Of a stretch of DNA of 64,000 nt, positions 1 to 64,000 are shown piece by piece. Each line of letters begins with the position of its first letter. The first letter of the stretch is position 1. Source of the stretch: Brenneria bubanii (GTDB taxonomy: Bacteria > Pseudomonadota > Gammaproteobacteria > Enterobacterales > Enterobacteriaceae); assembly GCF_022378355.1 (NCBI RefSeq), contig NZ_JAKMAJ010000009.1, forward strand, positions 62,001 to 126,000. Direction: 5' to 3'. The notes beneath the pieces were generated by a model. It was not told the DNA's origin. It saw only the letters and a program-made list of their open reading frames with translations, and searched no databases. Made by a program: the position numbers and the translations under genes.

Positions 1-97
1 CCTCCAGCGCGGAAAACGTTTTCAAGTCGGCCTGGATCCCCGCCCCGCCGCTGGGGTCGGTGCCGGCGATGGTTAAAACGTTGAGACGTCGTTTCAT
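1..97 (-). CDS. thiD: Hydroxymethylpyrimidine/phosphomethylpyrimidine kinase, N-terminal part (cut by window edge)
   Basis: Only the first 32 codons lie in the window; the gene runs off the left edge. The translation begins [20 protein letters not shown], which is the start of the ThiD ribokinase-like fold with its glycine-rich substrate loop ([14 protein letters not shown]). ThiD phosphorylates HMP and HMP-phosphate in the pyrimidine branch of thiamine synthesis and salvage. Its ATG overlaps the thiM stop codon in an ATGA arrangement, so it is probably translationally coupled to thiM and shares the TPP riboswitch upstream. Family identity is clear; nothing can be said about the rest of the protein. 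Confidence 0.9.
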
Positions 98-888
98 GCC
101 AACGCCTCCGCCCGCAGGCCATAAAGTCCGTCAAGGAAGGCCGCAATAAAACTGCCCGGCCCCGACGACCGGCCGGCGGCCTGTTTCCCCGCCAGCGACA
201 TGACATAACAAGCCGCCGCCACGTGCTGCGAACGATCGCCCGCCAGCGCGCAGAATCCGGCGACCACCGCGGACAGGGCGCAGCCGGTTCCCACCACGCG
301 GGTCATGATTTTATCCCCGCCGCTTACCGCCCACGTCAGATCGCCGTCGGTGATATAGTCCACCTCGCCCGTCACCGCGACAACCGTCGAAAGACGGCCG
401 GCCAGCTCGCAGGCGGCAGGCAACGCGGCCAATGAATCGTTGGCGCTATCCACGCCGCGCCCCTGCGCATTCAGTCCCGACAGCGCCATGATCTCCGAGG
501 CGTTTCCCCGGATAGCCGCCGGCTTTAACGGCAGCAGTTCACGGCAAAATTCGGTACGCAAGCTCAGCCCGCCGACCGCTACCGGGTCAAGCACCCAGGG
601 CGTGCCGGATTGATTGGCGCGATTAACCGCCGCCAGCATGGCGTCGGCGCGATGCTGTTCCAGAGTGCCGACATTGATCAACAGCGCGTCGGCCTGGGCG
701 CTGAACTGCGCGGCCTCGGCCGGATCCACCACCATCGCCGGCGATGCATTGAGCGCCAGCAACACGTTGGCGGTGAAGGATTGCACCACATCGTTGGTCA
801 GGCAGTGAACTAAAGGAGACAACGCATGAAATTGCGCGAGCGACGCCGCCGCGTGGGCAGCCGGTAAATCGACAGGTCGAGTATTCAT
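94..888 (-). CDS. thiM: Hydroxyethylthiazole kinase
   Basis: ThiM phosphorylates 4-methyl-5-(2-hydroxyethyl)thiazole, the thiazole salvage step of thiamine pyrophosphate synthesis in the cytoplasm. The 264-residue product has the family landmarks: an N-terminal [20 protein letters not shown] segment, LDPVAVGG in the middle, and the [10 protein letters not shown] nucleotide/catalytic loop near the C-terminus. An upstream in-frame ATG at 936 exists, but I chose 888 because the protein then starts MNTRPVDL at family length and a GGGGAA ribosome site lies just before it; the longer version would begin almost inside the riboswitch. It is followed by thiD with a 4-base overlap. Regulation by thiamine pyrophosphate through the leader is very likely. 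Confidence 0.93.
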
Positions 889-940
889 TATTTCCCCAAC
901 CGGCGTGCAAGAAGGCGGTAACCGATTGGTTGGCATACCG

Positions 941-1023
941 AGACTTCCCTACGCTGGCATTATCCAGTTCAGGTCAGCGGGTCTTTCTCAGCCCTTGGTT
1001 ACAACACCAGGGCACCCCGAGTC
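941..1023 (-). promoter_or_regulatory. TPP riboswitch (THI element) of thiM-thiD
   Basis: Read on the minus strand, this leader contains the conserved THI-box blocks in order: CGGGGTGCC, then GGCTGAGA, an ACCCG segment, GAACCTGA-like and CTGGATAATGCCAGCGTAGGGAA. These pair into the standard three-way junction that binds thiamine pyrophosphate. It ends about 50 nt before the thiM start, fitting the usual mechanism in which TPP binding sequesters the ribosome site or ends transcription. The match to the well-known consensus is strong by eye; boundaries are approximate. Confidence 0.95.
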
Positions 1024-1425
1024 ATTTAAATCAAATAGTTGCGATTAATGCACCGCACTTATTCCTGATCAGGATAATGCCAACCGGAAGTCTTGTAAAC
1101 GGCCTTGCGGCGCATATTGGCGCAGGGATCCGCCAGGCGCAACGGAAGAGGCATGGATGTCGATGAGCTAAACGAAAGTCACTACGCAACGCACACCGTT
1201 GCGCTCATTGCAAAGCTGGATCTAACCCTTTGGCAACAAACGACACATCAACCACAGGCCAATTCTCAATGGGAGACGAAGACGGTTTCGCCGTTCCGTT
1301 GTCTCGGCAAAATTATCTTATACGCTGTAGCAGTCGCTCACCATCAATTTAACCAATTGATATTTATGATAAATTAAAATAAAATTCTCGCGTATGGACA
1401 ATTACACGTCCAGGGAATTAGCACA
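1024..1425. other. Intergenic stretch upstream of the TPP riboswitch
   Basis: About 400 bases with no convincing gene. Short frames here have no family features and overlap both strands. The part next to the riboswitch is AT-rich and should carry the thiM promoter on the minus strand; a perfect 12-base palindrome TCCTGATCAGGA sits at 1063-1074. The right part, before the small membrane protein at 1426, is AT-rich around 1360-1390 and may hold its promoter. Confidence 0.5.
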
Positions 1426-1779
1426 ATGGAGAAAAATTTTGCTAAAAGGTATCAATATCAGGTTGCGCTTCTGGCTATGCCGGCAGGTTTGTGGGTGGTT
1501 GGCATGAGCTTAACCAGTAGAACAAAATGCTTTATCCGACGGGGGAGCATAATAGCGATCTTGTTTATCTACATCGGAGTGATATTCGTCAACGTGCTAG
1601 GTTATGGAATAACGAGAAAATATACGGACATACTTAACGGTAAGACCATTACCATTGAAGCCTGTAATGCTGTAGTGGCTGAATTCGACGAGTATTACGA
1701 CTCGCTGCTAGTGATTTCTCTTCCTGGGTACCTCATTTCCACCCTACTGATCCTCATCATCTTCAAAAAAGTGAGATAA
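1426..1779 (+). CDS. Small inner-membrane protein of unknown function
   Basis: I do not recognise this 117-residue protein. It has two clear hydrophobic spans, at about residues 40-62 and 94-113, and a weaker one at about 14-29; the basic tail FKKVR suggests a cytoplasmic C-terminus. A stretch of about 30 residues with acidic and tyrosine residues (EFDEYYDS) lies between the spans. It stands alone between the thi operon and a LysR gene, has a weak AGGGAA ribosome site and is followed directly by a terminator-like hairpin, which supports a real monocistronic unit. No function is proposed. Confidence 0.55.
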   Translation: MEKNFAKRYQYQVALLAMPAGLWVVGMSLTSRTKCFIRRGSIIAILFIYIGVIFVNVLGYGITRKYTDILNGKTITIEACNAVVAEFDEYYDSLLVISLPGYLISTLLILIIFKKVR

Positions 1780-1783
1780 TGCC

Positions 1784-1816
1784 AAAGGCTGGCCAGTCCC
1801 GGCCTTTGCCGTTTTT
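1784..1816 (+). terminator. Rho-independent terminator after the small membrane protein
   Basis: AAAGGC and GCCTTT form a stem with a GC-rich loop, followed by a GCCG-TTTTT tract. It begins 4 bases after the stop codon of the 117-residue membrane protein and points in the same direction. Confidence 0.6.
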
Positions 1817-1925
1817 CCGGTAATAACCGTGACATAATCTATAACAACAACGCTATTTATCGGCGTTCTGTCGTCCTGCCGCAGACAGAACGCCGCCCGC
1901 CCGGCGACGTATAAAGGCGAACTTC

Positions 1926-2858
1926 TCAGACGCGTTGATTTCCTCCCGGCCGCAGCGTCGCCAGCAACAGTTGAAAACAGGATTCAATCAGCGGCGGCAA
2001 AGGCTGGGGATTGCGCATCAAAGCCAGAGTGCGGGTCAGCGCGGGCTGCTGGAGCTGCACTACCCTTAGTTCCGCGTCCTGCAGATGCGTGGTGTAAAGT
2101 TGCGGCAGGATAGCCACCGCCAGTTTCGAACGGACCAGGCCGTACAGGGTTTCGATGTAATCCACCTGATAGCGAGTGCGCAGCGTCAGGCGGTTGCTTT
2201 CCGCCATCGCCGCGACCAGCCGCTGGATATTGCCTTTGGAAAACACGGCGATATCCCTTCCCGTCAGGAGTCTCCACGGCAAATGCGCGGATTGCGCCAG
2301 TAGGTCATCCGCGTGCAGGACGGCGACGAAGGGATCTTCCTGTAAGGTAAACACCTGCAGCTGCGGCGGCACCGAGTTGTCCAACGCGCCAATGCCGAAA
2401 TCAATTTGTCCTTTCAACAGTTGAGCGGTAAGCGAATCGTTGGTTTGATCGTGAAACTCCACTTTAAGACGCGGGAACTGGCGCGCCAGCAGCGCGGGTA
2501 TCGTCGGAAACAGCAGGGAGCCGACGGAAGGCACCAAACCGATCCGCACCGTGCCGTCGCCGCCGGCTTCGATAATTTGCCGCATATCCTGAAATGAGCG
2601 CTGCGCGACGCTGAGTACCCTTTCGGCATGCGGTAAAATCGCCGTTCCCAGTTCCGTCAGGGTCACGGACGACGCCGTGCGATTAACCAGTTTGCCCCCC
2701 AGCACCCGTTCTATTTGCCGTAGCGCGCTGCTTAACGCCGGCTGGCTGATGGCAAGACGGCTGGCGGTATCGGTGAAGTGGCGAAGCTGCGCCAGCGTCA
2801 CAAAATACTGTAGCTGTTTCAAGGAAAGCGCGGGCAGGCGCTGCCAGGGTTCGGTCAT
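1926..2858 (-). CDS. LysR-family transcriptional regulator, divergent from adenine deaminase
   Basis: 310 residues with a LysR winged helix-turn-helix at about residues 12-70 (TDTASRLAISQPALSSALRQ) and a periplasmic-binding-like effector domain from about 100 onward. It is transcribed away from ade, with 138 bases between the start codons, the usual arrangement for a LysR protein controlling its neighbour. An inverted repeat TTATC-N4-GATAA at 2911-2924 in the shared region fits a LysR-type site. The effector is unknown; a purine or purine catabolite is a reasonable guess from context. Confidence 0.9.
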   Translation of the reverse strand: MTEPWQRLPALSLKQLQYFVTLAQLRHFTDTASRLAISQPALSSALRQIERVLGGKLVNRTASSVTLTELGTAILPHAERVLSVAQRSFQDMRQIIEAGGDGTVRIGLVPSVGSLLFPTIPALLARQFPRLKVEFHDQTNDSLTAQLLKGQIDFGIGALDNSVPPQLQVFTLQEDPFVAVLHADDLLAQSAHLPWRLLTGRDIAVFSKGNIQRLVAAMAESNRLTLRTRYQVDYIETLYGLVRSKLAVAILPQLYTTHLQDAELRVVQLQQPALTRTLALMRNPQPLPPLIESCFQLLLATLRPGGNQRV

Positions 2859-2910
2859 AGTGTCGTCTGATTTGATTCGCGATGAATTTACGCATCAGAA
2901 TAACCCTTTC

Positions 2911-2924
2911 TTATCGAGTGATAA
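2911..2924. promoter_or_regulatory. Inverted repeat in the LysR/ade divergent promoter
   Basis: Perfect TTATC-GAGT-GATAA dyad located 53 bases before the LysR start codon and 73 before ade. Size and position suit a LysR-type T-N11-A operator, but it is short and AT-rich, so chance is possible. Confidence 0.35.
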
Positions 2925-2937
2925 ATTTATTCAGCTA

Positions 2938-2951
2938 GGCAAACGTTTGCC
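2938..2951. promoter_or_regulatory. PurR-box-like operator upstream of ade
   Basis: GGCAAACGTTTGCC is a perfect 14-base palindrome whose centre, GCAAACGTTTGC, is the core of the enterobacterial PurR consensus (ACGCAAACGTTTNCGT); about 13 of 16 positions agree. It lies 45 bases before the ade start. PurR with hypoxanthine or guanine represses purine genes, so control of adenine salvage here makes biological sense. The match is seen; binding is inferred. Confidence 0.7.
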
Positions 2952-2996
2952 GCCTCCCTAGAGTAGCGTGATGATTAGTTTGTCGGATAGTCGTTT

Positions 2997-4781
2997 ATGA
3001 GCGTTACTGCACAACATCGCCGCCGCGCGATACAGGCCGCCAAAGGAGAGATCGCCTTCGACCTGTTGCTGACCCGGACTCGGGTGGTGGATATGGCGAC
3101 CGGAGAGATACGCGATGCTGACGTCGGGATTGTCGGTGAACTGATCGCCAGCGTTCACCCGCGCGGTAGCCGCACCGATGCAGCCGAAGTCCAGGATCTG
3201 GCCGGCGCCTACCTGTCGCCGGGGTTAATGGACACCCATGTTCATCTTGAAAGTTCACACCTGCCGCCGGCGCGCTACGCGGAAATTGTTCTGACGCAGG
3301 GCACCACCGCGGTGTTCTGGGATCCGCATGAACTCGCCAATGTTCTGGGCGTCGAAGGCGTGCGTTATGCCATTGAGGCCAGCCGCCGCCTACCGTTGCA
3401 GGTGATGGTCGCCGCGCCGTCGAGCGTGCCCTCCACGCCCGGACTGGAAATGTCGGGCGCCGACTTCGCGGGCGACGAGATGACGACAATGCTCGGCTGG
3501 CCGGAAATTTCCGGCGTGGCGGAGGTGATGGACATGCATGGCGTGCTGCATGGCAGCGAGCGCATGATGGCGATCCTTGACGCCGGTCTGGCCAGCGGCA
3601 AACTGATTGAAGGCCATGCGCGCGGCCTGCAAGGCGCCGATTTGCAGGCATATCTGGCGGCGGGCGTCACCTCCGATCATGAACTGACCTCCGCCGAGGA
3701 CGCGCTGGAAAAACTGCGCGCCGGATTAACGATCGAAATACGCGGTTCCCACCCCTATTTATTGCCGGATATCGTCGCGGCGCTTAAGACCTTACCGCAT
3801 TTGTCGTCGCAGATTACCGTCTGCACCGATGATGTTCCCCCGGATATGCTGCTGGAAAAAGGCGGCATTATCGCACTGCTCAACCAGTTGATTGAACACG
3901 GATTGCCGGCAACGGCTGCGCTGCGCTTCGCCACGCTGAACGCCGCCATTCGCCTACAGCGCAACGACATCGGTCTGATTGCCGCCGGGCGCCGCGCCGA
4001 TCTGGTGGTATTTGATTCGCTGGAAAAACTTCAGGCGCGGCGGGTTTACGTGGCCGGCAAGCTTATCGCCGACAACGGCGTGATATTGCAGCGCCTCCAC
4101 GCGCCGAAAAACCCGCCGCCGCCGCGCGACACGCTGCATCTCGGGCCGGTCGCGGATAGCGACTTTATGATGCGCATCGGCGCTATGCGTCACGGCATGG
4201 CCCGCCTGCGGCACATTCGCGGCGCGCGCTTTACGCAGTGGGGCGAGAAAGAGGTGGCGATACGCGACGGCAAAGTGCAACTGCCTGCGGGTTTCAGCCT
4301 GATCTGGGTAAAACATCGCCACGGCCGCCACGACGCGCAGCCGCAGATGGCCTTGCTTGAGGGCTGGGGCGAGCTGCGCGGCGCCATTGCCACCAGTTAC
4401 TCGCACGATTCACATAACCTGGTGGTGCTGGGACGCGATCCTCATGCGATGGCGCTGGCGGCCAACTGTCTGATCGACTGCGGCGGCGGCATGGCGCTGG
4501 CGCAGCATGGCGAAATTATCGCCCATGTGGCGATGCCGATAGCCGGCATGCTGTCCGAACTGCCGGCAGAGGAGCTTGCGGCTCAGTTTCGTCGATTACG
4601 TGAACGCAGCGGCGATATCGCCGACTGGGAGCCGCCCTATCGCGTGTTTAAAGCGATCGAGGGCACCTGCCTGGCGTGTAACGCAGGACCGCATCTGACC
4701 GATCTTGGGCTGACGGACGGCGCAACGCGCCAGATTGTCGACCCGCTTATTGACTGGCGGGAAACCCCAGACCATTCGTAA
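2997..4781 (+). CDS. ade: Adenine deaminase (amidohydrolase superfamily, Ade/YicP type)
   Basis: Converts adenine to hypoxanthine and ammonia in purine salvage and nitrogen release. The 594-residue length is that of the bacterial Ade/YicP family. Visible features are the metal-binding HVHLESS at residues 81-87, the WDPHELANVLG segment, EGHARG, TSDHE, and the CTDDVPPD region typical of the family, followed by the C-terminal adenine-deaminase domain with GGGMALAQ. Overall order matches E. coli yicP followed by the purine permease yicO, which is also the case here with a 39-base gap. Likely controlled by the divergent LysR protein and by the PurR-like box. The ATG lacks a strong ribosome site but no better start is near. 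Confidence 0.93.
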   Translation: MSVTAQHRRRAIQAAKGEIAFDLLLTRTRVVDMATGEIRDADVGIVGELIASVHPRGSRTDAAEVQDLAGAYLSPGLMDTHVHLESSHLPPARYAEIVLTQGTTAVFWDPHELANVLGVEGVRYAIEASRRLPLQVMVAAPSSVPSTPGLEMSGADFAGDEMTTMLGWPEISGVAEVMDMHGVLHGSERMMAILDAGLASGKLIEGHARGLQGADLQAYLAAGVTSDHELTSAEDALEKLRAGLTIEIRGSHPYLLPDIVAALKTLPHLSSQITVCTDDVPPDMLLEKGGIIALLNQLIEHGLPATAALRFATLNAAIRLQRNDIGLIAAGRRADLVVFDSLEKLQARRVYVAGKLIADNGVILQRLHAPKNPPPPRDTLHLGPVADSDFMMRIGAMRHGMARLRHIRGARFTQWGEKEVAIRDGKVQLPAGFSLIWVKHRHGRHDAQPQMALLEGWGELRGAIATSYSHDSHNLVVLGRDPHAMALAANCLIDCGGGMALAQHGEIIAHVAMPIAGMLSELPAEELAAQFRRLRERSGDIADWEPPYRVFKAIEGTCLACNAGPHLTDLGLTDGATRQIVDPLIDWRETPDHS

Positions 4782-4820
4782 CAGCAAAACACTAAATAAT
4801 AGCAACAGGAGAGCCGGATA

Positions 4821-6164
4821 ATGGCCGACAATACCCTTAACACGCCAGCATCAGGGAGCTGGTTGGAAAGACGTTTCGCGTTGTACTCCCGGGGCAGTAC
4901 GGCCAGAACAGAATGCCTGGCCGGCGTCACGGGCTTTCTTGCCGCCGCTTATCTGCTGGTGGTGATTCCCGGATTGCTGGCCGCCGGCGGCATGGATAAA
5001 GGCGCGGCGACCACCGGCACAATCCTGGTCTTCGTCGCCGGAACGCTGTTGATGGCGTTCTATGCCAATCTGCCGTTTATCGTCGGACCGGGTATCGGCG
5101 GCTCGGTACTGGTGGGGATCACCCTGGCTGGCAGCGAAGGCATCGGCTGGCAAATCGGCCTCGGCATCGCCTGCTGGTCGGGAATTTTGTTTTTCCTGCT
5201 GACGAAATTCGGTCTGCGCGAACTGGTGACGCGCTCCGTTCCGCAATCCATCAAGCTGGGATTAACCGCATCCATCGGTCTTTTTGTCGCCGTCCTCGGC
5301 TTTCGCAACGCCGATTTGGTGCTGGCCAACGCCAAAACCAACGCGCTGATGCTGGGAAACTTCCTGTCGCCGGGTGCGCTGGTGGCCTTATGCGGGCTGT
5401 TTCTGGCGATTGCGCTTCAGGCGCGACGTATACCGGGCGCCATCCTGTGGGCCATTCTGTTCGCCACCCTGGTGGGCATACCGGCCGGCGTCACCAAATT
5501 GCCGACAAGCTTTATCGCCCTGCCGCACTCGCTCACGCCGGTTCTCGGCCATATTGATATGCTGGGCGCGCTGAATATAGCTTTCCTGCCGTTTCTGTTC
5601 GTTTTTTTCGCCTCGGAGTTTTTCTCAACCATGGGGACGACGCTGGCGGTGGGCGGCGAGGCCGGTTTACTGGACGAAGAAGGCAATATGCCGCTGATCA
5701 ACCGGCCGTTCATGGTGGACTCCATCGCCGCCGCGTTAGGCCCCTGGGTCGGCATTCCGGCCGCCACGGCGTTGATTGAATCTTCCGCCGCCGCCGAGGC
5801 CGGAGGCAAGACCGGCATGACCGCACTGGCTGCCGCCGCCATGTTTCTGCTGATGCTGCTGTTCACCCCCATCGCGCTGATGATCCCCAAAGAGGCTACG
5901 GCGCCGGCGCTGATTCTGATAGGACTGAATATGTTCAGCGGTTTGCGAAAGGTCGATCTGGCTAATTTTACCGATGGTTTACCGGTGCTGATGATGGTGA
6001 TGATCACGCTGGTCGCCAACAGTTTCGGTACCGGGATCGCGGGCGGCCTGCTGTTCTATATTCTCATCAAGGCCATTGCCGGCAAGTGGCGTGAGATCCC
6101 TGTCGGATTGTGGATCATGGCCGTACCGCTGATTTACTACTTCGCGACATTGGTTAAGCATTAA
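4821..6164 (+). CDS. NCS2-family purine permease (AzgA/YicO type, probable adenine importer)
   Basis: 447-residue polytopic membrane protein of the AzgA branch of nucleobase:cation symporters. It opens with the family segment RTECLAGVTGFLAAAYLLVV, has MAFYANLPFIVGPGIG, SVPQSIKLGLTASIGLF, ATALIESSAAAEAGGKTGMTA, and about 12-14 hydrophobic spans. An AGGAG ribosome site sits 9 bases before the ATG. Directly downstream of ade, it most likely brings adenine (or hypoxanthine/guanine) into the cell for the deaminase. E. coli AdeQ (YicO) occupies the same place, but orthology cannot be proven by eye, so no symbol is given. Confidence 0.88.
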   Translation: MADNTLNTPASGSWLERRFALYSRGSTARTECLAGVTGFLAAAYLLVVIPGLLAAGGMDKGAATTGTILVFVAGTLLMAFYANLPFIVGPGIGGSVLVGITLAGSEGIGWQIGLGIACWSGILFFLLTKFGLRELVTRSVPQSIKLGLTASIGLFVAVLGFRNADLVLANAKTNALMLGNFLSPGALVALCGLFLAIALQARRIPGAILWAILFATLVGIPAGVTKLPTSFIALPHSLTPVLGHIDMLGALNIAFLPFLFVFFASEFFSTMGTTLAVGGEAGLLDEEGNMPLINRPFMVDSIAAALGPWVGIPAATALIESSAAAEAGGKTGMTALAAAAMFLLMLLFTPIALMIPKEATAPALILIGLNMFSGLRKVDLANFTDGLPVLMMVMITLVANSFGTGIAGGLLFYILIKAIAGKWREIPVGLWIMAVPLIYYFATLVKH

Positions 6165-6175
6165 TCGCCGCACAC

Positions 6176-6209
6176 CAGGCCCGGTGCTGTTTCTTCAAAC
6201 CCGGGCCTG
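6176..6209. terminator. Hairpin between convergent permease and GNAT genes
   Basis: CAGGCCCGG and CCGGGCCTG form a perfect 9-base stem between two convergent genes; the GNAT stop codon falls inside it. Neither side has a long T tract, so it may be a weak bidirectional terminator or an mRNA-stabilising end. Confidence 0.5.
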
Positions 6210-6770
6210 CTGCCCGCGATCGTGGCGCCAACGCCCCATGACAAGGGGGTGGTAGTAATGACCATCGGCAAGCAATTTATCGTTTTTCAGTATATCCTCG
6301 ACCTCAAAACCAAATGTCTTGTAAAGCGCAATCGCTTTAGTATTGGTCGACAACACGCGCCGCGCGATTTTTTTGATCCCGCCGGCGTCAGCACCGGCAA
6401 TGGTTACAGCCAGCAAATTTTTCCCAATGCCCTGTCGCCAAAAGTCTTTCAATACGCAGACGCCGAACTCGATTTTATGCGCCAAACTCCTGAGAGGAGA
6501 ACCTTCAGCGCGTGAAAAACCGACAATGCGCCGGTCGACGACAGCCACCGGAAACAAGTTGACCAGGCTAAGCGAATCCGAGCGGATCAGTCGTTCGAAT
6601 CCAGATACATCGATAAAGCTTTCACCGCCTTCCCGATCCAGATTTTCAGTCTCGCCGTCGATGCGCGCTCGTAATTCGGATAAGACTTGCGCATCGGCTT
6701 CGACGGCCGGCCTGATGACATACTCCAGCCCATTAATCTGAAATGCTTTACTCGCAATAATCACCGACAT
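6195..6770 (-). CDS. GNAT-family N-acetyltransferase
   Basis: 191 residues with the GCN5-related fold: an N-terminal YVIRPAVEADAQVL strand-helix unit and the acetyl-CoA pyrophosphate loop RQGIGK at 112-117, followed by the NTKAIALYKTFGFEVE segment typical of motif B. Substrate cannot be read from the sequence; amino groups on proteins, antibiotics or small metabolites are all possible for this family. It is convergent with the purine permease and followed (in its own direction, upstream) by the fidL-like gene on the same strand, but a shared function is not evident. Confidence 0.85.
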   Translation of the reverse strand: MSVIIASKAFQINGLEYVIRPAVEADAQVLSELRARIDGETENLDREGGESFIDVSGFERLIRSDSLSLVNLFPVAVVDRRIVGFSRAEGSPLRSLAHKIEFGVCVLKDFWRQGIGKNLLAVTIAGADAGGIKKIARRVLSTNTKAIALYKTFGFEVEDILKNDKLLADGHYYHPLVMGRWRHDRGQQARV

Positions 6771-6785
6771 GCCCCTGTTTTCATA

Positions 6786-7253
6786 TCAACGATTTTCACA
6801 CAGGAATGACGGTACCGGATCGGTGGCGAACACCCATCCCTCATTACCTTGAGGATAGATGATAATATTAAAATTTATATCCTTTTTAAAATAGAATACC
6901 GGCAATACCTCGCTAAAAATCACGTTGGCAGCCTGATGAGACATCGAGTAAGAGTCCGTGGAAATAAGAAAGTAGCCATTGTTTACTTTCTTATAATTGA
7001 ATACCGTTCTTCTATTTACCGTATTGATTATGCCATCCGGCATGGACAGGGTGCCATTTAGCATGGCTATGCCGGTTTTATCGTAAAAAATATAGCTCAT
7101 TAGTAATTTGATGACGTATCCATTTTTGTGAACAACAAATGACGCATCACAAGACAATTTTGTCGACTGGGGGCGATTAATATAAAAAAATATAAAAAAA
7201 GCCATCATTATCGCCAATAAAAAAATGGAAAAATATTGATTAACGCTCCTCAT
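6786..7253 (-). CDS. FidL-like inner-membrane protein, partner of the MarT-like regulator
   Basis: 155 residues starting at MRSVNQYFSIFLL; one N-terminal membrane span (about residues 6-26) followed by a periplasmic domain with LSCDASFVVHKN and a C-terminal GWVFATDPVPSFLC. This layout matches FidL proteins, which are encoded next to ToxR/CadC-like MarT regulators in Salmonella and relatives. I chose 7253 over an ATG at 7292 because it gives an ATGA overlap with the regulator stop and a protein beginning at the signal anchor. Low-GC composition sets it apart from its left neighbours. FidL has no known biochemical activity; a role in stabilising or tuning the regulator, as ToxS does for ToxR, is inference. 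Confidence 0.7.
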   Translation of the reverse strand: MRSVNQYFSIFLLAIMMAFFIFFYINRPQSTKLSCDASFVVHKNGYVIKLLMSYIFYDKTGIAMLNGTLSMPDGIINTVNRRTVFNYKKVNNGYFLISTDSYSMSHQAANVIFSEVLPVFYFKKDINFNIIIYPQGNEGWVFATDPVPSFLCENR

Positions 7254-8119
7254 TTCGCTTTTCCATCGCCAATAAACAAATGTGATATACAATGATTATC
7301 CTGATTTTCATCATCAATTTTGAACCGACATTGCACTACTGAATTCACGACAGAAAAGTCATACGTCGTAATATAAACATACTTATTCACCGCACAAAAA
7401 ATTTCATCGTCATTCACGATACTCAATACCTTTTCCTTTGGCGCCAGGGCATTGGAATAAAGAAAACACCCATTGTATTCGTAAAGGTAAGCATAATTGT
7501 CAAAATAGCCGCGAACGCGATGATTCGAGTTATGAAGACTGTAAGACAATATAATCAGGCAAACCAATAGCGCGACAGGCCCGAGATGCCAAGTATGAAA
7601 CCGTCGTCTTCCCAACGGCTGACAAGGTTTTTCTTCAACCTCCGCGAGGCTTGCCTCAATGACGGATTCAGGCGCTAACCGACGCGCCGATTGCGGTGTA
7701 AACGCGACGTCGACGTTAACGTCGGATTCGGACTCGCCGGCCGATTCAGTAGCGGGTGAAATGAAAAAATTCTTCTCATAATCAATGAATTCCACTTCAA
7801 CATTGAGGGAAAGCATCAGGCCTTTGCGCGACACGGTTTTTACCGCGTCGTCCCCCAGACCAACGGAACTCAGGCTTTTTCTCAGCAGAGAAATATTCTG
7901 ATAAAAAGTATTCGGCGTAACAAAAACGCCGAATTTATTCCAGACTTCAGAGAAAAAAGTCGCTTGTTCAATAATTTCATATCTTTTCTCGATCAACAGC
8001 AGCAGGCAGCGTGCTACAGGTTTATTAAGCGTTTCCGTTTTATCGCTAATCAGCGATTTCAGTTGATTTCTATCGACATAAAAATCAACCACTCCATTAA
8101 TACGATACACCTTATGCAT
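7250..8119 (-). CDS. MarT/CadC/ToxR-type membrane-anchored transcriptional regulator
   Basis: 289 residues: an N-terminal OmpR-type winged helix (about 10-108, with the LRKSL...VKTVSRKGLML pattern of the CadC/ToxR class), a variable acidic linker, one membrane span at about 179-195 (GPVALLVCLIILSYSL), and a periplasmic C-terminal domain with cysteines that could sense conditions outside. Such proteins bind DNA from the inner membrane without a kinase. The next gene is FidL-like, overlapping by ATGA. It is divergent from the fimbrial operon across an AT-rich 560-base region, so control of fimbriae is the likely job. MarT in Salmonella activates an adhesin gene, which supports the idea by analogy. 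Confidence 0.82.
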   Translation of the reverse strand: MHKVYRINGVVDFYVDRNQLKSLISDKTETLNKPVARCLLLLIEKRYEIIEQATFFSEVWNKFGVFVTPNTFYQNISLLRKSLSSVGLGDDAVKTVSRKGLMLSLNVEVEFIDYEKNFFISPATESAGESESDVNVDVAFTPQSARRLAPESVIEASLAEVEEKPCQPLGRRRFHTWHLGPVALLVCLIILSYSLHNSNHRVRGYFDNYAYLYEYNGCFLYSNALAPKEKVLSIVNDDEIFCAVNKYVYITTYDFSVVNSVVQCRFKIDDENQDNHCISHLFIGDGKAK

Positions 8120-8681
8120 AACATTATCTCAATGTAAAGCAGAGAACTACCATCATCCAGCGAATAGGGTTCCCTAATAATCATTCCGTCTATCTACATT
8201 TGCGACTGTAACATAATAATAATTTTTACTGATATAAAAAAACCTATTCCCTTGTCAAAAATAAGGAAAACCATTACAACCATTTCATTACGTCTCATAA
8301 CACCCATAAAACCATTTAAAAACAACGATTTATAACAACAATGATTAACAAAAAAATTCTTAATTAAGAATTAATTCACTAATCTCAAGTAAAAAATCAC
8401 TTTTATAAAGAGAGTTCGATAAATACAATCCGCCCTAAATAAAATAGGAGCGGACGTAAAAAATGCGCCAACAGAGGATGGGGAAAGACGCAATAAAAAT
8501 AAAAATAAAACCACCAAATAATAAACACCACCTCCAACAAGAACATTAAAAAATGTCAAATGAAACGAGATAAAACAAACCAGGGGAAATATCTTTTTCC
8601 TAAAGACATCTTCTTATTGCCCTTTGTTTTCGTAACAGTCAATGAGAAGAGTTCATTATTAACTAAAAAGGTATACTATAT
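8120..8681. other. AT-rich regulatory region between the MarT-like gene and the fimbrial operon
   Basis: About 560 bases without a convincing gene; a 62-codon frame at 8371-8559 (minus) is hydrophobic only because of the base composition and has no ribosome site. The region is much richer in A and T than the rest of the window, which is typical of H-NS-bound fimbrial promoters. It contains an 18-base perfect palindrome at 8355-8372 and should hold promoters in both directions. Confidence 0.55.
8355..8372. promoter_or_regulatory. 18-base perfect palindrome, candidate operator
   Basis: AATTCTTAATTAAGAATT reads identically on both strands. It lies roughly midway between the membrane regulator and the major pilin gene, a plausible site for the regulator or another dimeric protein. 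AT-rich context raises the chance of coincidence. Confidence 0.4.
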
Positions 8682-9218
8682 ATGTCGTTAAAAAACGTCA
8701 TTCGAACTGCGGTACTGGCTTCCATTCCATTAGTGGCGTCATCCGTTTTTGCTGCTGACGGGACGATTAACTTCACTGGCACAGTGCTTAATTCCGCCTG
8801 CTCGGTAGACTCAACCGCAACCAGCACAACAGTATCGCTGGGAAATGTCTCGGCGGCATCACTAGGCAGCGTCGGGAGTTTTGCCGGAGGCTCCCCCTTC
8901 AAGATTTCCATGACCAACTGCCCGACCACCGTTAGCGCGGCATCGATCACCTTTGATGGCAATAGCGCGGATGGGAAAACGCTGTCGTTAGATAATCTGG
9001 GCGGTACGGGAATTGCCAGCGGCGTGGGAGTTGCATTATTCGAAGCCGATGGCGTAACCCGTATTCCTTTATCCACGGCATCAAAATTTATTACGCTGGA
9101 TACCAGCGCCACCAGCGTGGTTAACACCCTCAACTTTATTGCCAAATACGTTGCTATTGATACGGTCAGCCCGGGTACGGCAAATAGCTCCACCAACTTC
9201 ACCATCACCTATCAATGA
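8682..9218 (+). CDS. Major fimbrial subunit (type 1 pilin, FimA-like)
   Basis: 178 residues with a Sec signal peptide ending VFA at about residue 24, then a type 1 pilin domain: N-terminal donor-strand-type segment TINFTGTVLNSACSVD, two conserved cysteines forming the pilin disulfide (SACSVD and TNCPTT), and the C-terminal beta-zipper ending TNFTITYQ. It is the first gene of a chaperone-usher operon and is preceded by an AAAAAGG ribosome site. It should be exported, folded by the chaperone at 9274 and polymerised through the usher at 9995 into a surface fibre. Receptor and exact fimbrial class are not deducible. Confidence 0.92.
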   Translation: MSLKNVIRTAVLASIPLVASSVFAADGTINFTGTVLNSACSVDSTATSTTVSLGNVSAASLGSVGSFAGGSPFKISMTNCPTTVSAASITFDGNSADGKTLSLDNLGGTGIASGVGVALFEADGVTRIPLSTASKFITLDTSATSVVNTLNFIAKYVAIDTVSPGTANSSTNFTITYQ

Positions 9219-9273
9219 TATTCAGATGGTGCATTGAATAATGCGCCATCACTCTTTTTATAGCGATATCACA

Positions 9274-9948
9274 ATGAAAAAAAATATTTTTTTACTTTTC
9301 CTTTATTTTATTTTTTCAGCAAACTTTTGTTTTGCCAGTATTACCGTAGGCGGCACACGCTTAATCTATGACGATACGGAGCGAGAAACAACGCTGTCGA
9401 TATTTAATTCTCAGGATGGTGTCCCTACGCTGATTCAGTCCCGTATTGAAAGCGATAACGGAGAAAAAAACATACCTTTTATTATTACGCCGCCGCTGTT
9501 CCGGTTAGATCCGGGTAAAGAGGGCGTATTGCGTATTATGTATACCCAAAGCGGGCTGGCCCAGGATCGGGAATCCCTGTTCTGGCTGAGTTCGAAAGCC
9601 ATACCATCGACAGACAAAGAAGCCACCAACAGCCTGATGGTGGCGGTCAAAACGCGGATCAAACTTATTTATCGCCCGGCGAAGCTAAAAGGCGCGCAGG
9701 CGCAGGATGCCTGGATGAAACTGCTGCCGGTATTAAAAGGAAGCGATCTCGAGATCGGTAATCCAACGCCTTATTACATTTCATTGCAGCAATTAAAGAT
9801 CAACGACAAAGCCGTTACGCCGGTCCCCACGATTGCGCCGTTCAGTAGCCGAGTGTTCTATTCCGGCGCCAAGAAAAATGACCGGGTTAGCTGGAAAGCG
9901 ATCAACGACTACGGCGCAATAACCAATATCATGTCTCGTTCACTGTAA
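9274..9948 (+). CDS. Periplasmic fimbrial chaperone (PapD/FimC family)
   Basis: 224 residues with a hydrophobic signal peptide ending CFA, followed by the two immunoglobulin-like domains of fimbrial chaperones. Visible landmarks are GGTRLIYDDTERETTLSIFN near the N-terminus, FIITPPLFRLDPGKEGVLRI with the F1-G1 strand region, RESLFWLSSKAIP and VAVKTRIKLIYRP. The start at 9274 gives a normal signal peptide; the frame open from 9241 would add an implausible hydrophilic leader. It binds pilin subunits by donor-strand complementation and hands them to the usher encoded next. Confidence 0.92.
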   Translation: MKKNIFLLFLYFIFSANFCFASITVGGTRLIYDDTERETTLSIFNSQDGVPTLIQSRIESDNGEKNIPFIITPPLFRLDPGKEGVLRIMYTQSGLAQDRESLFWLSSKAIPSTDKEATNSLMVAVKTRIKLIYRPAKLKGAQAQDAWMKLLPVLKGSDLEIGNPTPYYISLQQLKINDKAVTPVPTIAPFSSRVFYSGAKKNDRVSWKAINDYGAITNIMSRSL

Positions 9949-9994
9949 TGTTCCGTGAAGCCCCCCAGAGAAGCTATTTTCAGTTGAGATTACG

Positions 9995-12463
9995 ATGAAC
10001 AGCCTATTATTCCCACTGAAGAATATGCCGTTAAAAAACATTGGGATCATCACCTTAGGCATCTTCATTTGTCCTGGCGTTTTCGCGCAGGTATGGTTCA
10101 ATCCCAGCGCCATAGATAATGCGGATGGCTCAATCAGCGATACCGACCTTCAGCATTTCAACAATGGCGGGCAGCGACCAGGCCGCTACAATACCGCTAT
10201 TTACGTAAATGATAATTATGTCCTGCGGGAACAGGTCGAGTTTATCAATAGTCAGGACGGCAGCCTGATTCCGCTGCTGAACCTTGATCTCATCTCGCGG
10301 CTGGGGATAAATCCAGGCCCGATCGCACAACAAGAACAAGCGTCACCGCCGTCAGAGCGCCGGCAAGGCGTCGGGGCGATCCCGCACGCCTCGACGACGT
10401 TCGACATCACGCTGCAACGCCTTGATATCTCGATTCCTCAGGCCTATCTGTCTCCTCGCACCCAGGGCGCCATTTCACGCGATTTGTGGCAAGACGGTCT
10501 GCCGACCATGATGGTGGGATATTCCGCCAGCGGCGCGCGCACCTGGACCAAGGGCGCCAAAAGCAGCGATAACCGCTTTCTCGGCCTGAATAGCGGCATT
10601 AATCTTGGCGGATGGCGTTTGAGAAATTATTCGACCTACGTCGCGAATGACCGCTCGACCAAATGGAATAGCATCAACTCAACGCTGTCCCATGACGTCA
10701 GGGCCATCAACGGCCAGCTATTGCTGGGCGACGCCAATACCCGTGGCGATCTGTTCGACAGCGTAAAGATGCGCGGCATACAGCTTGTTTCCCAAGACGC
10801 CATGCTCCCCGATAGCCAGCGAGGCTTCGCGCCGGTCATCCGCGGCATTGCCGCCACCAGCGCGATGGTCACCGTACGCCAGAATAACGTAATCATTTAT
10901 CAAACCTATGTCGCGCCGGGCGCCTTTGAATTTCACGACCTCTACCCCACCGGCAGCAATGGCGATCTCTACGTCACCGTTGAAGGGGTAGACGGCAGTA
11001 AACATGAGTTTATCCAGCCGTTTTCCTCCGTACCGAATATGCTACGGGAAGGCAACTTTCGTTATGAGCTCAATCTGGGCGAATACCAGTCAGTCAGCAA
11101 GAGCGCCGACAGCCCGAACCTGATGCTCGGTTCGCTGTTTTACGGCGTTTCTAACTCGCTGACGCTCTATGGCGGCGGGATCGTCGCCGAAGGTTACCAT
11201 TCCGGCGCCCTCGGCGCAGGCATCGGGCTGGGTCAACTGGGATCGCTGTCATTCGACGTTATCGCCGCCAAGGCCACGACGGCGGAGGACCAACGGCGTC
11301 AGGGTTATGCCTACCGGGTTCAGTACGCGAAAACCGTGACGGCCACCGACACCACCCTGACGCTGAGCAGCTACCGTTATTCCACCGAGGGTTATTACTC
11401 GTTGCAGGAGGCGAATGAACGCGCCACTATCAACGGCAATAAGAAAAGCCGTTTTCAACTGGTGCTTTCCCAGTCAACCGGCAGCGTCGGCAATCTCTAT
11501 TTTTCAGGCTACCAGCAGGATTACCGGCAAAACGGGCATAAGGAACGCAATCTCAACGTCGGCTGGAATATCTCGCACTCAGGCGTGAACTATAATGTCG
11601 GCTATGCCTTAAGCAAAACCAGCTACGGCATCCTCGATCGACAGTTGACCTTCAGTCTGCAAATCCCCCTCGACCGCTGGCTCAGCAATACCTGGACGAC
11701 CGCAACCACCACGGTCAAAAACCATCGCCGCAATCAAACGCAATTGGGGATCGGCGGTACGGCATTGGCGGATAACAATCTCAGCTACAGCCTGCAGCAG
11801 AGCTACGACCACCAGAATCGCGACAATAGCGGCAACGCCAGTATCAACTACAAAAACGCCTATAGCGAAGCCAACGCCGGCTATAACTACGCGGCCGACA
11901 CGCGCCAGTTTAATGCCGCGCTGCGCGGCGGCATTGTGGCGCATCCTTATGGCGTCACGCTGTCACAACCGCTCAGCGACACCCTGATGCTGGTACGCGC
12001 GGCCGATACCGCCGGCATCAAAGTGAGGAACAACGTAGGGGTCGCCACAGACTGGCGAGGCTATGCCGTGGTGCCCTATGCCTCAGCCTACCGTAATAAC
12101 AGCATCGCGCTGGATATGCGCTCGCTACCGGCCAATGCCGAGTTGGACGAACCGGTCAAGAATATCGTCCCAAGCTATGGCGCCTTGGTATTGGCGGACT
12201 TCCAGGTCAGAAAAGGTTATCGGGCGTTGATCACCTTGACTCATCAGGGTAAAGCGGTGCCTTTCGGCGCCAGCGTGATGACGGACGGTGAACCTGAAAG
12301 CACGGGGATCGTGGCGGATAACGGAGAAGTCTACCTGAGCGGTTTGCCGGCGACAGGCGCACTGCATGTTTCATGGGGAAAGCACCAAAGCTGCGCCGTG
12401 AACTACCGGCTGGACGACGCCCTGGACGCCACCATTCAAACACCGCACTTCGCATGCCAATAG
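9995..12463 (+). CDS. Outer-membrane fimbrial usher (PapC/FimD family)
   Basis: 822 residues, normal for the family. A signal peptide ends VFA before QVWFNPSAI, the typical start of the usher N-terminal domain that recruits chaperone-subunit complexes. The transmembrane barrel follows, with a plug region around TIRQ-like VTVRQNNVIIYQTYVAPGAFEFHDLYPT and FSSVPNMLREG, and two C-terminal domains ending HFACQ. It secretes and assembles the fimbria. The following adhesin gene starts 26 bases after its stop codon. Confidence 0.94.
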   Translation: MNSLLFPLKNMPLKNIGIITLGIFICPGVFAQVWFNPSAIDNADGSISDTDLQHFNNGGQRPGRYNTAIYVNDNYVLREQVEFINSQDGSLIPLLNLDLISRLGINPGPIAQQEQASPPSERRQGVGAIPHASTTFDITLQRLDISIPQAYLSPRTQGAISRDLWQDGLPTMMVGYSASGARTWTKGAKSSDNRFLGLNSGINLGGWRLRNYSTYVANDRSTKWNSINSTLSHDVRAINGQLLLGDANTRGDLFDSVKMRGIQLVSQDAMLPDSQRGFAPVIRGIAATSAMVTVRQNNVIIYQTYVAPGAFEFHDLYPTGSNGDLYVTVEGVDGSKHEFIQPFSSVPNMLREGNFRYELNLGEYQSVSKSADSPNLMLGSLFYGVSNSLTLYGGGIVAEGYHSGALGAGIGLGQLGSLSFDVIAAKATTAEDQRRQGYAYRVQYAKTVTATDTTLTLSSYRYSTEGYYSLQEANERATINGNKKSRFQLVLSQSTGSVGNLYFSGYQQDYRQNGHKERNLNVGWNISHSGVNYNVGYALSKTSYGILDRQLTFSLQIPLDRWLSNTWTTATTTVKNHRRNQTQLGIGGTALADNNLSYSLQQSYDHQNRDNSGNASINYKNAYSEANAGYNYAADTRQFNAALRGGIVAHPYGVTLSQPLSDTLMLVRAADTAGIKVRNNVGVATDWRGYAVVPYASAYRNNSIALDMRSLPANAELDEPVKNIVPSYGALVLADFQVRKGYRALITLTHQGKAVPFGASVMTDGEPESTGIVADNGEVYLSGLPATGALHVSWGKHQSCAVNYRLDDALDATIQTPHFACQ

Positions 12464-12489
12464 TCGATGAATTAAACCAAGGAACCTCT

Positions 12490-13458
12490 ATGTATCGCGC
12501 GTTTTTTATTTTCCTGCCGCTGGCATGGCTAACGTTATCGCCGGCGCCATCGCGGGCCGGTAGCTGTACCGCCAACAGTACGTCACACAGCGTATCGCTG
12601 GCGCAACTGCCACGGGACGTGCCTGTCGGCACCGTGCTGGCGACAGGTTCGATAACCACCAGCGTAACCTGTACGGCAGACACCGCGCAGGCGCTTAGCT
12701 GGCTCGCCATCCCCTCCAGCGCTAATCAGGACTATGGCGCGTCTTCGATCGCCAACGTCAGAAAAACCGCTTATCCGGGCATCGGCGTCTATTGGGAAAA
12801 TATCGCCTCCGGTACCGGTACGGTGAAGATTATCTCCGCCATCGCGCTGAACGACTCTGGCACGACCAACCAGCGCGGCATGCAGGTGGGCTCGTCTAGC
12901 ATGGTGGACACCTTTAAGCTGGTCAAGATTAGCGATATTGCCTCCGGCGCCTGGCCGCCGCTCAGTTTAGGATGGAGCTACCGTAACCAGCCCAATACCC
13001 AAACCGGCGCGCTGTTCGCCATTAATCTGCTGTCCGCGCCGGTTTCCGTGTCGGCCTGTAGCGTAAACAATCAGGCGGTCAACGTGTCGTTTTCTACCAT
13101 CAAAGGACAGATCGACCTGAAAGGCCCCGGCACCACCACGGCGGCGCAGCCGTTTAATCTGTCGCTCAACTGTACGGCCGCAACGCCCATCAATGTGACC
13201 TTCGGCGGCATAAGAAACGCCATCGATAACGCGTTGGGGATTTTGGCGCTGGATGACGATTCGGGCGCGACGGGCATCGGCGTACAGTTGCTGCGTAACA
13301 ATCAGCCATTAATTATCGGCAACGCCATTTCTTTAGGCAAAACCAACAGCGATGGAAATATTGATTTCCCATTCAGCGCCAGAGTGTATCAAAGCGGCGA
13401 ACGCGTCACCGCCGGCGCATTCCGCGCCACGGCGACCTTCACGCTGACTTATCAGTAA
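12490..13458 (+). CDS. Fimbrial tip adhesin / minor pilin
   Basis: 322 residues with a signal peptide ending SRA, an N-terminal domain with paired cysteines (SCTANS, VTCTAD) and a C-terminal pilin domain (SACSVNNQAVNVSF, LNCTAATP, ATFTLTYQ). Two-domain architecture and last position in the operon are those of a tip adhesin: the first half would bind the receptor, the second half joins the fibre. The start at 12490 gives a proper signal peptide and follows AAGGAA; the longer frame overlaps the usher gene. The lectin-like half has no recognisable specificity. The C-terminal ends of this protein and of the major pilin are similar, as expected for donor-strand exchange. Confidence 0.85.
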   Translation: MYRAFFIFLPLAWLTLSPAPSRAGSCTANSTSHSVSLAQLPRDVPVGTVLATGSITTSVTCTADTAQALSWLAIPSSANQDYGASSIANVRKTAYPGIGVYWENIASGTGTVKIISAIALNDSGTTNQRGMQVGSSSMVDTFKLVKISDIASGAWPPLSLGWSYRNQPNTQTGALFAINLLSAPVSVSACSVNNQAVNVSFSTIKGQIDLKGPGTTTAAQPFNLSLNCTAATPINVTFGGIRNAIDNALGILALDDDSGATGIGVQLLRNNQPLIIGNAISLGKTNSDGNIDFPFSARVYQSGERVTAGAFRATATFTLTYQ

Positions 13459-13561
13459 GCGCCGTCATGCTCTCTCGGTACTCGACATGGTTCGAACTGC
13501 GGGAAAGCGTCCACCCCGCCGACGACTTGAAGTATGGCAAATATCATGACTGGATATCTCT

Positions 13562-14104
13562 ATGATATATACACATAGCAATAATCATTTTTTTAGTCAG
13601 GGCATCACGTCATTATTCAGAAAAACGGAATTTCAGATTCTGGAAAATACCATATTTATCGATATGAGTAGCAACGATCTGAAATGCGGCTGGCTATATG
13701 ACGCCTATTCCCGTTTCCTACGCATCATCTTTGTTGATGAAGCTATTTTTCACATTGCGAAGCGCCTGTGCTATGGCGGCAGAACGTTGGTCATTCATAA
13801 AAAAACGCCATTGAATGATATCGTTATCCGCCTGGAAACGTTTCTAAACAATCAACGCCGTCGCGGTACGGGTTCAGCAACCGAGAAATCGCCGATTACA
13901 GTCAGAGAACAACAGGTCCTGGCCCATTTATTTTCCGGAAAAACGGCGCATTATTGCGCCGATCGATTGGGCATCAATATAAAAACCGTCAGTCAACATA
14001 AACGTTCGGCGATAAAAAAACTGGGATTAAAAAACACCGGTGAACTTTATATCTATAACAAATCCATCAAACTGTTATTAAAAGACAGTGGGCTTTATCG
14101 ATAA
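13562..14104 (+). CDS. LuxR/FixJ-type helix-turn-helix regulator
   Basis: 180 residues. The C-terminal third is a GerE-type DNA-binding domain: ITVREQQVLAHLFSGKTAHYCADRLGINIKTVSQHKRSAIKKLG. The N-terminal 105 residues resemble the reduced receiver-like domain of fimbrial and capsule regulators without an obvious phosphorylation aspartate pattern that I can place. It starts 103 bases after the adhesin gene in the same direction, with AT-rich codons like the MarT-like gene, so control of the fimbrial operon is a fair inference. An alternative is an unrelated orphan regulator. Confidence 0.78.
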   Translation: MIYTHSNNHFFSQGITSLFRKTEFQILENTIFIDMSSNDLKCGWLYDAYSRFLRIIFVDEAIFHIAKRLCYGGRTLVIHKKTPLNDIVIRLETFLNNQRRRGTGSATEKSPITVREQQVLAHLFSGKTAHYCADRLGINIKTVSQHKRSAIKKLGLKNTGELYIYNKSIKLLLKDSGLYR

Positions 14105-14194
14105 AACCGATTTTTTATAAAACGCGGCCCGGAGAAAACAGAATGATAAATCGGTTCATAGAAGGATTATTGACTGTCGCAATAGCCGTTCCCA

Positions 14195-15091
14195 TTATTG
14201 GGGCTGGCTAATGTCGGCGATAAACGCGGCCAGCGCCGGCGCGTTGTCCTGTTTGCGCCATGCGAGGGCGACCTCATACGCCACCGGCGCACATTGCCCG
14301 GTCAGCGGTCGAAAGGCGACATGATCCCAGCCGCCGCGCTGCAAAAATTCAGGCACCAGGGCTATGCCTAATCCCGCCGCGACTAATCCTACGATGGTTT
14401 CCATCTGCACCGCTTGCTGCCCGATGCGCGGCGTAAATCCTGCCTGTTCGCAGGCCATATGAATCGTTCGGAACAGCCCCGGCCCTTCGCTTTCAGGAAA
14501 CATCACCCAGGATTCATTCGCCAATGCGCCCATGGTCAGTGACGCTTCCGCCGCCAGCGCATGATCTTGCGGCAAAGCCGCAACCAATCGGCTGGAGAGC
14601 AGCGGCTGCTGAGCCAGATAGGGAACGGCGTACTCCGGTACAGGCAGCGCGACGATGGCGACATCAAGCCGATCTTCCAGCAAGGCTTTAACCTGCCGCG
14701 CGGTGGTGGCCTCCTGTAGTTCCAGCGCCACGTCCGGGTGCGCCTTGCTGAAACGAGCGACTATCTCGGGCAGACGGTGACGCACCGCGCTGGCGATGAA
14801 GCCAATGCGCAACGATCCGATCAACCCTTGACCCGCGCGCCGAGTCAGCGCTTCGGCGCGCGCCATCTGCGCCAATGTCCGGCGCGCTTCCTCTTGCAGC
14901 ACTACCCCGGCGGCGGTTAAGCCGGTAATACGATTGGTACGTTCAAACAGGCGAACGCCCAGCTCATCCTCCATATTGCGGATAGCGGCCGTCAGCGGCG
15001 GCTGAGCCATGTGCAACCGTTCGGCCGCCCGGCGATAGTTCATGGTTTCCGCGACGACCAAAAATTGCCGCAACTGGCGCAGGCTCAACAT
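14195..15091 (-). CDS. LysR-family transcriptional regulator
   Basis: 298 residues beginning MLSLRQLRQFLVVAETMNYRRAAERL, a classic LysR helix-turn-helix, with the effector domain from about residue 90. The sequence MAQPPLTAAIRNMEDELGVRLFER is close to the BenM/CatM-like group. It is divergent from the alpha/beta-hydrolase-fold gene at 15193, with a TTTAAT-GT-ATTAAA palindrome in between, and probably controls that gene. The effector is unknown. Confidence 0.9.
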   Translation of the reverse strand: MLSLRQLRQFLVVAETMNYRRAAERLHMAQPPLTAAIRNMEDELGVRLFERTNRITGLTAAGVVLQEEARRTLAQMARAEALTRRAGQGLIGSLRIGFIASAVRHRLPEIVARFSKAHPDVALELQEATTARQVKALLEDRLDVAIVALPVPEYAVPYLAQQPLLSSRLVAALPQDHALAAEASLTMGALANESWVMFPESEGPGLFRTIHMACEQAGFTPRIGQQAVQMETIVGLVAAGLGIALVPEFLQRGGWDHVAFRPLTGQCAPVAYEVALAWRKQDNAPALAAFIADISQPQ

Positions 15092-15102
15092 AAATCGATA
15101 CC

Positions 15103-15116
15103 TTTAATGTATTAAA
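15103..15116. promoter_or_regulatory. Palindrome in the LysR/hydrolase divergent promoter
   Basis: Perfect TTTAAT-GT-ATTAAA dyad 12 bases before the LysR start codon and about 77 before the hydrolase. Position fits autoregulation by the LysR protein, but the sequence is all A/T apart from the centre. Confidence 0.35.
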
Positions 15117-15192
15117 TAATCATATAGATAGTATTAGACATATCACTATTGAGTACCGATGATAAGTTTTATTTCACACAGGAAATATTGCG

Positions 15193-16341
15193 ATGGCCGA
15201 TTCAGACAATTCACGATCTTTCGCGGGACGGAATAGAAAGAAGCTGGCGAACCTGCTGCTGGCTATCGCGCCGTTGGCATCCGCGGACGGTTCGGAACAG
15301 GACCAGAAAACATCGACGCAGGCGGCAGAGACGACACTGGTCAGGGAAGATCGACGCATCGTTTTGCAACCCGGAACATCGCTCTTTATCAGGGAAGTCA
15401 GACCGGCGTCACTCCCCGCCGGCAACCGCGCGGCGCCGGTGCTGTTGCTGCACGGCGCGCGCGTGCCCGGCGTCGCCTCTTTCGATCTGCCGGTCGCTGG
15501 CGGATCGCTCGCCGGCGACCTTGCGTCGGCGGGCTATCGCGTTTATATCATGGACCTGCGCGGCTATGGTTTTTCCAGCCGGCCGGCGGCCATGAGCGAG
15601 CCGCCGGAACGCAGCGCGCCGCTAATGCGCACGGCCGATGCCGTTGACGACATCGGTGCGGCGATAGGCGCCATTATGCAGTGGAGCCACAGCGACAAGA
15701 TCAGCATCGTCGGCTGGGCGACCGGTGGACACTGGGCCGGCGCATATGCCGCGCAATATCCGCAGCATGTCGATCGGCTGGTGCTCTATAACACGCTCTA
15801 CGGCGGCAGTCGTCATCACGACACGCTCGGCCTGGGATCGCCGCTCGATACGCCCGACAATCCCGGCACCTTTAACGCATCCCGCTTCGGCGGCTATCGG
15901 GTCAATAGCCGCGACAGCTTGTTTCCCGCCTGGGACAACAGTATTCCGCTAGAGGACAAGACGCGCTGGCGGGATGAACGGGTCGCGCAGGCCTATGCCG
16001 ATGCGGCGCTGGCGTCGGACGATACCGCTTACCGCAGAGATCCGCCCGGCTTCAGAGCGCCTTCCGGCGCTATGGCCGACAGCTTTGAACTGGCGATAGG
16101 TAAAAAACAGTGGCAGGCGTCACGCCTTACCATGCCGGTGCTGGTTATCCGCTCAGAGAGAGATTTCTGGAGCCGCCCGGAAGATGCCGACGCGCTGGAG
16201 CAGGAAGCGCCCAACGCACAGGCGCTGACCATCCCGGCGGCCACTCACTTCGTCCACCTCGATCGGGACGAGGCCGGAAGGGGCCGGTTTCTGTCAGCCG
16301 TCAGCCGATTTCTGATGCCCGAAGGCGATGAACGGAAGTGA
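15193..16341 (+). CDS. Alpha/beta-hydrolase-fold protein with alanine at the nucleophile position
   Basis: 382 residues. The fold is clear: VLLLHGAR oxyanion strand-turn (83-90), YIMDLRGYGFSSRP, the elbow strand IVGWATGGHWAG, AAQYPQHVDRLVLYN, LVIRSERDFWSRPED (acid region) and ATHFVHLD (histidine region). The nucleophile elbow G-x-S-x-G reads G174-W-A176-T-G178, so the expected serine is alanine. Acid and histidine positions look kept. Residues 1-50 are a hydrophilic extension with one weak hydrophobic patch. A strong AGGAAAT ribosome site precedes the ATG. It may be non-catalytic, or use another nucleophile. The divergent LysR gene suggests a small-molecule inducible role. Confidence 0.8.
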   Translation: MADSDNSRSFAGRNRKKLANLLLAIAPLASADGSEQDQKTSTQAAETTLVREDRRIVLQPGTSLFIREVRPASLPAGNRAAPVLLLHGARVPGVASFDLPVAGGSLAGDLASAGYRVYIMDLRGYGFSSRPAAMSEPPERSAPLMRTADAVDDIGAAIGAIMQWSHSDKISIVGWATGGHWAGAYAAQYPQHVDRLVLYNTLYGGSRHHDTLGLGSPLDTPDNPGTFNASRFGGYRVNSRDSLFPAWDNSIPLEDKTRWRDERVAQAYADAALASDDTAYRRDPPGFRAPSGAMADSFELAIGKKQWQASRLTMPVLVIRSERDFWSRPEDADALEQEAPNAQALTIPAATHFVHLDRDEAGRGRFLSAVSRFLMPEGDERK

Positions 16342-16398
16342 CTATCCGCGAGAACGGCCACGCCTAATGCGAAATAACCGGCGCGATGGTGACTGAGC

Positions 16399-17772
16399 TC
16401 ATACGGTGTTGCTTATTTCCGCCGTCAGCAGCGCGCCCAGCAAAGCAAAGCCGATCAAGGCGGCAAAACCGTACTGAAACCCGGCCATGCCGGGATGATG
16501 ATTGAGGACGATCACCATCAAGGCAACCGAGATCGCACCGCTGGCGTATTGCGCCGTGATCATCAATCCGCTGGCGCCCCCCTGCCGTTCATCCGGCACG
16601 TCATGCATGCCAACGACGAATTTGGCGGTGTAGATCATTCCATGCCCCACGCCGCTCAATAACAATCCAGGGATGAAGCCAAGCCAGACGATCTGCGTCC
16701 GGAGCGAGATGACGATAAGCAATAATCCGGCGGCGCCAAGCAGAAACCCCCAACACAATACCCTGAGCGCCGCCATACGCGCGAACAGCTTACCGGCCGC
16801 GGCGTTGCCGACAATAATCATCAGCGTCAACGGGATGAAAAGCAGCCCGGTTTGCAACGCGCTGTAACCGTAGTGCGCCTGCGTCAGTAAGGTAAGCAGG
16901 AAGAGTTCGGTTCCCACGCTGGCCATATATAGCGCGCTGGCGATGCTTCCGCGCTGCAAAGAGACTACCCCCCTGACCTCGCGCGTCACTAACGGCTGTC
17001 TGCCATATTTTTCACCGAAGAGAAACAGTGATGAAAATATTGTGGTCGCGCCAAGCCAGCGATGAGTATTGATGTGATCAAGGCCGTGTTCGGCTAACGA
17101 AGCCATCGCCAGCACCATGCTCAGTACGCTGGCGGTTCCCAGTAACGACGACAATAGCGGCAGTTTTTGACGCGGCGCCGGACAAACCATCCGGTGGAAA
17201 TAACGGCGAGCAGACCAGATACATATCAGCCCGATCGGCACATTGACCAAAAACACCAGCCGCCAGCTGAACTGGGCAAAGAGTCCACCCAGCACGACGC
17301 CGGCAACCAGGCCCGCGGCGCCTACCGAGCTCCATAGCGTTAATGCCTTCGCCCGCTCTCGCCCCGGACTGAAATGATGTGAAATCAACGCGATAATAGC
17401 CGGTTGCAGCAGCGCAGCCCCCAGCCCCTGAACGCCGCGAGCGACTATCAGCGCGGCAGCGGAGGTGGTTAGCCCGCCCAGCAGTGATGCCAGACTGAAC
17501 AACGCCATAGCCAACATAAACATTTTTTTTGCGCCGACCGCATCGCAAAGTCTGCCGCCCGCCAGCAAAAAACCGGCGAATATCACGCCATAGGCGGAAA
17601 CAATCCATTGCGCATGCGCATCGGCCAATTGCAGACTACTGGCGATATTGGGCAATGCGACATAGATAATCGAATAATCCAGCGCGATAACAAATTGCGC
17701 CGACGACAGTACGTACAGCACAGGCGCTAAACGCCAGCGACGGCGCGGCGATGCAGCAAGGCATGCTGGCAT
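16399..17772 (-). CDS. MFS drug:H+ antiporter, DHA2 (14-span) type
   Basis: 457-residue transporter with the DHA2 signatures: LDYSIIYVALPNIASSLQL in span 1, GGRLCDAVGAKKMFM (motif A), LIVARGVQGLGAALLQPA and the motif C region GAAGLVAGVVLGG. It probably exports toxic organic compounds using the proton gradient. I chose the start at 17772 because a GGAGAAG ribosome site lies 9 bases before it and because a long palindrome (17802-17829) covers the region that the longer frame (to 17829) would translate. It is divergent from a LysR gene at 17911. Confidence 0.86.
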   Translation of the reverse strand: MPACLAASPRRRWRLAPVLYVLSSAQFVIALDYSIIYVALPNIASSLQLADAHAQWIVSAYGVIFAGFLLAGGRLCDAVGAKKMFMLAMALFSLASLLGGLTTSAAALIVARGVQGLGAALLQPAIIALISHHFSPGRERAKALTLWSSVGAAGLVAGVVLGGLFAQFSWRLVFLVNVPIGLICIWSARRYFHRMVCPAPRQKLPLLSSLLGTASVLSMVLAMASLAEHGLDHINTHRWLGATTIFSSLFLFGEKYGRQPLVTREVRGVVSLQRGSIASALYMASVGTELFLLTLLTQAHYGYSALQTGLLFIPLTLMIIVGNAAAGKLFARMAALRVLCWGFLLGAAGLLLIVISLRTQIVWLGFIPGLLLSGVGHGMIYTAKFVVGMHDVPDERQGGASGLMITAQYASGAISVALMVIVLNHHPGMAGFQYGFAALIGFALLGALLTAEISNTV

Positions 17773-17801
17773 AACTTTCTTCTCCCAGTATGGATCAAAC
17801 C

Positions 17802-17829
17802 TTGATAAATGAATTGAATTCATCATCAA
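17802..17829. promoter_or_regulatory. Nested palindrome between MFS exporter and LysR gene
   Basis: A perfect ATGAATT-G-AATTCAT dyad (17809-17823) is flanked by TTGAT on the left and ATCAA on the right, making a 28-base imperfect palindrome in the divergent promoter. A second TTGAT-TTC-ATCAA dyad lies at about 17878-17890. Repeated TTGAT/ATCAA half-sites suggest binding sites for the LysR protein at 17911. Confidence 0.5.
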
Positions 17830-17910
17830 TGCAGCGTTTAATCAGCTTATCGCCATAAATGAAGGCAACTCAAAGTCATTGATTTCATCAATAGATGAGA
17901 TAAATTCACC

Positions 17911-18804
17911 ATGCAAAAGAAACGTCTGCCGCCGTTAGGCGCGCTGAAAGCCTTCAATGCCGTTGCCGTTCGTCGCAGCTTCAAACTGGCCGCCGATGAC
18001 ATTGGCGTAACCGCCACGGCAATCAGTCATCAAATACGCGTACTGGAAGAACAACTGGCGACCAAAATGTTCGAGCGTAGCGCCAAAGGCGTCACCCTGA
18101 CCGCCGCAGGAGAAAAGCTTTTCCACACCACAATGCGTGTATTCAGGGAACTACAGGACACCATGGAAAGTATTCATGCCGATAGCGCGCCGCCGGCGTT
18201 AACCATCACCACAACGTCCAACTTTCTTACGCACTGGCTGGTGCCGCGTCTGACCGAACTGAAAATGGCGTTGCCGGATATCGATTTACGCTTGCATACC
18301 AGCGTAGAGCGAATTGATTTGACGAGAAAGACGGTGGATGCGGCGATCCGCTATCGTGAGAAGGAAGAAGAAACGTTAACCTCGACGCTGCTTTATCAGG
18401 ATCGTTTTGTGCTGGTTGCCAGCCCGATGTTAGCTATCAGCCGGCTTCAAGATTTGGCCTCGGCAACGCTGTTTCACGTCGATAACCGCCACGTGCCGAC
18501 GCTGTCGCCGACATGGGAGCACTGGCGTAATCGCTACGGCCCCGCCGATTTGCAGATTGAAGCTGGCGTACACTTCACCGACGAAACCCATGCCATTCAG
18601 GCGGTGGTCGCCGGTCAGGGGATCGCCATCGTCAGCAACCTGCTGGCGCATAATTTCATTCAACAGGGCATGCTCACCACGCCGTTTGCCCATACGCTTC
18701 CCGGCGCGAACTACTATCTGGTTACCATACCTGAGAATGACGCCCGGCAGGATATCGCCAACCTGAGGACCTGGCTGCTCAATATGATGAAAGAAAACCG
18801 ATAA
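17911..18804 (+). CDS. LysR-family transcriptional regulator (GcvA-like)
   Basis: 297 residues with the GcvA-type N-terminus LPPLGALKAFNAVAVRRSFKLAADDIGVTATAISHQIRVLEEQL and an effector domain from about 90 (LTITTTSNFLTHWLVPRL). It is divergent from the DHA2 exporter gene with TTGAT/ATCAA dyads in between, so it most likely controls that exporter. Ligand unknown; not GcvA itself, as no glycine-cleavage genes are nearby. Confidence 0.9.
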   Translation: MQKKRLPPLGALKAFNAVAVRRSFKLAADDIGVTATAISHQIRVLEEQLATKMFERSAKGVTLTAAGEKLFHTTMRVFRELQDTMESIHADSAPPALTITTTSNFLTHWLVPRLTELKMALPDIDLRLHTSVERIDLTRKTVDAAIRYREKEEETLTSTLLYQDRFVLVASPMLAISRLQDLASATLFHVDNRHVPTLSPTWEHWRNRYGPADLQIEAGVHFTDETHAIQAVVAGQGIAIVSNLLAHNFIQQGMLTTPFAHTLPGANYYLVTIPENDARQDIANLRTWLLNMMKENR

Positions 18805-18827
18805 AACGGCCGACGACGCGATCGGCG

Positions 18828-18899
18828 TTAAGCGAAGTGACGCTCAATATCGCTATACCCTAGCGCCGTTTCCAGCGAGGAGCAGTCACCGCCCTCGGG
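18828..18899 (-). pseudogene. C-terminal remnant of a PEP-mutase/isocitrate-lyase-family gene
   Basis: On the minus strand this stretch translates to a short frame ending GGDCSSLETALGYSDIERHFA and a stop codon. It closely parallels the C-terminus of the intact enzyme at 35592-36464 (GDFSALEGAMGFSDIERYF). The frame is closed by a stop codon about nine codons upstream, and the rest of the enzyme is absent, so only about 24 codons of a former paralogue are left. It sits next to a LysR remnant, marking a deletion scar. Confidence 0.65.
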
Positions 18900-19029
18900 C
18901 GAAACCCGCAAGCGGCATTACAGCGGCGGATAGAAGCGCCATGATATTCATGGCTGATTTTCCGGCCGTTGTTCAGAAAAATCGTGTTAGCATCGCCAAT
19001 AATTTCCAGGGTTAAAGCCATTAAGGAGA

Positions 19030-19510
19030 GGAACAAGCCCGATCAGAAAAATTCAGGTGACTGAACTGGGATTAACTTTTTACCAGTATTGCCAGCGTAT
19101 TCTGCAAGAGATAAAAAACGCGGAGCGGTTTATCAGGCAGCTTCGCGAAGACCCCAGCGGCAGCCTGCGTATCGCGGCGTCGGCCACGTTCGGCACCCAG
19201 TGCGTCATGTCCGTGGTTAATAAATTTATTAAAAATAATATTATCGTCGATCTCGATTTAACCGATCGGCTAATTGATATAGAAGATAAAAATTACAATG
19301 TCGTCATCGCTATTGCGCGGGAATCACCGAAAAATGCGTCATTCAAGCCGCTTATCGATGAACACGTACAAAAGGCGATATCGTTCGGCTATTGCCGCAG
19401 TGGAAATGGATATTTACAAATCCTATGCGCTGTTTAAGCAGACCCAATTCAATACGCCGCGTATCGCGCTTTTTGTTGAAATCCTGCAAAAGGCGCTGCG
19501 TGTGTCTTAA
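19030..19510 (+). pseudogene. Degraded LysR-family regulator (no HTH; frameshifted C-terminus)
   Basis: A frame from about 19042 reads IRKIQVTELGLTFYQYCQRI and continues through REDPSGSLRIAASATFGTQCVMSVVNKF, which is the region following the HTH in CrgA-type LysR proteins. The winged helix itself is missing. Around 19390 the similarity moves to another frame, which gives YALFKQTQFNTPRIALFVEI and ends in the typical LysR C-terminus at 19510; part of the effector domain is also gone between them. The pieces together support an inactivated gene with a 5' truncation plus an internal deletion or frameshift. Confidence 0.75.
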
Positions 19511-19558
19511 CAGCATAGTTCTCGATACTCTGAGTAAAGCGTTAAAATTGCGCCGCCG

Positions 19559-20332
19559 TCAGCCTTCCTCTTTTGTCAAACCATCGCTACCGAGCCGGCC
19601 GATAAAGGGTAAACGCAACGCCGGAGACTTGATGTCCACGCCCACATTAAGCCCCAACAGGTTAACCTCAATGCCCTCTTCCACGCCCAACGTCAGACCC
19701 AATACGCCCAACAACGATACCTGCAGGCCCTTGCCTGAAGGGGGTAAACCAATCGGATGCGTTAACGAACGGTAATCCTTACCGATGGCGTTCGCCGGCA
19801 TGTCCAGCCTGAGCGCCGGCACTTCCCTGCCGATGTGCGCAATAAAGGTATTGCTGTTTGGACCGGGCCAGGCGCGATAGGTATGCGGGTAGGGATAGCT
19901 TTTTATCGCGGCTTCAATCGCGGGGATCATGGCTTGGGCGGCCGCCCCGCGGTGATCCACCAGCAGCTTCGGTCGCGCGCCATACCAGTATCCATCGGGT
20001 ATCGAGCGGTTGCGGCGTATAACATTATCGTCGCCCCAGCGGGTGACCTCATAACGGCTGTATTGCGTTTCGCCATCCTTCTTGAAGATGACCCAGGGAT
20101 GAACCGCCACCAGGCCGCGCCACCCATAGGTAGGCGCCGCATAGATTTGCACTATCGCCGTTTGCCTGAATTTCATCGGATCGGGCGCTAACCCGGCGGA
20201 ATCACGCCGGGCATCCCGAAAACTCTGGCCGGTGAATGTTTCCGCGCGCTGGGTTGCCTGGGCATAACTCTGCCAAAATGACAGCAGCAGCAAACAGACA
20301 AACCCCATGCTCAACACCTTGAGGACGCTCAT
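19559..20332 (-). CDS. DUF3750-family exported protein
   Basis: About 257 residues with a hydrophobic N-terminal signal or anchor (VLSMGFVCLLLLSFWQSYAQA) and a domain I take to be DUF3750 (AIVQIYAAPTYGWRGLVAVHPW, RYEVTRWGD, SIPDGYWYGARP, YRAWPGPNSNTFIAHIGREVP). It recalls permuted papain-like or NlpC-like folds, with a possible histidine in IAHIGRE, but no activity is known to me. The start is uncertain: 20332 has no good ribosome site, while an ATG at 20308 has AAGG about 12 bases upstream. It stands alone on the minus strand. Confidence 0.68.
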   Translation of the reverse strand: MSVLKVLSMGFVCLLLLSFWQSYAQATQRAETFTGQSFRDARRDSAGLAPDPMKFRQTAIVQIYAAPTYGWRGLVAVHPWVIFKKDGETQYSRYEVTRWGDDNVIRRNRSIPDGYWYGARPKLLVDHRGAAAQAMIPAIEAAIKSYPYPHTYRAWPGPNSNTFIAHIGREVPALRLDMPANAIGKDYRSLTHPIGLPPSGKGLQVSLLGVLGLTLGVEEGIEVNLLGLNVGVDIKSPALRLPFIGRLGSDGLTKEEG

Positions 20333-20538
20333 ATATTTAGTTAACCCAATGAAAATAAATAAAATGAAGTCTGTAATCGCTTCAGCTTCGTCACGAGTCG
20401 ACCATAGGATATTTATCCGACGCCGCGGCCTGCCGCGGCGTTTCCTCAATTTATCACAATGACGGAAAAGAGATAGCGTCAAAAAACGTGCGCTTGAATG
20501 GCGGCGCAGGGGGGAGAAAGGTTATCTTTTTACTGGAC

Positions 20539-20578
20539 AACGGCGGGCTTCGCGCATGGGTTAAAGCCCGCCGTTTTT
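20539..20578 (+). terminator. Strong hairpin with T tract, oriented to the right
   Basis: AACGGCGGGCTT and AAGCCCGCCGTT form a 12-base perfect stem followed by TTTTT on the plus strand. It stands downstream of tsuB (minus strand), where it probably ends that transcript as a hairpin, yet the T run is on the other side and no plus-strand gene precedes it within 1 kb except the LysR remnant. Confidence 0.6.
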
Positions 20579-20601
20579 ACCCTATTTACAGAGTGAGGCA
20601 A

Positions 20602-20826
20602 TCACCCTTTTTTCACGGTAATGCTCCACTGCGCATCGCCGACCTGCTGATAATCGGCGACGCTGTGCCCTTCTTGCGCGGCCCAGAGCGGAATACTTTC
20701 CGTCGCCTGGGTGCAGTCGAAGTCAATCACCAGCTCATCGCCGGATTGCAATTCAGCCATCGCCGCCTGCGCTTCAATCAGCGGAAAGGGACAGACCTGG
20801 TTTACCACATCAAGTTTCTTAATCAT
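20602..20826 (-). CDS. tsuB: TusA-family sulfur carrier (YeeD/TsuB-like)
   Basis: 74 residues beginning MIKKLDVVNQVCPFPLIEAQ, with the CPxP motif (C12) that carries a persulfide in TusA-like proteins. I use the ATG at 20826, which gives family size; the longer frame runs into tsuA. In E. coli yeeE-yeeD (tsuA-tsuB) the small protein is needed for growth on thiosulfate imported by the channel. The same two genes, in the same order and 20 bases apart, are here. A role in accepting sulfur from thiosulfate in the cytoplasm is well supported by this context. Confidence 0.88.
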   Translation of the reverse strand: MIKKLDVVNQVCPFPLIEAQAAMAELQSGDELVIDFDCTQATESIPLWAAQEGHSVADYQQVGDAQWSITVKKG

Positions 20827-20846
20827 AACAACCCCAATAGACTTTA

Positions 20847-21902
20847 TCAGACAGAAGCGGCTTGCAGACGCGTCTGACGTTTTGGACGAACAAACAGATA
20901 CCACGACGCGGTCCATACGCCCAGAATAATGAACGTGAGCCCAACCCAGCCCTGCCAGGTGATCATCGCGGTCATCACCAGACCGTTGCCGATGGAGCAG
21001 CCGCCGGCAATGCTGGCGCCGAATCCCATCAGGATGCCGCCGGCAAAACTGCGCACCGAGGTGGCGGCGTCGGCGGCGCGAATGCGGAACTCACGGCTGC
21101 CCTTGGCGGCGAGAAAGGAACCGAGAAAAATCCCCAACACCAGAAACACGCCCCAGTTAAGAAACCGCTCGTTTCCCACCACCAGGTACTGCAAAATATT
21201 GGCGCTGGGCGCGGTAATGCCCAGGCCGAACACTCGCCCGGTGGCGGCGCTAAGCGGCCAGGCGAGCAGCGCGATAAGGCCGATCAATATGGCGGTGACG
21301 AACGGATGCCAGCGTTTTTCGAATAACAGATGGGCAAGTCCCGTACGCTTCGCCGGCAGAGACGCAATTTTCAGCTTCGGCTTTTTCAACTCCTTCACCA
21401 CCAGCCAGAGGGTCACCGCGACCAACAGCGCGATAAACGGCCACGGCGATAAACCAAAGGTATCGGCGATGGAGTTGTGCTCGGTGCTCAGAGACTTTAT
21501 CTGACGGTTGAAGGCGGCCAGAGATTCGGAACGCATCACGGCGCTGGCCAGCATATAGGCGAACAGCGCAATCCAGCTGCCGATAAGGCCTTCTCCGGCG
21601 CGATACCAGGTTCCGGTCGCGCAACCGCCGGCCATCACAATGCCGATGCCGAAGACATAGCCGCCGACCATGGTGCCGAACCAGGGAAACGCGCCGGCAT
21701 CATAGTTCAGCTGCCCGGCGGCAATCAGGGCGAAAACCCCGACGCTTTGTATCGCAATGGCAATTAACAAGGCATAGAAAATACGGTTATTTTTCGCGAT
21801 ATACATATCGCGAAAGCCGCCGGTGAGGCAGAAGCGCCCCCGCTGCATTACAAAGCCAAGCAGCGCGCCGCATAGCAGTCCGGTAAAAATCATTTGCAGC
21901 AT
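20847..21902 (-). CDS. tsuA: Thiosulfate transporter, YeeE/YedE family
   Basis: 351-residue membrane protein with about nine to ten hydrophobic spans and the three conserved cysteines of the family: C25 in GRFCLTGG, C94 in AGGCATGTWYR and C302 in GGCSIGNG. In TsuA these cysteines pass thiosulfate through the membrane. The internal repeat of the YeeE fold is visible in the two GGC segments. It heads a two-gene unit with tsuB. Confidence 0.88.
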   Translation of the reverse strand: MLQMIFTGLLCGALLGFVMQRGRFCLTGGFRDMYIAKNNRIFYALLIAIAIQSVGVFALIAAGQLNYDAGAFPWFGTMVGGYVFGIGIVMAGGCATGTWYRAGEGLIGSWIALFAYMLASAVMRSESLAAFNRQIKSLSTEHNSIADTFGLSPWPFIALLVAVTLWLVVKELKKPKLKIASLPAKRTGLAHLLFEKRWHPFVTAILIGLIALLAWPLSAATGRVFGLGITAPSANILQYLVVGNERFLNWGVFLVLGIFLGSFLAAKGSREFRIRAADAATSVRSFAGGILMGFGASIAGGCSIGNGLVMTAMITWQGWVGLTFIILGVWTASWYLFVRPKRQTRLQAASV

Positions 21903-22509
21903 AATAATTAGATCGCATTCAAATTATATGATTAACCAAGTATTCTCTTCTCGATGCCGTCCAGCAAATAACCAAAAAAGATAATATATAGAGAAATGAA
22001 ATTAAGCCGCGCAGATAGCCTTCATGCCGCCCTATCGACAACGGCTTCACACGCACGTCACGCCGTCATAACAAAAAACCGGGCGGCGCGGAAAAATAAG
22101 GAATACCGTTACAAATCATGTCGCTATTTTATCCGCCTTACGCCGGCCGCCGGCGCTTTCCCTGCTGGGCCTGCAGCGCGTCATCGCGCCACGTCGGCGC
22201 GGTAAAAGCCAATTTCCTCATCAACGCCAACGGAGAAACCGGCGGAAGTCTGCAATGATCCACGCTGCGCGCAATAACATTTTGCCGTCCATGGTTTCAT
22301 TTTCTTACCAGTTATTTACCTGACTACGCCTTGATTGGACATCCGGTTAGTTTTAAGGTCAAAGTACCGTGGAAAGAACAAGATCAAGCGGCTCGCGTTA
22401 TATCAATTACATTAATCCGCAATCAGCTGTTTTGGGTGAAGCCGGATGAATTGTCCGTCTCAAATCACAGCGTTACTTCGGGAACTCAGCTTGAGTCCGC
22501 CGTATATCG
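21903..22509. other. Intergenic region between tsuA and emrA-like gene
   Basis: About 600 bases without a gene I can support. Short frames at 21996-22205 and 22331-22513 lack ribosome sites and family features. The left part is AT-rich and should hold the tsuA promoter; the part just before 22510 should hold that of the efflux operon. No clear palindrome or known operator was recognised. Confidence 0.45.
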
Positions 22510-23652
22510 ATGAGAACTATGGCTAATCAATCAACTGCACCATCAGAGGATGACTCTCGTCATCAAGCGAATAATCCGCAGCAAAACACCCCCGATAATG
22601 ACCAGACCGAACGCCAGCGCCCCGGCAAAAAACCGTTGATTATCCTTGCGATAGTCGTGGTGATTATGCTGGTTGTCGGTTTGTGGTTCTGGCTAACCAC
22701 AAGGAATATCGAAACCACCGACGATGCTTTTACCGAAGCCGATGCCGTCACCATCGCGCCAAAGGCCTCCGGCTACGTCACCCAACTGCTGGTGAAGGAT
22801 AACCAGCGCGTGAAGCAGGGCGACCTGCTGCTGAAGATCGATCCACGCGACAACACCGCCCAACGCGATCAGGCTCAGGCGCAACTGGGGCTGGCGATCG
22901 CGCAGCTGCATCAGGCGCAGGCGGCGCTGAATCTTTCGAGGGTTCAGTACCCGGCGCAAAAAGATCAGGCGCTGGCTCAGTTGGCGAAAGCGCGCGCCAA
23001 CGTGCTTAACGCGCAGGAAGATGATAAACGCCAACGGGGCGTAGACCCCCGCGCCACCTCGCAGCGTAATATCGACGCCGCCAGCGCTCAATTAAGAAGC
23101 GCTCAGGCCGAGCTGGAAAGCGCACGGGCGCAGGTGGAGATCGCCTCGCAGGTCGCGCTGCAAATCCGTCAGCAGGAGACCACCGTTGAAGCGCGGCAAC
23201 AGCAGGTGGAACAGGCGCAGGCACAGCTCAATACCGCCAACCTGAATCTCTCCTACACCGAAGTACGCGCGCCTTACGATGGTTTCGTCACCCGGCGCAA
23301 CGTCCAGGTCGGCAGTCTGGTGCAGGCGGGCAGTTCGCTGTTCTCGCTGGTTTCTCCGCAAGTATGGATCAGCGCCAACTTTAAAGAATCGCAGTTGAAA
23401 CGGATGAAACCGGGCAACCAGGTTGATATCACCGTCGACGCCTGGCCGGATCTGAAGCTGCAAGGTCATGTCGACAGCGTTCAGATGGGTTCCGGCTCGC
23501 GCTTTTCCGCCTTCCCGGCCGAAAACGCCACCGGCAACTTCGTGAAGATCGTGCAGCGCGTGCCGGTAAAAATCGTGATTGATAAAGGATTAGACCCGAA
23601 TCGGCCGCTGCCGCTGGGTCTGTCGGTCGAGCCTAAGGTGACGGTGGAATGA
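22510..23652 (+). CDS. EmrA-like membrane fusion protein (HlyD family)
   Basis: 380 residues: a hydrophilic N-terminus, one membrane span at about 43-63 (PLIILAIVVVIMLVVGLWFWL), the biotinyl-lipoyl domain (TIAPKASGYVTQLLVKDNQRVKQGDLLLKID), a long alpha-helical hairpin rich in A, Q and R (about 115-245), a second lipoyl half (SYTEVRAPYDGFVTRRNVQVGSLVQAG) and a beta domain. It bridges the inner-membrane pump and the outer-membrane channel. A second ATG at 22519 may be the true start. Its stop overlaps the next gene in an ATGA arrangement; the whole unit is emrA-emrB-OMF. Confidence 0.88.
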   Translation: MRTMANQSTAPSEDDSRHQANNPQQNTPDNDQTERQRPGKKPLIILAIVVVIMLVVGLWFWLTTRNIETTDDAFTEADAVTIAPKASGYVTQLLVKDNQRVKQGDLLLKIDPRDNTAQRDQAQAQLGLAIAQLHQAQAALNLSRVQYPAQKDQALAQLAKARANVLNAQEDDKRQRGVDPRATSQRNIDAASAQLRSAQAELESARAQVEIASQVALQIRQQETTVEARQQQVEQAQAQLNTANLNLSYTEVRAPYDGFVTRRNVQVGSLVQAGSSLFSLVSPQVWISANFKESQLKRMKPGNQVDITVDAWPDLKLQGHVDSVQMGSGSRFSAFPAENATGNFVKIVQRVPVKIVIDKGLDPNRPLPLGLSVEPKVTVE

Positions 23653-25217
23653 GCCAGAGCCAGAGCTGGAGGCCGGCCAGTAATCCGTGGCTGGTCGCCA
23701 TTACGGTCACGCTTGCCGTGTTCATGGAGATCCTGGACACCACCATCGTTAACGTCGCCCTGCCCCATATGGCTGGCTCACTCTCCGCCAGCTATGACGA
23801 ATCCACCTGGGTATTAACCTCATATCTGGTGGCAAACGGCATTGTATTACCGATTTCAGCGTTCCTGAGCCGGGTATTCGGCCGTAAGCAGTTCTTCCTG
23901 ATCTGTATCGTAATGTTTACCATCTGCTCTTTCCTATGCGGTATCGCCACCGAACTATGGCAAATCATTCTTTTCAGAGTACTTCAGGGATTTTTCGGCG
24001 GCGGCCTACAGCCGACGCAGCAGTCAGTGCTGCTGGACTACTTTAAACCGGAAGACCGCGGCAAAGCGTTCGGCCTCTCGGCGATTGCCGTCATCGTCGC
24101 CCCGGTATTCGGCCCGACGCTAGGCGGTTGGATCACCGATAACTACAGCTGGCGCTGGGTGTTTTTCATCAATATCCCGGTCGGCATTTTCAGCGTAATG
24201 GCTATCTATCAACTGCTGGAAAACCCGCCTTGGGAACGCAAGGTGGCAAAAGATAAGTTAAGTATCGACTATATCGGCATCGGCCTGTTAACGCTGGGGC
24301 TGGGCTGCCTGCAGGTGATGCTCGACCGCGGCGAGGATGATGACTGGTTCCATTCCAACTTTATTATCACCTTTGCCATTCTGACGACGATTGGTTTGGT
24401 AGGCGCGATCTACTGGCTGCTGTACACCAAAAAACCGGTGGTGGATCTTTACTGCCTGAAAGACCGCAACTTCGCGGCCTCCAGCGTGCTGATGGCGGGC
24501 ATGGCGATGATTCTGTACGCCAGCGCGGTGGTGATCCCGCAGTTGGCGCAGCAGGATTTAGGCTATACCGCCACCTGGTCGGGGATGATCCTCTCGCCGG
24601 GCGCCGTACTGGTGGTATTGACCATCCCGATCGCGTTAAAGCTGATGCCGCTGATTCAGACGCGCTGGATGATCGCCGGCGCCTTTTCCACGCTGGCGGC
24701 CTCTTTCGTTTATTCATCCATGCTGGCGCCCAATATTGACTTCACCACGCTGGTGCTGATGCGCAGCACACAGACTATCGGACTCGGTTTTCTGTTTGTG
24801 CCGCTGACGACCATCGCGTTCGTCACCATTCCCCGGCGGCTGAATGCGGATGCCTCGGCGCTGTTCACCATGTGCCGCAACGTAGCGGGGTCGATCGGCA
24901 TTTCGCTGTCTACCGCGATGATTACCGAACGGCAACAGGTACATAGCGCCTATCTGGTGCATAACATGTCGACGCTCAACGAACCCTTTAATCTGATGCT
25001 GGCACGCTGGGCCCAGGCGATCAGGGATTTCTCCACCATCGCGGGCGATCCCATCGCACTGGCCACCGGCCAAATGTATAAAGAGATGATCGTTCAGGCG
25101 CGCATGCTGGCCTATATAGACGTTTTCAGGGGCCTCAGTATTATTGCCCTGCTTCTTATTCCTTTTTGTTTACTGCTTGCGCCGATCAAGAGCAAGGGCA
25201 GTGCAGGAGCACACTGA
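23649..25217 (+). CDS. EmrB-like MFS efflux pump (DHA2 family)
   Basis: 522 residues with 14 predicted spans, the length and signatures of EmrB: VFMEILDTTIVNVALPHMAG, GRKQFFLICIVMFT, LFRVLQGFFGGGLQPTQQ and VAPVFGPTLGGWITDNYSWRWVFFINIPVG. Proton-driven export of hydrophobic drugs or uncouplers together with the HlyD-type partner and the outer-membrane factor encoded on each side. Overlaps the previous gene by 4 bases and ends 2 bases before the next start, so the three are one operon. No regulator is attached; the AraC gene at 26776 is convergent. Confidence 0.9.
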   Translation: MSQSQSWRPASNPWLVAITVTLAVFMEILDTTIVNVALPHMAGSLSASYDESTWVLTSYLVANGIVLPISAFLSRVFGRKQFFLICIVMFTICSFLCGIATELWQIILFRVLQGFFGGGLQPTQQSVLLDYFKPEDRGKAFGLSAIAVIVAPVFGPTLGGWITDNYSWRWVFFINIPVGIFSVMAIYQLLENPPWERKVAKDKLSIDYIGIGLLTLGLGCLQVMLDRGEDDDWFHSNFIITFAILTTIGLVGAIYWLLYTKKPVVDLYCLKDRNFAASSVLMAGMAMILYASAVVIPQLAQQDLGYTATWSGMILSPGAVLVVLTIPIALKLMPLIQTRWMIAGAFSTLAASFVYSSMLAPNIDFTTLVLMRSTQTIGLGFLFVPLTTIAFVTIPRRLNADASALFTMCRNVAGSIGISLSTAMITERQQVHSAYLVHNMSTLNEPFNLMLARWAQAIRDFSTIAGDPIALATGQMYKEMIVQARMLAYIDVFRGLSIIALLLIPFCLLLAPIKSKGSAGAH

Positions 25218-25219
25218 CA

Positions 25220-26764
25220 ATGAAGGTTTCTCCATCATTTTCCTATTCACGTTCCGCTGCGCTGATCGCCGCCTTACTGGCGCTGTCCGCCTGCTCGGTC
25301 GGGCCTGATTATCAGGCGCCCAACCCCGCCGCGCCCGGCCGCTTCAATGACATCGCGTCGGACGGCGCGTCAAAACCGCAGGCGACGGCCATCGATCCCA
25401 ACTGGTGGAAATCATTTAACGATGCGCAGCTCGACAGCCTGATCGATCGGGCTATTGGCGGCAATCTCACGCTGCAACAGGCGGTGCTGCGCATTGCCGG
25501 TTCACGCCAGCAGCTCAATCAGGCGCGCGGCGCCTGGCTGCCGTCGATCGACGGCGGCGCCTCGGCGCAACGGCGGCAGTTAGGCATGAAGGGCCTGCTG
25601 GAATCGCATGACGCCTACGGCAAAGTGGATCAAGTCGATCCTAATCTGGGGGCGGCGCTGGATAACCTGACCAAACCGGTCGGACTGTATCAGGGCAGTT
25701 TCGATGCCGCCTGGGAGCTGGATCTGTGGGGCAAGGTGCGTCGTCAGGTAGAGATGGCCGATGCTCAACAGCAACAGTCGATTGAAAACCGTAACGATGC
25801 GCTGGTCTCGCTGGAGGCGGAAGTCGCCAGAACCTATCTGCAACTGCGCGGCGCGCAATCCACCTACCGCACGCTGGCGGCGCAGATTGAGATTGCGCAA
25901 CAAACGCTGGATCTGACGCAAAGCCAGCAGCGCCATGGTCTGGCGCCGCAGATGAACGTGGAAAACGCGCGCGCCCAGCTCAGTTCGCTGCGCGCGCAGC
26001 TGCCGCAGTATCAGGCGCAAATGCGCCAGGCGATGAACGGACTGGCCGTATTGAGCGGACAAGCGCCCGGCGCCCTTGACGGCGAACTGGCGGCGGATAA
26101 ACCGCTGCCGTCGCTGCCAGGCGCAGTGCCGGTCGGCGTTCCCTCCACGCTGGCCAGACGCAGACCGGACGTCCGGGAAGCGGAGGCGCAACTGCACGCG
26201 GCCACCGCCAATATCGGCGTCGCCACCGCGCAGCTGTTCCCTGACCTGTCGATCACCGGCCAGTTCGGCGTGCGTAACACCGATTTCAGCTACCTGGATA
26301 ACTGGAGCAGCCATTTCTACAGCTTCGGCCCCTCCGTATCGATCCCGATATTTCAGGGCGGACGGCTGATTTCCGGCGTCAAGCTGGCGCGCGCGGAGCA
26401 GGCCAGCGCCGCGCTGGGCTATCGCCAGACGGTGTTGACCGCGCTACAGGATGTGGAAAATGCGCTGGTGAGCTACCGCACCGACCAGCAGCAGGTTGAA
26501 GAGCTGGCCCACACCATCGACGCACTGCAAAACGCCTTTGAACTGGCGACCGACGGCTACAGTAAAGGGCTGACGTCCTTTATCGACGCGCTGGATGCGC
26601 AGCGCCAGCTGTCGCAGGCGAAACAGCTGGCCGTTCAGGCGCAGGTGAAATGCAGTCTGGATCTGGTGGCGCTGTACAAAGCGCTGGGCGGCGGCTGGGA
26701 ACCCTATCAACAGGTCAAACTGCCCGAGTACCCGGTATTTGGCCCGGCGGAGGGACAAAGCTAA
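25220..26764 (+). CDS. Outer-membrane efflux lipoprotein (NodT/OprM family)
   Basis: 514 residues from the ATG at 25220, which follows an AGGAG site. The signal peptide ends in the lipobox LSAC (C near residue 24), then SVGPDYQAPNP, the usual start of NodT-type channels. Two TolC-like repeats of coiled-coil helices follow, with VARTYLQLRGAQ, RRPDVREAEAQLHAATANIGVA and FPDLSITG signatures. It completes the tripartite pump with the two upstream genes, giving export directly to the outside. Confidence 0.9.
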   Translation: MKVSPSFSYSRSAALIAALLALSACSVGPDYQAPNPAAPGRFNDIASDGASKPQATAIDPNWWKSFNDAQLDSLIDRAIGGNLTLQQAVLRIAGSRQQLNQARGAWLPSIDGGASAQRRQLGMKGLLESHDAYGKVDQVDPNLGAALDNLTKPVGLYQGSFDAAWELDLWGKVRRQVEMADAQQQQSIENRNDALVSLEAEVARTYLQLRGAQSTYRTLAAQIEIAQQTLDLTQSQQRHGLAPQMNVENARAQLSSLRAQLPQYQAQMRQAMNGLAVLSGQAPGALDGELAADKPLPSLPGAVPVGVPSTLARRRPDVREAEAQLHAATANIGVATAQLFPDLSITGQFGVRNTDFSYLDNWSSHFYSFGPSVSIPIFQGGRLISGVKLARAEQASAALGYRQTVLTALQDVENALVSYRTDQQQVEELAHTIDALQNAFELATDGYSKGLTSFIDALDAQRQLSQAKQLAVQAQVKCSLDLVALYKALGGGWEPYQQVKLPEYPVFGPAEGQS

Positions 26765-26775
26765 CGCGATGCGGA

Positions 26776-27813
26776 TCAGTATGCCGGCAGCGCGCAGAGA
26801 AAGCTGGGCGCCATGCCGGTCCAGCGACGAAAGGTACGGCGAAAGTTATTGATATCGCTGATGTTCAGGTACTGCGCGACCTCCTCATTATTTAGACCGT
26901 TAAACCAATAGAGGCATAGCGCCGTGTGTTTGCGTACCCGATCCCACTGCTGCTGGAAGCTGCTGTCGTGTTTGCGCAGTTTACGTTTCAGCGTGGCGGC
27001 ACTCATGCCGAGCGTTGCCGCGATGCGTTCAAGATTAAGCGGCTCACGCAGGTGATCGCGCAAATGATCGTAGAAATAATCGACAAAGCCGGCGTGAAAA
27101 CCCTGCGCCGCCAGCTGCTGCTGGCATTGTTGGCGCACCGCGGCGCAAACGGTGCTGTTGGCGTGCGGCGACGCCAGACGGGCGTATTCTACCGGCAACA
27201 GCATCATACTGAGCGGCTGTTCGAAGCTTAGCCCATCCCCCAGATGTACCCAATATTGTTCGATGTGGCGCGGCTGGCGATAGCTGAATAAAAAACGCCA
27301 GGGCAAGGACCGCTGCGGACAGAGCCAGCGCCCCAGCGAGACAATGGAACTCATGGCCGCCTCCAGCAGGAAGCGCTGCCGCCCGGCGTCCGCCCCGCTT
27401 TGCGGCCAATACAGGCAGAGATACCGATCGTCCAGATGCATACGCGGCGCCAGCATCGGGCTGAACAGGCTGCCAAAACGAATAACATCCTCCAGCGCCT
27501 GCTGTAAACTATCCGCCTGTTGCAGTACATGGCTGAAGTTGCCGTAGCAGCCCGGCAGCGAACGCCGCCCAAACAAAAAGCTGCTATCGTCCGCATCCAG
27601 CAAACGAATGCTGTTGTCGATAAGCTGAGCGAATTGCTGCTGGCTGAAACGCCCGGCGCCGGCGGCGATATCCTCAAGGAAAATACCGGTGCCGCGCAAT
27701 AGCCGGTGTCCGCCGATATCCCGCGATAATGCCAAATCGATCAGAATGCCCGGCTGATGGTGTCCGACAATAAAACGCTCGTCGCATTCATACCAGCCGT
27801 CATGCGCCGTCAT
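26776..27813 (-). CDS. AraC-family transcriptional regulator (arabinose-binding-like N-terminal domain)
   Basis: 345 residues. Residues about 20-210 match the large N-terminal sensor of the OruR/ArgR-like AraC group (GTGIFLEDI, FAQLIDNSIRLLDADDSSFLFGRR, GNFSHVLQQADSLQQALEDVIRFGSLF). The C-terminal 100 residues hold the two helix-turn-helix units (LNLERIAATLGMSAATLKRKLRKHDSSF; EEVAQYLNISDINNFRRTFRRWTGMAPS). The gene overlaps the GGDEF-like gene by ATGA and is transcribed with it away from the receptor/phytase operon. I infer that it regulates that operon; the ligand could be an inositol phosphate, but this is a guess. Confidence 0.88.
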   Translation of the reverse strand: MTAHDGWYECDERFIVGHHQPGILIDLALSRDIGGHRLLRGTGIFLEDIAAGAGRFSQQQFAQLIDNSIRLLDADDSSFLFGRRSLPGCYGNFSHVLQQADSLQQALEDVIRFGSLFSPMLAPRMHLDDRYLCLYWPQSGADAGRQRFLLEAAMSSIVSLGRWLCPQRSLPWRFLFSYRQPRHIEQYWVHLGDGLSFEQPLSMMLLPVEYARLASPHANSTVCAAVRQQCQQQLAAQGFHAGFVDYFYDHLRDHLREPLNLERIAATLGMSAATLKRKLRKHDSSFQQQWDRVRKHTALCLYWFNGLNNEEVAQYLNISDINNFRRTFRRWTGMAPSFLCALPAY

Positions 27814-28742
27814 TCGGCTACCCGCCTCTGCTCGCCCAGCGCGGCCTTAACCTGGCTCAAGCGATGATTCAGGCGCTGAAGCAGCCTGTCCTGATCTTCA
27901 TCCAGCGCCATAACCGCGGCGAAACTGGCCCGTAGCCGGATGCGCTCGCCATGCCGTTGCGTATGATGGGCCAGGTTGGCGATGGACGCGGATAGATCCC
28001 GCGCCATCAGGTTCGCCTGTTGTTCGCCGGTGTTGGGCAGTAACGCGACGAAACGGTCGCCGGCCAACCGGCACAGCAGATCCTGCCGACGCAGGTTAAG
28101 CAACAGCAGTTGGCACAGCGTCTGCAACACATAATCGCCTTCCGCCGTGCCGAAGCGCCGGTTGACGGCGTCGAAATCATTGACATCAATCACGATCAGC
28201 GACAGCGGTTGCCGCTCGGCGGCCGCCTGTTTCAACGACAGCGACAGCTGCTTGCGCAGATAATCGGCGCCGCCCAACGGCGTCAGCTTGTCGAACATCA
28301 GATGCTCGCGAAACAGTCGCTCGCGTTTATTTAACTGCGCGCTGATCGCCAACTGTTCCTGATGCCAGTGATAAATGCCCAGCGTGATCAGCAGCAGACC
28401 GAACGGCATAGGGATATTTTCCAGCCATTCGCCGATATTTCGTCCGGGCTGCAGCTTGATGAACTCATCCAGACAGTCCATCCACCAGGAAAAGAAAATG
28501 CAGGCCAAACCGAACGCTAGCAGGGTGGTGACGCGGCCGGCGGGCCGGCTGACCAACAGCATAATCAGCCAGCTCAGCGCCAGCAGGGCCGAACCGCCTT
28601 CAGCCAATACATCCATCCAGTCGATCGCCGACCAGATTTTCACCTCGCCGAGGATCAGATCGATCAGCAAGCCGAGATTAGCGAAGAAGGCCAACAGCAG
28701 CAGCTTACTGCCGTGTTGCCGCAAGAAGAGATACATCGGCAA
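27810..28742 (-). CDS. Membrane protein with degenerate GGDEF domain
   Basis: 310 residues: about four hydrophobic spans in residues 12-125, then a GGDEF-fold domain (about 145-305). The signature loop reads A227-G-D-R230-F instead of GGDEF; the arginine replaces the glutamate needed for catalysis and metal binding, while SLIVIDVNDFDAVNRRFG keeps the N-terminal aspartate region. A diguanylate cyclase activity is therefore unlikely, though GTP or c-di-GMP binding remains possible. It is the first gene of a two-gene unit with the AraC regulator and has a Pho-box-like site 53 bases before the ATG. It might act as a membrane sensor for the AraC protein. Confidence 0.82.
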   Translation of the reverse strand: MPMYLFLRQHGSKLLLLAFFANLGLLIDLILGEVKIWSAIDWMDVLAEGGSALLALSWLIMLLVSRPAGRVTTLLAFGLACIFFSWWMDCLDEFIKLQPGRNIGEWLENIPMPFGLLLITLGIYHWHQEQLAISAQLNKRERLFREHLMFDKLTPLGGADYLRKQLSLSLKQAAAERQPLSLIVIDVNDFDAVNRRFGTAEGDYVLQTLCQLLLLNLRRQDLLCRLAGDRFVALLPNTGEQQANLMARDLSASIANLAHHTQRHGERIRLRASFAAVMALDEDQDRLLQRLNHRLSQVKAALGEQRRVAE

Positions 28743-28794
28743 GACTCTCTCTTATGGGTAAAAAAAATAAGATGGTTTAAGCATACAGGGGCAG

Positions 28795-28812
28795 ATGACG
28801 GCAGGATGACAG
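28795..28812 (-). promoter_or_regulatory. Pho-box-like site before the GGDEF-AraC unit
   Basis: Read on the minus strand: CTGTCAT-CCTG-CCGTCAT. Both heptamers match the PhoB consensus CTGTCAT (7/7 and 6/7) and are 11 bases apart, the required spacing; the linker is less AT-rich than usual. It lies 53 bases upstream of the GGDEF start codon. Confidence 0.65.
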
Positions 28813-29007
28813 GCCGGGGGGTCAATTCAGCTCACCTCAGAGACCTATTTATTTTTACGCCGGCGCGCGGCGCGGCCACTAGACGGGATGGTTTCCCGCC
28901 GCGCCGCGTTCATTTCCGACGCCGCGATTAACCGATGACAGTCATTTCAGCTCAACATGCGCGTTAAACGTCGCGATTGAGCGCCGATACGCCCCGATAG
29001 CGCTGAA

Positions 29008-29025
29008 GTGTCATATAACTGACAT
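29008..29025 (+). promoter_or_regulatory. Pho-box-like site before the receptor/phytase operon
   Basis: GTGTCAT-ATAA-CTGACAT matches the PhoB consensus CTGTCATAWAWCTGTCAY at about 16 of 18 positions with correct 11-base periodicity. Ten bases further on, TAGCAT (29036-29041) can serve as the -10 element, as in known PhoB promoters where the box replaces the -35 region. The receptor GTG start is 57 bases downstream of the box. Confidence 0.75.
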
Positions 29026-29081
29026 CGGTAATTTCTAGCATCCCTTCCCCAAGAAACCATCTTTACTCTGGGGGAAAACGC

Positions 29082-31595
29082 GTGAAACCACAGCAATACA
29101 GCACCGCATCGGCGGCAAAAATCAAGCTCAGCACGCTGGCGATCGCCATTGGCTGTCTGACTCTCCCCACGCTGTCGCTGGCGGAAGAGGCGACCGAACA
29201 CGTGGATGTTATCGGTCAGGCGGCCAGCATCACTCAGGCGCTGAATGAACAACGCATTTCGGATTCCGTGCGCAGCGTCGTCCATGCCGACGGCGTCGCC
29301 CAGTTGCCGGATGACAACGCGGCGGAAGCGTTGCAGCGCCTGCCGGGGATATCCGTCGAGCGCGATCAGGGCGAAGGACGCTATGTCAGCGTGCGCGGGC
29401 TGGGGCCGGATCTGAATAGCGTGCAGATCAACGGCACCGCGATGCCGTCGCCCGAGAGCGGTCGGCGCGCCGTGGCGCTTGATGTGTTGCCGTCAGAGCT
29501 GGTGCAGTCCTTGTCCGTGGTCAAAACGCTGACGCCGGATATGGATGCGAATTCCCTGGGGGGCACCATTGAGGTCAACAGTCTGTCTGCATTCGATCAC
29601 GACGGGCTGTTTTACACCCTGAGCGCGGAAGGCAGTTACGATAGCAACAGCAACAAAAGCAGCCCCAAATTCTCCGGCGCGGTCAGCGATATTTTCAGTA
29701 TCGGCGAGGGGGAAAATAATTTCGGCGTCGCCGCGGCGCTCAGCTGGCAGAAGCGCCGTTTCGCCTCGGATAACGTGGAAACCGGCGGCGACTGGGACTT
29801 TAGCGACGGCGCGCGACTGAACGGCTTCGAACAGCGGCGCTACGACATACAACGCGAACGCACCGGATTCGGCCTCAACTTCGACTATAAACCCAGCGCT
29901 CTCTCCAGCTATTATCTGCGCACGCTCTACAGCCGTTTCAACGACCACGAAACCCGCCAGTCATCGGTAGTCGAATTCAGCAATCCGCAGGCCGTAGGCG
30001 AACGCGGCGATGCGGACGTCAGCCGTGAACTAAAAAGCCGGGAAGAGACGCAGGATATCAAGAGCATCGTACTGGGAGGCGAACATCTGTTAGGTCCGTG
30101 GACCCTAAACAGCCAGATGGCCTACAGCCGATCCAGCGAAACTCTGCCGGGCAGTACCTACGCCAGCTTTTCCAGCCTGGATTCATTCGCCGACAGCGGC
30201 TTTGCCAATACGGTCAGGCCAGCGAGCCAGATCGGCGACGGCTATGCCGACGCCGGCAATTACCAGCTCGACTCTCTGAAATGGGATACGCAAAAATCCA
30301 ACGACAGCGAGAAAAATCTCCGCCTCGACCTGGCGCGCGATTACGCCCTGCTGGGAAGCGACAATCAGGTCAAGTTCGGCGGCAAACTCAGCCGGCGCGA
30401 CAAAAAAAACGATCTGGATGTATGGAAATATAAAAAACTCGGCGATTACGGCCTGTCCAGCGAACAGCGCAATATGAGTCAGTTTTATGCCGGCAATGCC
30501 GGTTACGCATTTGGTCAGGACGGCCCGGCCATCGATACCGCAAGCATCAACCGTCTGATCGGTACGCTGGGTAAAGAGGGATTCTACAATCAGGAAGAGT
30601 CGACCATCGACGACTACCGGATGAGCGAAGATATTAACGCCGCCTATCTGATGAATACGTTGGATGTGGATAACTGGCGTTTCATTAGCGGCCTACGCTA
30701 TGAGGGCACCCATTTCAAAGCCGACGGTACCGGGATGCGCGACGGCGCGTATCTGGCCTCCGACCATCAGTCCGACTACCATGACTGGCTGCCGGGCCTG
30801 CACGCCCGCTATCGTCTCGATAACAATACCCAGATCCGCGCCGCCTGGACCAACTCGGTGGTACGCCCGGCGTTCGCTCAGCTTACCCCCGGCTATAGCA
30901 TCGATGGCGATGAAGCGGAATTCGGCAATCCTGAGCTCTCGCCGCTGAAATCGAAAAACGTCGATCTGGGGATCGAACACTACATGGGCAAAGCGGGAAC
31001 GCTATCCGGCTACCTGTTCTATAAGGACATCCGCAACTTTGCCTATCAGACCGATCTGGCCGGCAGCGGCGCATGGGCCGACTTCAGCGAGGCCAAAACC
31101 TGGGCCAACGGCGGCAATGCGCGGCTGTACGGCGCCGAACTGGCCTACTCGCAAAAATTCGACTGGCTGCCGTCGCCGTGGAACGGCCTGTTGGCCGGCG
31201 CCAACCTGACGCTCAGCGACTCCAGAGCCAACATTGAGGGCAACGGCATGTCGCGCAAAATCGCGCTGCCCAACCAGTCCGATGTGGTCGGCAACCTGAT
31301 GGTGGGATGGGAAAATGATAAGGTGAGCGTGCGCCTGTCAGCCAACTATAAGTCGGATTACCTGAGCGAAGTGGCCGCCGTCAACGATCGAGCCCATGAC
31401 AGTTACGTCGATGATCAGATCTTCGTCGATCTCAGCATGCGCTATTTCCTCACCAAACAGCTTCAGTTCTCGTTCGAAGCGCAAAACCTGACCAACGAAC
31501 ACTACTATACCTACAGCGGAAATTACGGCTTCAATTCGCAGTATGAACAATATGGCCCGACCTTCAAGCTGGGCGTGACTTACACCAATTTTTAA
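29082..31595 (+). CDS. TonB-dependent outer-membrane receptor, probably for a phytase substrate or product
   Basis: 837 residues with a GTG start after GGGGGAAAA, a signal peptide ending LSLA, a likely TonB box (EHVDVIGQ), a plug domain (LPDDNAAEALQRLPGISVERDQGEGRYVSVRGLGPDLNSVQINGTAMP) and a large barrel ending in the usual aromatic residue (TYTNF). The plug resembles receptors of the TIGR01782/sugar-type class of Xanthomonas and Caulobacter, not classical siderophore receptors. It is followed 12 bases later by a beta-propeller phytase and then by its own exbB, exbD and tonB. Uptake of phytate or partly hydrolysed inositol phosphates is the natural inference. Phosphate-starvation control is suggested by the box at 29008. 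Confidence 0.88.
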   Translation: MKPQQYSTASAAKIKLSTLAIAIGCLTLPTLSLAEEATEHVDVIGQAASITQALNEQRISDSVRSVVHADGVAQLPDDNAAEALQRLPGISVERDQGEGRYVSVRGLGPDLNSVQINGTAMPSPESGRRAVALDVLPSELVQSLSVVKTLTPDMDANSLGGTIEVNSLSAFDHDGLFYTLSAEGSYDSNSNKSSPKFSGAVSDIFSIGEGENNFGVAAALSWQKRRFASDNVETGGDWDFSDGARLNGFEQRRYDIQRERTGFGLNFDYKPSALSSYYLRTLYSRFNDHETRQSSVVEFSNPQAVGERGDADVSRELKSREETQDIKSIVLGGEHLLGPWTLNSQMAYSRSSETLPGSTYASFSSLDSFADSGFANTVRPASQIGDGYADAGNYQLDSLKWDTQKSNDSEKNLRLDLARDYALLGSDNQVKFGGKLSRRDKKNDLDVWKYKKLGDYGLSSEQRNMSQFYAGNAGYAFGQDGPAIDTASINRLIGTLGKEGFYNQEESTIDDYRMSEDINAAYLMNTLDVDNWRFISGLRYEGTHFKADGTGMRDGAYLASDHQSDYHDWLPGLHARYRLDNNTQIRAAWTNSVVRPAFAQLTPGYSIDGDEAEFGNPELSPLKSKNVDLGIEHYMGKAGTLSGYLFYKDIRNFAYQTDLAGSGAWADFSEAKTWANGGNARLYGAELAYSQKFDWLPSPWNGLLAGANLTLSDSRANIEGNGMSRKIALPNQSDVVGNLMVGWENDKVSVRLSANYKSDYLSEVAAVNDRAHDSYVDDQIFVDLSMRYFLTKQLQFSFEAQNLTNEHYYTYSGNYGFNSQYEQYGPTFKLGVTYTNF

Positions 31596-31607
31596 AAGGA
31601 TTCGCGC

Positions 31608-33542
31608 ATGTCTTTCAGTTTTCCATGCCGACCGGCGACGCTGGCGCTACTGGTGACGGGTATCGTCATGAGCCTTGGCAACGTCTGTCTGGCCGGAGAG
31701 GCGGAGGCGCCGTCGCTGACCACGATCGCAGGCAGCGCCAATAACGACGAGCTCAAACTGCTGGCCGACAGCCATTTCTGGCCGGGGGCCGACCGGCTGC
31801 TGCTCAGCGACAAGCAAGGGCTGAAGCTACAGGATAGCCAGGGCGCGACGCTGGCCGCGTTACCCGGCAGCTACCAATCACTCGATCTGCGTACCGACGC
31901 CGCCGGCCTGCTGGTTTCGGCGTTGGACAAGTCGCGTCAGCAACCGATGCTGGTCCGCCTCGACGGCGCCAGCCGTCAGTGGCAGAACGTCCGTTATCTT
32001 CCGGCGCCTTCATTCAAGGTCGCGGGCAGTTGCCTGTTCCGTGATGAAACGAACGGCAGCTTCGTCTTTCTGATCGGCGATAACGGCGTCGCGCAACAGT
32101 GGCTGGTGGCGCAGGGCGATCAGCTGCTGGATACGCCGCGCAAGGTGCGCGATCTGAGTATGCCGCCGGAAAGCGAGTACTGTCAGGCCGATGACCGCCG
32201 CGCGCAGCTCTACGTCAACGAAGGTTCGGTCGGCCTCTGGGCCTATGATGCCCATAGCGAAGCGCCGCTGCATCGGCAGCCGGTGGATCTGCGCCAGCCG
32301 TTCGGTTCGATCGACGGCGAAGTGGCGGGTATGGCGGTGGTGCCTGATGCGGTACTGGTGCTGGATGCCAAAGCCCGACGGCTGCATCGCTACCGCTATG
32401 AGGAAAATCACTGGCGCGCCGATTCCGCCGTGCCGCTGCCGGGATTGAAAAAGCCGCAGAGGCTGACGGTGCGGCCGACGTCGTCAGGCGCGGATGTCGT
32501 CATCGCCGATAAACAGGGACTACATCAAGGCCATCTTGACTGGACCGCGCCGGCGACCGCACCGTTGCCGGTAACGCCGGTTTTGCCCGCCCGATTGGAA
32601 ACCGAACCGGTAACCAGCCTCGGCGACGCCGCCGACGATCCGGCCATTTGGGTTAACCCCAACGACGGCGCGGCCAGCCGCGTTCTGGCTACCGACAAGC
32701 AGCGCGGGTTGCTGGTGTACGACCTGCAAGGCCACCAGCTACAGGATTTGCCGGTCGGGCGGCTCAATAACGTCGACGTGCGCGCCGGGCTGCCGCTTGG
32801 CGGCAAGGTCATCGACCTGGCGGTCGCCAGTAACCGCGATCACAACTCGCTGCATCTGTTCTCCATCGCCCCCGATAGCGGAAAAGTGGCCGAACTGGGC
32901 GAGATCGCCACGCCGCTGTCGGCGATCTACGGTCTGTGTATGTTTAAAGATCGACAGGGCGCGATCTACGCCATCGTCAATGACAAGGGCGGTCGTTTCC
33001 TGCAGTACCATCTACGGGGAGAGCATGACGGCGTGCGCGGCGACCTGGTGCGCGAATTCAGCGTAGCCAGTCAGCCGGAAGGCTGCGTCGCGGACGACCG
33101 CCAGCAGCGTTTATTCATCGGCGAAGAAGATGTCGCCGTCCATGCGCTGGACGCCCTACCCACGCAGCCGGCGCGGCTACAGCAGGTTATCGCCGCCGGC
33201 GGCGCGCTTCAGGCGGATATTGAGGGCATGGCGCTGTATCAGGGACGCCAGCACAGCTACCTGGTGATCTCCAGCCAGGGCAACAGCAGCTATCTGGTGC
33301 TCGACGCCCTGCCTCCCTATACCCTGCGCGGCGCATTTCGTATCGGTCTGAACGCCGACGCGGGCATTGACGGCGCCTCCGAAACCGACGGTCTGGACGT
33401 CACCGCCGCCAATCTGGGCGCGCCGTGGCAGCAAGGCATGCTGGTGGTGCAGGACGGCCGCAACCGCCTGCCGGAACAAGCGCAAAACTACAAATATCTT
33501 CCCTGGTCGGCGATCGCGAAAGCGCTGCAACTGACTGACTAA
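31608..33542 (+). CDS. Beta-propeller phytase, two-domain type
   Basis: 644 residues with a signal peptide ending CLA. The C-terminal half (about 335-640) carries the beta-propeller phytase landmarks: DDPAIWVNP, GRLNNVDVR, VASNRDHNSLHLFSI, YGLCMFKD, VNDKGGRFLQYHL, QPEGCVADD...LFIGEEDVAV, DIEGMALY and SSQGNSSYLVLD. These supply the calcium sites and acidic cleft that hydrolyse phytate to lower inositol phosphates. The N-terminal half (about 35-325) is a second, more divergent propeller, as in known dual-domain phytases where it assists binding. An AAGGA site precedes the ATG; it lies between receptor and exbB in one operon. Periplasmic or surface location is likely. Confidence 0.9.
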   Translation: MSFSFPCRPATLALLVTGIVMSLGNVCLAGEAEAPSLTTIAGSANNDELKLLADSHFWPGADRLLLSDKQGLKLQDSQGATLAALPGSYQSLDLRTDAAGLLVSALDKSRQQPMLVRLDGASRQWQNVRYLPAPSFKVAGSCLFRDETNGSFVFLIGDNGVAQQWLVAQGDQLLDTPRKVRDLSMPPESEYCQADDRRAQLYVNEGSVGLWAYDAHSEAPLHRQPVDLRQPFGSIDGEVAGMAVVPDAVLVLDAKARRLHRYRYEENHWRADSAVPLPGLKKPQRLTVRPTSSGADVVIADKQGLHQGHLDWTAPATAPLPVTPVLPARLETEPVTSLGDAADDPAIWVNPNDGAASRVLATDKQRGLLVYDLQGHQLQDLPVGRLNNVDVRAGLPLGGKVIDLAVASNRDHNSLHLFSIAPDSGKVAELGEIATPLSAIYGLCMFKDRQGAIYAIVNDKGGRFLQYHLRGEHDGVRGDLVREFSVASQPEGCVADDRQQRLFIGEEDVAVHALDALPTQPARLQQVIAAGGALQADIEGMALYQGRQHSYLVISSQGNSSYLVLDALPPYTLRGAFRIGLNADAGIDGASETDGLDVTAANLGAPWQQGMLVVQDGRNRLPEQAQNYKYLPWSAIAKALQLTD

Positions 33543-33602
33543 TCGCTTATTAATTCATCCGTCGCCCCGTCGGGGTGGACGGACAACCGAAAGGAACAAA
33601 CG

Positions 33603-34319
33603 ATGAATCCCGATAACACCATGACGCTCGGCAGTCTGATCGGCAACGCCAGTCTGCTGGTGCAGTGTGTCATGGCGATCCTGCTGCTGGGCTCGCTCAC
33701 CTCCTGGTATCTGATTGTGGCCCACGGTCACGTGCTGCGCGGCAGCGAGAAAGACATTATCGCCTTTCGCCGGCGTTTTCGTCAGGACGGCGATCTGCCG
33801 TCGCTGCAGCGCGCCATTGCGGGCAATATCGCCCGGGATGCCGGCGCCGGCCACATTTTCTCCGCCGCCTGGCATGAATATCAGCAGCTAAGCCAGGTTC
33901 AGGGCGTATCGCCCGACGCCGTGACATCCGGCGTCGAGCATAGTCTGCACGTCGCCATCGCCGAGCAGGAAGAACGCCTGACCAACGGCCTGAACATGCT
34001 CGCCACCATCGGCTCCGTCAGCCCCTATATCGGCCTGTTCGGCACCGTATGGGGCATTATGAATGCCTTTATCGGTCTGGCCCACGTCCAGCAGGCGACC
34101 CTGAACACCGTGGCGCCGGGGATCGCGGAAGCGCTGATCGCCACCGCCATCGGGCTGTTCGCCGCCATCCCGGCGGTGGTGCTCTACAACCGCTTTACCG
34201 CCCGCACCCAGACGCTGGTAAACCGCTATTACAGCTTCGCCAATGAGATACAGGGATATTTGCACCGCCAGCTACAAATCGCGGCGCATACCTCCGCTTC
34301 CCGTTCCCAGGCCGCCTGA
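33603..34319 (+). CDS. exbB: ExbB-type proton channel subunit
   Basis: 238 residues of the MotA/TolQ/ExbB family. Three membrane spans: about 20-40 (CVMAILLLGSLTSWYLIV), about 137-160 (MLATIGSVSPYIGLFGTVWGIMNAF) and about 175-195 (GIAEALIATAIGLFAAIPAVVLYN). The two C-terminal segments are the conserved ExbB core. With ExbD it turns the proton gradient into movement of TonB. This is a dedicated copy inside the receptor/phytase operon, preceded by AAGGAA. Cellular housekeeping exbB would be elsewhere. Confidence 0.9.
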   Translation: MNPDNTMTLGSLIGNASLLVQCVMAILLLGSLTSWYLIVAHGHVLRGSEKDIIAFRRRFRQDGDLPSLQRAIAGNIARDAGAGHIFSAAWHEYQQLSQVQGVSPDAVTSGVEHSLHVAIAEQEERLTNGLNMLATIGSVSPYIGLFGTVWGIMNAFIGLAHVQQATLNTVAPGIAEALIATAIGLFAAIPAVVLYNRFTARTQTLVNRYYSFANEIQGYLHRQLQIAAHTSASRSQAA

Positions 34320-34331
34320 CAGGAGTCACTT

Positions 34332-34781
34332 ATGCGCAGACCACCGTTACGCTATAGCCCGAAGGCTGAAATGAACGTCGTCCCCTATATTGACGTCATG
34401 CTGGTGCTGTTGGTGATTTTTATGGTTACCGCGCCAATGCTGCTGCAGGGCGTCAAGCTGGAGCTTCCCAAGGTAGCCAGTGAAACCTTGCCGGCCGACA
34501 GCCGGAAACAAATTCTGACGCTGTCGGTCAAGGCCGACGCCACCTACTATTGGAATCTGGCCGGCGACGTACAGCCAGAGCAGCGTGACGACTCGGCGCT
34601 GGCCGTGACGCTGGAAGAGATGAGCGCTCGGGTGGCGGGCATTATCGCCGCCAAAGGCGACACCCAGGTCTATATCCGCGCCGATCAGGCGGCAAACTAC
34701 GGTAGCGTGGTGGCCTGTATGGCCGCGCTGCAAAAAAGCGGTATCGAAAATATCGGCCTGATCACCGAGGCGCCGCAATGA
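34332..34781 (+). CDS. exbD: ExbD-type TonB-system subunit
   Basis: 149 residues: a short cytoplasmic N-terminus, one membrane span VVPYIDVMLVLLVIFMVTAPM with the essential aspartate (D in YIDVM, near residue 20), and a periplasmic domain. Preceded by AGGAG; its stop overlaps the tonB start by ATGA. Works with the exbB and tonB products here to energise the receptor. Confidence 0.9.
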   Translation: MRRPPLRYSPKAEMNVVPYIDVMLVLLVIFMVTAPMLLQGVKLELPKVASETLPADSRKQILTLSVKADATYYWNLAGDVQPEQRDDSALAVTLEEMSARVAGIIAAKGDTQVYIRADQAANYGSVVACMAALQKSGIENIGLITEAPQ

Positions 34782-35590
34782 GTTCAATGAGTCCCCATTA
34801 TCCTATCGGTAATATGCCAGCCGATGAGGCGATTGACGGCTCCGCCCTGTGGCCCGGACGTCTCGTCGCCGCGACGATTGCGCTGTCGGCCCATCTGCTG
34901 CTGGCGGCGTTGTTGCTGCAACACTGGCATATGAAAACGCCGCCGGCGCCGGTGGTCCGTCATCTGCACACCACGCTGATCACCCTGCCAACGACTGAAC
35001 CCGCAGCGGTCGCGCAACCGGCCGCGCCGGAAGCGCCTCCAGCTCCAGCGCCAGCCCCCACGCCGGCAGCGCCGCCCCCCGCCGTGAGCAAGCCGCCGCT
35101 GGCAACCCCGCCCAAACCCGACAGCGCGCGGCTGGCCCGTCAACGCCAGACGCAAGAGCGTCAGGCGGAGCAAGCCCGGCATCGACAGCAGGAAAAACGG
35201 CAGCAACAGCAGGCGTTGGCGCAACAGCGCGCGGACGATGAGCTACGCCGTCAGGCGGCGCTGCAAAGCCAGGCCGCCGCCCGCGCGGCGGAAAATGCGC
35301 GTCAGTCGGCGGAGATGAGCGGGCGCCAATATCAACCGATCAGCAAACGGGCGCCGGACTATCCGGATAAAGCGCTAACCCGCAAGATTGAAGGCGACTG
35401 TACCGTGGTTTATCGGGTAAACCGGCGCGGCGAGGTGGAAGATCCGCAGGCGCAAAACGACTGTAACCCGCTGTTTGTACGGCCTTCCCTCAACGCCGCC
35501 AGAACCTTCCGCTACCAGCCGCGGGTGATCAACGGCCAGCCGGTGGATGTGCCGCAGGTGAAAAACACCTTCCACTACCGGATTCAGTAA
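34778..35590 (+). CDS. tonB: TonB-family protein dedicated to the receptor/phytase operon
   Basis: 270 residues: N-terminal membrane anchor at about 28-46 with a conserved-type SAHLLLAALLL containing the histidine expected in TonB, a proline/alanine-rich stretch (about 80-125), a charged glutamine/arginine-rich segment (about 128-180) and a C-terminal TonB domain (YQPISKRAPDYPDKALTRKIEGDCTVVYRVNRRGEV, ending NTFHYRIQ). It couples ExbBD to the receptor. Last gene of the five-gene operon; its stop is only 1 base from that of the convergent PEP-mutase-like gene. Confidence 0.88.
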   Translation: MSSMSPHYPIGNMPADEAIDGSALWPGRLVAATIALSAHLLLAALLLQHWHMKTPPAPVVRHLHTTLITLPTTEPAAVAQPAAPEAPPAPAPAPTPAAPPPAVSKPPLATPPKPDSARLARQRQTQERQAEQARHRQQEKRQQQQALAQQRADDELRRQAALQSQAAARAAENARQSAEMSGRQYQPISKRAPDYPDKALTRKIEGDCTVVYRVNRRGEVEDPQAQNDCNPLFVRPSLNAARTFRYQPRVINGQPVDVPQVKNTFHYRIQ

Positions 35591-35591
35591 C

Positions 35592-36464
35592 TCAACGCGG
35601 CCCCGCTGCCGTGGGAAGCGCCGGGCGGATGCGCTCATCCTGCAGTTCCCGCTGCGGTGGGAAATAGCGTTCAATGTCGCTAAAGCCCATCGCGCCTTCC
35701 AGGGCGGAAAAGTCGCCCGACTGGTTCATGGCTTCGGCGGCGCGGATAAACGCGCCCAGCGCCAGCCGGGATAACGATGAACCGGCGCTGATACGCTTCA
35801 CGCCCGCCTGTTCCAATTGCGCCATGCTGAAGGTGGCGCCCGGGATGCCGGCAATAACGTTAACCGGTTTTGAAAGCGCGCCGCACAAGGCGCGAATGGT
35901 GTCTAAATCCCGCAGGCCGGGCGCATACAGCACATCCGCGCCGGCTTGCTCAAAGGCCTGCAGCCGTCCGATGGTATCGTCGAGATCCGGCTTGCCCCAC
36001 AGGTAGTTCTCGCAGCGGGCCGTCAGCACAAAATCCTGCGCCAGTGTATCGCGCGCTTCCGCCGCCGCCTGAATGCGCTCAACCGCCAGTTGAAAATCAT
36101 AAATCGGCCGCTCGCGACGGCCGCTGTAATCTTCGATCGAGCCGCCGGCAAGGCCAATCTCGCCTGCGGCGCGAATGGTTTCCGCCACGATCTCCGGGCT
36201 GTCGCCAAAGCCGTTTTCCAGATCGGCCGATACCGGCAACGGCGTCGCCTCAACCAGCGCGCGGCAGTGCGCCAGGGTGGTGGCTCGATCTACGCTGCCC
36301 TCGCGCAATCCCTTGGAAAACGACATGCCGGCGCTGGTTGTCGCCAACGCCTTGAACCCCATTGCGGCCAAAATTCTGGCCGTCCCGATATCCCACGGGT
36401 TGGGAATGATGAATGCGCCGGGTGCTTCATGTAATTTTCTGAAATCGCTGCTGATATTCGCCAT
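35592..36464 (-). CDS. Isocitrate lyase / phosphoenolpyruvate mutase superfamily protein
   Basis: 290 residues from the ATG at 36464 (GGGGA site 7 bases upstream). The PEPM-fold barrel is visible: FIIPNPWDIGTARILAAMGFKALATTSAG, LPVSADLENGFGD (metal-binding acidic loop), GGSIEDYSGRRERPIYDF, FVLTARCENYLWGKPDLDD and INVI-like VNVIAGIPGATFS. The family includes methylisocitrate lyase, oxaloacetate hydrolase and PEP mutase; the widespread subgroup to which this belongs has no firm function. A phosphonate link is possible given the phosphate genes on both sides, but the diagnostic PEP mutase loop was not found. A remnant of a paralogue is at 18828. Confidence 0.82.
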   Translation of the reverse strand: MANISSDFRKLHEAPGAFIIPNPWDIGTARILAAMGFKALATTSAGMSFSKGLREGSVDRATTLAHCRALVEATPLPVSADLENGFGDSPEIVAETIRAAGEIGLAGGSIEDYSGRRERPIYDFQLAVERIQAAAEARDTLAQDFVLTARCENYLWGKPDLDDTIGRLQAFEQAGADVLYAPGLRDLDTIRALCGALSKPVNVIAGIPGATFSMAQLEQAGVKRISAGSSLSRLALGAFIRAAEAMNQSGDFSALEGAMGFSDIERYFPPQRELQDERIRPALPTAAGPR

Positions 36465-36594
36465 CGCCGTTCCCCTGTCAGCCCGCTGGCGCGGGAGTAT
36501 TTTCCACCGAATGTATCGCAAAATGGCAAAACGTGCACCCGCAGTTTGCCGTGGGAGAACATATCAATGAATTGGTTATCATAAAATTTTTAGT

Positions 36595-36614
36595 GGGTAG
36601 CGCTGCGGCTACCC
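36595..36614. other. Hairpin in the promoter region of the ABC/phosphatase operon
   Basis: GGGTAGC-GCTGCG-GCTACCC, a perfect 7-base stem with a 6-base loop, 130 bases after the start of the divergent PEP-mutase-like gene. It has no T tract in either direction. It could be an operator or a structural element. Confidence 0.35.
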
Positions 36615-36633
36615 TAATAAGGCGCACATGCGA

Positions 36634-36653
36634 AGCGTCCTGCGCAGCACGCT
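36634..36653. promoter_or_regulatory. Palindrome with central CpG, candidate LacI-type operator
   Basis: AGCGT-C-CTGCGCAG-C-ACGCT: all but one base pair match around a central CG, the usual layout of LacI-family operators. The operon downstream ends with a LacI-type regulator gene (42372), which would be the natural ligand. Position is about 115 bases before the operon start codon, upstream of the Pho-box-like promoter. Confidence 0.4.
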
Positions 36654-36661
36654 AAAAATAA

Positions 36662-36677
36662 TTGCACATAGGTGCAA
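36662..36677. promoter_or_regulatory. Inverted repeat adjoining the Pho-box-like promoter
   Basis: TTGCAC-ATAG-GTGCAA, a perfect 6-base dyad that ends 2 bases before the Pho-box-like site at 36680. Second candidate site for the LacI-type regulator of this operon. Confidence 0.4.
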
Positions 36678-36679
36678 AC

Positions 36680-36713
36680 CGTTCACTGAACCGTCATAAA
36701 GCCCCGATATAGT
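36680..36713 (+). promoter_or_regulatory. Probable PhoB-type promoter of the ABC/phosphatase operon
   Basis: CGTTCAC-TGAA-CCGTCAT gives two heptamers 11 bases apart; the second matches the PhoB consensus at 6 of 7 positions, the first at 4. Exactly 10 bases after the box lies TATAGT (36708-36713), a good -10 element at the distance used by PhoB-dependent promoters. The permease start is 35 bases further. Confidence 0.55.
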
Positions 36714-36748
36714 CCTTCCCTGTCTGAAGTCAGAAGAGGGATAAGCCA

Positions 36749-38572
36749 GTGACATCCGAAGCCGTTAACCCAGTAGCACCTTCATGGTGGAATAAGTTAC
36801 GACACCTGTTTGCCATCGCCCGCCACGAGCCGGCGAACGTCATTGGCCTGGCACTGATACTGCTATTCGCCTGGATCATTCTGGCACCGGTGCTATCCAT
36901 TCTGCTGGACGCCATCGTGGTGCAAAGCGGCGACGGTCAGCGCGTGCAGGCCGCCGAAGGCGCCTTTACCCACTATTATCTGCTGCGCACCCTGACATCA
37001 AGAATGTCCGACCTGCTGCTGTGGACGCCGTTAATCAATACCCTCGCCGTCGCGGTCAGTAGCGTATTGGGCGCGCTGACGCTGGGCGTCACGCTGGCCT
37101 GGCTGGTCAATCGCACCGATATGGCCGGGCGTAAATGGTTCGCCACCGCACTGATTGTGCCCTTTATGTTGCCGTCCTGGACCTTCGCGCTAGCCTGGAC
37201 CACGCTTTTCAAAAATCACACCGTCGGCGGCCAGCCCGGCTGGCTGGAAACGCTGGGTTTCCATACCCCTGACTGGCTGGCTTACGGCTATTTCCCGATA
37301 GTGACGATTATGGTGATCCACTATGCGCCGCTGGTTATCCTGATCGTAGGCAATGCCCTGAAGCGCATGGACAGCCAGTTGGAAGACTGCGCGCGGGTAC
37401 TCGGCGCATCGCGCAAAATCATCGCCTTTCGTATCGTGGTGCCGCTGGTCCGCCCCGCCCTGCTGTCGGCCGCGTTGCTAATCTTCGCCGACTGTATCGG
37501 CGAATTCGCCATTCCCTATATTCTCGGCTTGCCGGTGCACTTCGATACGCTGTCCACAGGGTTATACCGTGCGTTGGGATCGCGTCAAACCGGCGTCGCC
37601 GCGGTGATTGCCGCGGTCATTATGCTGATGGGCATGATCACGTTGCTGCTGGATATGCGCATGCTGCGCGAAGCCAACCGTTTCGTGACCGTAAGCGGCA
37701 AAGGCGGCATGGATCGTCGTCGTCAGCTTGGCCGCTGGCGTTTCGTCACCGCCGGTATCGCGCTGAGCTTTATACTGTTGGGCGTCGCCATTCCGCTGCT
37801 CACCCTGTTTTTCTCCACCATCATGAAGCTGCCCGGCCGTTTTACCGCCGACAACTTTACCTTTGATTTCTGGATTGGCCACAATCTGGATACCGTGGCG
37901 CTGCATGACGGCATTCTGCTCACGCCTGATTTCTGGCACGCGGTATGGAATACGGTAATAATTGTCGGCTCCGCCTCGCTCGCGTCGGGCATTCTGGGTC
38001 TGTTGGTCGGTTATGCGGTGATACGCTGTTCCTTCCGCTGGGTCGGCGGATTTTTACGTCAGGTGACCTTCCTGCCTTATCTGGTTCCCGGCATTGCCTT
38101 CGCCGCCGCCTTCCTGTCGCTGTTTGCCGTCGCGCGCGGCCCGGTGCCCGCCCTGTACGGCACGCCGCTGATACTGGTGATCGCGCTGATCGCGGAAAAA
38201 ATGCCCTATGCCAGCCGCTCCGGCATCGCCGCCATGACGCAGTTGGGTAAAGAGCCGGAAGAAGCGGCGCGCGTCGCCGGCGCCGGTTGGTTTACCCGCA
38301 TCGGACGAATCGTGATCCCTATTCAGGCGGCGCCGCTGACTACCGGCATTCTGCTGCCGTTTATTTCGGGCATTAAGGGCGTCAGCCTGTTCATCATTCT
38401 GGCTATCCCCGCCACCGATGTCCTTACCACTTATTCCCTGCGTTTGATTGATTACAACTACCAGCAGGCAGCCAATGCCGTGGTGTTGATGATCGCGCTG
38501 ATTTCATGGGCCGGCACGGTACTGATCCAGAAGATCTCCGGTACCGGTTTGGCCGAAGGTCTGGAGAACTGA
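36749..38572 (+). CDS. ABC transporter permease, fused two-domain FbpB/AfuB type
   Basis: 607 residues with a GTG start behind AGAGGG. Two homologous permease halves of about six spans each; EAA-type loops are seen at LEDCARVLGASRKIIAFRIVVPLVRPALL and PEEAARVAGAGWFTRIGRIVIPIQAAPLT. This is the architecture of Fbp/Sfu/Afu systems, first described for iron; members from Actinobacillus and Citrobacter carry phosphorylated sugars. Being followed by an ATPase, a binding protein and a phosphatase fusion, and preceded by a Pho-box-like promoter, a phosphate ester is a more likely substrate than iron. Confidence 0.88.
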   Translation: MTSEAVNPVAPSWWNKLRHLFAIARHEPANVIGLALILLFAWIILAPVLSILLDAIVVQSGDGQRVQAAEGAFTHYYLLRTLTSRMSDLLLWTPLINTLAVAVSSVLGALTLGVTLAWLVNRTDMAGRKWFATALIVPFMLPSWTFALAWTTLFKNHTVGGQPGWLETLGFHTPDWLAYGYFPIVTIMVIHYAPLVILIVGNALKRMDSQLEDCARVLGASRKIIAFRIVVPLVRPALLSAALLIFADCIGEFAIPYILGLPVHFDTLSTGLYRALGSRQTGVAAVIAAVIMLMGMITLLLDMRMLREANRFVTVSGKGGMDRRRQLGRWRFVTAGIALSFILLGVAIPLLTLFFSTIMKLPGRFTADNFTFDFWIGHNLDTVALHDGILLTPDFWHAVWNTVIIVGSASLASGILGLLVGYAVIRCSFRWVGGFLRQVTFLPYLVPGIAFAAAFLSLFAVARGPVPALYGTPLILVIALIAEKMPYASRSGIAAMTQLGKEPEEAARVAGAGWFTRIGRIVIPIQAAPLTTGILLPFISGIKGVSLFIILAIPATDVLTTYSLRLIDYNYQQAANAVVLMIALISWAGTVLIQKISGTGLAEGLEN

Positions 38573-38573
38573 T

Positions 38574-39653
38574 ATGCCTGCGATTACCTTGACTAACTTG
38601 ACTAAAACCTACCCCGGCAGCCAGAAGCCGGCCGTGGATGCCATCAACCTGACCGTTAAAGACGGTGAATTCATGTGTCTGCTGGGACCATCAGGCTGCG
38701 GGAAAACCACCATTCTGCGCATGATCGCCGGCATTGAACACGCCAGCGGCGGCGAAATCGCCATCGGCGACAGCGTGATGGACTCCGTGGCACAGGCCAC
38801 CTTTATTCCGCCGGAACAGCGCCGGGTCGGACTGGTCTTTCAGAGCTATGCCCTGTGGCCGCATATGACGGTGGAGCAGAATGTGGATTTTGGCCTGCGG
38901 TTACAGAAGGTCCCGGCTAAACAACGCGTCGCCCGTTGTCAGGATGTGATGGAAAAACTGCGCATCGCCGAGTATGCCGGCCGCTATCCGGCTCAGCTTT
39001 CCGGCGGTCAGCAGCAGCGCGTCGCGCTGGCGCGCATGCTGGCGGTCAATCCCGGCGTATTGCTGCTCGACGAACCCTTATCCAATCTTGACGCCACCCT
39101 GCGCCTGGAAATGCGCGCCGAACTGCGCCGTCTGCACGAAGCCTTTGGCACCACCATCGTCTTTGTCAGCCACGATCAGTGGGAAGCGATGACCCTCGCC
39201 ACCACCATCGCGGTAATGAGCGCCGGACATGTGCAGCAGGTGGGCACGCCGGACGAGATATACGCCCGTCCCGCCAATCGTTTCGTCGCTGAATTCATCG
39301 GCACGCCAAAACTGAATATGATCCCGCTGAACCAGTCGTCCAGCCTGTTGGCATCCTATCTTCATCAGCGCTTCTCTCTGCAAAACAATATGCATATCTG
39401 CGGCATTCGCCCCGAAGAGATCACGCTGTGCGCACAGCCGCAAACCGACAGCGTGCCGATGACCATCGACAACATCATGCCGACCGGCGGCAGTTGGGTG
39501 ATTGAGTTGGTCGGAGAAGGCGATCGCCTGTTTCACTCCACGCAACTGCGCCCGCGCTGGCAGGCCAATCAGCAGGTGCATTGCCAGCTGCCCGCCGATT
39601 CGCTGCACTTTTTCAACCAGCAGGGGCAACGCCAGGAGCTATCGATGCGCTAA
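38574..39653 (+). CDS. ABC transporter ATP-binding protein, FbpC/AfuC type
   Basis: 359 residues: Walker A GPSGCGKTT (38-46), Q loop QSYALWPHMTV, signature LSGGQQQRVALARML, Walker B VLLLDEPLSNLD, switch histidine in FVSHDQWEAMT, then a C-terminal TOBE-like regulatory domain from about 240. It starts 1 base after the permease stop. Energises import by the upstream permease. Confidence 0.93.
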   Translation: MPAITLTNLTKTYPGSQKPAVDAINLTVKDGEFMCLLGPSGCGKTTILRMIAGIEHASGGEIAIGDSVMDSVAQATFIPPEQRRVGLVFQSYALWPHMTVEQNVDFGLRLQKVPAKQRVARCQDVMEKLRIAEYAGRYPAQLSGGQQQRVALARMLAVNPGVLLLDEPLSNLDATLRLEMRAELRRLHEAFGTTIVFVSHDQWEAMTLATTIAVMSAGHVQQVGTPDEIYARPANRFVAEFIGTPKLNMIPLNQSSSLLASYLHQRFSLQNNMHICGIRPEEITLCAQPQTDSVPMTIDNIMPTGGSWVIELVGEGDRLFHSTQLRPRWQANQQVHCQLPADSLHFFNQQGQRQELSMR

Positions 39654-39717
39654 CGCGCGACAGCGGCAAACCCTATTTATTCAAGACCATCCCAAACTCG
39701 CAACCCAAGGAAATGTT

Positions 39718-40830
39718 ATGAACCGCAAATTGTTAACGAGCCTGGTCATACTTGCCAGCTGCGTGACCGGCGCCGCCGGCGCTCAGGCGGCTCAATCCGT
39801 CGAGCTGCAAGCGCTGATCGCCGCCGCCCAAAAAGAAGCGCCGATCACCGTCTATGCCTCGACCGGCAAAATCGTTCAGCAAGCGAAGGATTTCAGTAAG
39901 CAGTACGGCGTTAACGCCGTCGGCATCAAGGCCGATGCGCCGCAGGTTATCGAAATCATCAGCCGCGAGGCGCAGGCGCGCAACGTCAAGGCCGATGTCG
40001 CCATCATCGAAGACGCCCCCGCCGGCATCGAACAGTTGCTCGACAAAGGCTATGTGCAAAGCTGGGTGCCGGAAGACATGAAGGCACACATTCCCGCGCA
40101 CTATCAGGAACCGCTGACGGTAGTGCTGGCGCCGAACGTGTTCGCCTACAATACCGCGCATCACGACAGCTGCCCAATCACCAATATCTGGCAACTGACG
40201 GAACAGCAATGGCGCGGCAAAGTCGCCATGCAGGATCCGACCAGTAAGCCGGCCTACACCGACTGGTTCAGTCAGATGTCCGCCAACTACGATCAGCAGG
40301 TGCGCGACGCCTATCAACAGGAATTCGGCAAGCCGCTGAAAACCGATGAAGGCTCGGCGATGGCGGCGTTAGTGAAAGCGCTGGCGGCCAACAGTCCGCT
40401 GCTGACGCATTCCGATAACGATGCCGCCGAGGCCATCGGCGCGCCGGACGGCAAAGGCGACTTCGTCGGCCTGGTTTCTACGGCGAAATTCCGCGAAAAC
40501 AAGAACGGCATGAAGCTCGGCCTCTGCCACGGCATGAAGCCGGTCATCGGCTGGAACTATCCCAGCATGGGCGTTATCGCCGCCGGCAGCCACAGCCCGA
40601 ACGCCGCCAAGCTGTTTATGCACTATCTGCTGACCGCCGAAGGCATCGCGCCGCAAAGCGTGGACGGCAAAATGTCCACCAACCAGACGATAAAGCTACC
40701 GGCTGACGAAGCCTCCGGCATTGAAAAGTACCGCGATGAGCTGATGGTCTACAAAACCTCAACGGCAAAAACAGACTGGCAGAGCCGTCAGGATTGGCAG
40801 GATCTCTGGAATCTGAACTACCAAAAATAG
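39718..40830 (+). CDS. Periplasmic substrate-binding protein, Fbp/Afu-like (probable phosphate-ester ligand)
   Basis: 370 residues with a signal peptide ending AQA at about residue 24 and a class-F binding-protein fold (APITVYASTGKIVQQAKDFSKQYGV near the N-terminus, MQDPTSKPAYTDWFSQM, NYPSMGVIAAGSHSPNAAKLFMHYLLTAEGIA). The paired tyrosines used by FbpA to hold iron are not evident, which argues against an iron ligand. An AAGGA site precedes the ATG at 39718; the longer open frame overlaps the ATPase gene. Ligand inferred from context: an inositol phosphate or sugar phosphate. Confidence 0.85.
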   Translation: MNRKLLTSLVILASCVTGAAGAQAAQSVELQALIAAAQKEAPITVYASTGKIVQQAKDFSKQYGVNAVGIKADAPQVIEIISREAQARNVKADVAIIEDAPAGIEQLLDKGYVQSWVPEDMKAHIPAHYQEPLTVVLAPNVFAYNTAHHDSCPITNIWQLTEQQWRGKVAMQDPTSKPAYTDWFSQMSANYDQQVRDAYQQEFGKPLKTDEGSAMAALVKALAANSPLLTHSDNDAAEAIGAPDGKGDFVGLVSTAKFRENKNGMKLGLCHGMKPVIGWNYPSMGVIAAGSHSPNAAKLFMHYLLTAEGIAPQSVDGKMSTNQTIKLPADEASGIEKYRDELMVYKTSTAKTDWQSRQDWQDLWNLNYQK

Positions 40831-40877
40831 AAGCGCGATTGCCGCCTTCATTATTATTTTCGTATCAGGAGCACACC

Positions 40878-42326
40878 TTGATTCAAATTAACCTGGAGCA
40901 GCGTGAAGCTGCGTTAAAACGCATTGTTCTCGACGCCGGCGAAACCGCGCTGCGACACTTTCGCGCTCGTCAGCCGGGCGCGTTTTCGCTCAAGGGTCAT
41001 CAGGACTTTCTGACCGAAGCCGATACGCTGGTGGAACAGCAAATTCGCCAGGCTATCGCCGATGCGTTTCCTGGCGATGCGCTGCTGGGCGAGGAAACCG
41101 GCAGCCAGGCCTGCGATGCCTCTTGCCTGTGGGTGGTCGACCCTATCGACGGCACCGCCAACTTCGCCCGCGGCATTGAACACTTTTGCGTGGCTATCGC
41201 GTTCGTCAGTCAGGGCATCACCGAGCTGGGCGCGATTTACAATCCGGCCAGTCAGGAGCTGTATATGGCGCGCCGCGGCCGCTACGCGCAGAAAAACGGT
41301 CAGACGCTGCACGTGGCGAAAACCGATGATGTGCGTAACGCGACGGTTGAGCTGGGCTGGTCTACCCGCATCCCCCAACGCCGCTATCTTGACGTGATGA
41401 CCGCCATTCTGAGCCAGGGCGCGAATGTGCGCCGCGGATCCTCAGGCGCGCTGGCGCTGGCCTGGGTGGCTGAAGGCCGAACCGACGGCTATGCCGAACT
41501 GCATATGAACGCCTGGGACTGTCTGGCGGGGCTGCTGATGGTGCGTGAAGCCGGCGGCCGTACCGGATATATTCCTACCAGCATCGAAGGCATATTCAAC
41601 GGCCTGCCGGTTTTAGCGGCGGCGCCGGGCGTGGCCAATGCGCTGGCGCGTGCCGCCGGGATCCCAGTCGCCGCGGATGACGCCCCAGCAGCGGCCGAAC
41701 CGCGCGATGCCGAATCGAATAAGCCGCATTACCCGCGTCCCGCGATCAGCCTGATCGAGTCCGATTTTCCCGGCTGGGGCATGGATATTTACATCGGCGG
41801 CTCCAGCGGGGCGACCGATCTGGCGCTGCTGGAGCAGCATGGCATCAAAACGGTGATTAACTGCGCCGTTAATCTGGATATCGACTGGGTTTCCTTGCCG
41901 GAAGCGAATATCGGCGCCCATTTGCTCAACCACGGCGTCGGCCCGATTCGCTACTATAAACTCGGCCTGGTCGACGGCGCCGGCAACGCGCCCGCCATGC
42001 TGCATGCGGGCTATCACCTGATGCGTTCCGCCCTGCTGCAACAAATTCCCGATAAACCGTCTTACCGCAACCCTGAAGCGGGCAATGTGCTGGTCAACTG
42101 TCGCGGCGGACGCAGCCGTTCCGTGGCGTTAGTCGCCGTATTCATGCATCTGGAGTGCCCGCAGCGCTACCCGACGCTGGCATCGGCAATCGCGCATATC
42201 CGGGATAAACGGCGCCTACACCCCGATGAATGGCATGAAACGCCGAAGCCGACGCTGATCGCGCTGGCGCAGCAGGCCATTGATATGGAACAGACGCTGC
42301 GGGCCGCCGGGTCAGGCGTTGCGTAA
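40878..42326 (+). CDS. Fusion of inositol-monophosphatase domain and dual-specificity-phosphatase domain
   Basis: 482 residues. Residues about 1-275 are an IMPase-family domain with GEETG (71-75), DPIDGT (88-93) and WD (213-214), the magnesium-binding residues that hydrolyse inositol or sugar monophosphates. After a proline/alanine-rich linker, residues about 305-475 form a tyrosine/dual-specificity phosphatase domain (MDIYIGGSSGATDLALLE; VLVNCRGGRSRSVAL) with C408 and R414 of CX5R; the usual histidine before the cysteine is asparagine. The start is a TTG at 40878 with an AGGAG site 7 bases upstream; no ATG is suitably placed. No signal peptide, so cytoplasmic. It likely finishes dephosphorylation of the imported ester. 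Confidence 0.85.
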   Translation: MIQINLEQREAALKRIVLDAGETALRHFRARQPGAFSLKGHQDFLTEADTLVEQQIRQAIADAFPGDALLGEETGSQACDASCLWVVDPIDGTANFARGIEHFCVAIAFVSQGITELGAIYNPASQELYMARRGRYAQKNGQTLHVAKTDDVRNATVELGWSTRIPQRRYLDVMTAILSQGANVRRGSSGALALAWVAEGRTDGYAELHMNAWDCLAGLLMVREAGGRTGYIPTSIEGIFNGLPVLAAAPGVANALARAAGIPVAADDAPAAAEPRDAESNKPHYPRPAISLIESDFPGWGMDIYIGGSSGATDLALLEQHGIKTVINCAVNLDIDWVSLPEANIGAHLLNHGVGPIRYYKLGLVDGAGNAPAMLHAGYHLMRSALLQQIPDKPSYRNPEAGNVLVNCRGGRSRSVALVAVFMHLECPQRYPTLASAIAHIRDKRRLHPDEWHETPKPTLIALAQQAIDMEQTLRAAGSGVA

Positions 42327-42371
42327 TAAAAAATCGGCGAATCAAGGTATTTAACGATAAGAGGAAAGCGG

Positions 42372-43403
42372 ATGGCCGCGTTGTTGGGGAGTGAAAAGTT
42401 GACGGGCAAAAGCATGTCCAGCGCGGCGGAAGTGGCGCGTCTGGCCGGGGTTTCCCGTTCGGCGGTGTCGCGCACCTTCACCCCCGGCGGCAGCGTATCG
42501 GCCGAAACGCGCCGTAAAGTGCTGGCCGCCGCCGAAGCGCTTAACTACCACGTTAACCACCTGGCGCGCGGGCTGTCCAAAGAGGCCTGCCGTCCGGTAT
42601 GTATCCTCGGCGGCAATCTGAATGCGCCCTATCAGGCCAGTCTGCTTGACCAGATCACCCGGCGTCTGCATCAGGCGCAGCGCGCGGTTATGGTGATCAA
42701 TACCGATGGCGGAGAAGCGAGTTCGGATATGGCATTGCGCCAGACGCTGAATTACCGCGCAGCCGCCACCATCGTGCTGTCTGGCAAGCCTCAGGCGTCA
42801 CTGATTGAAACCTGCCTGCAAAGCGGCCAGCAGGTCATTTTGATTAACCGTATGGGGCAGTTTGAGGGCGCCGACAACATCGAAATCGACTACACCTCAA
42901 CGATGGCGCAGGCTTACCACATGCTGTCCCGAGCGGGCTGCCGGCGTATCGCGATCGTGTCCTCCACCTCCCGCTCGCCCAGTATGGTCATCCGGGAGAG
43001 CAGATTTCTCGCCGCCGCCAGTCGGGCCGAGGCGCCGTGCCGACTCATCCGGCCGGGCACCGCGAGCTATGAAGCCGGCGCCGCCGCCGCCCGCCAGCTG
43101 CTTGCGGATCCCGCGCGGCCGGACGGCGTATTTTGCGTCACCGACCTGATTGCCTGCGGCTTTATCGACGTGGCGCGCCACGAATTTGGTTTAGCTATCC
43201 CCGAGGATATCTGCGTTATCGGTTTTGACGATATTGAACAGGCGGGTTGGGTCGGCTATCAGCTGACGACCTTTTCCCAGCCGCTGACGGATATGGCGAA
43301 CGCCATCATCGAGTTATTGCTTCCCTCTCCAACGCCGCGCGTGCCGGGAAAACGGCTGTTTCAGGCGCCGCCGGTATGGCGTAAAACGGTGCGTTCAGGA
43401 TGA
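42372..43403 (+). CDS. LacI-family transcriptional regulator of the ABC/phosphatase operon
   Basis: 343 residues with an N-terminal LacI helix-turn-helix (SAAEVARLAGVSRSAVSRTFTPGGSVSAETRRKVLAAAEALNYHVN) about residues 16-62 and a periplasmic-binding-like core. It follows the phosphatase fusion by 45 bases in the same direction with an AGAGGAAA site and is probably the operon's own repressor. Candidate operators are the dyads at 36634 and 36662. The effector would be an intermediate of the pathway. Confidence 0.88.
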   Translation: MAALLGSEKLTGKSMSSAAEVARLAGVSRSAVSRTFTPGGSVSAETRRKVLAAAEALNYHVNHLARGLSKEACRPVCILGGNLNAPYQASLLDQITRRLHQAQRAVMVINTDGGEASSDMALRQTLNYRAAATIVLSGKPQASLIETCLQSGQQVILINRMGQFEGADNIEIDYTSTMAQAYHMLSRAGCRRIAIVSSTSRSPSMVIRESRFLAAASRAEAPCRLIRPGTASYEAGAAAARQLLADPARPDGVFCVTDLIACGFIDVARHEFGLAIPEDICVIGFDDIEQAGWVGYQLTTFSQPLTDMANAIIELLLPSPTPRVPGKRLFQAPPVWRKTVRSG

Positions 43404-43405
43404 GC

Positions 43406-43421
43406 GAACTCAATCGAGTTC
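43406..43421 (+). terminator. Hairpin after the LacI-type gene
   Basis: GAACTC-AATC-GAGTTC, a perfect 6-base stem 2 bases after the stop codon. It lacks a T tract, so it may be only a weak terminator or a transcript end structure. Confidence 0.4.
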
Positions 43422-43525
43422 ACATTGCAGATCAAAAAGAGGGCCATCGATATCGACGGCCTGAGTGAAAATTCGACTTACCCCTCGACCGGATAAGCCG
43501 GGTTAGGTTTATCGTGGCATGGCCG

Positions 43526-44536
43526 TCACAACCCTTGCTTTTCCATCCAGAGCGCGAGATCGATAAGCCGGTTGGAAAACGCCCACTCGTTATCATACCA
43601 GGCGAGAATTTTGACCATATTGCCGCCGATGACCAGCGTGGACAGCCCATCGATAATGGACGAACGCGGATCGCCTCTGTAGTCGCACGATACCAACGGC
43701 TCATCGTTGTAGCCGAGGATGCCTTTCAGCGCGGCCGATTCGGCGGCGCGACGAAAGGCGTTGTTGACCTCATCCACCGTCACCGCACGCCGCAACGTCA
43801 CCGATAAATCAACGATGGAAACCACCGGCACCGGAACGCGTAAAGAGTATCCCGTCAAGCGGCCGTCCAGTTCAGGAATGACTTTGCCAATCGCTTTGGC
43901 GGCGCCGCTGGAATAAGGAACGATGGAGAGCGCCGCCGCCCTGGCGCCGCGCAAATCCTTTTCCGGCTGATCGTGCAAAGCCTGACTGTTGGTATAGGCA
44001 TGAGTCGTATTCATCAAGCCATGCTCAATACCGAAAGACTGATGAAGAACTAACGCCGCCGGCGCCAGGCCATTGGTGGTACAGCTGCCGTTGCTGACAA
44101 CCCTATGGCGAGCCGGATCGTATTCATCATGGTTGACGCCCATCACCACGGTGAGATCGTCGTTCTTCCCGGGCGCGGAGATAATCACCCGTTTAGCCCC
44201 GCCCTGGGTGATATGCGCCTCGGCCTGAGACTTCTCGGTAAAAAAGCCGGTGGCCTCAATCACGATATCGACGCCGACGCTTTGCCACGGGATCGCGCCG
44301 GGATCGCGTTCAGAAAAAACCCGCACCGGTTGACCATCAATAATCAATGTCCCCTCGGCGGCCTCTACGCTGGCCGGCAAAACGCCGGACAGCGAATCGT
44401 ATTTCAACAGATGGGCCAGAGTCTGGCTGTCCGTTAAATCGTTGATTGCCACAACACGGAAATCGTTTTTTCCTAACGCGGCACGTAAAACGTTTCGCCC
44501 GATTCTTCCGAACCCATTGATACCTACGTTGACCAT
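43526..44536 (-). CDS. Accessory type I glyceraldehyde-3-phosphate dehydrogenase
   Basis: 336 residues with the GAPDH fold: GINGFGRIGR (NAD-binding), INDLTD with D33 (indicates NAD+), catalytic C152 in SNGSCTTN and H179. The usual SNASCTTN has glycine in place of alanine. C-terminal WYDNEWAFSNRLIDL is standard. An ancestral gapA is expected elsewhere in an enterobacterial chromosome, so this is probably a second copy (GapC-like) with a special role, such as growth on particular carbon sources or stress. It is convergent with the LacI gene and stands next to a GlxA-type regulator on the same strand. Confidence 0.88.
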   Translation of the reverse strand: MVNVGINGFGRIGRNVLRAALGKNDFRVVAINDLTDSQTLAHLLKYDSLSGVLPASVEAAEGTLIIDGQPVRVFSERDPGAIPWQSVGVDIVIEATGFFTEKSQAEAHITQGGAKRVIISAPGKNDDLTVVMGVNHDEYDPARHRVVSNGSCTTNGLAPAALVLHQSFGIEHGLMNTTHAYTNSQALHDQPEKDLRGARAAALSIVPYSSGAAKAIGKVIPELDGRLTGYSLRVPVPVVSIVDLSVTLRRAVTVDEVNNAFRRAAESAALKGILGYNDEPLVSCDYRGDPRSSIIDGLSTLVIGGNMVKILAWYDNEWAFSNRLIDLALWMEKQGL

Positions 44537-44614
44537 ATCAGCATCCTCTTTATTAACGACTGGTGCTAATTTAGGTCAGTATAGATTTGTCGTAAATGAC
44601 ATAAAAAGATCAAT

Positions 44615-45595
44615 TTACGCCAAGTGGCGAGCATGAAACCGTTCACGATACTCTGTCGGAGTCAGGTGCAGGTTTCTTTCAAAGACGCGACGTAAATTAA
44701 GGCCATTGCCAAATCCGGCGGCGGCCGCGATCTGCTCAATCCCATCCATGCTTTGCTCCAGAAGCTGACGCGCCGCATCCAGACGTATCTCCGCCACGTA
44801 CCTGGCGGGCGAGGTTCCGGCTTCGCGAGTAAACACCCGAGTGAAGTTGCGCGGGCTCATGGAAAGCCGTTCGGCCAGCTTATCGACGGATAAATCGCAA
44901 GCAAGGTTGTCAAGGATCCAGGATTGCAGATCGCGAATCGGCCCGGCCCGGCCGGATTGACTGAGGAGACAACGGCTGAACTGGGACTGCCCGCCGGGTC
45001 GGCGTAAGAACATAACGAGATCTTGCGCCACATTGCGAGCCAGGGTAAAACCATAATCGTTTTCGACCAGCGCCAGGGTCAGATCAAAACCGGCGCTCAC
45101 CCCGGCGGAAGTCCATATCTCGCCATCCTGAATGTAGATCGGCCCGCGTTCTACTTTTACTTTGGGAAACTGCGCTTGCAGCCTGTCCAGCAGACGCCAG
45201 TGCGTGGTGGCGCGGCGGCCGTCAAGAAGACCGGTCTGAGCCAGGAGTAAAGCCCCGCCGCAGATGGAAACGATACGTTCGGCATAAGGCGCGGCCAGAC
45301 GAACCCAGTCGGCGACGTCCGTTTGCTCCTGCTCGCTAATCCCGCGACCGGCAATCATGATGGTATCACGCTTCAGTTCGGGATCGAGATCCGACAAACG
45401 CTGGTCGGCCAGCAGATTCAGCCCCGATATGCCGTGAACCACATGATGCGGTTGAGTGGTGGCGATCGTCAGTTGATAGCCCGGGGAATGCGCATCGGCC
45501 GACTGCAAACGATTAGCCAGCAACAGAATGTCCGCAATACCCACGGCTTCGAACAGTATGGCCCCTTCGGGGACAATAATTAAAAATGAGCGCAT
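44615..45595 (-). CDS. GlxA-family regulator (DJ-1/PfpI domain plus AraC helix-turn-helix)
   Basis: 326 residues: N-terminal class-I glutamine-amidotransferase-like domain (about 1-190) with the elbow SICGGALLLAQTGLLDGRRATTHW, then an AraC-type DNA-binding domain (about 225-320; LSVDKLAERLSMSPRNFTRVFTREAGTSPARYV). The elbow cysteine is present but the family is thought to sense metabolites and not to hydrolyse them. It lies upstream of the accessory GAPDH gene on the same strand and may control it; 78 bases separate them. Confidence 0.88.
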   Translation of the reverse strand: MRSFLIIVPEGAILFEAVGIADILLLANRLQSADAHSPGYQLTIATTQPHHVVHGISGLNLLADQRLSDLDPELKRDTIMIAGRGISEQEQTDVADWVRLAAPYAERIVSICGGALLLAQTGLLDGRRATTHWRLLDRLQAQFPKVKVERGPIYIQDGEIWTSAGVSAGFDLTLALVENDYGFTLARNVAQDLVMFLRRPGGQSQFSRCLLSQSGRAGPIRDLQSWILDNLACDLSVDKLAERLSMSPRNFTRVFTREAGTSPARYVAEIRLDAARQLLEQSMDGIEQIAAAAGFGNGLNLRRVFERNLHLTPTEYRERFHARHLA

Positions 45596-45690
45596 GTCTT
45601 AAAATACACAAAAATACCATTTAAGCCAATACTACCCATTTACGGCATTGTAATGCAACGCCGCTTTTCGAGCGGCTGCGATTGCGGTCC

Positions 45691-46077
45691 TTAAGCGTGC
45701 CACAGCACCAGGATCAAGGACGCCACCCACAAAACAACCGTAGCCCATATCGCCCGACGCAATAGCCGGCGGGCGCCCAGCCAGCGTTCGGCCAGAGTAC
45801 GCGTTTCGCCCTGTTTTATTGACCATAAACGGGACATTCCCTCGTCGAATGGCGCCAGATCGTCCACGCTATTCAGTAAGCGAAAAAGCCGCTCATCAAG
45901 CCATAAGCGCCAGCAAAAATAGTGGGTGAGGAAAAATAAAATAAGCAGCAACACGCTTTGCGGCGCGCACAAAAAGTTCAAGGCAATGGCTAACGGCGGC
46001 AACGTCAGCAACGCCAGGTAACGCCAGCTGGAAAGATGGATTTGCATGATACGGTTCGTCAGCGCGATGTTTGGCAT
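45691..46077 (-). CDS. Small membrane protein at the end of the ynb-type operon
   Basis: 128 residues with hydrophobic spans at about 18-32 and 37-55 and a third at about 108-126, separated by a cytoplasmic-looking charged segment (DERLFRLLNSVDDLAPFDEGM...RTLAERWLGARR). No recognised family. The start at 46077 overlaps ynbD by 19 bases and has an AGGAAAGG site; this tight link makes it part of the operon. It might assist the phosphatase or a lipid transfer step, but nothing in the sequence shows a function. Confidence 0.65.
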   Translation of the reverse strand: MPNIALTNRIMQIHLSSWRYLALLTLPPLAIALNFLCAPQSVLLLILFFLTHYFCWRLWLDERLFRLLNSVDDLAPFDEGMSRLWSIKQGETRTLAERWLGARRLLRRAIWATVVLWVASLILVLWHA

Positions 46078-47375
46078 AACCTTTCCTGAAATTGTTCCAG
46101 CGCGCGAATATGGGCTGGCGTTAATACCACCTGTGGGCGCTGAATGCTTATCAGCTCTACGGCCTGCTTAACGCTGGCGGCGTTGCCGCGGGCCAGTAGC
46201 CAGGCCGCGACTATCGTCGCGCTGCGGGATAAACCGAGCGCGCAACACACCAGAACCGTGTCGTGCGTTTGTCGCAAGCGACTCAGTTTCGCCACCGCGT
46301 TCGAAATACTTTGCTCGTCGGGCGCCGCTAAATCCATTAATGGATAGGCGCACCAGGGGTGTTGCGTCTGTTGATGAAACTCCGCCGTGAGATCCAACAC
46401 GGCGCTTTGCCGCACCGCAGTCTCCGGGAAACTGCCAAGGTAGATGCCGTCGCCGATCGCGGATATTTTGGTCAGGCGGCGGGAAAACCAGCGCATGGAG
46501 AGTCTGGCGCCGACCAAATAAGGCAGCAGCAGGATCCGCGCGGAAAGCGAGAGTTGTCCTTGCGCGTTTTTTTGGAAAACGGCGGTGCCCAAAGCGGCAT
46601 AGCCGGCGGCAACCATCAGCAAGGATAGCATCGGCCACAGCAATATCTCGCCATAAGGGATGGTCAAGCCGGCAAGCAGTAGCGCCGCGCCGCCGAACGC
46701 GTATTTTAACGATAGCCGGACAGCCTGGGCGGATGGGCGACGCCAGCGCCATTTCCCCGCTATCGGAATCGCATAGCTGATAAAAACCGCCGTAATCCCC
46801 CCGCTGATCACGTCAATAAAATGGTGTTGCCAGGTGGTTAAAACCGATACGGCGATCAGCAAAAACCAGCCGCCCAATATCACCCGCGCCGCGCCGCCGC
46901 GCAGATGATGCCGCAAACGCAGCCACAGCAGCCACGCGAGAATAATATGTAACGACGGCGCCTGATTATAAGGCAGGTCGAATTGTTCCAACTGACGAAA
47001 CAGCCAGCCGAATAATCCGCCGGTTTCCGGCCGAACAAAGGTGAACTTCAACGGGAATAATAAAAATGCGCCGCAGGCGGTCAGCGATGCCGCCAGCAAC
47101 CGCCATCCGTGTCGCGTCAGCTCTTGTCGTGACGTACAGATAAACAGTGAAATGCCATACAGTATATCAATGCTCCAGTACGGCACGATGGTCCACGGCA
47201 TAAACGGGATCGCCTGTTCCCAGCGAAAAACCACCCAGCCGACATCCTGCCGCGTAGCGGTATAGTGGTTGACCTGCCCGTAGGTAAGAAAAAACAGCGG
47301 CGCCAGCAATAGCAGCCAGCATAGACCCGATTTCCAGCGGCTAAATTGATTAGCCGAGAGGCTCGACTCAGTCAT
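46059..47375 (-). CDS. ynbD: PAP2 / dual-specificity phosphatase fusion membrane protein (YnbD-like)
   Basis: 438 residues. The first two-thirds is a multi-span PAP2-type phosphatidic-acid phosphatase domain with PSLHIILAW (140-148) and TWQHHFIDVISG (181-192) as C2 and C3 motifs. The last third (about 300-438) is a dual-specificity phosphatase domain, LVCCALGLSRSA, with C378 and R384 of CX5R; the histidine before the cysteine is cysteine here. This combination and position match E. coli ynbD. In the operon it may remove phosphate from the lipid made by the upstream enzymes, for example phosphatidylglycerophosphate-like head groups. It overlaps ynbC by 8 bases. Confidence 0.82.
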   Translation of the reverse strand: MTESSLSANQFSRWKSGLCWLLLLAPLFFLTYGQVNHYTATRQDVGWVVFRWEQAIPFMPWTIVPYWSIDILYGISLFICTSRQELTRHGWRLLAASLTACGAFLLFPLKFTFVRPETGGLFGWLFRQLEQFDLPYNQAPSLHIILAWLLWLRLRHHLRGGAARVILGGWFLLIAVSVLTTWQHHFIDVISGGITAVFISYAIPIAGKWRWRRPSAQAVRLSLKYAFGGAALLLAGLTIPYGEILLWPMLSLLMVAAGYAALGTAVFQKNAQGQLSLSARILLLPYLVGARLSMRWFSRRLTKISAIGDGIYLGSFPETAVRQSAVLDLTAEFHQQTQHPWCAYPLMDLAAPDEQSISNAVAKLSRLRQTHDTVLVCCALGLSRSATIVAAWLLARGNAASVKQAVELISIQRPQVVLTPAHIRALEQFQERLCQTSR

Positions 47376-49131
47376 GCGGCCTTCTCACCGCCATCGATAC
47401 GGTAAAGATGCCGTACTCATCAATCAACTGTCCGCACTTTTCAAAACCGGCCTGCTCCACCAGCGAATCCATCTCTTTCTGGCTGCGAACCCGCATCATC
47501 CAGGGAATGCCGTTGCGGTGGCTGGTTAAGGTATAGGCGATCGTTTTTAACTGCGGATGCCAGGGCTGCCCGGTGTAAATCAAGACGCCGCCCGGAGGAA
47601 TGGCCGCCGCAAGCCCGGTCAAAGAGGCGCTGAGCACATCATTATCCGGAAACAGCTCATACAAGCCGGAAACAATCCCCAGGGTCGGGGCCGGGTCAAT
47701 TGACGCAAGGGAGTGGTAGTCAAAAGCATTGCCTATCCTGAACTGCGCGATATGGGCTAGCCCGCGCGCTTCTATCATGGCCTGACCTTGCGCGACATTC
47801 AATTCGCTATAATCCCGCAGCAGAATGCTTTCGATATCGGGCTGTTGCTCCAGCGCATCCAACACATAGCGGCCATGCCCGGCGGCAATATCCACCACGC
47901 GGATTGGTCTGTTTTTTTCTCGCAGCGTCGTCAACGCCCGTAGAATCATCTGCTGAATATGAACCTTGCGTACGCGAATGCCGCGCCAGCCAATGCTGTT
48001 GAGATACTGACGGTCAATCATTCGCCCCAGCGCGTCTTTGCCTTGCGGGGTATTGCGATAGACGTAATCAAGGGTGCTGCCGGAGTCAAAGCCGGTATCA
48101 TAGCCAAGCTGCATGCCCTTTGAGCGCGTGCCGATAGTTTTCATGCCATAGCTCAATGCGGCGTAGCGCATCCCCGCCAACGAGAGCGATTTGGGCGACG
48201 CCTGCAGCTCGCGATAGGCATCGGCGCTTGGGCTCCAGCGATCTTCATGGCTATAGTCAAAGGCGTAAACCTCGCGGCTGTAGAGAGCCGAGATAAAATC
48301 TCTCATTTTATCGAAGGCGATATGACGATCTTTCTCCCCCAGGGTATCGTGGTAAAAACCCGGTAAAATATGCTGTTCTTTTATCGCGCTGCGTAAACCG
48401 GCATAAAATCGTTTTTGCGGCTTTGCGTGCACCACGAAGTCATCGCCGGAAATCAGCAGTTGGGTAGGCAGCGTGATGGCTGAAGCGTCGGCGACGATAC
48501 GTTCAGCGGTTTTATAGAGATCCAGCAATATATTGACGGCGATTTGACGCGTGATCAGCTTGTCCCGCTCAAAGCTGGCGATGCGCTGCGGATCATGGCT
48601 TAGATACTTGCCTTTGACGTAAGAATTGACATAAAACAGGCCGCGAATACGCTGCAGCAACCCCAGGCCGGCGCGGGCGAACGGCACATAAAGTTTGACC
48701 TTGAACGCCGGAGACGCCAGCACCATGCCCCGAATTTTCGGCGCATAATCATGAACCCAGGTTGAAACCAGCACCGCCCCGACGCTTTGGGCGATAACAA
48801 CAATATCTTCACTGCCAACCCTGGCGTCCGCCGCCACAAAACGGACGAACTCATCCACATCCTGTACCGAACGAGCAAGGCTGGGGCTGTAGCCGCGATC
48901 GCCGGGCGAGTTGCCGTGCCCGCGCGCATCCCAGGCGTAAAACTGCGTATCCGGCATGATCAGTTCATCGACCACATGCTGTAGCCGCCCCGAATGTTCA
49001 TGCCCCCGATGAAATAGCACAATGACCTTGCGGCCATCGCCTTCGGTTGCCGGCCAATGGCGAAAATACAACGATGTCTCGTCGCTGGTTAAGAATGTTC
49101 CTTCCCGAAATAAACGAGCTTCCCGACTCAT
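47368..49131 (-). CDS. ynbC: Lysophospholipase-like hydrolase fused to SAM methyltransferase (YnbC-like)
   Basis: 587 residues, as in E. coli YnbC. Residues about 1-290 are an alpha/beta hydrolase of the monoacylglycerol-lipase kind (VLFHRGHEHSGRL, AWDARGHGNSPGDRG, elbow AQSVGA with S116, GDDFVVH). Residues about 380-585 form a Rossmann methyltransferase (VVDIAAGHGRYVLDAL, ILLRDYSELNV, GIVSGLYELFPDN). The pairing suggests tailoring of a lipid: acyl removal or transfer plus methylation. Its stop overlaps ynbD and its start overlaps plsC by ATGA. Confidence 0.82.
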   Translation of the reverse strand: MSREARLFREGTFLTSDETSLYFRHWPATEGDGRKVIVLFHRGHEHSGRLQHVVDELIMPDTQFYAWDARGHGNSPGDRGYSPSLARSVQDVDEFVRFVAADARVGSEDIVVIAQSVGAVLVSTWVHDYAPKIRGMVLASPAFKVKLYVPFARAGLGLLQRIRGLFYVNSYVKGKYLSHDPQRIASFERDKLITRQIAVNILLDLYKTAERIVADASAITLPTQLLISGDDFVVHAKPQKRFYAGLRSAIKEQHILPGFYHDTLGEKDRHIAFDKMRDFISALYSREVYAFDYSHEDRWSPSADAYRELQASPKSLSLAGMRYAALSYGMKTIGTRSKGMQLGYDTGFDSGSTLDYVYRNTPQGKDALGRMIDRQYLNSIGWRGIRVRKVHIQQMILRALTTLREKNRPIRVVDIAAGHGRYVLDALEQQPDIESILLRDYSELNVAQGQAMIEARGLAHIAQFRIGNAFDYHSLASIDPAPTLGIVSGLYELFPDNDVLSASLTGLAAAIPPGGVLIYTGQPWHPQLKTIAYTLTSHRNGIPWMMRVRSQKEMDSLVEQAGFEKCGQLIDEYGIFTVSMAVRRPHD

Positions 49132-49760
49132 GGTATTTTCCTTGTGGCATGTTGTTGTAACGCAAGAAAGCGGTTTAGTAAGTTACTTTTGAAAGACACC
49201 TTATCGGCCTCAAAAAATAGCGGATCATCAATATAGATATCGATAAAAAACGGCACGGGTATTTTTTGCCCTTTGCCCATTGACCGATCCAATCCATGCA
49301 TATACACGGGCACGATGGGAACCTCGGGACACTGCTGACTCAGATGCCAGATACCTGATTTAATGTCTGACAACTTTCCCGGCACGCCACGGGTTCCCTC
49401 AGGAAACAGAATGATGATTTTATTTTCAGCCAGGGCCTCAACGCAGGACTGCAACGGCCTGGCCCGATGGGCGCCGCGGTATACGGGAATGATGCCGATA
49501 ACCTTAAGGGCGAACCAGGCGATCAGTTTATTCTTCAAAAAGTAATCGGCCGCGGCGACAGGCTGCACATTGACCAGGGTAGACAAAGGGAAGAGCGTAA
49601 ATAACGTCAGGACGTCCAGGTGACTGTTGTGGTTGGCCACAATAATGGCCGGACCGCGAACCGGCAGTTTTTTTCTGTTGGCGATGGAAACCCCAAGCCA
49701 AACCCATACCACGGGATAGGCAATGCACAGGGTAAATAACCAACGCAACAGAGGATTCAT
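49128..49760 (-). CDS. 1-acyl-sn-glycerol-3-phosphate acyltransferase-like protein (PlsC family)
   Basis: 210 residues with an N-terminal membrane span and PlsC motifs: NHNSHLD (H44, D49), FPEGTRG (119-125) and VPVYMHGLD. It should transfer an acyl chain to a lysophospholipid-type acceptor at the inner membrane. It lies between ynbB and ynbC; the four-gene E. coli ynb operon as I know it lacks this gene. The housekeeping plsC would be elsewhere, so this is a specialised paralogue. Confidence 0.88.
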   Translation of the reverse strand: MNPLLRWLFTLCIAYPVVWVWLGVSIANRKKLPVRGPAIIVANHNSHLDVLTLFTLFPLSTLVNVQPVAAADYFLKNKLIAWFALKVIGIIPVYRGAHRARPLQSCVEALAENKIIILFPEGTRGVPGKLSDIKSGIWHLSQQCPEVPIVPVYMHGLDRSMGKGQKIPVPFFIDIYIDDPLFFEADKVSFKSNLLNRFLALQQHATRKIP

Positions 49761-49769
49761 GAGCGCGCC

Positions 49770-50699
49770 TTAAATGTAGAAATAGTAATAAAAATGGAAA
49801 AACAGCGGCGCGGTATAAATCAACGAGTCCAGGCGGTCCAAAATGCCGCCGTGCCCGGGCAGCAGTTTCCCGGAGTCTTTCACGCCGAAATCTCGCTTGA
49901 TGGCGGACATCACCACATCGCCGCAGAATCCGCTCAAGCCGATAATCACGCCCGCCCCTAATGAGTGAAGCCAGTCCATCGGCGTTAGCAGCGGCCCCAG
50001 CACCGCCGCCAGGAGCGTCGTGGTGCATACCCCGCCGAGCAGCCCGGCCAGCGTTTTATTCGGGCTGACCTTCGGCGTCACCTTGACGTTGCCCAGCGAC
50101 TTACCCCACAGGTATTGCGCGATATCATTTAATTCGGTCAGCGCGACGAGGAAAATAACCAGCAATGAGCCGGCGCTGACATCCTCCCCCGGCAACGCCA
50201 GCAAAAAGGCGACGTGGCTTAATGCAAACACGGTCGTCATCATGCCCCAGTGCATCACCGCGGCGGAATGTAAAAAGCCTTTGGTATCGCCAATGACCAC
50301 CATGCGCGCGGGTAAAAATAAAAACACATAAATGGGGATAAAGATAATGAACATGCCGTACCAGGACATACCGATCCAGATGTACTGCAAGGGTATCGCC
50401 GCATACATCCACAGCAGGGGAACATGGTCGGAGCGCCGCGTTGGCGCCAGCGTCAAATACTCTTTTAAGGATAAGAAGCTGATGAAGCCAAAAAAAGTCA
50501 GCGCCAGCCACGTGGGCGAAAGCATCGCCAGAGAAAACAGGCAAATAATCACCCACCAGCTGTTAATCCGCTGCTGCAACTCAAGCCAGTCATGCTGGGG
50601 ACGACGGCGTTTCAATATCAATATCGCGGCGGTCGCCAACATCAGAACGCAAAAAATGCCGCCCAGACAATAATATAAAGTTTGTGTTGTATCAGACAT
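49770..50699 (-). CDS. ynbB: Phosphatidate cytidylyltransferase-like protein (YnbB-like)
   Basis: 309 residues with about eight spans and the CdsA signature near the C-terminus: SAIKRDFGVKDSGKLLPGHGGILDRLDS. CdsA-type enzymes make CDP-diacylglycerol from phosphatidic acid and CTP. The product would feed the CDP-alcohol phosphatidyltransferase encoded just upstream, whose gene overlaps this one by 8 bases. Confidence 0.88.
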   Translation of the reverse strand: MSDTTQTLYYCLGGIFCVLMLATAAILILKRRRPQHDWLELQQRINSWWVIICLFSLAMLSPTWLALTFFGFISFLSLKEYLTLAPTRRSDHVPLLWMYAAIPLQYIWIGMSWYGMFIIFIPIYVFLFLPARMVVIGDTKGFLHSAAVMHWGMMTTVFALSHVAFLLALPGEDVSAGSLLVIFLVALTELNDIAQYLWGKSLGNVKVTPKVSPNKTLAGLLGGVCTTTLLAAVLGPLLTPMDWLHSLGAGVIIGLSGFCGDVVMSAIKRDFGVKDSGKLLPGHGGILDRLDSLIYTAPLFFHFYYYFYI

Positions 50700-51294
50700 G
50701 CCGGCTCTCCAACGCGCTACGGCAACGGTTGATGCAGGTGAAAATCAGTAGTAATGCGGCAATGATGAGTACGGCATTGACCAGCGCCACGTACTGCGGC
50801 CATAGCGCAATCGCCAAACCTAAAGCGCCGAATAGCAATGCGCGATCGCTTTTACCCAGTGGACCGCGATAGTTTCGTTGGCCGGTCAACGTTTGCGTGA
50901 TGACGCCGCAAAATTCAGCTAGCCAGGAGAGCAAAACGACCAGCACCACCAGCCAGGGCCAAACGCCGGCCAGAAAAGCGAACGCAAGGTAAAGCGCCGC
51001 ATCTGAAATAATATCCCCGACTTCATTCAGAATCGCGCCCAAGGTTGTTTGTTGGTTAAATTCCCTCGCCAGCATGCCATCAATCGCGTTGAGCGCCATA
51101 CGCAAAAATAAATAAACCGGCAGAGAAATAAATAACCAAGGCGCGGGAAACAGCATCAATAATCCGCCCAGCATCACCGATATCAACATCGCCGACAGCG
51201 TCACCTGGTTTGCCGATATCCCCCAACGGTGCAGTTTGATGACCAGCGGTCTTAATAGATTTTGAAACTTCGGCTTAATATCATACAGCGTCAC
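50692..51294 (-). CDS. ynbA: CDP-alcohol phosphatidyltransferase-like protein (YnbA-like)
   Basis: 200 residues, GTG start 7 bases after AGGAG. The CDP-alcohol phosphatidyltransferase motif is present as NAIDGMLAREF...GAILNEVGD, but the first and third aspartates of D-x2-DG-x2-AR-x8-G-x3-D-x3-D are asparagine (N69, N90); D72 and D94 remain. About five to six spans. It is the first gene of the operon and should join a CDP-lipid with an alcohol. As I recall E. coli YnbA, the same asparagines are present there, so this is likely a family trait with changed chemistry and not a local mutation. Confidence 0.85.
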   Translation of the reverse strand: MTLYDIKPKFQNLLRPLVIKLHRWGISANQVTLSAMLISVMLGGLLMLFPAPWLFISLPVYLFLRMALNAIDGMLAREFNQQTTLGAILNEVGDIISDAALYLAFAFLAGVWPWLVVLVVLLSWLAEFCGVITQTLTGQRNYRGPLGKSDRALLFGALGLAIALWPQYVALVNAVLIIAALLLIFTCINRCRSALESRHV

Positions 51295-51316
51295 TTGGCG
51301 ACTCCTGTCGTTATTG

Positions 51317-51380
51317 ATACTCGTTATGCTTCAGGTCGCCTGGGCGTTGGCCGTCCTGCAACTCGAATGATTTAGGGTAT
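51317..51380. repeat. MITE-like intergenic repeat
   Basis: A 64-base element starting ATAC and ending GTAT with imperfect 23-base terminal inverted repeats (left CTTCAGGTCGC against right GCAACTCGAA). Its text (CTTCAGGT-GC...GCAACTCGAAT-ATTTAGGGTAT) resembles a short intergenic repeat common in Pectobacterium, Serratia and Yersinia chromosomes. No second copy was noticed in this window, so the call rests on recall of that family and on the inverted ends. Confidence 0.5.
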
Positions 51381-51776
51381 TGCGTAATGCAGGGCAAAAA
51401 TACGCCCGGCAACCATAGATATGGCCTGCAGCCAGCTGTTTTTTAAAATTTAATCAAGTCGGGTCTACCGTGGCACTATGCCGACGGCGCCGATGGTAAT
51501 CAACTGTAATATACGCAAACCCCGCCGTTTTTATCTCGCTCCCGGTATTGCGGCGCGCGTCCGCCGATCGGAGAGCGTCGACATTATCGCGCGCCGGTTA
51601 ACGAGCGAGCGGAAATCAGGGATGGCGCGGCGATGCCGCCGCGCAGAGAGCAGGATAAGCTCGGCGCCATGAGCGCCGGAATTGAAGGTCTGATAGAGAA
51701 GTCGGATTATCTGCCGGCGGATAGTCCGGTCAAATCTGAGAGGAAGACGCAAGGCGCGCCATGCTCGCGTGGCGAT
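51381..51776. other. Intergenic stretch between ynbA and an MFS gene
   Basis: About 400 bases with no gene I can support. Several short frames on both strands have no family features. The left end, next to the repeat, is expected to carry the ynb promoter on the minus strand. Confidence 0.4.
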
Positions 51777-52970
51777 TCATGCCTTTCGCTCGCTCACGCC
51801 GGCAGAATCGCGACGCGAGATCCACAGCAACGGAAGCTGCGCCGCCAGCGCCAACGCCAGTCCAACCCAGGGGGTTTGCTTCATAAGCGCCTGCGCCACC
51901 AGCATACCGCCGGCCGCCTCGCCCAGCGTAATGCCCAGATTAAAGGCCGAGATGTTCAGCGCCGAGGCGAAGTCCACGGCCTTTGGCGCCCAGCGTTCGG
52001 CGGTTTCCAGCATGCCCGCCTGGAAACCTGGCGACATACCGAACGCCATGATCCCCCAGACTAGCAGCAACGGCACCATCGCCGGTTTATAAGGCATGAA
52101 TAACGCCAGCGCCACGAAGACCAACGCCAGACACATTAACATACGCCTCAGCGCGACCGCCCAACCCAGCCTTGCCGCCAGACGGCCGCCGATCAGATTA
52201 CCGGCCAGCGTCGCGACGCCGAAAACCACCAGCAGCAGGCTGGCGCTATAAATTGAAAAGCCGCTAATATCGGTCAGGATCGGCGTGATGAAGGTAAATG
52301 CGGCAAAGCTGGCGCCGAAGCCAAATACCGTAATGCTCATCATCGCCAGAATGGCCGGCTGACATAACGCAGCCAGCTGCGTTCCAGCCCGTCCGATGGT
52401 CGATAACGATAACGACGGCATCCATAACAGAATGGCCAGCATAGCCACACCGGCCAACAGCGCCACGGCGAAGAACGGCAAACGCCAGCCAAAACTGTTG
52501 CCGATATAGCTCCCCAAGGGTACGCCTATCGCCATCGCCAGATTCAAGCCGGAGAACATCACCGCAATAGCGCTGCTGGCCTGTCCCTTCGGCGATAGCC
52601 GCGCCGCCACCGTCGCGCCAATGGCGAAAAAGCTGCCGTGCGCCACCGCGGTGACGCAGCGCCCGACCAATAGCATCGCATAGCTGTCGGAAAGCGCTGA
52701 CAATAGATTGCCGATAAGAAATACGCCGACCAATAGCACCAGCACCGGTTTACGGGGTAAATGCGCCAGCCCCAATACCACCAGCGGCGTTCCAATCGCC
52801 AATGCAAACGCGTATCCCGCGACCAGTCCCCCTGCTTGCGCCAACGGCACATGAAGTTCGTCGGAGATGGCCGGCAATACCCCGACAACGATGAATTCCG
52901 CCACGCCGATGGCGAATGCCGTAACGGCCAGTGCCCAGACACCGGGATGCATGTGATAATGCCGGCTCAT
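51777..52970 (-). CDS. MFS exporter, 12-span DHA1 type (AraJ/YdhP-like)
   Basis: 397 residues with the DHA1 pattern: LAVTAFAIGVAEFIVVGVLPAISDEL in span 1, GTPLVVLGLAHLPRKPVLVLLV (motif A variant), LVGRCVTAVAHGSFFAIGATVA and LGSYIGNSFGWRLPFF. It likely exports a sugar-like or drug-like small molecule. The start at 52970 gives normal length, and its ATG overlaps the stop of a 43-codon upstream ORF (ATGA), so translation coupling sets the start. The longer frame would read through that ORF in another phase. Divergent LysR gene at 53242 is its probable regulator. Confidence 0.86.
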   Translation of the reverse strand: MSRHYHMHPGVWALAVTAFAIGVAEFIVVGVLPAISDELHVPLAQAGGLVAGYAFALAIGTPLVVLGLAHLPRKPVLVLLVGVFLIGNLLSALSDSYAMLLVGRCVTAVAHGSFFAIGATVAARLSPKGQASSAIAVMFSGLNLAMAIGVPLGSYIGNSFGWRLPFFAVALLAGVAMLAILLWMPSLSLSTIGRAGTQLAALCQPAILAMMSITVFGFGASFAAFTFITPILTDISGFSIYSASLLLVVFGVATLAGNLIGGRLAARLGWAVALRRMLMCLALVFVALALFMPYKPAMVPLLLVWGIMAFGMSPGFQAGMLETAERWAPKAVDFASALNISAFNLGITLGEAAGGMLVAQALMKQTPWVGLALALAAQLPLLWISRRDSAGVSERKA

Positions 52971-53098
52971 TGTCGCCCCCCCATAGACGCTGGCGCCGAC
53001 GCCCCGGCCGACGCGTACCAATAATCGGTATAGCGCGCGCACATCAGGATAGGGGTGGCCGATATCACGATGGCCAATTGATAAGGGGTGAATAGCAT
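52967..53098 (-). CDS. 43-residue small ORF translationally coupled to the MFS exporter
   Basis: An ATG at 53098 follows AGGAGT by 8 bases, the best ribosome site in the area. The frame encodes 43 residues beginning MLFTPYQLAIVISATPILMC, a hydrophobic first half, then a polar alanine/serine-rich tail, and ends in TGA overlapping the exporter ATG. It may be a small membrane protein helping the pump or a leader peptide that governs exporter translation. No homologue is recalled. Being between the exporter and the LysR operator region makes a transcript covering both plausible. Confidence 0.6.
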   Translation of the reverse strand: MLFTPYQLAIVISATPILMCARYTDYWYASAGASAPASMGGRQ

Positions 53099-53155
53099 GG
53101 TTCAGCACTCCTGTTGGGTTACGGGCAGCCAATTGATGAATTCAATGGCGAGATA

Positions 53156-53169
53156 TCATCAAATGATGA
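53156..53169. promoter_or_regulatory. Dyad in the MFS/LysR divergent promoter
   Basis: TCATC-AAAT-GATGA, a perfect dyad about midway between the small ORF and the LysR gene. A related ATTGA-TGAAT-TCAAT dyad is at 53132-53146. Both fit LysR-type recognition sites. Confidence 0.4.
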
Positions 53170-53212
53170 CGCCAACGGCATCAGTGAACTAGACTGCCTT
53201 CAGGAAAAACAT

Positions 53213-53231
53213 TTATGAATTGAACTCATAA
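53213..53231. promoter_or_regulatory. Dyad overlapping the LysR leader
   Basis: TTATGA-ATTGAAC-TCATAA, a perfect 6-base dyad ending beside the AAGGAGG ribosome site of the LysR gene at 53242; suited to autorepression. Confidence 0.4.
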
Positions 53232-53241
53232 GGAGGCAGAC

Positions 53242-54153
53242 ATGGCCCGTCCGGACGTTAACCGATCCGGCGAGTTGGAGGTTTTTGTGCAGGTTATCGA
53301 ACGGGGCGGGTTCTCCGCCGCCGCTCGCGCCTGCGCCATGACGCCCTCAGCCGTAAGCAAGCTGATCTCACGCCTTGAACACCGGCTGGGCGCCCGGTTG
53401 CTGAACCGTTCCACGCGCCAGTTGCAACTGACGCCGGAGGGCCGCGTTTTTTATGAGCGCGGCGTACGCATCCTGGCCGATCTGAGCGAAGCTGAACGCT
53501 GCGCCGGCGAGAATGCCACGCCGCGCGGGCGATTGCGGGTGAATGCCAATGTGCCGTTCGGCCACCATATTCTGCTGCCGCTGGTGCCGGAATTTCTCCA
53601 GCGTTATCCCGAGATAACGCTGGATATCGTATTAACCGATGAGGTCATTGATATTCTGGAGCAGCGCACCGACGTGGCGGTACGCGCCGGCCCGCTTAAA
53701 AGCTCCAGTCTGACGGCGCGCAAGCTCGGCGCGACGCGCATGATGATAGTCGGCGCGCCCGGCTATCTGGCGCGCTGTGCCGAGCCGGTCACGCCGGGCG
53801 ATTTGATGCGGCACAACCGTCTGGGCGCCAACTATGTACGCGCTCAACCCGGCTGGCCGCTGCGTCACGCTGGCGAGAACATTATCGTTCCGGCGACCGG
53901 CAACGCGCAGGCCAGCGACGGCGAAGCGCTGCGACGTTTGGCGCTTTCCGGCCTGGGGCTGGCGCGTTTAGCGGCGTTTCAGGTGCGAGAGGATATCGCC
54001 GCCGGCCGGCTGCGGCCGGTTCTTGAGCAATATAATCCGGGCGACATCGAAGAGATCCACGCGGTTTTCGTCGGACAGGGCGGCTATCTACCGCTGCGGG
54101 TACGCGCCCTGCTCGACTTTCTCGTCGAGCGAGTCAGGATCGGCGAAGCCTAA
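53242..54153 (+). CDS. LysR-family transcriptional regulator (CrgA/DmlR-like)
   Basis: 303 residues with the LysR helix-turn-helix (LEVFVQVIERGGFSAAARACAMTPSAVSKLISRLEHRLGARLLNRSTRQLQLT) and an effector domain starting about residue 92 (GRLRVNANVPFGHHILLPLVPEFLQRYPEI). A very strong AAGGAGG site precedes the ATG. It is divergent from the small ORF/MFS unit with three dyads between, and probably controls that export unit. Confidence 0.9.
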   Translation: MARPDVNRSGELEVFVQVIERGGFSAAARACAMTPSAVSKLISRLEHRLGARLLNRSTRQLQLTPEGRVFYERGVRILADLSEAERCAGENATPRGRLRVNANVPFGHHILLPLVPEFLQRYPEITLDIVLTDEVIDILEQRTDVAVRAGPLKSSSLTARKLGATRMMIVGAPGYLARCAEPVTPGDLMRHNRLGANYVRAQPGWPLRHAGENIIVPATGNAQASDGEALRRLALSGLGLARLAAFQVREDIAAGRLRPVLEQYNPGDIEEIHAVFVGQGGYLPLRVRALLDFLVERVRIGEA

Positions 54154-54231
54154 TCTTGTCGAGGGAGACAATAAACTCGGCGTCGGGGGTAAAGGCGCGA
54201 CGGCGTTTAGTTGCGGCAATAGCGACGCTGA

Positions 54232-54807
54232 TTATGGCTCAATGCTGATCGGGGTGCCGACCGGCACGCTTGCCCAGATTGCGCGCATTTCCGTATTGGT
54301 CACGGCAATACAGCCATCGGTCCAGTCCAGCCGCTGAAGCGCCGGCTCCAGCCATTGCCAACCGTTGGCGGTTCCATGGATCATGATATTGCCGCCCGTT
54401 TTCTCTCCGGCGGCCTCCGCACGCTGCTTATCATGGCTATCCGGATAGGAGATGTGCAGGCTAAGACTGAAGCGCGAATGCGCATTACGCCAATCGATGA
54501 CATAATCGCCCTCTGGCGTTTTCTTGTCGCCGTCACGACGTTTCGGACCATGGTCCGCCGCCCTCCCCAACGCAATATGATAGCGAGCCAGTTCTTTTCC
54601 GTCTTTCAGCAGCAGCAGCACGCGCTCAGCCTTATGCACCAGAATACGATCGGCCAGCCGATCGGCCAGCCGATCGGCAGGGGCGGATTCCGGCGGCGTG
54701 CCGTGCCCCAGCCTGGCCATCGCCAGGGTATAGGCATACAGGCCACCTAGTATGCAAACGACGACAGCTACTCGGCGAAAAAAGAGGCGGCGTTTAACAT
54801 TCGACAT
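54232..54807 (-). CDS. L,D-transpeptidase-like (YkuD) protein with N-terminal anchor
   Basis: 191 residues: a membrane anchor at about 12-30, then a YkuD-fold domain with KKTPEGDYVID, IMIHGTANG (H144) and the catalytic loop DWTDGCIAVTN (C166). The usual SHGC motif is TDGC, as in the YafK-like branch, which includes enzymes that cut or remodel peptidoglycan cross-links or lipoprotein attachment. Periplasmic. An ATG at 54828 in frame is also possible; neither has a clear ribosome site. A short tandem repeat near residues 45-54 (ADRLADRLADR) lies in the linker after the anchor. Confidence 0.82.
   Translation of the reverse strand: MSNVKRRLFFRRVAVVVCILGGLYAYTLAMARLGHGTPPESAPADRLADRLADRILVHKAERVLLLLKDGKELARYHIALGRAADHGPKRRDGDKKTPEGDYVIDWRNAHSRFSLSLHISYPDSHDKQRAEAAGEKTGGNIMIHGTANGWQWLEPALQRLDWTDGCIAVTNTEMRAIWASVPVGTPISIEP
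54648..54678. repeat. 12-base tandem repeat inside the L,D-transpeptidase-like gene
   Basis: GATCGGCCAGCC occurs twice in full and then partly (GATCGGC). It is a multiple of three and encodes RLAD repeats in the periplasmic linker, so length changes would keep the frame. Confidence 0.7.
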
Positions 54808-54925
54808 AGCGATAACGTCTTGTTCCATCTGTAATAATCAAAGTATTCGTGACCGGCGAGTATATCCCTAAGCCCGTCATCCCGATAGTGCGCGTCCATC
54901 CGGAGCGGCGCAAGCGCCCCGCCAT

Positions 54926-56116
54926 TCAGCCAGACGGCGCTTCGCTAAGACTGTTATAGATGAATAAACCGCAGACGCCCGCAATCAGCCCCAGTATCAC
55001 GGCAAACAGGGTGGCGCCGTTCGCCAAGCCGCATAGGTCGATGACATAGCCGGCGGCGACAGGCAGCAGACAAGCCGGAATATAGCCGCCAATGTTCAGA
55101 ACCGCATTCGCTTCAGCGCGACGCCCGTCAGCCACGTGCAAACCGATCAACGTCAGCCCCCCTAACTGGCCTAATCCTTGCCCGACGCCCGCGCACAGCG
55201 CAGCCAGCACCAGTACCACAGCCAGGGAGGCATGCACGGTGATGATCAGACCGACCATTGCCAATATCGTCGCCAGCGAGCCGGCCAGGAAAATCGACTG
55301 AACCTTCCATTGGCGCACCATAAACTGCACGCCCGTCGCCGTAAGAAACATGGCGCAGGCCATGCCGCCCGCGATCATCGGACTGCTGACGTTCAGCAAC
55401 CGGGATAGTACCGACGGCCCCAGCGCCAGCATAAAGGATGTCGCGGTAATGCCCGGACCGAAGGTGCCGATGCCGTAGAGCAACTGTCGACGATTATCAG
55501 CGGGAACCGTCGGCAGACGCAGGCGTAAGGATTTGGTCTCTTTTGGCGCAACAGCCCGCAGCGGCAGTAAAAAAAGGATGATTAACGCACTCATCAGAAT
55601 GGCGAACTCCGCGCCAAAAATCGGCATAATGGGCGCGACTCGCCACTGGGCGATGGTTCCCGCCAGCAGCGGCCCCAGCCCGGCGCCAAGCACCATCGAC
55701 ACCGACGCCAGTAAAGCAGCCTGCCGCCGGCGCGCCATCCCCCCCAGATCGCCGATCGCCGCCATGCCCGCCGATACCACCGTTCCCACGGCAACGCCGG
55801 TTAACAAGCGGGCGATGGCCAAAACCGCCACTGACTGGGCGACAGCGAACAACGTACAGGCCGTCAGCGCCGCCACTACCCCGGGGATCATAATGACTTT
55901 TCGTCCGTAACGATCGGATAGCTGTCCCGCAATCAGCAGCGTACCGAGCAGCCCGGCAATATAAAAAGCGAAGATAATCGCCAGCGTGGCGGTAGAAAAA
56001 TGGAGCGATTGCTGCCAGTGCACATAAAGCGGCGTGGGCAAGTTCGACAGCATAAATACCGCCGTGACCACCCATGCGGCGCTTACCATGAGAGCCGGCG
56101 ATGCGCGTCCCGTCAT
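54926..56116 (-). CDS. MFS exporter, 12-span
   Basis: 396 residues with MFS signatures: FMLSNLPTPLYVHWQQSLHFSTATLAIIFAFYIAGLL, GQLSDRYGRKVIMIPG (motif A) and AIARLLTGVAVGTVVSAGMAAIGDL. The ATG at 56116 follows AAGGAG by 8 bases. The divergent ArsR-like gene at 56369 with a palindromic site between them suggests a repressor-exporter pair for some toxic compound. Substrate unknown. Confidence 0.86.
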   Translation of the reverse strand: MTGRASPALMVSAAWVVTAVFMLSNLPTPLYVHWQQSLHFSTATLAIIFAFYIAGLLGTLLIAGQLSDRYGRKVIMIPGVVAALTACTLFAVAQSVAVLAIARLLTGVAVGTVVSAGMAAIGDLGGMARRRQAALLASVSMVLGAGLGPLLAGTIAQWRVAPIMPIFGAEFAILMSALIILFLLPLRAVAPKETKSLRLRLPTVPADNRRQLLYGIGTFGPGITATSFMLALGPSVLSRLLNVSSPMIAGGMACAMFLTATGVQFMVRQWKVQSIFLAGSLATILAMVGLIITVHASLAVVLVLAALCAGVGQGLGQLGGLTLIGLHVADGRRAEANAVLNIGGYIPACLLPVAAGYVIDLCGLANGATLFAVILGLIAGVCGLFIYNSLSEAPSG

Positions 56117-56273
56117 CGCTCCGCTCCTTCGCGTTGCAACACGCGCTTGAAACAGGAGCGGACATGACCAAGCGTGATAGGAGGCTCGCTCGCGGCCAGA
56201 TCGTGCCCCAGGTCGGATTCAGTTCGGGATACGCCGTGACAAGGCGTCGCAGGATAAAAAAACATCGTTTTTC

Positions 56274-56323
56274 CTTGTACGAAATTTTTCGAACTATAGC
56301 ATGTTAGAAAAAAGTCGTACAAG
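56274..56323. promoter_or_regulatory. Paired 9-base inverted repeats upstream of the ArsR-like gene
   Basis: CTTGTACGA (56274-56282) and TCGTACAAG (56315-56323) are exact inverted copies 32 bases apart. Between them lies CGAAA-TT-TTTCG (56280-56291), another perfect dyad. This is in the promoter region shared by the MFS exporter and the ArsR-like gene and is the likely operator for the latter. Confidence 0.55.
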
Positions 56324-56368
56324 TGTTATGATGTAGCCATATTCGTTAACCAGACCTATAGTTTCCTG

Positions 56369-56716
56369 ATGAAAACAGAGCAACCGACCAATCTGCCCCC
56401 TCCGCTGGAAGAGCCGGCGGCGAAGGATTTAAAATTAGAAACGATATTTGCCGCGCTGGCCGAGCCCTTGCGCCTGACCATCATCCATAAACTGATGCTG
56501 GAGTCTGACGCCTATGATCATCCTTGCGGCTGGTTTGGATTCGATCGACCAAAATCAACCTTGACTCATCATTTTAAAACGTTGCGGGAAGCGGGTCTGA
56601 TCCGCCAACGCCAATACGGATTAGAGCGGCGCAGTCGATTACGCAGAGAAGATATCGACGCGCGTTTTCCTGGCCTGCTGGCGTTGATAGAAAATTGGCC
56701 GTTACCCCGAAGTTAG
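56369..56716 (+). CDS. ArsR-type winged-helix transcriptional regulator
   Basis: 115 residues with an ArsR-like DNA-binding domain: TIFAALAEPLRLTIIHKLML, then PKSTLTHHFKTLREAGLIRQRQYGLERRSRLRREDIDARFPGLL, where THHFKTLREAGLI is the recognition-helix region. The metal-binding ELCVCDL motif is absent, so metal sensing is unlikely. Divergent from the MFS exporter; palindromes at 56274-56323 are candidate operators. Confidence 0.85.
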   Translation: MKTEQPTNLPPPLEEPAAKDLKLETIFAALAEPLRLTIIHKLMLESDAYDHPCGWFGFDRPKSTLTHHFKTLREAGLIRQRQYGLERRSRLRREDIDARFPGLLALIENWPLPRS

Positions 56717-56805
56717 CCAGAAAACCATGAATCTTCCGCATCGGCAAAATCTGCGACGCGGATACAAAACGACGGTATCACCAACCCGCGGCAAAACATT
56801 TCGGC

Positions 56806-58536
56806 TCAGACGGTAGGCGCCTGCAAAGTCTGCCATACAGCATAAGCCGCCATAACGGTTTCCATCTGTACGGTATGGCCGGCGATGAACGCCTCGCCGT
56901 AGATGGTTTCGTCCGGATACTCGGTGATCAGCGTCATCGGCACGTCATGCCGGTCGTCCACGGAGGACAAGCAGGGGAAGCCATTGATAATTTGGAAACC
57001 GGTTTCGCCGGCATGAATTTCGTAAAGCGCGATTTGCCGATTATTGTAGTCGAGCAGACCGGGAATGGCGCCCAGATGGCGCGTCACATGGTCCAACAGC
57101 ATCTCGGCCTGTTTTTCCCAGTTCTGATGATGCCGAACGACCAAAAAGAACCCCTTGGGCAGAGTCCACATGGCGAAGTTGCGCGGCACATACCCTGACA
57201 GCGGGCGCGTCCACTCGTGCGAAGGATAGCCGTGCAGATTGACATGCAGACCGGCGCCGCTCAACGCCTGCGCCTGCAGGCGTATTTCCTTCTCGTTGAG
57301 GTAAATGCCGGCATTCTCGCGGGTGCGGTACTCCAGATCATCGCCGAGAGCGGTATAACGGGCGGCATGATGCATATGACGCGGATTATCGACGCGCAGG
57401 CGCTGATGGAGCGCGTAGCCGTCCGGATTCTCAAGCGGCGAGATGGTGAAATGCGCATTGGGTTGTTCAGCCAGCCGACGGGCGGCGCGAATGGCGCCGA
57501 CGATGCCGGTCGTTTCGTTCGCATGCTGGCCGCTGCTAATCATCACCGCGGCGTCGCCGCCGGCGATATAACGAGCCGACAACGGCCGTCCTGAACGGGT
57601 TTGGGCGCCAAACGCCTGACCACCGATCCCGGCAAGCGACTGCGCGACCTGCCGCGCCGCCAGCGGCGCGACCGCCTTATCGATCGGCTGGTCGGCGCCG
57701 TCAAAAAAAGCGGTGGTTAGCGGCCGGATAGCGACGCGGACCGACACCTCTCCGGCGCGTCTGACCACCTCCGGCACGATTTGCCCAGGCCGCAAACCAC
57801 GGTCGCCGAGCGGCCTGCCTGATTTCTTCTGGAAAAACTCCAGCAGCGAGAAATAGAGATCCTCATGCAGCGCCTCACGCAGACTGATCACCTCATCGCC
57901 GACGGCCAGCGGCAGATCGTCGGCCGGGTACGCCATTTGAATGTTAAGCTCTGCGAAATAAGGTTCGTCATTGCCCCAATCAGCAGCGGCGATAGCCTGA
58001 ACGGCTTCGTGGAACAGGCGTTCGTAATCGGTCTCCAGCCGCCGGCCGTTTTCCTCTCCGGCCAACCTGAACCAGCCGCACGGCGATACGTTGGTTTCAC
58101 CGACGATATCCTGCTGAACGTGATTCGGCGCCGCGACCTGCAATGTTTCGCGCTTTCCGCGTCGCGTCAGCGCCACATCGTAACAAAACGCGCCCGCTTT
58201 GCGGGCGATAAACTCAATCGTCCGACCGCCCACCAAAGAAGCGAGCGGATAGGCTTCCAGCAGAAAACGGTTGGCCGGCGCCAGCTCATGCACCGGATAC
58301 CCTATCTGAATCGCCGTAACGCCCTCAAGGTCGATCTCCTCCAGAAACGCGCAGAGCAAGGGTTTATAGGCGCTGCGGATACGCGCCGTAACGCCTCTGG
58401 CCTGTAATTGCCGCTCCGCGGCGCGGCGGCTCGTTAAGTCATCGAACGTCCAGGCCTCGAAGGACTGGCCGGGAAGCGCGCGCGCCACCAGTTGATCGAG
58501 GCTGCGTTTAAAAGATTTTTCAAAGATTGAAGTCAT
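56806..58536 (-). CDS. M14-family zinc metallocarboxypeptidase-like enzyme, cytosolic
   Basis: 576 residues, no signal peptide. The C-terminal half holds an M14 domain: ISSGQHANETTG (H338, E341 as HxxE zinc ligands), ENPDGYALHQRLRVDNPR, HVNLHGYPSHEW (H431 or H435 as third ligand) and a glutamate in LITEYPDETIYG. The N-terminal 300 residues are a family-specific region I cannot name. It starts 6 bases after the upstream permease stop and has AAGG about 9 bases before the ATG. As last gene of a peptide-type ABC operon, it probably removes C-terminal residues from, or deamidates, the imported compound. Confidence 0.8.
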   Translation of the reverse strand: MTSIFEKSFKRSLDQLVARALPGQSFEAWTFDDLTSRRAAERQLQARGVTARIRSAYKPLLCAFLEEIDLEGVTAIQIGYPVHELAPANRFLLEAYPLASLVGGRTIEFIARKAGAFCYDVALTRRGKRETLQVAAPNHVQQDIVGETNVSPCGWFRLAGEENGRRLETDYERLFHEAVQAIAAADWGNDEPYFAELNIQMAYPADDLPLAVGDEVISLREALHEDLYFSLLEFFQKKSGRPLGDRGLRPGQIVPEVVRRAGEVSVRVAIRPLTTAFFDGADQPIDKAVAPLAARQVAQSLAGIGGQAFGAQTRSGRPLSARYIAGGDAAVMISSGQHANETTGIVGAIRAARRLAEQPNAHFTISPLENPDGYALHQRLRVDNPRHMHHAARYTALGDDLEYRTRENAGIYLNEKEIRLQAQALSGAGLHVNLHGYPSHEWTRPLSGYVPRNFAMWTLPKGFFLVVRHHQNWEKQAEMLLDHVTRHLGAIPGLLDYNNRQIALYEIHAGETGFQIINGFPCLSSVDDRHDVPMTLITEYPDETIYGEAFIAGHTVQMETVMAAYAVWQTLQAPTV

Positions 58537-58542
58537 GTCCCA

Positions 58543-59391
58543 TTACCTTGAAGTTCTGCCGGTTGGATCGAGGCTATCCCGCAGCCAGTCTCCCAGCAGG
58601 TTAAGACCAAGCACGGTGAACAGAATGGCAAGCCCGGGAAATACGCTGATCCACCAGGCGGTCTGCAAGTAAGTACGGCCGTCGGCCAATATGCCTCCCC
58701 AACTGGGAATGGTCGGATCGACGCCGAGACCAAGGAAGGTCAGACTGCTTTCCAGCAAAATATTGTTGGCGATGTTGAGCGTCATCAGCACGATCACCGG
58801 ACCGATCAGGTTCGGCAGCAGATGCTGAAAGACGATACGCCAGTCTTTCACGCCAATCGCCCGCGCCGACAGGATGAACTCACGCTCGCGCAGGGTCATC
58901 ACCGAACCGCGCACCAGACGGGCATACTGCACCCACTGTGAGACGATCAGCAAAATAATGGTATTGGTCAGGCTGCCGCCGACGATCGCGATAAAGGTAA
59001 TCGCCAGCAGGATGAACGGCATGGCGAGCTGCAGATCGGCAAAGCGCATCACCAGCATGTCCCAGAAGCCGCGATAATAGCCGGCGATCAGCCCCATCAG
59101 GACGCCGAAAATCACCGCGCCGATAACCGAAGTAAAGCCGACAAGCAGCGAAATTTTGCCGCCCGCGACCACCCGCGCCAGCACATCACGTCCCAAAGGA
59201 TCGGTGCCAAGCGGATGCGCGCTGTTGGTGAAGGGTTTTACCAGCCGCGCCAGCAGATCGATTTTTTCAGCGACGCCCGGGAACAGCACGTCGGAGAAGA
59301 TAACGGCGAGGCAAATAACGACGGTAAGCAACGAGCCCAGAATAAATTCCAGGTTCGCGCAGCGTGAAAAGCGAGAGGTTGTGCTAGCCAT
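58543..59391 (-). CDS. Peptide/nickel-type ABC transporter permease (DppC-like)
   Basis: 282 residues, six spans, with the DppC N-terminal segment HPLGTDPLGRDVLARVVAGGKISLLVG and the EAA loop REREFILSARAIGVKDWRIVFQHLLPNLIGPVIV. Pairs with the DppB-like permease encoded 6 bases upstream. Confidence 0.92.
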   Translation of the reverse strand: MASTTSRFSRCANLEFILGSLLTVVICLAVIFSDVLFPGVAEKIDLLARLVKPFTNSAHPLGTDPLGRDVLARVVAGGKISLLVGFTSVIGAVIFGVLMGLIAGYYRGFWDMLVMRFADLQLAMPFILLAITFIAIVGGSLTNTIILLIVSQWVQYARLVRGSVMTLREREFILSARAIGVKDWRIVFQHLLPNLIGPVIVLMTLNIANNILLESSLTFLGLGVDPTIPSWGGILADGRTYLQTAWWISVFPGLAILFTVLGLNLLGDWLRDSLDPTGRTSR

Positions 59392-59397
59392 GGGCGA

Positions 59398-60321
59398 TTA
59401 CTCCGTGCGAATACGCGGATCGACAAGACCGTAGGCGATATCGACCAACAGGTTGATGCCGACGATCATCAGCGACAAAACGGTGATGACGCCCTGAAGT
59501 ACGGGATAGTCGCGTGCCGCCACCGCATCGAAGGCCAGCGACCCCATGCCCGGCCAGTTGAATACCCGCTCAATAATCACGATACCGCCGAGCAGGCCGC
59601 CGAACTGCAGGCCGAAATAGGTAATCAAGGGAATGGCGCAGTTACGCAGCGCGTGCTTGTACAGCACCTTGTTTTCGCTTAGACCCTTGGCGCGCGCCAC
59701 CATGATATATTGCGACTGCAGCGTCTCCAGCATGGCCGTGCGCACCAGCCGGACATTGGTCGCCGTCAGAATGACGCCCATGGTTACCGCCGGCATCACA
59801 TAACTCGCCGCGCCCGACATGCCGCTGGGCGGGAACCAGCCGAGCACAATGGCGAACAGCAAGACCAGCATGGTGGCCAGCCAGAAATTCGGAAACGACA
59901 GGCCGACCAGCGAGAGGATACGTATCACCTGATCGACGAATTTACCGCGCGCCGTCGCCGCCTTGATGCCCAGAGGTATCGACAGTGCAATCGACACCGC
60001 CATCGAGATGAAAGCCAGCAGCAGAGTGGCCGGAACGGCATCGCCAATCAGCTGCGCCACCGGCGTACCGCCGGAAAAACTGCGGCCAAAATCCAGTGAG
60101 AGCATACCGGTGAGAAAGTGCCAATATTGCGCCATGAAGGGTTGGTCAGTGCCAAGCGACGCACGAATACGCGCCAGATCGTCTTCCGTCATGCTGCCGC
60201 CGCCCTGAAACATCATCAGCGCCGGATCACCCGTCAGGCGAATGGCGAAAGAAACGATGAGCGTAATCGCGATGATGACGAAAATCGCCTGTAGCAATCG
60301 TTTAATAAGGAAGCCGAGCAC
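59398..60321 (-). CDS. Peptide/nickel-type ABC transporter permease (DppB-like)
   Basis: 307 residues with a GTG start after GAGGAA. Typical DppB start MLGFLIKRLLQAIFVIIAITLIVSF, a large first periplasmic loop, and the EAA loop YIMVARAKGLSENKVLYKHALRNCAIPLITYFG. Separated from the binding-protein gene by 77 bases that contain a strong hairpin. Confidence 0.92.
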   Translation of the reverse strand: MLGFLIKRLLQAIFVIIAITLIVSFAIRLTGDPALMMFQGGGSMTEDDLARIRASLGTDQPFMAQYWHFLTGMLSLDFGRSFSGGTPVAQLIGDAVPATLLLAFISMAVSIALSIPLGIKAATARGKFVDQVIRILSLVGLSFPNFWLATMLVLLFAIVLGWFPPSGMSGAASYVMPAVTMGVILTATNVRLVRTAMLETLQSQYIMVARAKGLSENKVLYKHALRNCAIPLITYFGLQFGGLLGGIVIIERVFNWPGMGSLAFDAVAARDYPVLQGVITVLSLMIVGINLLVDIAYGLVDPRIRTE

Positions 60322-60348
60322 ATTGAGTTCCTCGATGAGAGATGAGAA

Positions 60349-60374
60349 CCTCGCCGGAATCAGCGCCGGCGAGG
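60349..60374 (-). other. Intra-operon hairpin after the binding-protein gene
   Basis: CCTCGCCGG and CCGGCGAGG form a perfect 9-base GC-rich stem with an 8-base loop, without a T tract. Hairpins in this position often protect the 3' end of the binding-protein message or cause partial termination, giving more binding protein than permease. Confidence 0.55.
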
Positions 60375-60398
60375 GGTGTTATCAGATGAAAAATCGGC

Positions 60399-61934
60399 TC
60401 AATCGACGCTGACTTCATTAAGTTTCAAACGGTTATCCGGCGGCGCCACGAATCCCTTAACTCGCTTGTTAATACCGAAAATGGCGTTGGCATTATAAAG
60501 CGGCAGTTCGATAACCTGCTCGGCGGCATAGGCGCCGATTTCCCTGAGGATCTTTTCACGCTCGGCAGGGGCAGTCAGCGGACGCTGCGCTTCCAGCAGC
60601 TTGTCCATTTTCTGATCCTTATCGTACGGATTCCATTTCTCGCCGGAGTGATACATGGCGTAAGCGGTGTTATCGAAATCAAAGGTCCAGCCGCCCCACT
60701 TCTGTTCGAACATGGCGCCGGTCTTGCCCTGAGGGATGATGTCGTTGATGAGAACGTTGGTTTCATAGGGCTTGATGGTCGCCGTGATGCCGACCATCGA
60801 CAGATAGCTGGAAATAACCTGCGCGACCTCGTTCATGGTCGCATCGTTGCCGCGAATGTCGATTTGCAGCCTCGCCCCCGGCTTTATGCCGGCCTCGCTC
60901 AACAGTTTCTTCGCGCCGGCGGGATCGAAGGGCAGCGGCTTAAGACTGGGATCGTAGCCGAAGGACAGCGCGCTCTGGAAACTGGCGATCTCGGACGCCT
61001 GGCCGGCAAGGATGGATTTGATGATGGTGGCGCGATCTACCGCCATGACGATGGCTTTGCGAACGCGCACATCGGCGGTAATGCCGTCGCGGGTATTGAA
61101 ACGCAATGCGTCGACGCTCGGGCTTGGCACACTGACGACCTCCAGTTTGGCATCCCCTTTGATGACCGGGATCATGCCGATTGGAATGGTCGGCGGGATC
61201 ACCAGATCGACGCGGCCGGCCTGAAGCTCGGCAACCGCGGTCGACGGCTCGGCGATAAAGCGGTACTCCAGCTCGGCAAGTTTCGGCGCGCCGCCCCAAT
61301 AATCCGGGTTGGCGACGAGCTTGATATTGACCTTCGGCTGGTAGGAGACGAACCTGAACGCGCCGGTGCCGACCGGGTTAAGGTTGAAGTTGTCCTCGCC
61401 TTTTTCCTGAATATATTTCGGCGGCACGATCATCGCGCCATAGCCCGCGAGTTTGGTCAACAGCACCGGATCGGGCGCCTTCAACTGCATATCGACGGTG
61501 TAGTCATCGATGACGTCGACGCGGTCGATCGAAGTATAGTTAGAGCGCTGGGGACCTTTGGCGCCCTGTTCGCCGAGCAGCCGTTCAAAGGTATATTTCA
61601 CCGCCGCGGCGGTGAAGGGCTCGCCGTTGTGAAACTTGACGTTATGGCGCAGCTTGAAGCGGATCCGTCTGCCGCCATCCAGCTCTTCCCAGCTTTCAGC
61701 CAGGCCGGGCACCACCTTGAGATCCGGCCCGCGATAGGTCAACCCGTCGAAGATATTAGTGGCGACGCTTGCCCACTGCACCAGAAAAGTATCAACCGGA
61801 TCCCAACTGCCCGGATCCTGCGGCGTCGAAATGGTCATCTTGCCCGCGGCGAAAGCGGGAACAGCGGCGAAGGCCGCGCCCGACAAAGCCAATGCGATAA
61901 AGGTCGCGGTCAGTCTCCTGTTGAACGTTGTCAT
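60399..61934 (-). CDS. Peptide-type ABC substrate-binding protein (SBP_bac_5 / DppA family)
   Basis: 511 residues with a signal peptide ending AFA at about residue 29 and the class C fold: NIFDGLTYRGPDLKVVPGLAESWEELDGGRRIRFKLRHNVKFHNGEPFTAAAVKYTFERLL, then VGTGAFRFVSYQPKVNIKLVANPDYWG, both family hallmarks. Ligand is likely a di- or oligopeptide-like compound, glutathione, nickel chelate or opine; the sequence does not decide. Style of the protein (GC-rich, alanine-rich signal peptide) resembles alpha-proteobacterial homologues, so transfer is possible. Confidence 0.9.
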   Translation of the reverse strand: MTTFNRRLTATFIALALSGAAFAAVPAFAAGKMTISTPQDPGSWDPVDTFLVQWASVATNIFDGLTYRGPDLKVVPGLAESWEELDGGRRIRFKLRHNVKFHNGEPFTAAAVKYTFERLLGEQGAKGPQRSNYTSIDRVDVIDDYTVDMQLKAPDPVLLTKLAGYGAMIVPPKYIQEKGEDNFNLNPVGTGAFRFVSYQPKVNIKLVANPDYWGGAPKLAELEYRFIAEPSTAVAELQAGRVDLVIPPTIPIGMIPVIKGDAKLEVVSVPSPSVDALRFNTRDGITADVRVRKAIVMAVDRATIIKSILAGQASEIASFQSALSFGYDPSLKPLPFDPAGAKKLLSEAGIKPGARLQIDIRGNDATMNEVAQVISSYLSMVGITATIKPYETNVLINDIIPQGKTGAMFEQKWGGWTFDFDNTAYAMYHSGEKWNPYDKDQKMDKLLEAQRPLTAPAEREKILREIGAYAAEQVIELPLYNANAIFGINKRVKGFVAPPDNRLKLNEVSVD

Positions 61935-61976
61935 TACCTGCTCCTGTTCAGATTTTGTTGATTTTTTTGCGGCTTT

Positions 61977-63812
<1,836 letters not shown>

Positions 63813-64000
63813 GCGCTTGTCTCCAGCCCAGCCTGTCGAACGATGTTTGAGAGAGACAGCAAGCAAAATTAATGCCATTGATCATCAAAAGCAGATTCAT
63901 TGTTAGCAGGCTAAGGTTAAATTGTTGAACAATAAAGAAATGGATGTATGACAATATTGCGCAGACAAAAAAGACAGGCGATAAACGATTATTCAAATGC
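63813..64000. other. Upstream region of the peptide ABC operon
   Basis: AT-rich from about 63850 to the window edge. It should hold the operon promoter on the minus strand. A 67-codon frame here overlaps the operon start and is not convincing. Confidence 0.4.

Follow-up and report, generated by a model that had tools for sequence, protein, structure and literature searches.

The stretch of DNA analyzed here (the window, 64,000 nucleotides) comes from Brenneria bubanii, a bacterium that is probably plant associated. All of the genes described are long open frames within positions 26776-43403, and these frames, together with their Pfam/NCBIfam domains, bear out the gene content and order given in the initial annotation. 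The features are as follows.

26776..27813, minus strand: AraC-family regulator with Arabinose_bd and HTH_18 (Pfam)
27810..28742, minus strand: protein with a degenerate GGDEF domain (Pfam; signature AGDRF)
28795..28812, minus strand: Pho-box-like site before the GGDEF/AraC genes (15.1 bits, rank 2 in the window)
29008..29025, plus strand: Pho-box-like site before the receptor (19.2 bits, rank 1 in the window)
29082..31595, plus strand: TonB-dependent receptor (Pfam; NCBIfam TIGR01782, 609.5 bits)
31608..33542, plus strand: beta-propeller phytase, with a weak N-terminal phytase-like part and a C-terminal phytase domain (Pfam PF02333)
33603..34319, plus strand: MotA/TolQ/ExbB proton channel (Pfam; NCBIfam TolQ)
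34332..34781, plus strand: ExbD/TolR protein (Pfam; NCBIfam TolR)
34778..35590, plus strand: TonB-like energy transducer (Pfam/NCBIfam)
about 35592-36464, minus strand: PEP_mutase-family protein (Pfam)
36661..36678, no strand assigned: LacI-type palindrome ATTGCACATAGGTGCAAA, before the permease
36680..36697, plus strand: weak Pho-box-like site (5.6 bits), 10 bases before TATAGT, its position conserved in relatives
36749..38572, plus strand: ABC permease with two BPD_transp_1 stretches (Pfam/NCBIfam)
38574..39653, plus strand: ABC transporter ATPase with TOBE (Pfam/NCBIfam)
39718..40830, plus strand: periplasmic binding protein, SBP_bac_11 (Pfam)
40878..42326, plus strand: fusion of an inositol monophosphatase (IMPase) and a dual-specificity-phosphatase-like (DSP) domain (Pfam)
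42372..43403, plus strand: LacI-family regulator (Pfam/NCBIfam)

Gene content of the two units

The AraC regulator, degenerate GGDEF protein, TonB-dependent receptor, beta-propeller phytase, TolQ/ExbB- and TolR/ExbD-like proteins and TonB form a set of a known kind (unit A). The AraC and GGDEF genes were as first described, with Arabinose_bd and HTH_18 in the former and a domain in the latter that is degenerate because its signature reads AGDRF. The genes of the divergent receptor-phytase operon were likewise found, but the pair that had been named exbB and exbD is TolQ (234.9 bits, cut-off 221) and TolR (136.5 bits, cut-off 127.3) according to NCBIfam. By model, solved homologue, and motifs, the 31608-33542 protein belongs to the beta-propeller phytase family. 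It scored 286.6 bits against PF02333 (cut-off 21), its residues 327-639 aligned to the solved 3-phytase 3amr (E 1.6e-62), and it carries DAADDPAIW (residue 340) and NNVDVR (residue 387), instances of DA[ATE]DDPA[ILV]W and NN[VI]D[ILV]R, which we take to define such phytases; by eye, its start resembles a signal peptide. Of the two domains claimed for it, the C-terminal one stands, but PF02333 matches the N-terminal part no more than weakly, at 25.9 bits against the cut-off of 21. A phytase beside a TonB receptor had been said to be known elsewhere, and a Pseudoalteromonas plasmid indeed has this pairing, with AraC, diguanylate cyclase, receptor, and phytase as in the window. An Acinetobacter pittii plasmid carries AraC, diguanylate cyclase, phytase (two annotated CDS), TolQ, TolR, and TonB; the place of the receptor is unannotated there. 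On both plasmids the AraC and diguanylate-cyclase pair is divergent from the phytase set, as here. In the plasmid stretches examined, these sets stood without unit B; in the window, unit A adjoins it.

Unit B (permease, ATPase, binding protein, IMPase-DSP fusion, and LacI regulator) is a module separate from unit A, and domain matches support its earlier description as an operon of an Fbp/Afu-type ABC transporter, the fusion, and a LacI regulator: the permease with two BPD_transp_1 stretches, the TOBE ATPase, and the SBP_bac_11-type binding protein give the build of such an importer. The fusion probably starts near 40878, as read from an alignment (A2) that omits the DSP stretch of locus L057, which holds a stop. 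By sequence, its IMPase domain (Inositol_P, 180.9 bits; motifs GEE, DPIDGT, and WDCLAG) belongs to the inositol monophosphatase superfamily, and it scored under the NCBIfam cut-offs for inositol-1-monophosphatase, HisN, and CysQ. The DSP-like domain has the CX5R loop CRGGRSR and a profile that reaches VHR/DUSP3 (E 1.1e-10); its Pfam DSPc score of 28.8 is under the cut-off of 33.5. IMP and DSP are fused in the aligned Enterobacterales loci and in Celerinatantimonas and are separate genes elsewhere (e.g., Vibrio and alphaproteobacteria).

Several neighboring genes were considered as further parts of the system and rejected. The PEP-mutase-like gene claimed earlier is of the PEP_mutase family, under the cut-off of every NCBIfam model listed; beyond the window its only homologue, 97% identical, was in genome G087, between units A and B at about 6 and 8 kb, with none at the other scanned unit B loci. 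GAPDH and PAP2-DSP were dropped, with no homologues found beyond the window. An MFS/OMF efflux pair (23649-26764) adjoins the permease in G087 (locus L021) and, at high identity, no other scanned locus, which we take as the shared neighborhood of close relatives.

Predicted LacI and Pho control

Unit B clearly fits a predicted LacI regulon, with a LacI gene in the set and a conserved palindrome ahead of the operon. The sequence TTGCACNNNNGTGCAA occurs once in the whole window genome, as the 36661 palindrome, and 25 of the 37 loci have a palindrome of this type upstream of the permease; the 774,644 bases concerned hold four further sites elsewhere, and one after shuffling. The LacI protein is the presumed reader of the 36661 palindrome.

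Pho-box-like sites had been proposed before all three transcription units of the locus. We scored 127,966 window positions on both strands with a matrix built from nine E. coli sites. The two top scores both fell within the 339-bp gap between the GGDEF gene and the receptor; the 29008 site ranked first again in relatives L022, L089, and L091, where the 28795 site was also kept (ranks 2, 8, and 2). The proposal thereby holds for two units, and the case for Pho control of unit A, with its AraC and GGDEF genes, is good. For unit B the sites are suggestive only and the case for Pho control is weak. A Pho-box-like site at 36576 (10.8 bits) ranks 10 in the window, its place is absent from the three best scores in L031, L032, and L021, and, taken alone, the window's Pho box for unit B is not convincing. 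The conserved position at 36680 is weak, yet it was the top-scoring offset over 20 promoters, a set that omits the alphaproteobacteria, L015, L016, L019, L026, L028, L042, L043, L048, L063, L068, L094, and L095.

Distribution and neighbors of unit B

A scan of species genomes with six exact peptide patterns, which was not exhaustive, returned 40 loci. Permease, ATPase, binding protein, IMP, DSP, and a nearby LacI gene were present in 37 of them, including L064-L066 with a diverged transporter; L048, L063, and L068 are broken copies. In alphaproteobacteria, a single permease is accompanied by two or three binding proteins in tandem. The binding protein of G167 holds a stop.

Co-occurrence of the units had been named as a check on the proposal. 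Unit B is mostly found without the beta-propeller unit: PF02333 matched in just 2 of 33 carrier genomes searched (a set apart from the window genome, G087, G223, and G224), once in a short gene of L052 and once in a gene holding a stop. Both units are present in the congeners G223 and G224, about 3 Mb apart, and in G087 they are separated by about 15 kb. Because unit B mostly lacks a beta-propeller phytase and lies megabases from unit A in two congeners, an exclusive link between the units fails by the standard that the initial annotation set for its own refutation. Of the single phytate-to-phosphate route first envisaged, the inositol-phosphate link of unit B probably stands, but a single inherited route is not supported; the substrate assignment is nonetheless strengthened by phytases of other kinds.

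Unit B has phytase genes of other kinds, or genes of inositol catabolism, as neighbors in 8 of the 37 loci. A KdgM porin and a PhyK-type histidine phosphatase lie upstream in L033, L034, L041, and L044 and downstream in L043, and the same pair adjoins unit B on both Klebsiella plasmids examined. The Klebsiella unit of 8.7 kb, compact and flanked on both sides by insertion sequences, is present in its entirety in 4 plasmid records and had no match in 5,426 E. coli genomes searched. The L044 phosphatase has as best solved relative 2wnh, named 3-phytase (E 1.1e-79), ahead of 1dkl, presumably AppA (8e-42), and glucose-1-phosphatase 6rmr (9e-39); the L043 phosphatase matched its PhyK-type solved relative at E 8e-67. 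Their closest solved relatives, 2wnh and 2wni, are what we take to be the Klebsiella histidine acid phytase PhyK; the window instead has a beta-propeller phytase. The best NCBIfam model for both was AppA phytase PRK10172 (244.1 and 180.3 bits), and because these scores are far under the cut-off of 585, phytase activity is likely, not certain. HAP relatives also occur without unit B nearby, some with KdgM (L083-L087). In Vibrio HDW18, a MINPP-type phosphatase (6rxd, E 5.1e-70; 7zgf, named MINPP, 9.3e-66) and a porin are divergent from the permease, and in L052 a short phytase-domain (PF02333) gene stands beside unit B. IolC, IolD, IolE, and IolB lie directly upstream of unit B on the same strand in L051 (bits against NCBIfam cut-off: iolC, 382.1/300; iolD, 880.4/715; iolE, 367.8/290; iolB, 343.5/205), and in L069 an IMPase immediately follows iolCDEB homologues, without the transporter. 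These phytase-class and iol neighbors support an inositol-phosphate substrate, since an iron or hexose-phosphate importer would not predict them.

One alternative is that units A and B are unrelated neighbors, that unit B has a different substrate, and that the phytase links are a by-product of phosphorus-gene-rich islands. The megabase distances in two congeners agree with this, as do the 29 of 37 loci without a match to the phytase or iol queries in the stretch read (queries that did not cover protein-tyrosine-type phytases) and a 2-aminoethylphosphonate gene set close to unit B in Vibrio HDW18. However, the permease tree places differing phytase classes at the same operon in differing lineages, and the Klebsiella unit is compact between its insertion sequences; we regard unrelated neighbors as highly improbable. 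The tree holds 40 permeases, without L048, L063, L068, L028 (partial), L061, L064-L066, L016, G223, G224, and duplicates of named loci; in its labels, L021 counts as beta-propeller although the phytase is ~15 kb off, and L052 is classed by its phosphoesterase.

Across a family sample, a beta-propeller phytase or histidine phosphatase (E<=1e-80) was present in 5 of 9 carriers of unit B versus 18 of 198 genomes overall (hypergeometric 3.6e-4, a figure that ignores kinship and uses an E-value line set after the list was seen). Histidine phytases at E<=1e-100, found in 6 genomes of this sample, do not track unit B, the two occurring together only in G087. IolD (E<=1e-120) was present in 11 of the 198 genomes and, among the 9 carriers, only in G087, so there is no link to inositol catabolism in the family. 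The window genome had no IolD match at this threshold, and inositol released there therefore has no known use. Among genomes with scanned loci, IolD was found in 5 of 20 from gammaproteobacteria and 15 of 16 from alphaproteobacteria (L059 left out), the latter figure having no background rate.

Candidate substrates of the importer

Transporters of related unit B sets in other bacteria are labeled iron transporters in database records, permease homologues bearing the name 'iron ABC transporter permease.' Unit B could accordingly be a ferric iron or iron-chelate importer with the phosphatases as bystanders; the solved structures closest to the binding protein carry iron-binding names, and phytate binds iron. 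Ferric binding proteins of the FbpABC type usually hold iron with a Tyr-Tyr pair. In a plain-sequence test, not one of aligned position, this pair was missing from 33 of 34 aligned binding proteins, the window's included, and the C-terminal profile matched solved structures only at E 0.036 or worse, without reaching the iron-ligand stretch. The alignment of these 34 proteins (A1) omits L038, L040, L042, L044 (split match), L045, L048, L053, L054, L056, L061, L063, L068, and the second copies of L060; residues T49, K51, R83, K257, and R259 of the window protein are conserved. In 37 loci, moreover, the transporter is accompanied by two phosphatase domains and a LacI-type regulator, and we find an iron importer barely credible.

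A sugar-phosphate importer similar to AfuABC, with the IMPase-family domain acting on a sugar phosphate or bisphosphate, is very unlikely. The binding-protein profile does reach AfuA (4r72, E 5.9e-6), and sugar-type neighbors occur (L036 has a PTS EIIA, and L055 has ABC genes of sugar type), but the annotated neighbors of unit B include phytase-class and iol genes; many other neighbors are unannotated and may include a recurring sugar gene. AfuABC is a hexose/heptose-phosphate importer that was also first predicted as an iron system (PMC4546632), and it and P5PA (PMC8427247) are once-'iron' ABC importers of a phosphorylated ring compound whose binding proteins share a superfamily with that of unit B. 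Unit B is distant from both in sequence and is tied to phytase-class genes, IMPase, DSP, and LacI.

Among NCBIfam models, those for the 2-aminoethylphosphonate components PhnU2 and PhnT2 ranked first for the permease and second for the ATPase, but both scores are far under the equivalog cut-offs (131.5 against 593.25 and 318.4 against 457.7 bits); the one phosphonate gene set near unit B, in Vibrio HDW18, has a separate transporter. Ugp-type systems import organic phosphate and hydrolyze it in the cytoplasm. Unit B would share this logic of importing an organophosphate and stripping phosphate inside, and the best match of its ATPase is UgpC (under cut-off), but its binding protein and proposed substrate are others.

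Glycerophosphoinositol or another inositol phosphodiester, cleaved by a cytoplasmic phosphodiesterase before the IMPase acts, is an unlikely substrate; the phytase neighbors would then reflect a shared niche only. In 14 of the 37 loci, all from alphaproteobacteria, the gene behind DSP encodes a calcineurin-like metallophosphoesterase, and a Na/Pi cotransporter is present in 9, which a phosphodiester would fit equally. The L058 phosphoesterase has no signal sequence by eye, and among solved structures it is closest to LMO2642 (E 9.8e-9). Against this, the phosphoesterase query matched 0 of 20 gammaproteobacterial loci, several of which pair with phytase-class genes.

We conclude that unit B is probably a LacI-controlled module for the import and dephosphorylation of lower inositol phosphates, here beside a beta-propeller phytase unit able to supply them. 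Phytate cannot cross bacterial membranes, so that secreted or outer-membrane enzymes are needed, according to a 2025 review (PMC12482443). In the proposed route, the TonB-dependent receptor, probably a phytate or metal-phytate gate, would take phytate, perhaps metal complexed, through the outer membrane, with the dedicated channel pair and TonB supplying the energy. After periplasmic trimming by the phytase, the binding protein would capture a lower inositol phosphate for import, the direction we infer, by the permease and ATPase, and the IMPase and DSP domains would strip the leftover phosphates in the cytoplasm. The LacI protein would sense substrate or inositol and let go of its single operator.

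The evidence tips slightly toward a broader reading, in which the module is a dedicated inner-membrane inositol (poly)phosphate importer of alpha- and gammaproteobacteria, LacI controlled and sometimes plasmid borne, with a swappable front end. Each lineage would join it to its own outer-membrane channel and phytase pair (TonB receptor with beta-propeller, KdgM porin with PhyK type, or general porin with MINPP type) or to inositol catabolism, and the alphaproteobacterial tandem binding proteins, two or three per permease, would discriminate inositol phosphate isomers. An inner-membrane importer with a phosphatase fusion had been called undescribed, and in the literature searched, mostly outside subscription journals, we recognized no paper describing an inositol-phosphate ABC importer or the unit B operon; in the parts consulted, PMC12712290 deals with agp and suhB, and PMC7618129 mentions an inositol transporter.

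Phytate is a main organic phosphorus store of seeds and soil. If the reading is true, phytate use would gain an intracellular branch, in which lower inositol phosphates enter through an ABC importer that comes with dedicated phosphatases and a regulator; a gene set now labeled as iron transport would gain a function, and the recurrence of differing phytase classes beside unit B would be explained.

Genes of the window and the composition of unit A

All genes named by the initial annotation are present in the window (positions 62001 to 126000 of contig C9 in the 4.9-Mb own genome of 533 contigs), as judged from reading frames and Pfam/NCBIfam matches. Two of the names held in part. The genes called exbB and exbD exist, but the NCBIfam cut-offs that this proton-channel pair passes (33603-34781) are those of TolQ and TolR, despite the adjoining TonB. 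Likewise, the phytase described as two-domain is present, but its N-terminal part gives a weak match. Unit A (AraC, degenerate GGDEF protein, TonB-dependent receptor, beta-propeller phytase, TolQ/ExbB, TolR/ExbD, and TonB) is a gene set of an already known kind. A receptor-phytase set on a Pseudoalteromonas plasmid and the phytase, TolQ, TolR, and TonB genes on an Acinetobacter pittii plasmid each stand divergent from an AraC plus diguanylate-cyclase pair, an arrangement that both share with unit A. The unit A phytase is rare in the sampled family (2 of 198 genomes); within the genus, 3/10 genomes have it. Elsewhere in the window, a TPP riboswitch (929-1029, reverse strand) was the sole Rfam match at the gathering score, and the low G+C content (0.38 to 0.41) of positions 7001-9000 possibly marks an acquired segment.

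Distribution of unit B

Unit B (ABC permease, ATPase, binding protein, IMPase-DSP, and LacI; 36749-43403, forward strand) is a module separate from unit A. Its binding protein was matched in 10/198 family genomes, in 9 of them, including the own genome, at 71% identity or more; the copy in compared genome G167 contains a stop. Within the genus, 4/10 genomes carry unit B, among them all 3 with the phytase (hypergeometric, 0.033). The distance between units A and B is ~1.2 kb in the window, ~15 kb in G087, and ~3 Mb in G223 and G224. This comparison of neighborhoods weakens the proposal that three units form a single linked route.

A scan of 84,980 species genomes with six exact peptide patterns from IMPase-DSP returned 40 loci, including ones from Enterobacterales, Celerinatantimonas, Vibrio, and alphaproteobacteria. 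At 37/40 loci, a nearby LacI gene accompanies the full set of permease, ATPase, binding protein, IMP, and DSP. The aligned Enterobacterales loci and Celerinatantimonas have IMP and DSP as one fused gene; Vibrio and the alphaproteobacteria have them as two. Several alphaproteobacteria encode two or three tandem binding proteins per single permease; the triple sets (L049, L050, L052, L053, L054, L097, and L098) possibly serve different inositol phosphate isomers. In Sinorhizobium meliloti 1021, unit B lies on pSymB, at about 165.8-179.1 kb. At three loci (L064 to L066) the transporter has diverged (binding protein, 26 to 27% identity; permease, 36 to 38%), with IMP and DSP near 50% and a metallophosphoesterase and Na/Pi cotransporter also kept; three more (L067, L069, and L070) hold IMP homologues alone. 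Three copies (L048, L063, and L068), two from Symbiopectobacterium and one from Leclercia, are broken, with gene matches in several pieces, and the L044 binding protein match falls in two pieces. Near unit B, the window also encodes a PAP2 plus dual-specificity phosphatase protein (46059-47375) with a small unknown partner (45691-46077); no homologue of this pair was seen beside unit B in the compared loci.

Candidate regulatory sites

The palindrome TTTGCAC-N4-GTGCAAA precedes the permease at 25/37 loci (gammaproteobacterial, 19/20; alphaproteobacterial, 6/17). Some of these loci also supplied the consensus, and the freer test is given by the alphaproteobacterial matches. Elsewhere in 774,644 bases, 4 further sites were found at up to 3 mismatches (1 after shuffling). 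The own genome has a single TTGCACNNNNGTGCAA, located before the unit B permease, and no copy of the reversed pattern. The LacI protein of unit B would be the natural reader of this palindrome.

Pho-box-like sites, scored with a matrix of E. coli sites, had been placed before all three units. They are clear in the GGDEF-receptor gap, which holds the sites ranked 1 and 2 of 127,966 window positions, and the window's unit B site is low scoring. Both gap sites are kept in place in G087, G223, and G224, the first ranking 1 in each and the second ranking 2, 8, and 2, respectively, of the stretch scored. Across 20 unit B promoters, which are conserved and hence non-independent and whose single scores are low, the best mean score of all offsets was 4.4 (mean, −14.6; s.d., 5.0); this offset falls directly after the palindrome and mostly 10 bases ahead of a TATA box. 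Stronger Pho-like sites precede the permease in Celerinatantimonas (L043; rank 1 of 42,960), occupy the gap in Vibrio HDW18 (rank 3 of 42,812), and precede a KdgM porin gene in L041, where they take the first two ranks of 42,818. The sites ahead of KdgM rank 4 to 6 in L033, L034, L044, and Klebsiella pneumoniae plasmid L094 and 24 in L043.

Neighbors and likely substrate of unit B

A KdgM porin and a histidine phosphatase lie directly upstream of unit B in Klebsiella indica, Erwinia JUb26, Pantoea A4, and Enterobacter mori and directly downstream in Celerinatantimonas. The two phosphatases compared with solved structures (L044 and L043) matched a 3-phytase (PhyK) first, by a wide margin; their best NCBIfam model was AppA phytase (244.1 and 180.3 bits, below the cut-off of 585). 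Two K. pneumoniae plasmids, typed as conjugative, carry a compact unit in which a KdgM porin and a PhyK-type phosphatase are joined to the ABC importer, IMPase-DSP, and LacI (L094:4784-13538 and L095:3531-12306), flanked on both sides by insertion sequences. This 8.7-kb unit was detected at a coverage of at least 80% in 4/72,556 plasmid records and in 0/5,426 E. coli genomes. Vibrio HDW18 has a phosphatase of the MINPP type and a porin in divergent orientation to the permease, and a phosphonate gene set on the other side; in the window, the neighbors are the TonB receptor and beta-propeller phytase. In these three settings, an outer-membrane channel accompanies the phytase: KdgM with the PhyK type, a general porin with the MINPP type, and the TonB receptor in the window. 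Phytate cannot cross bacterial membranes, according to a review (PMC12482443). In Pantoea, a TonB-dependent receptor (L037:12786-14972) directly follows the unit B LacI gene, with no phytase beside it. In Parasedimentitalea (L051), IolC, IolD, IolE, and IolB, all above NCBIfam cut-offs, lie just ahead of the operon in the same orientation. In Wenxinia marina, a 254-residue protein just behind the Na/Pi cotransporter (L052:16705-17466) matches parts only of PF02333.

Overall, a phytase-class or iol gene adjoins unit B at 8/37 loci, and none was matched at 29/37 with the queries used. On a 40-row permease tree labeled by neighboring phosphatase class, the PhyK label required three changes, with the beta-propeller rows (in one of which the phytase lies 15 kb away) and the MINPP row on other branches. 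All labels together required 9 changes, versus 19.9 in shuffles, on a tree with long branches, some weak forks, and clustering inflated by near-copies. The tree shows that the phytase association recurs, without giving the exact number of times.

These phytase-class and iol neighbors point to inositol phosphates as the likely substrate of unit B, strengthening that part of the initial interpretation even as its one linked three-unit route is weakened. Database records instead call unit B an iron importer, a reading that its regulator, phosphatases, and neighbors do not fit; a Tyr-Tyr pair is missing from 33/34 binding proteins. The binding-protein profile reaches AfuA, itself first predicted to bind iron and then shown to carry hexose phosphates (PMC4546632). 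A phosphodiester such as glycerophosphoinositol is a possible substrate, consistent with the metallophosphoesterase gene of alphaproteobacterial loci (14/37 unit B loci have this gene, and 9/37 have the Na/Pi cotransporter). For inositol phosphates, no account of such an importer was found in the literature searched, which covered few subscription papers, so that this absence is no proof. Unit B is plausibly a widespread inositol-phosphate importer. Since IolD had no match in the own genome at E ≤ 1e-120, unit B would here supply phosphorus rather than carbon.
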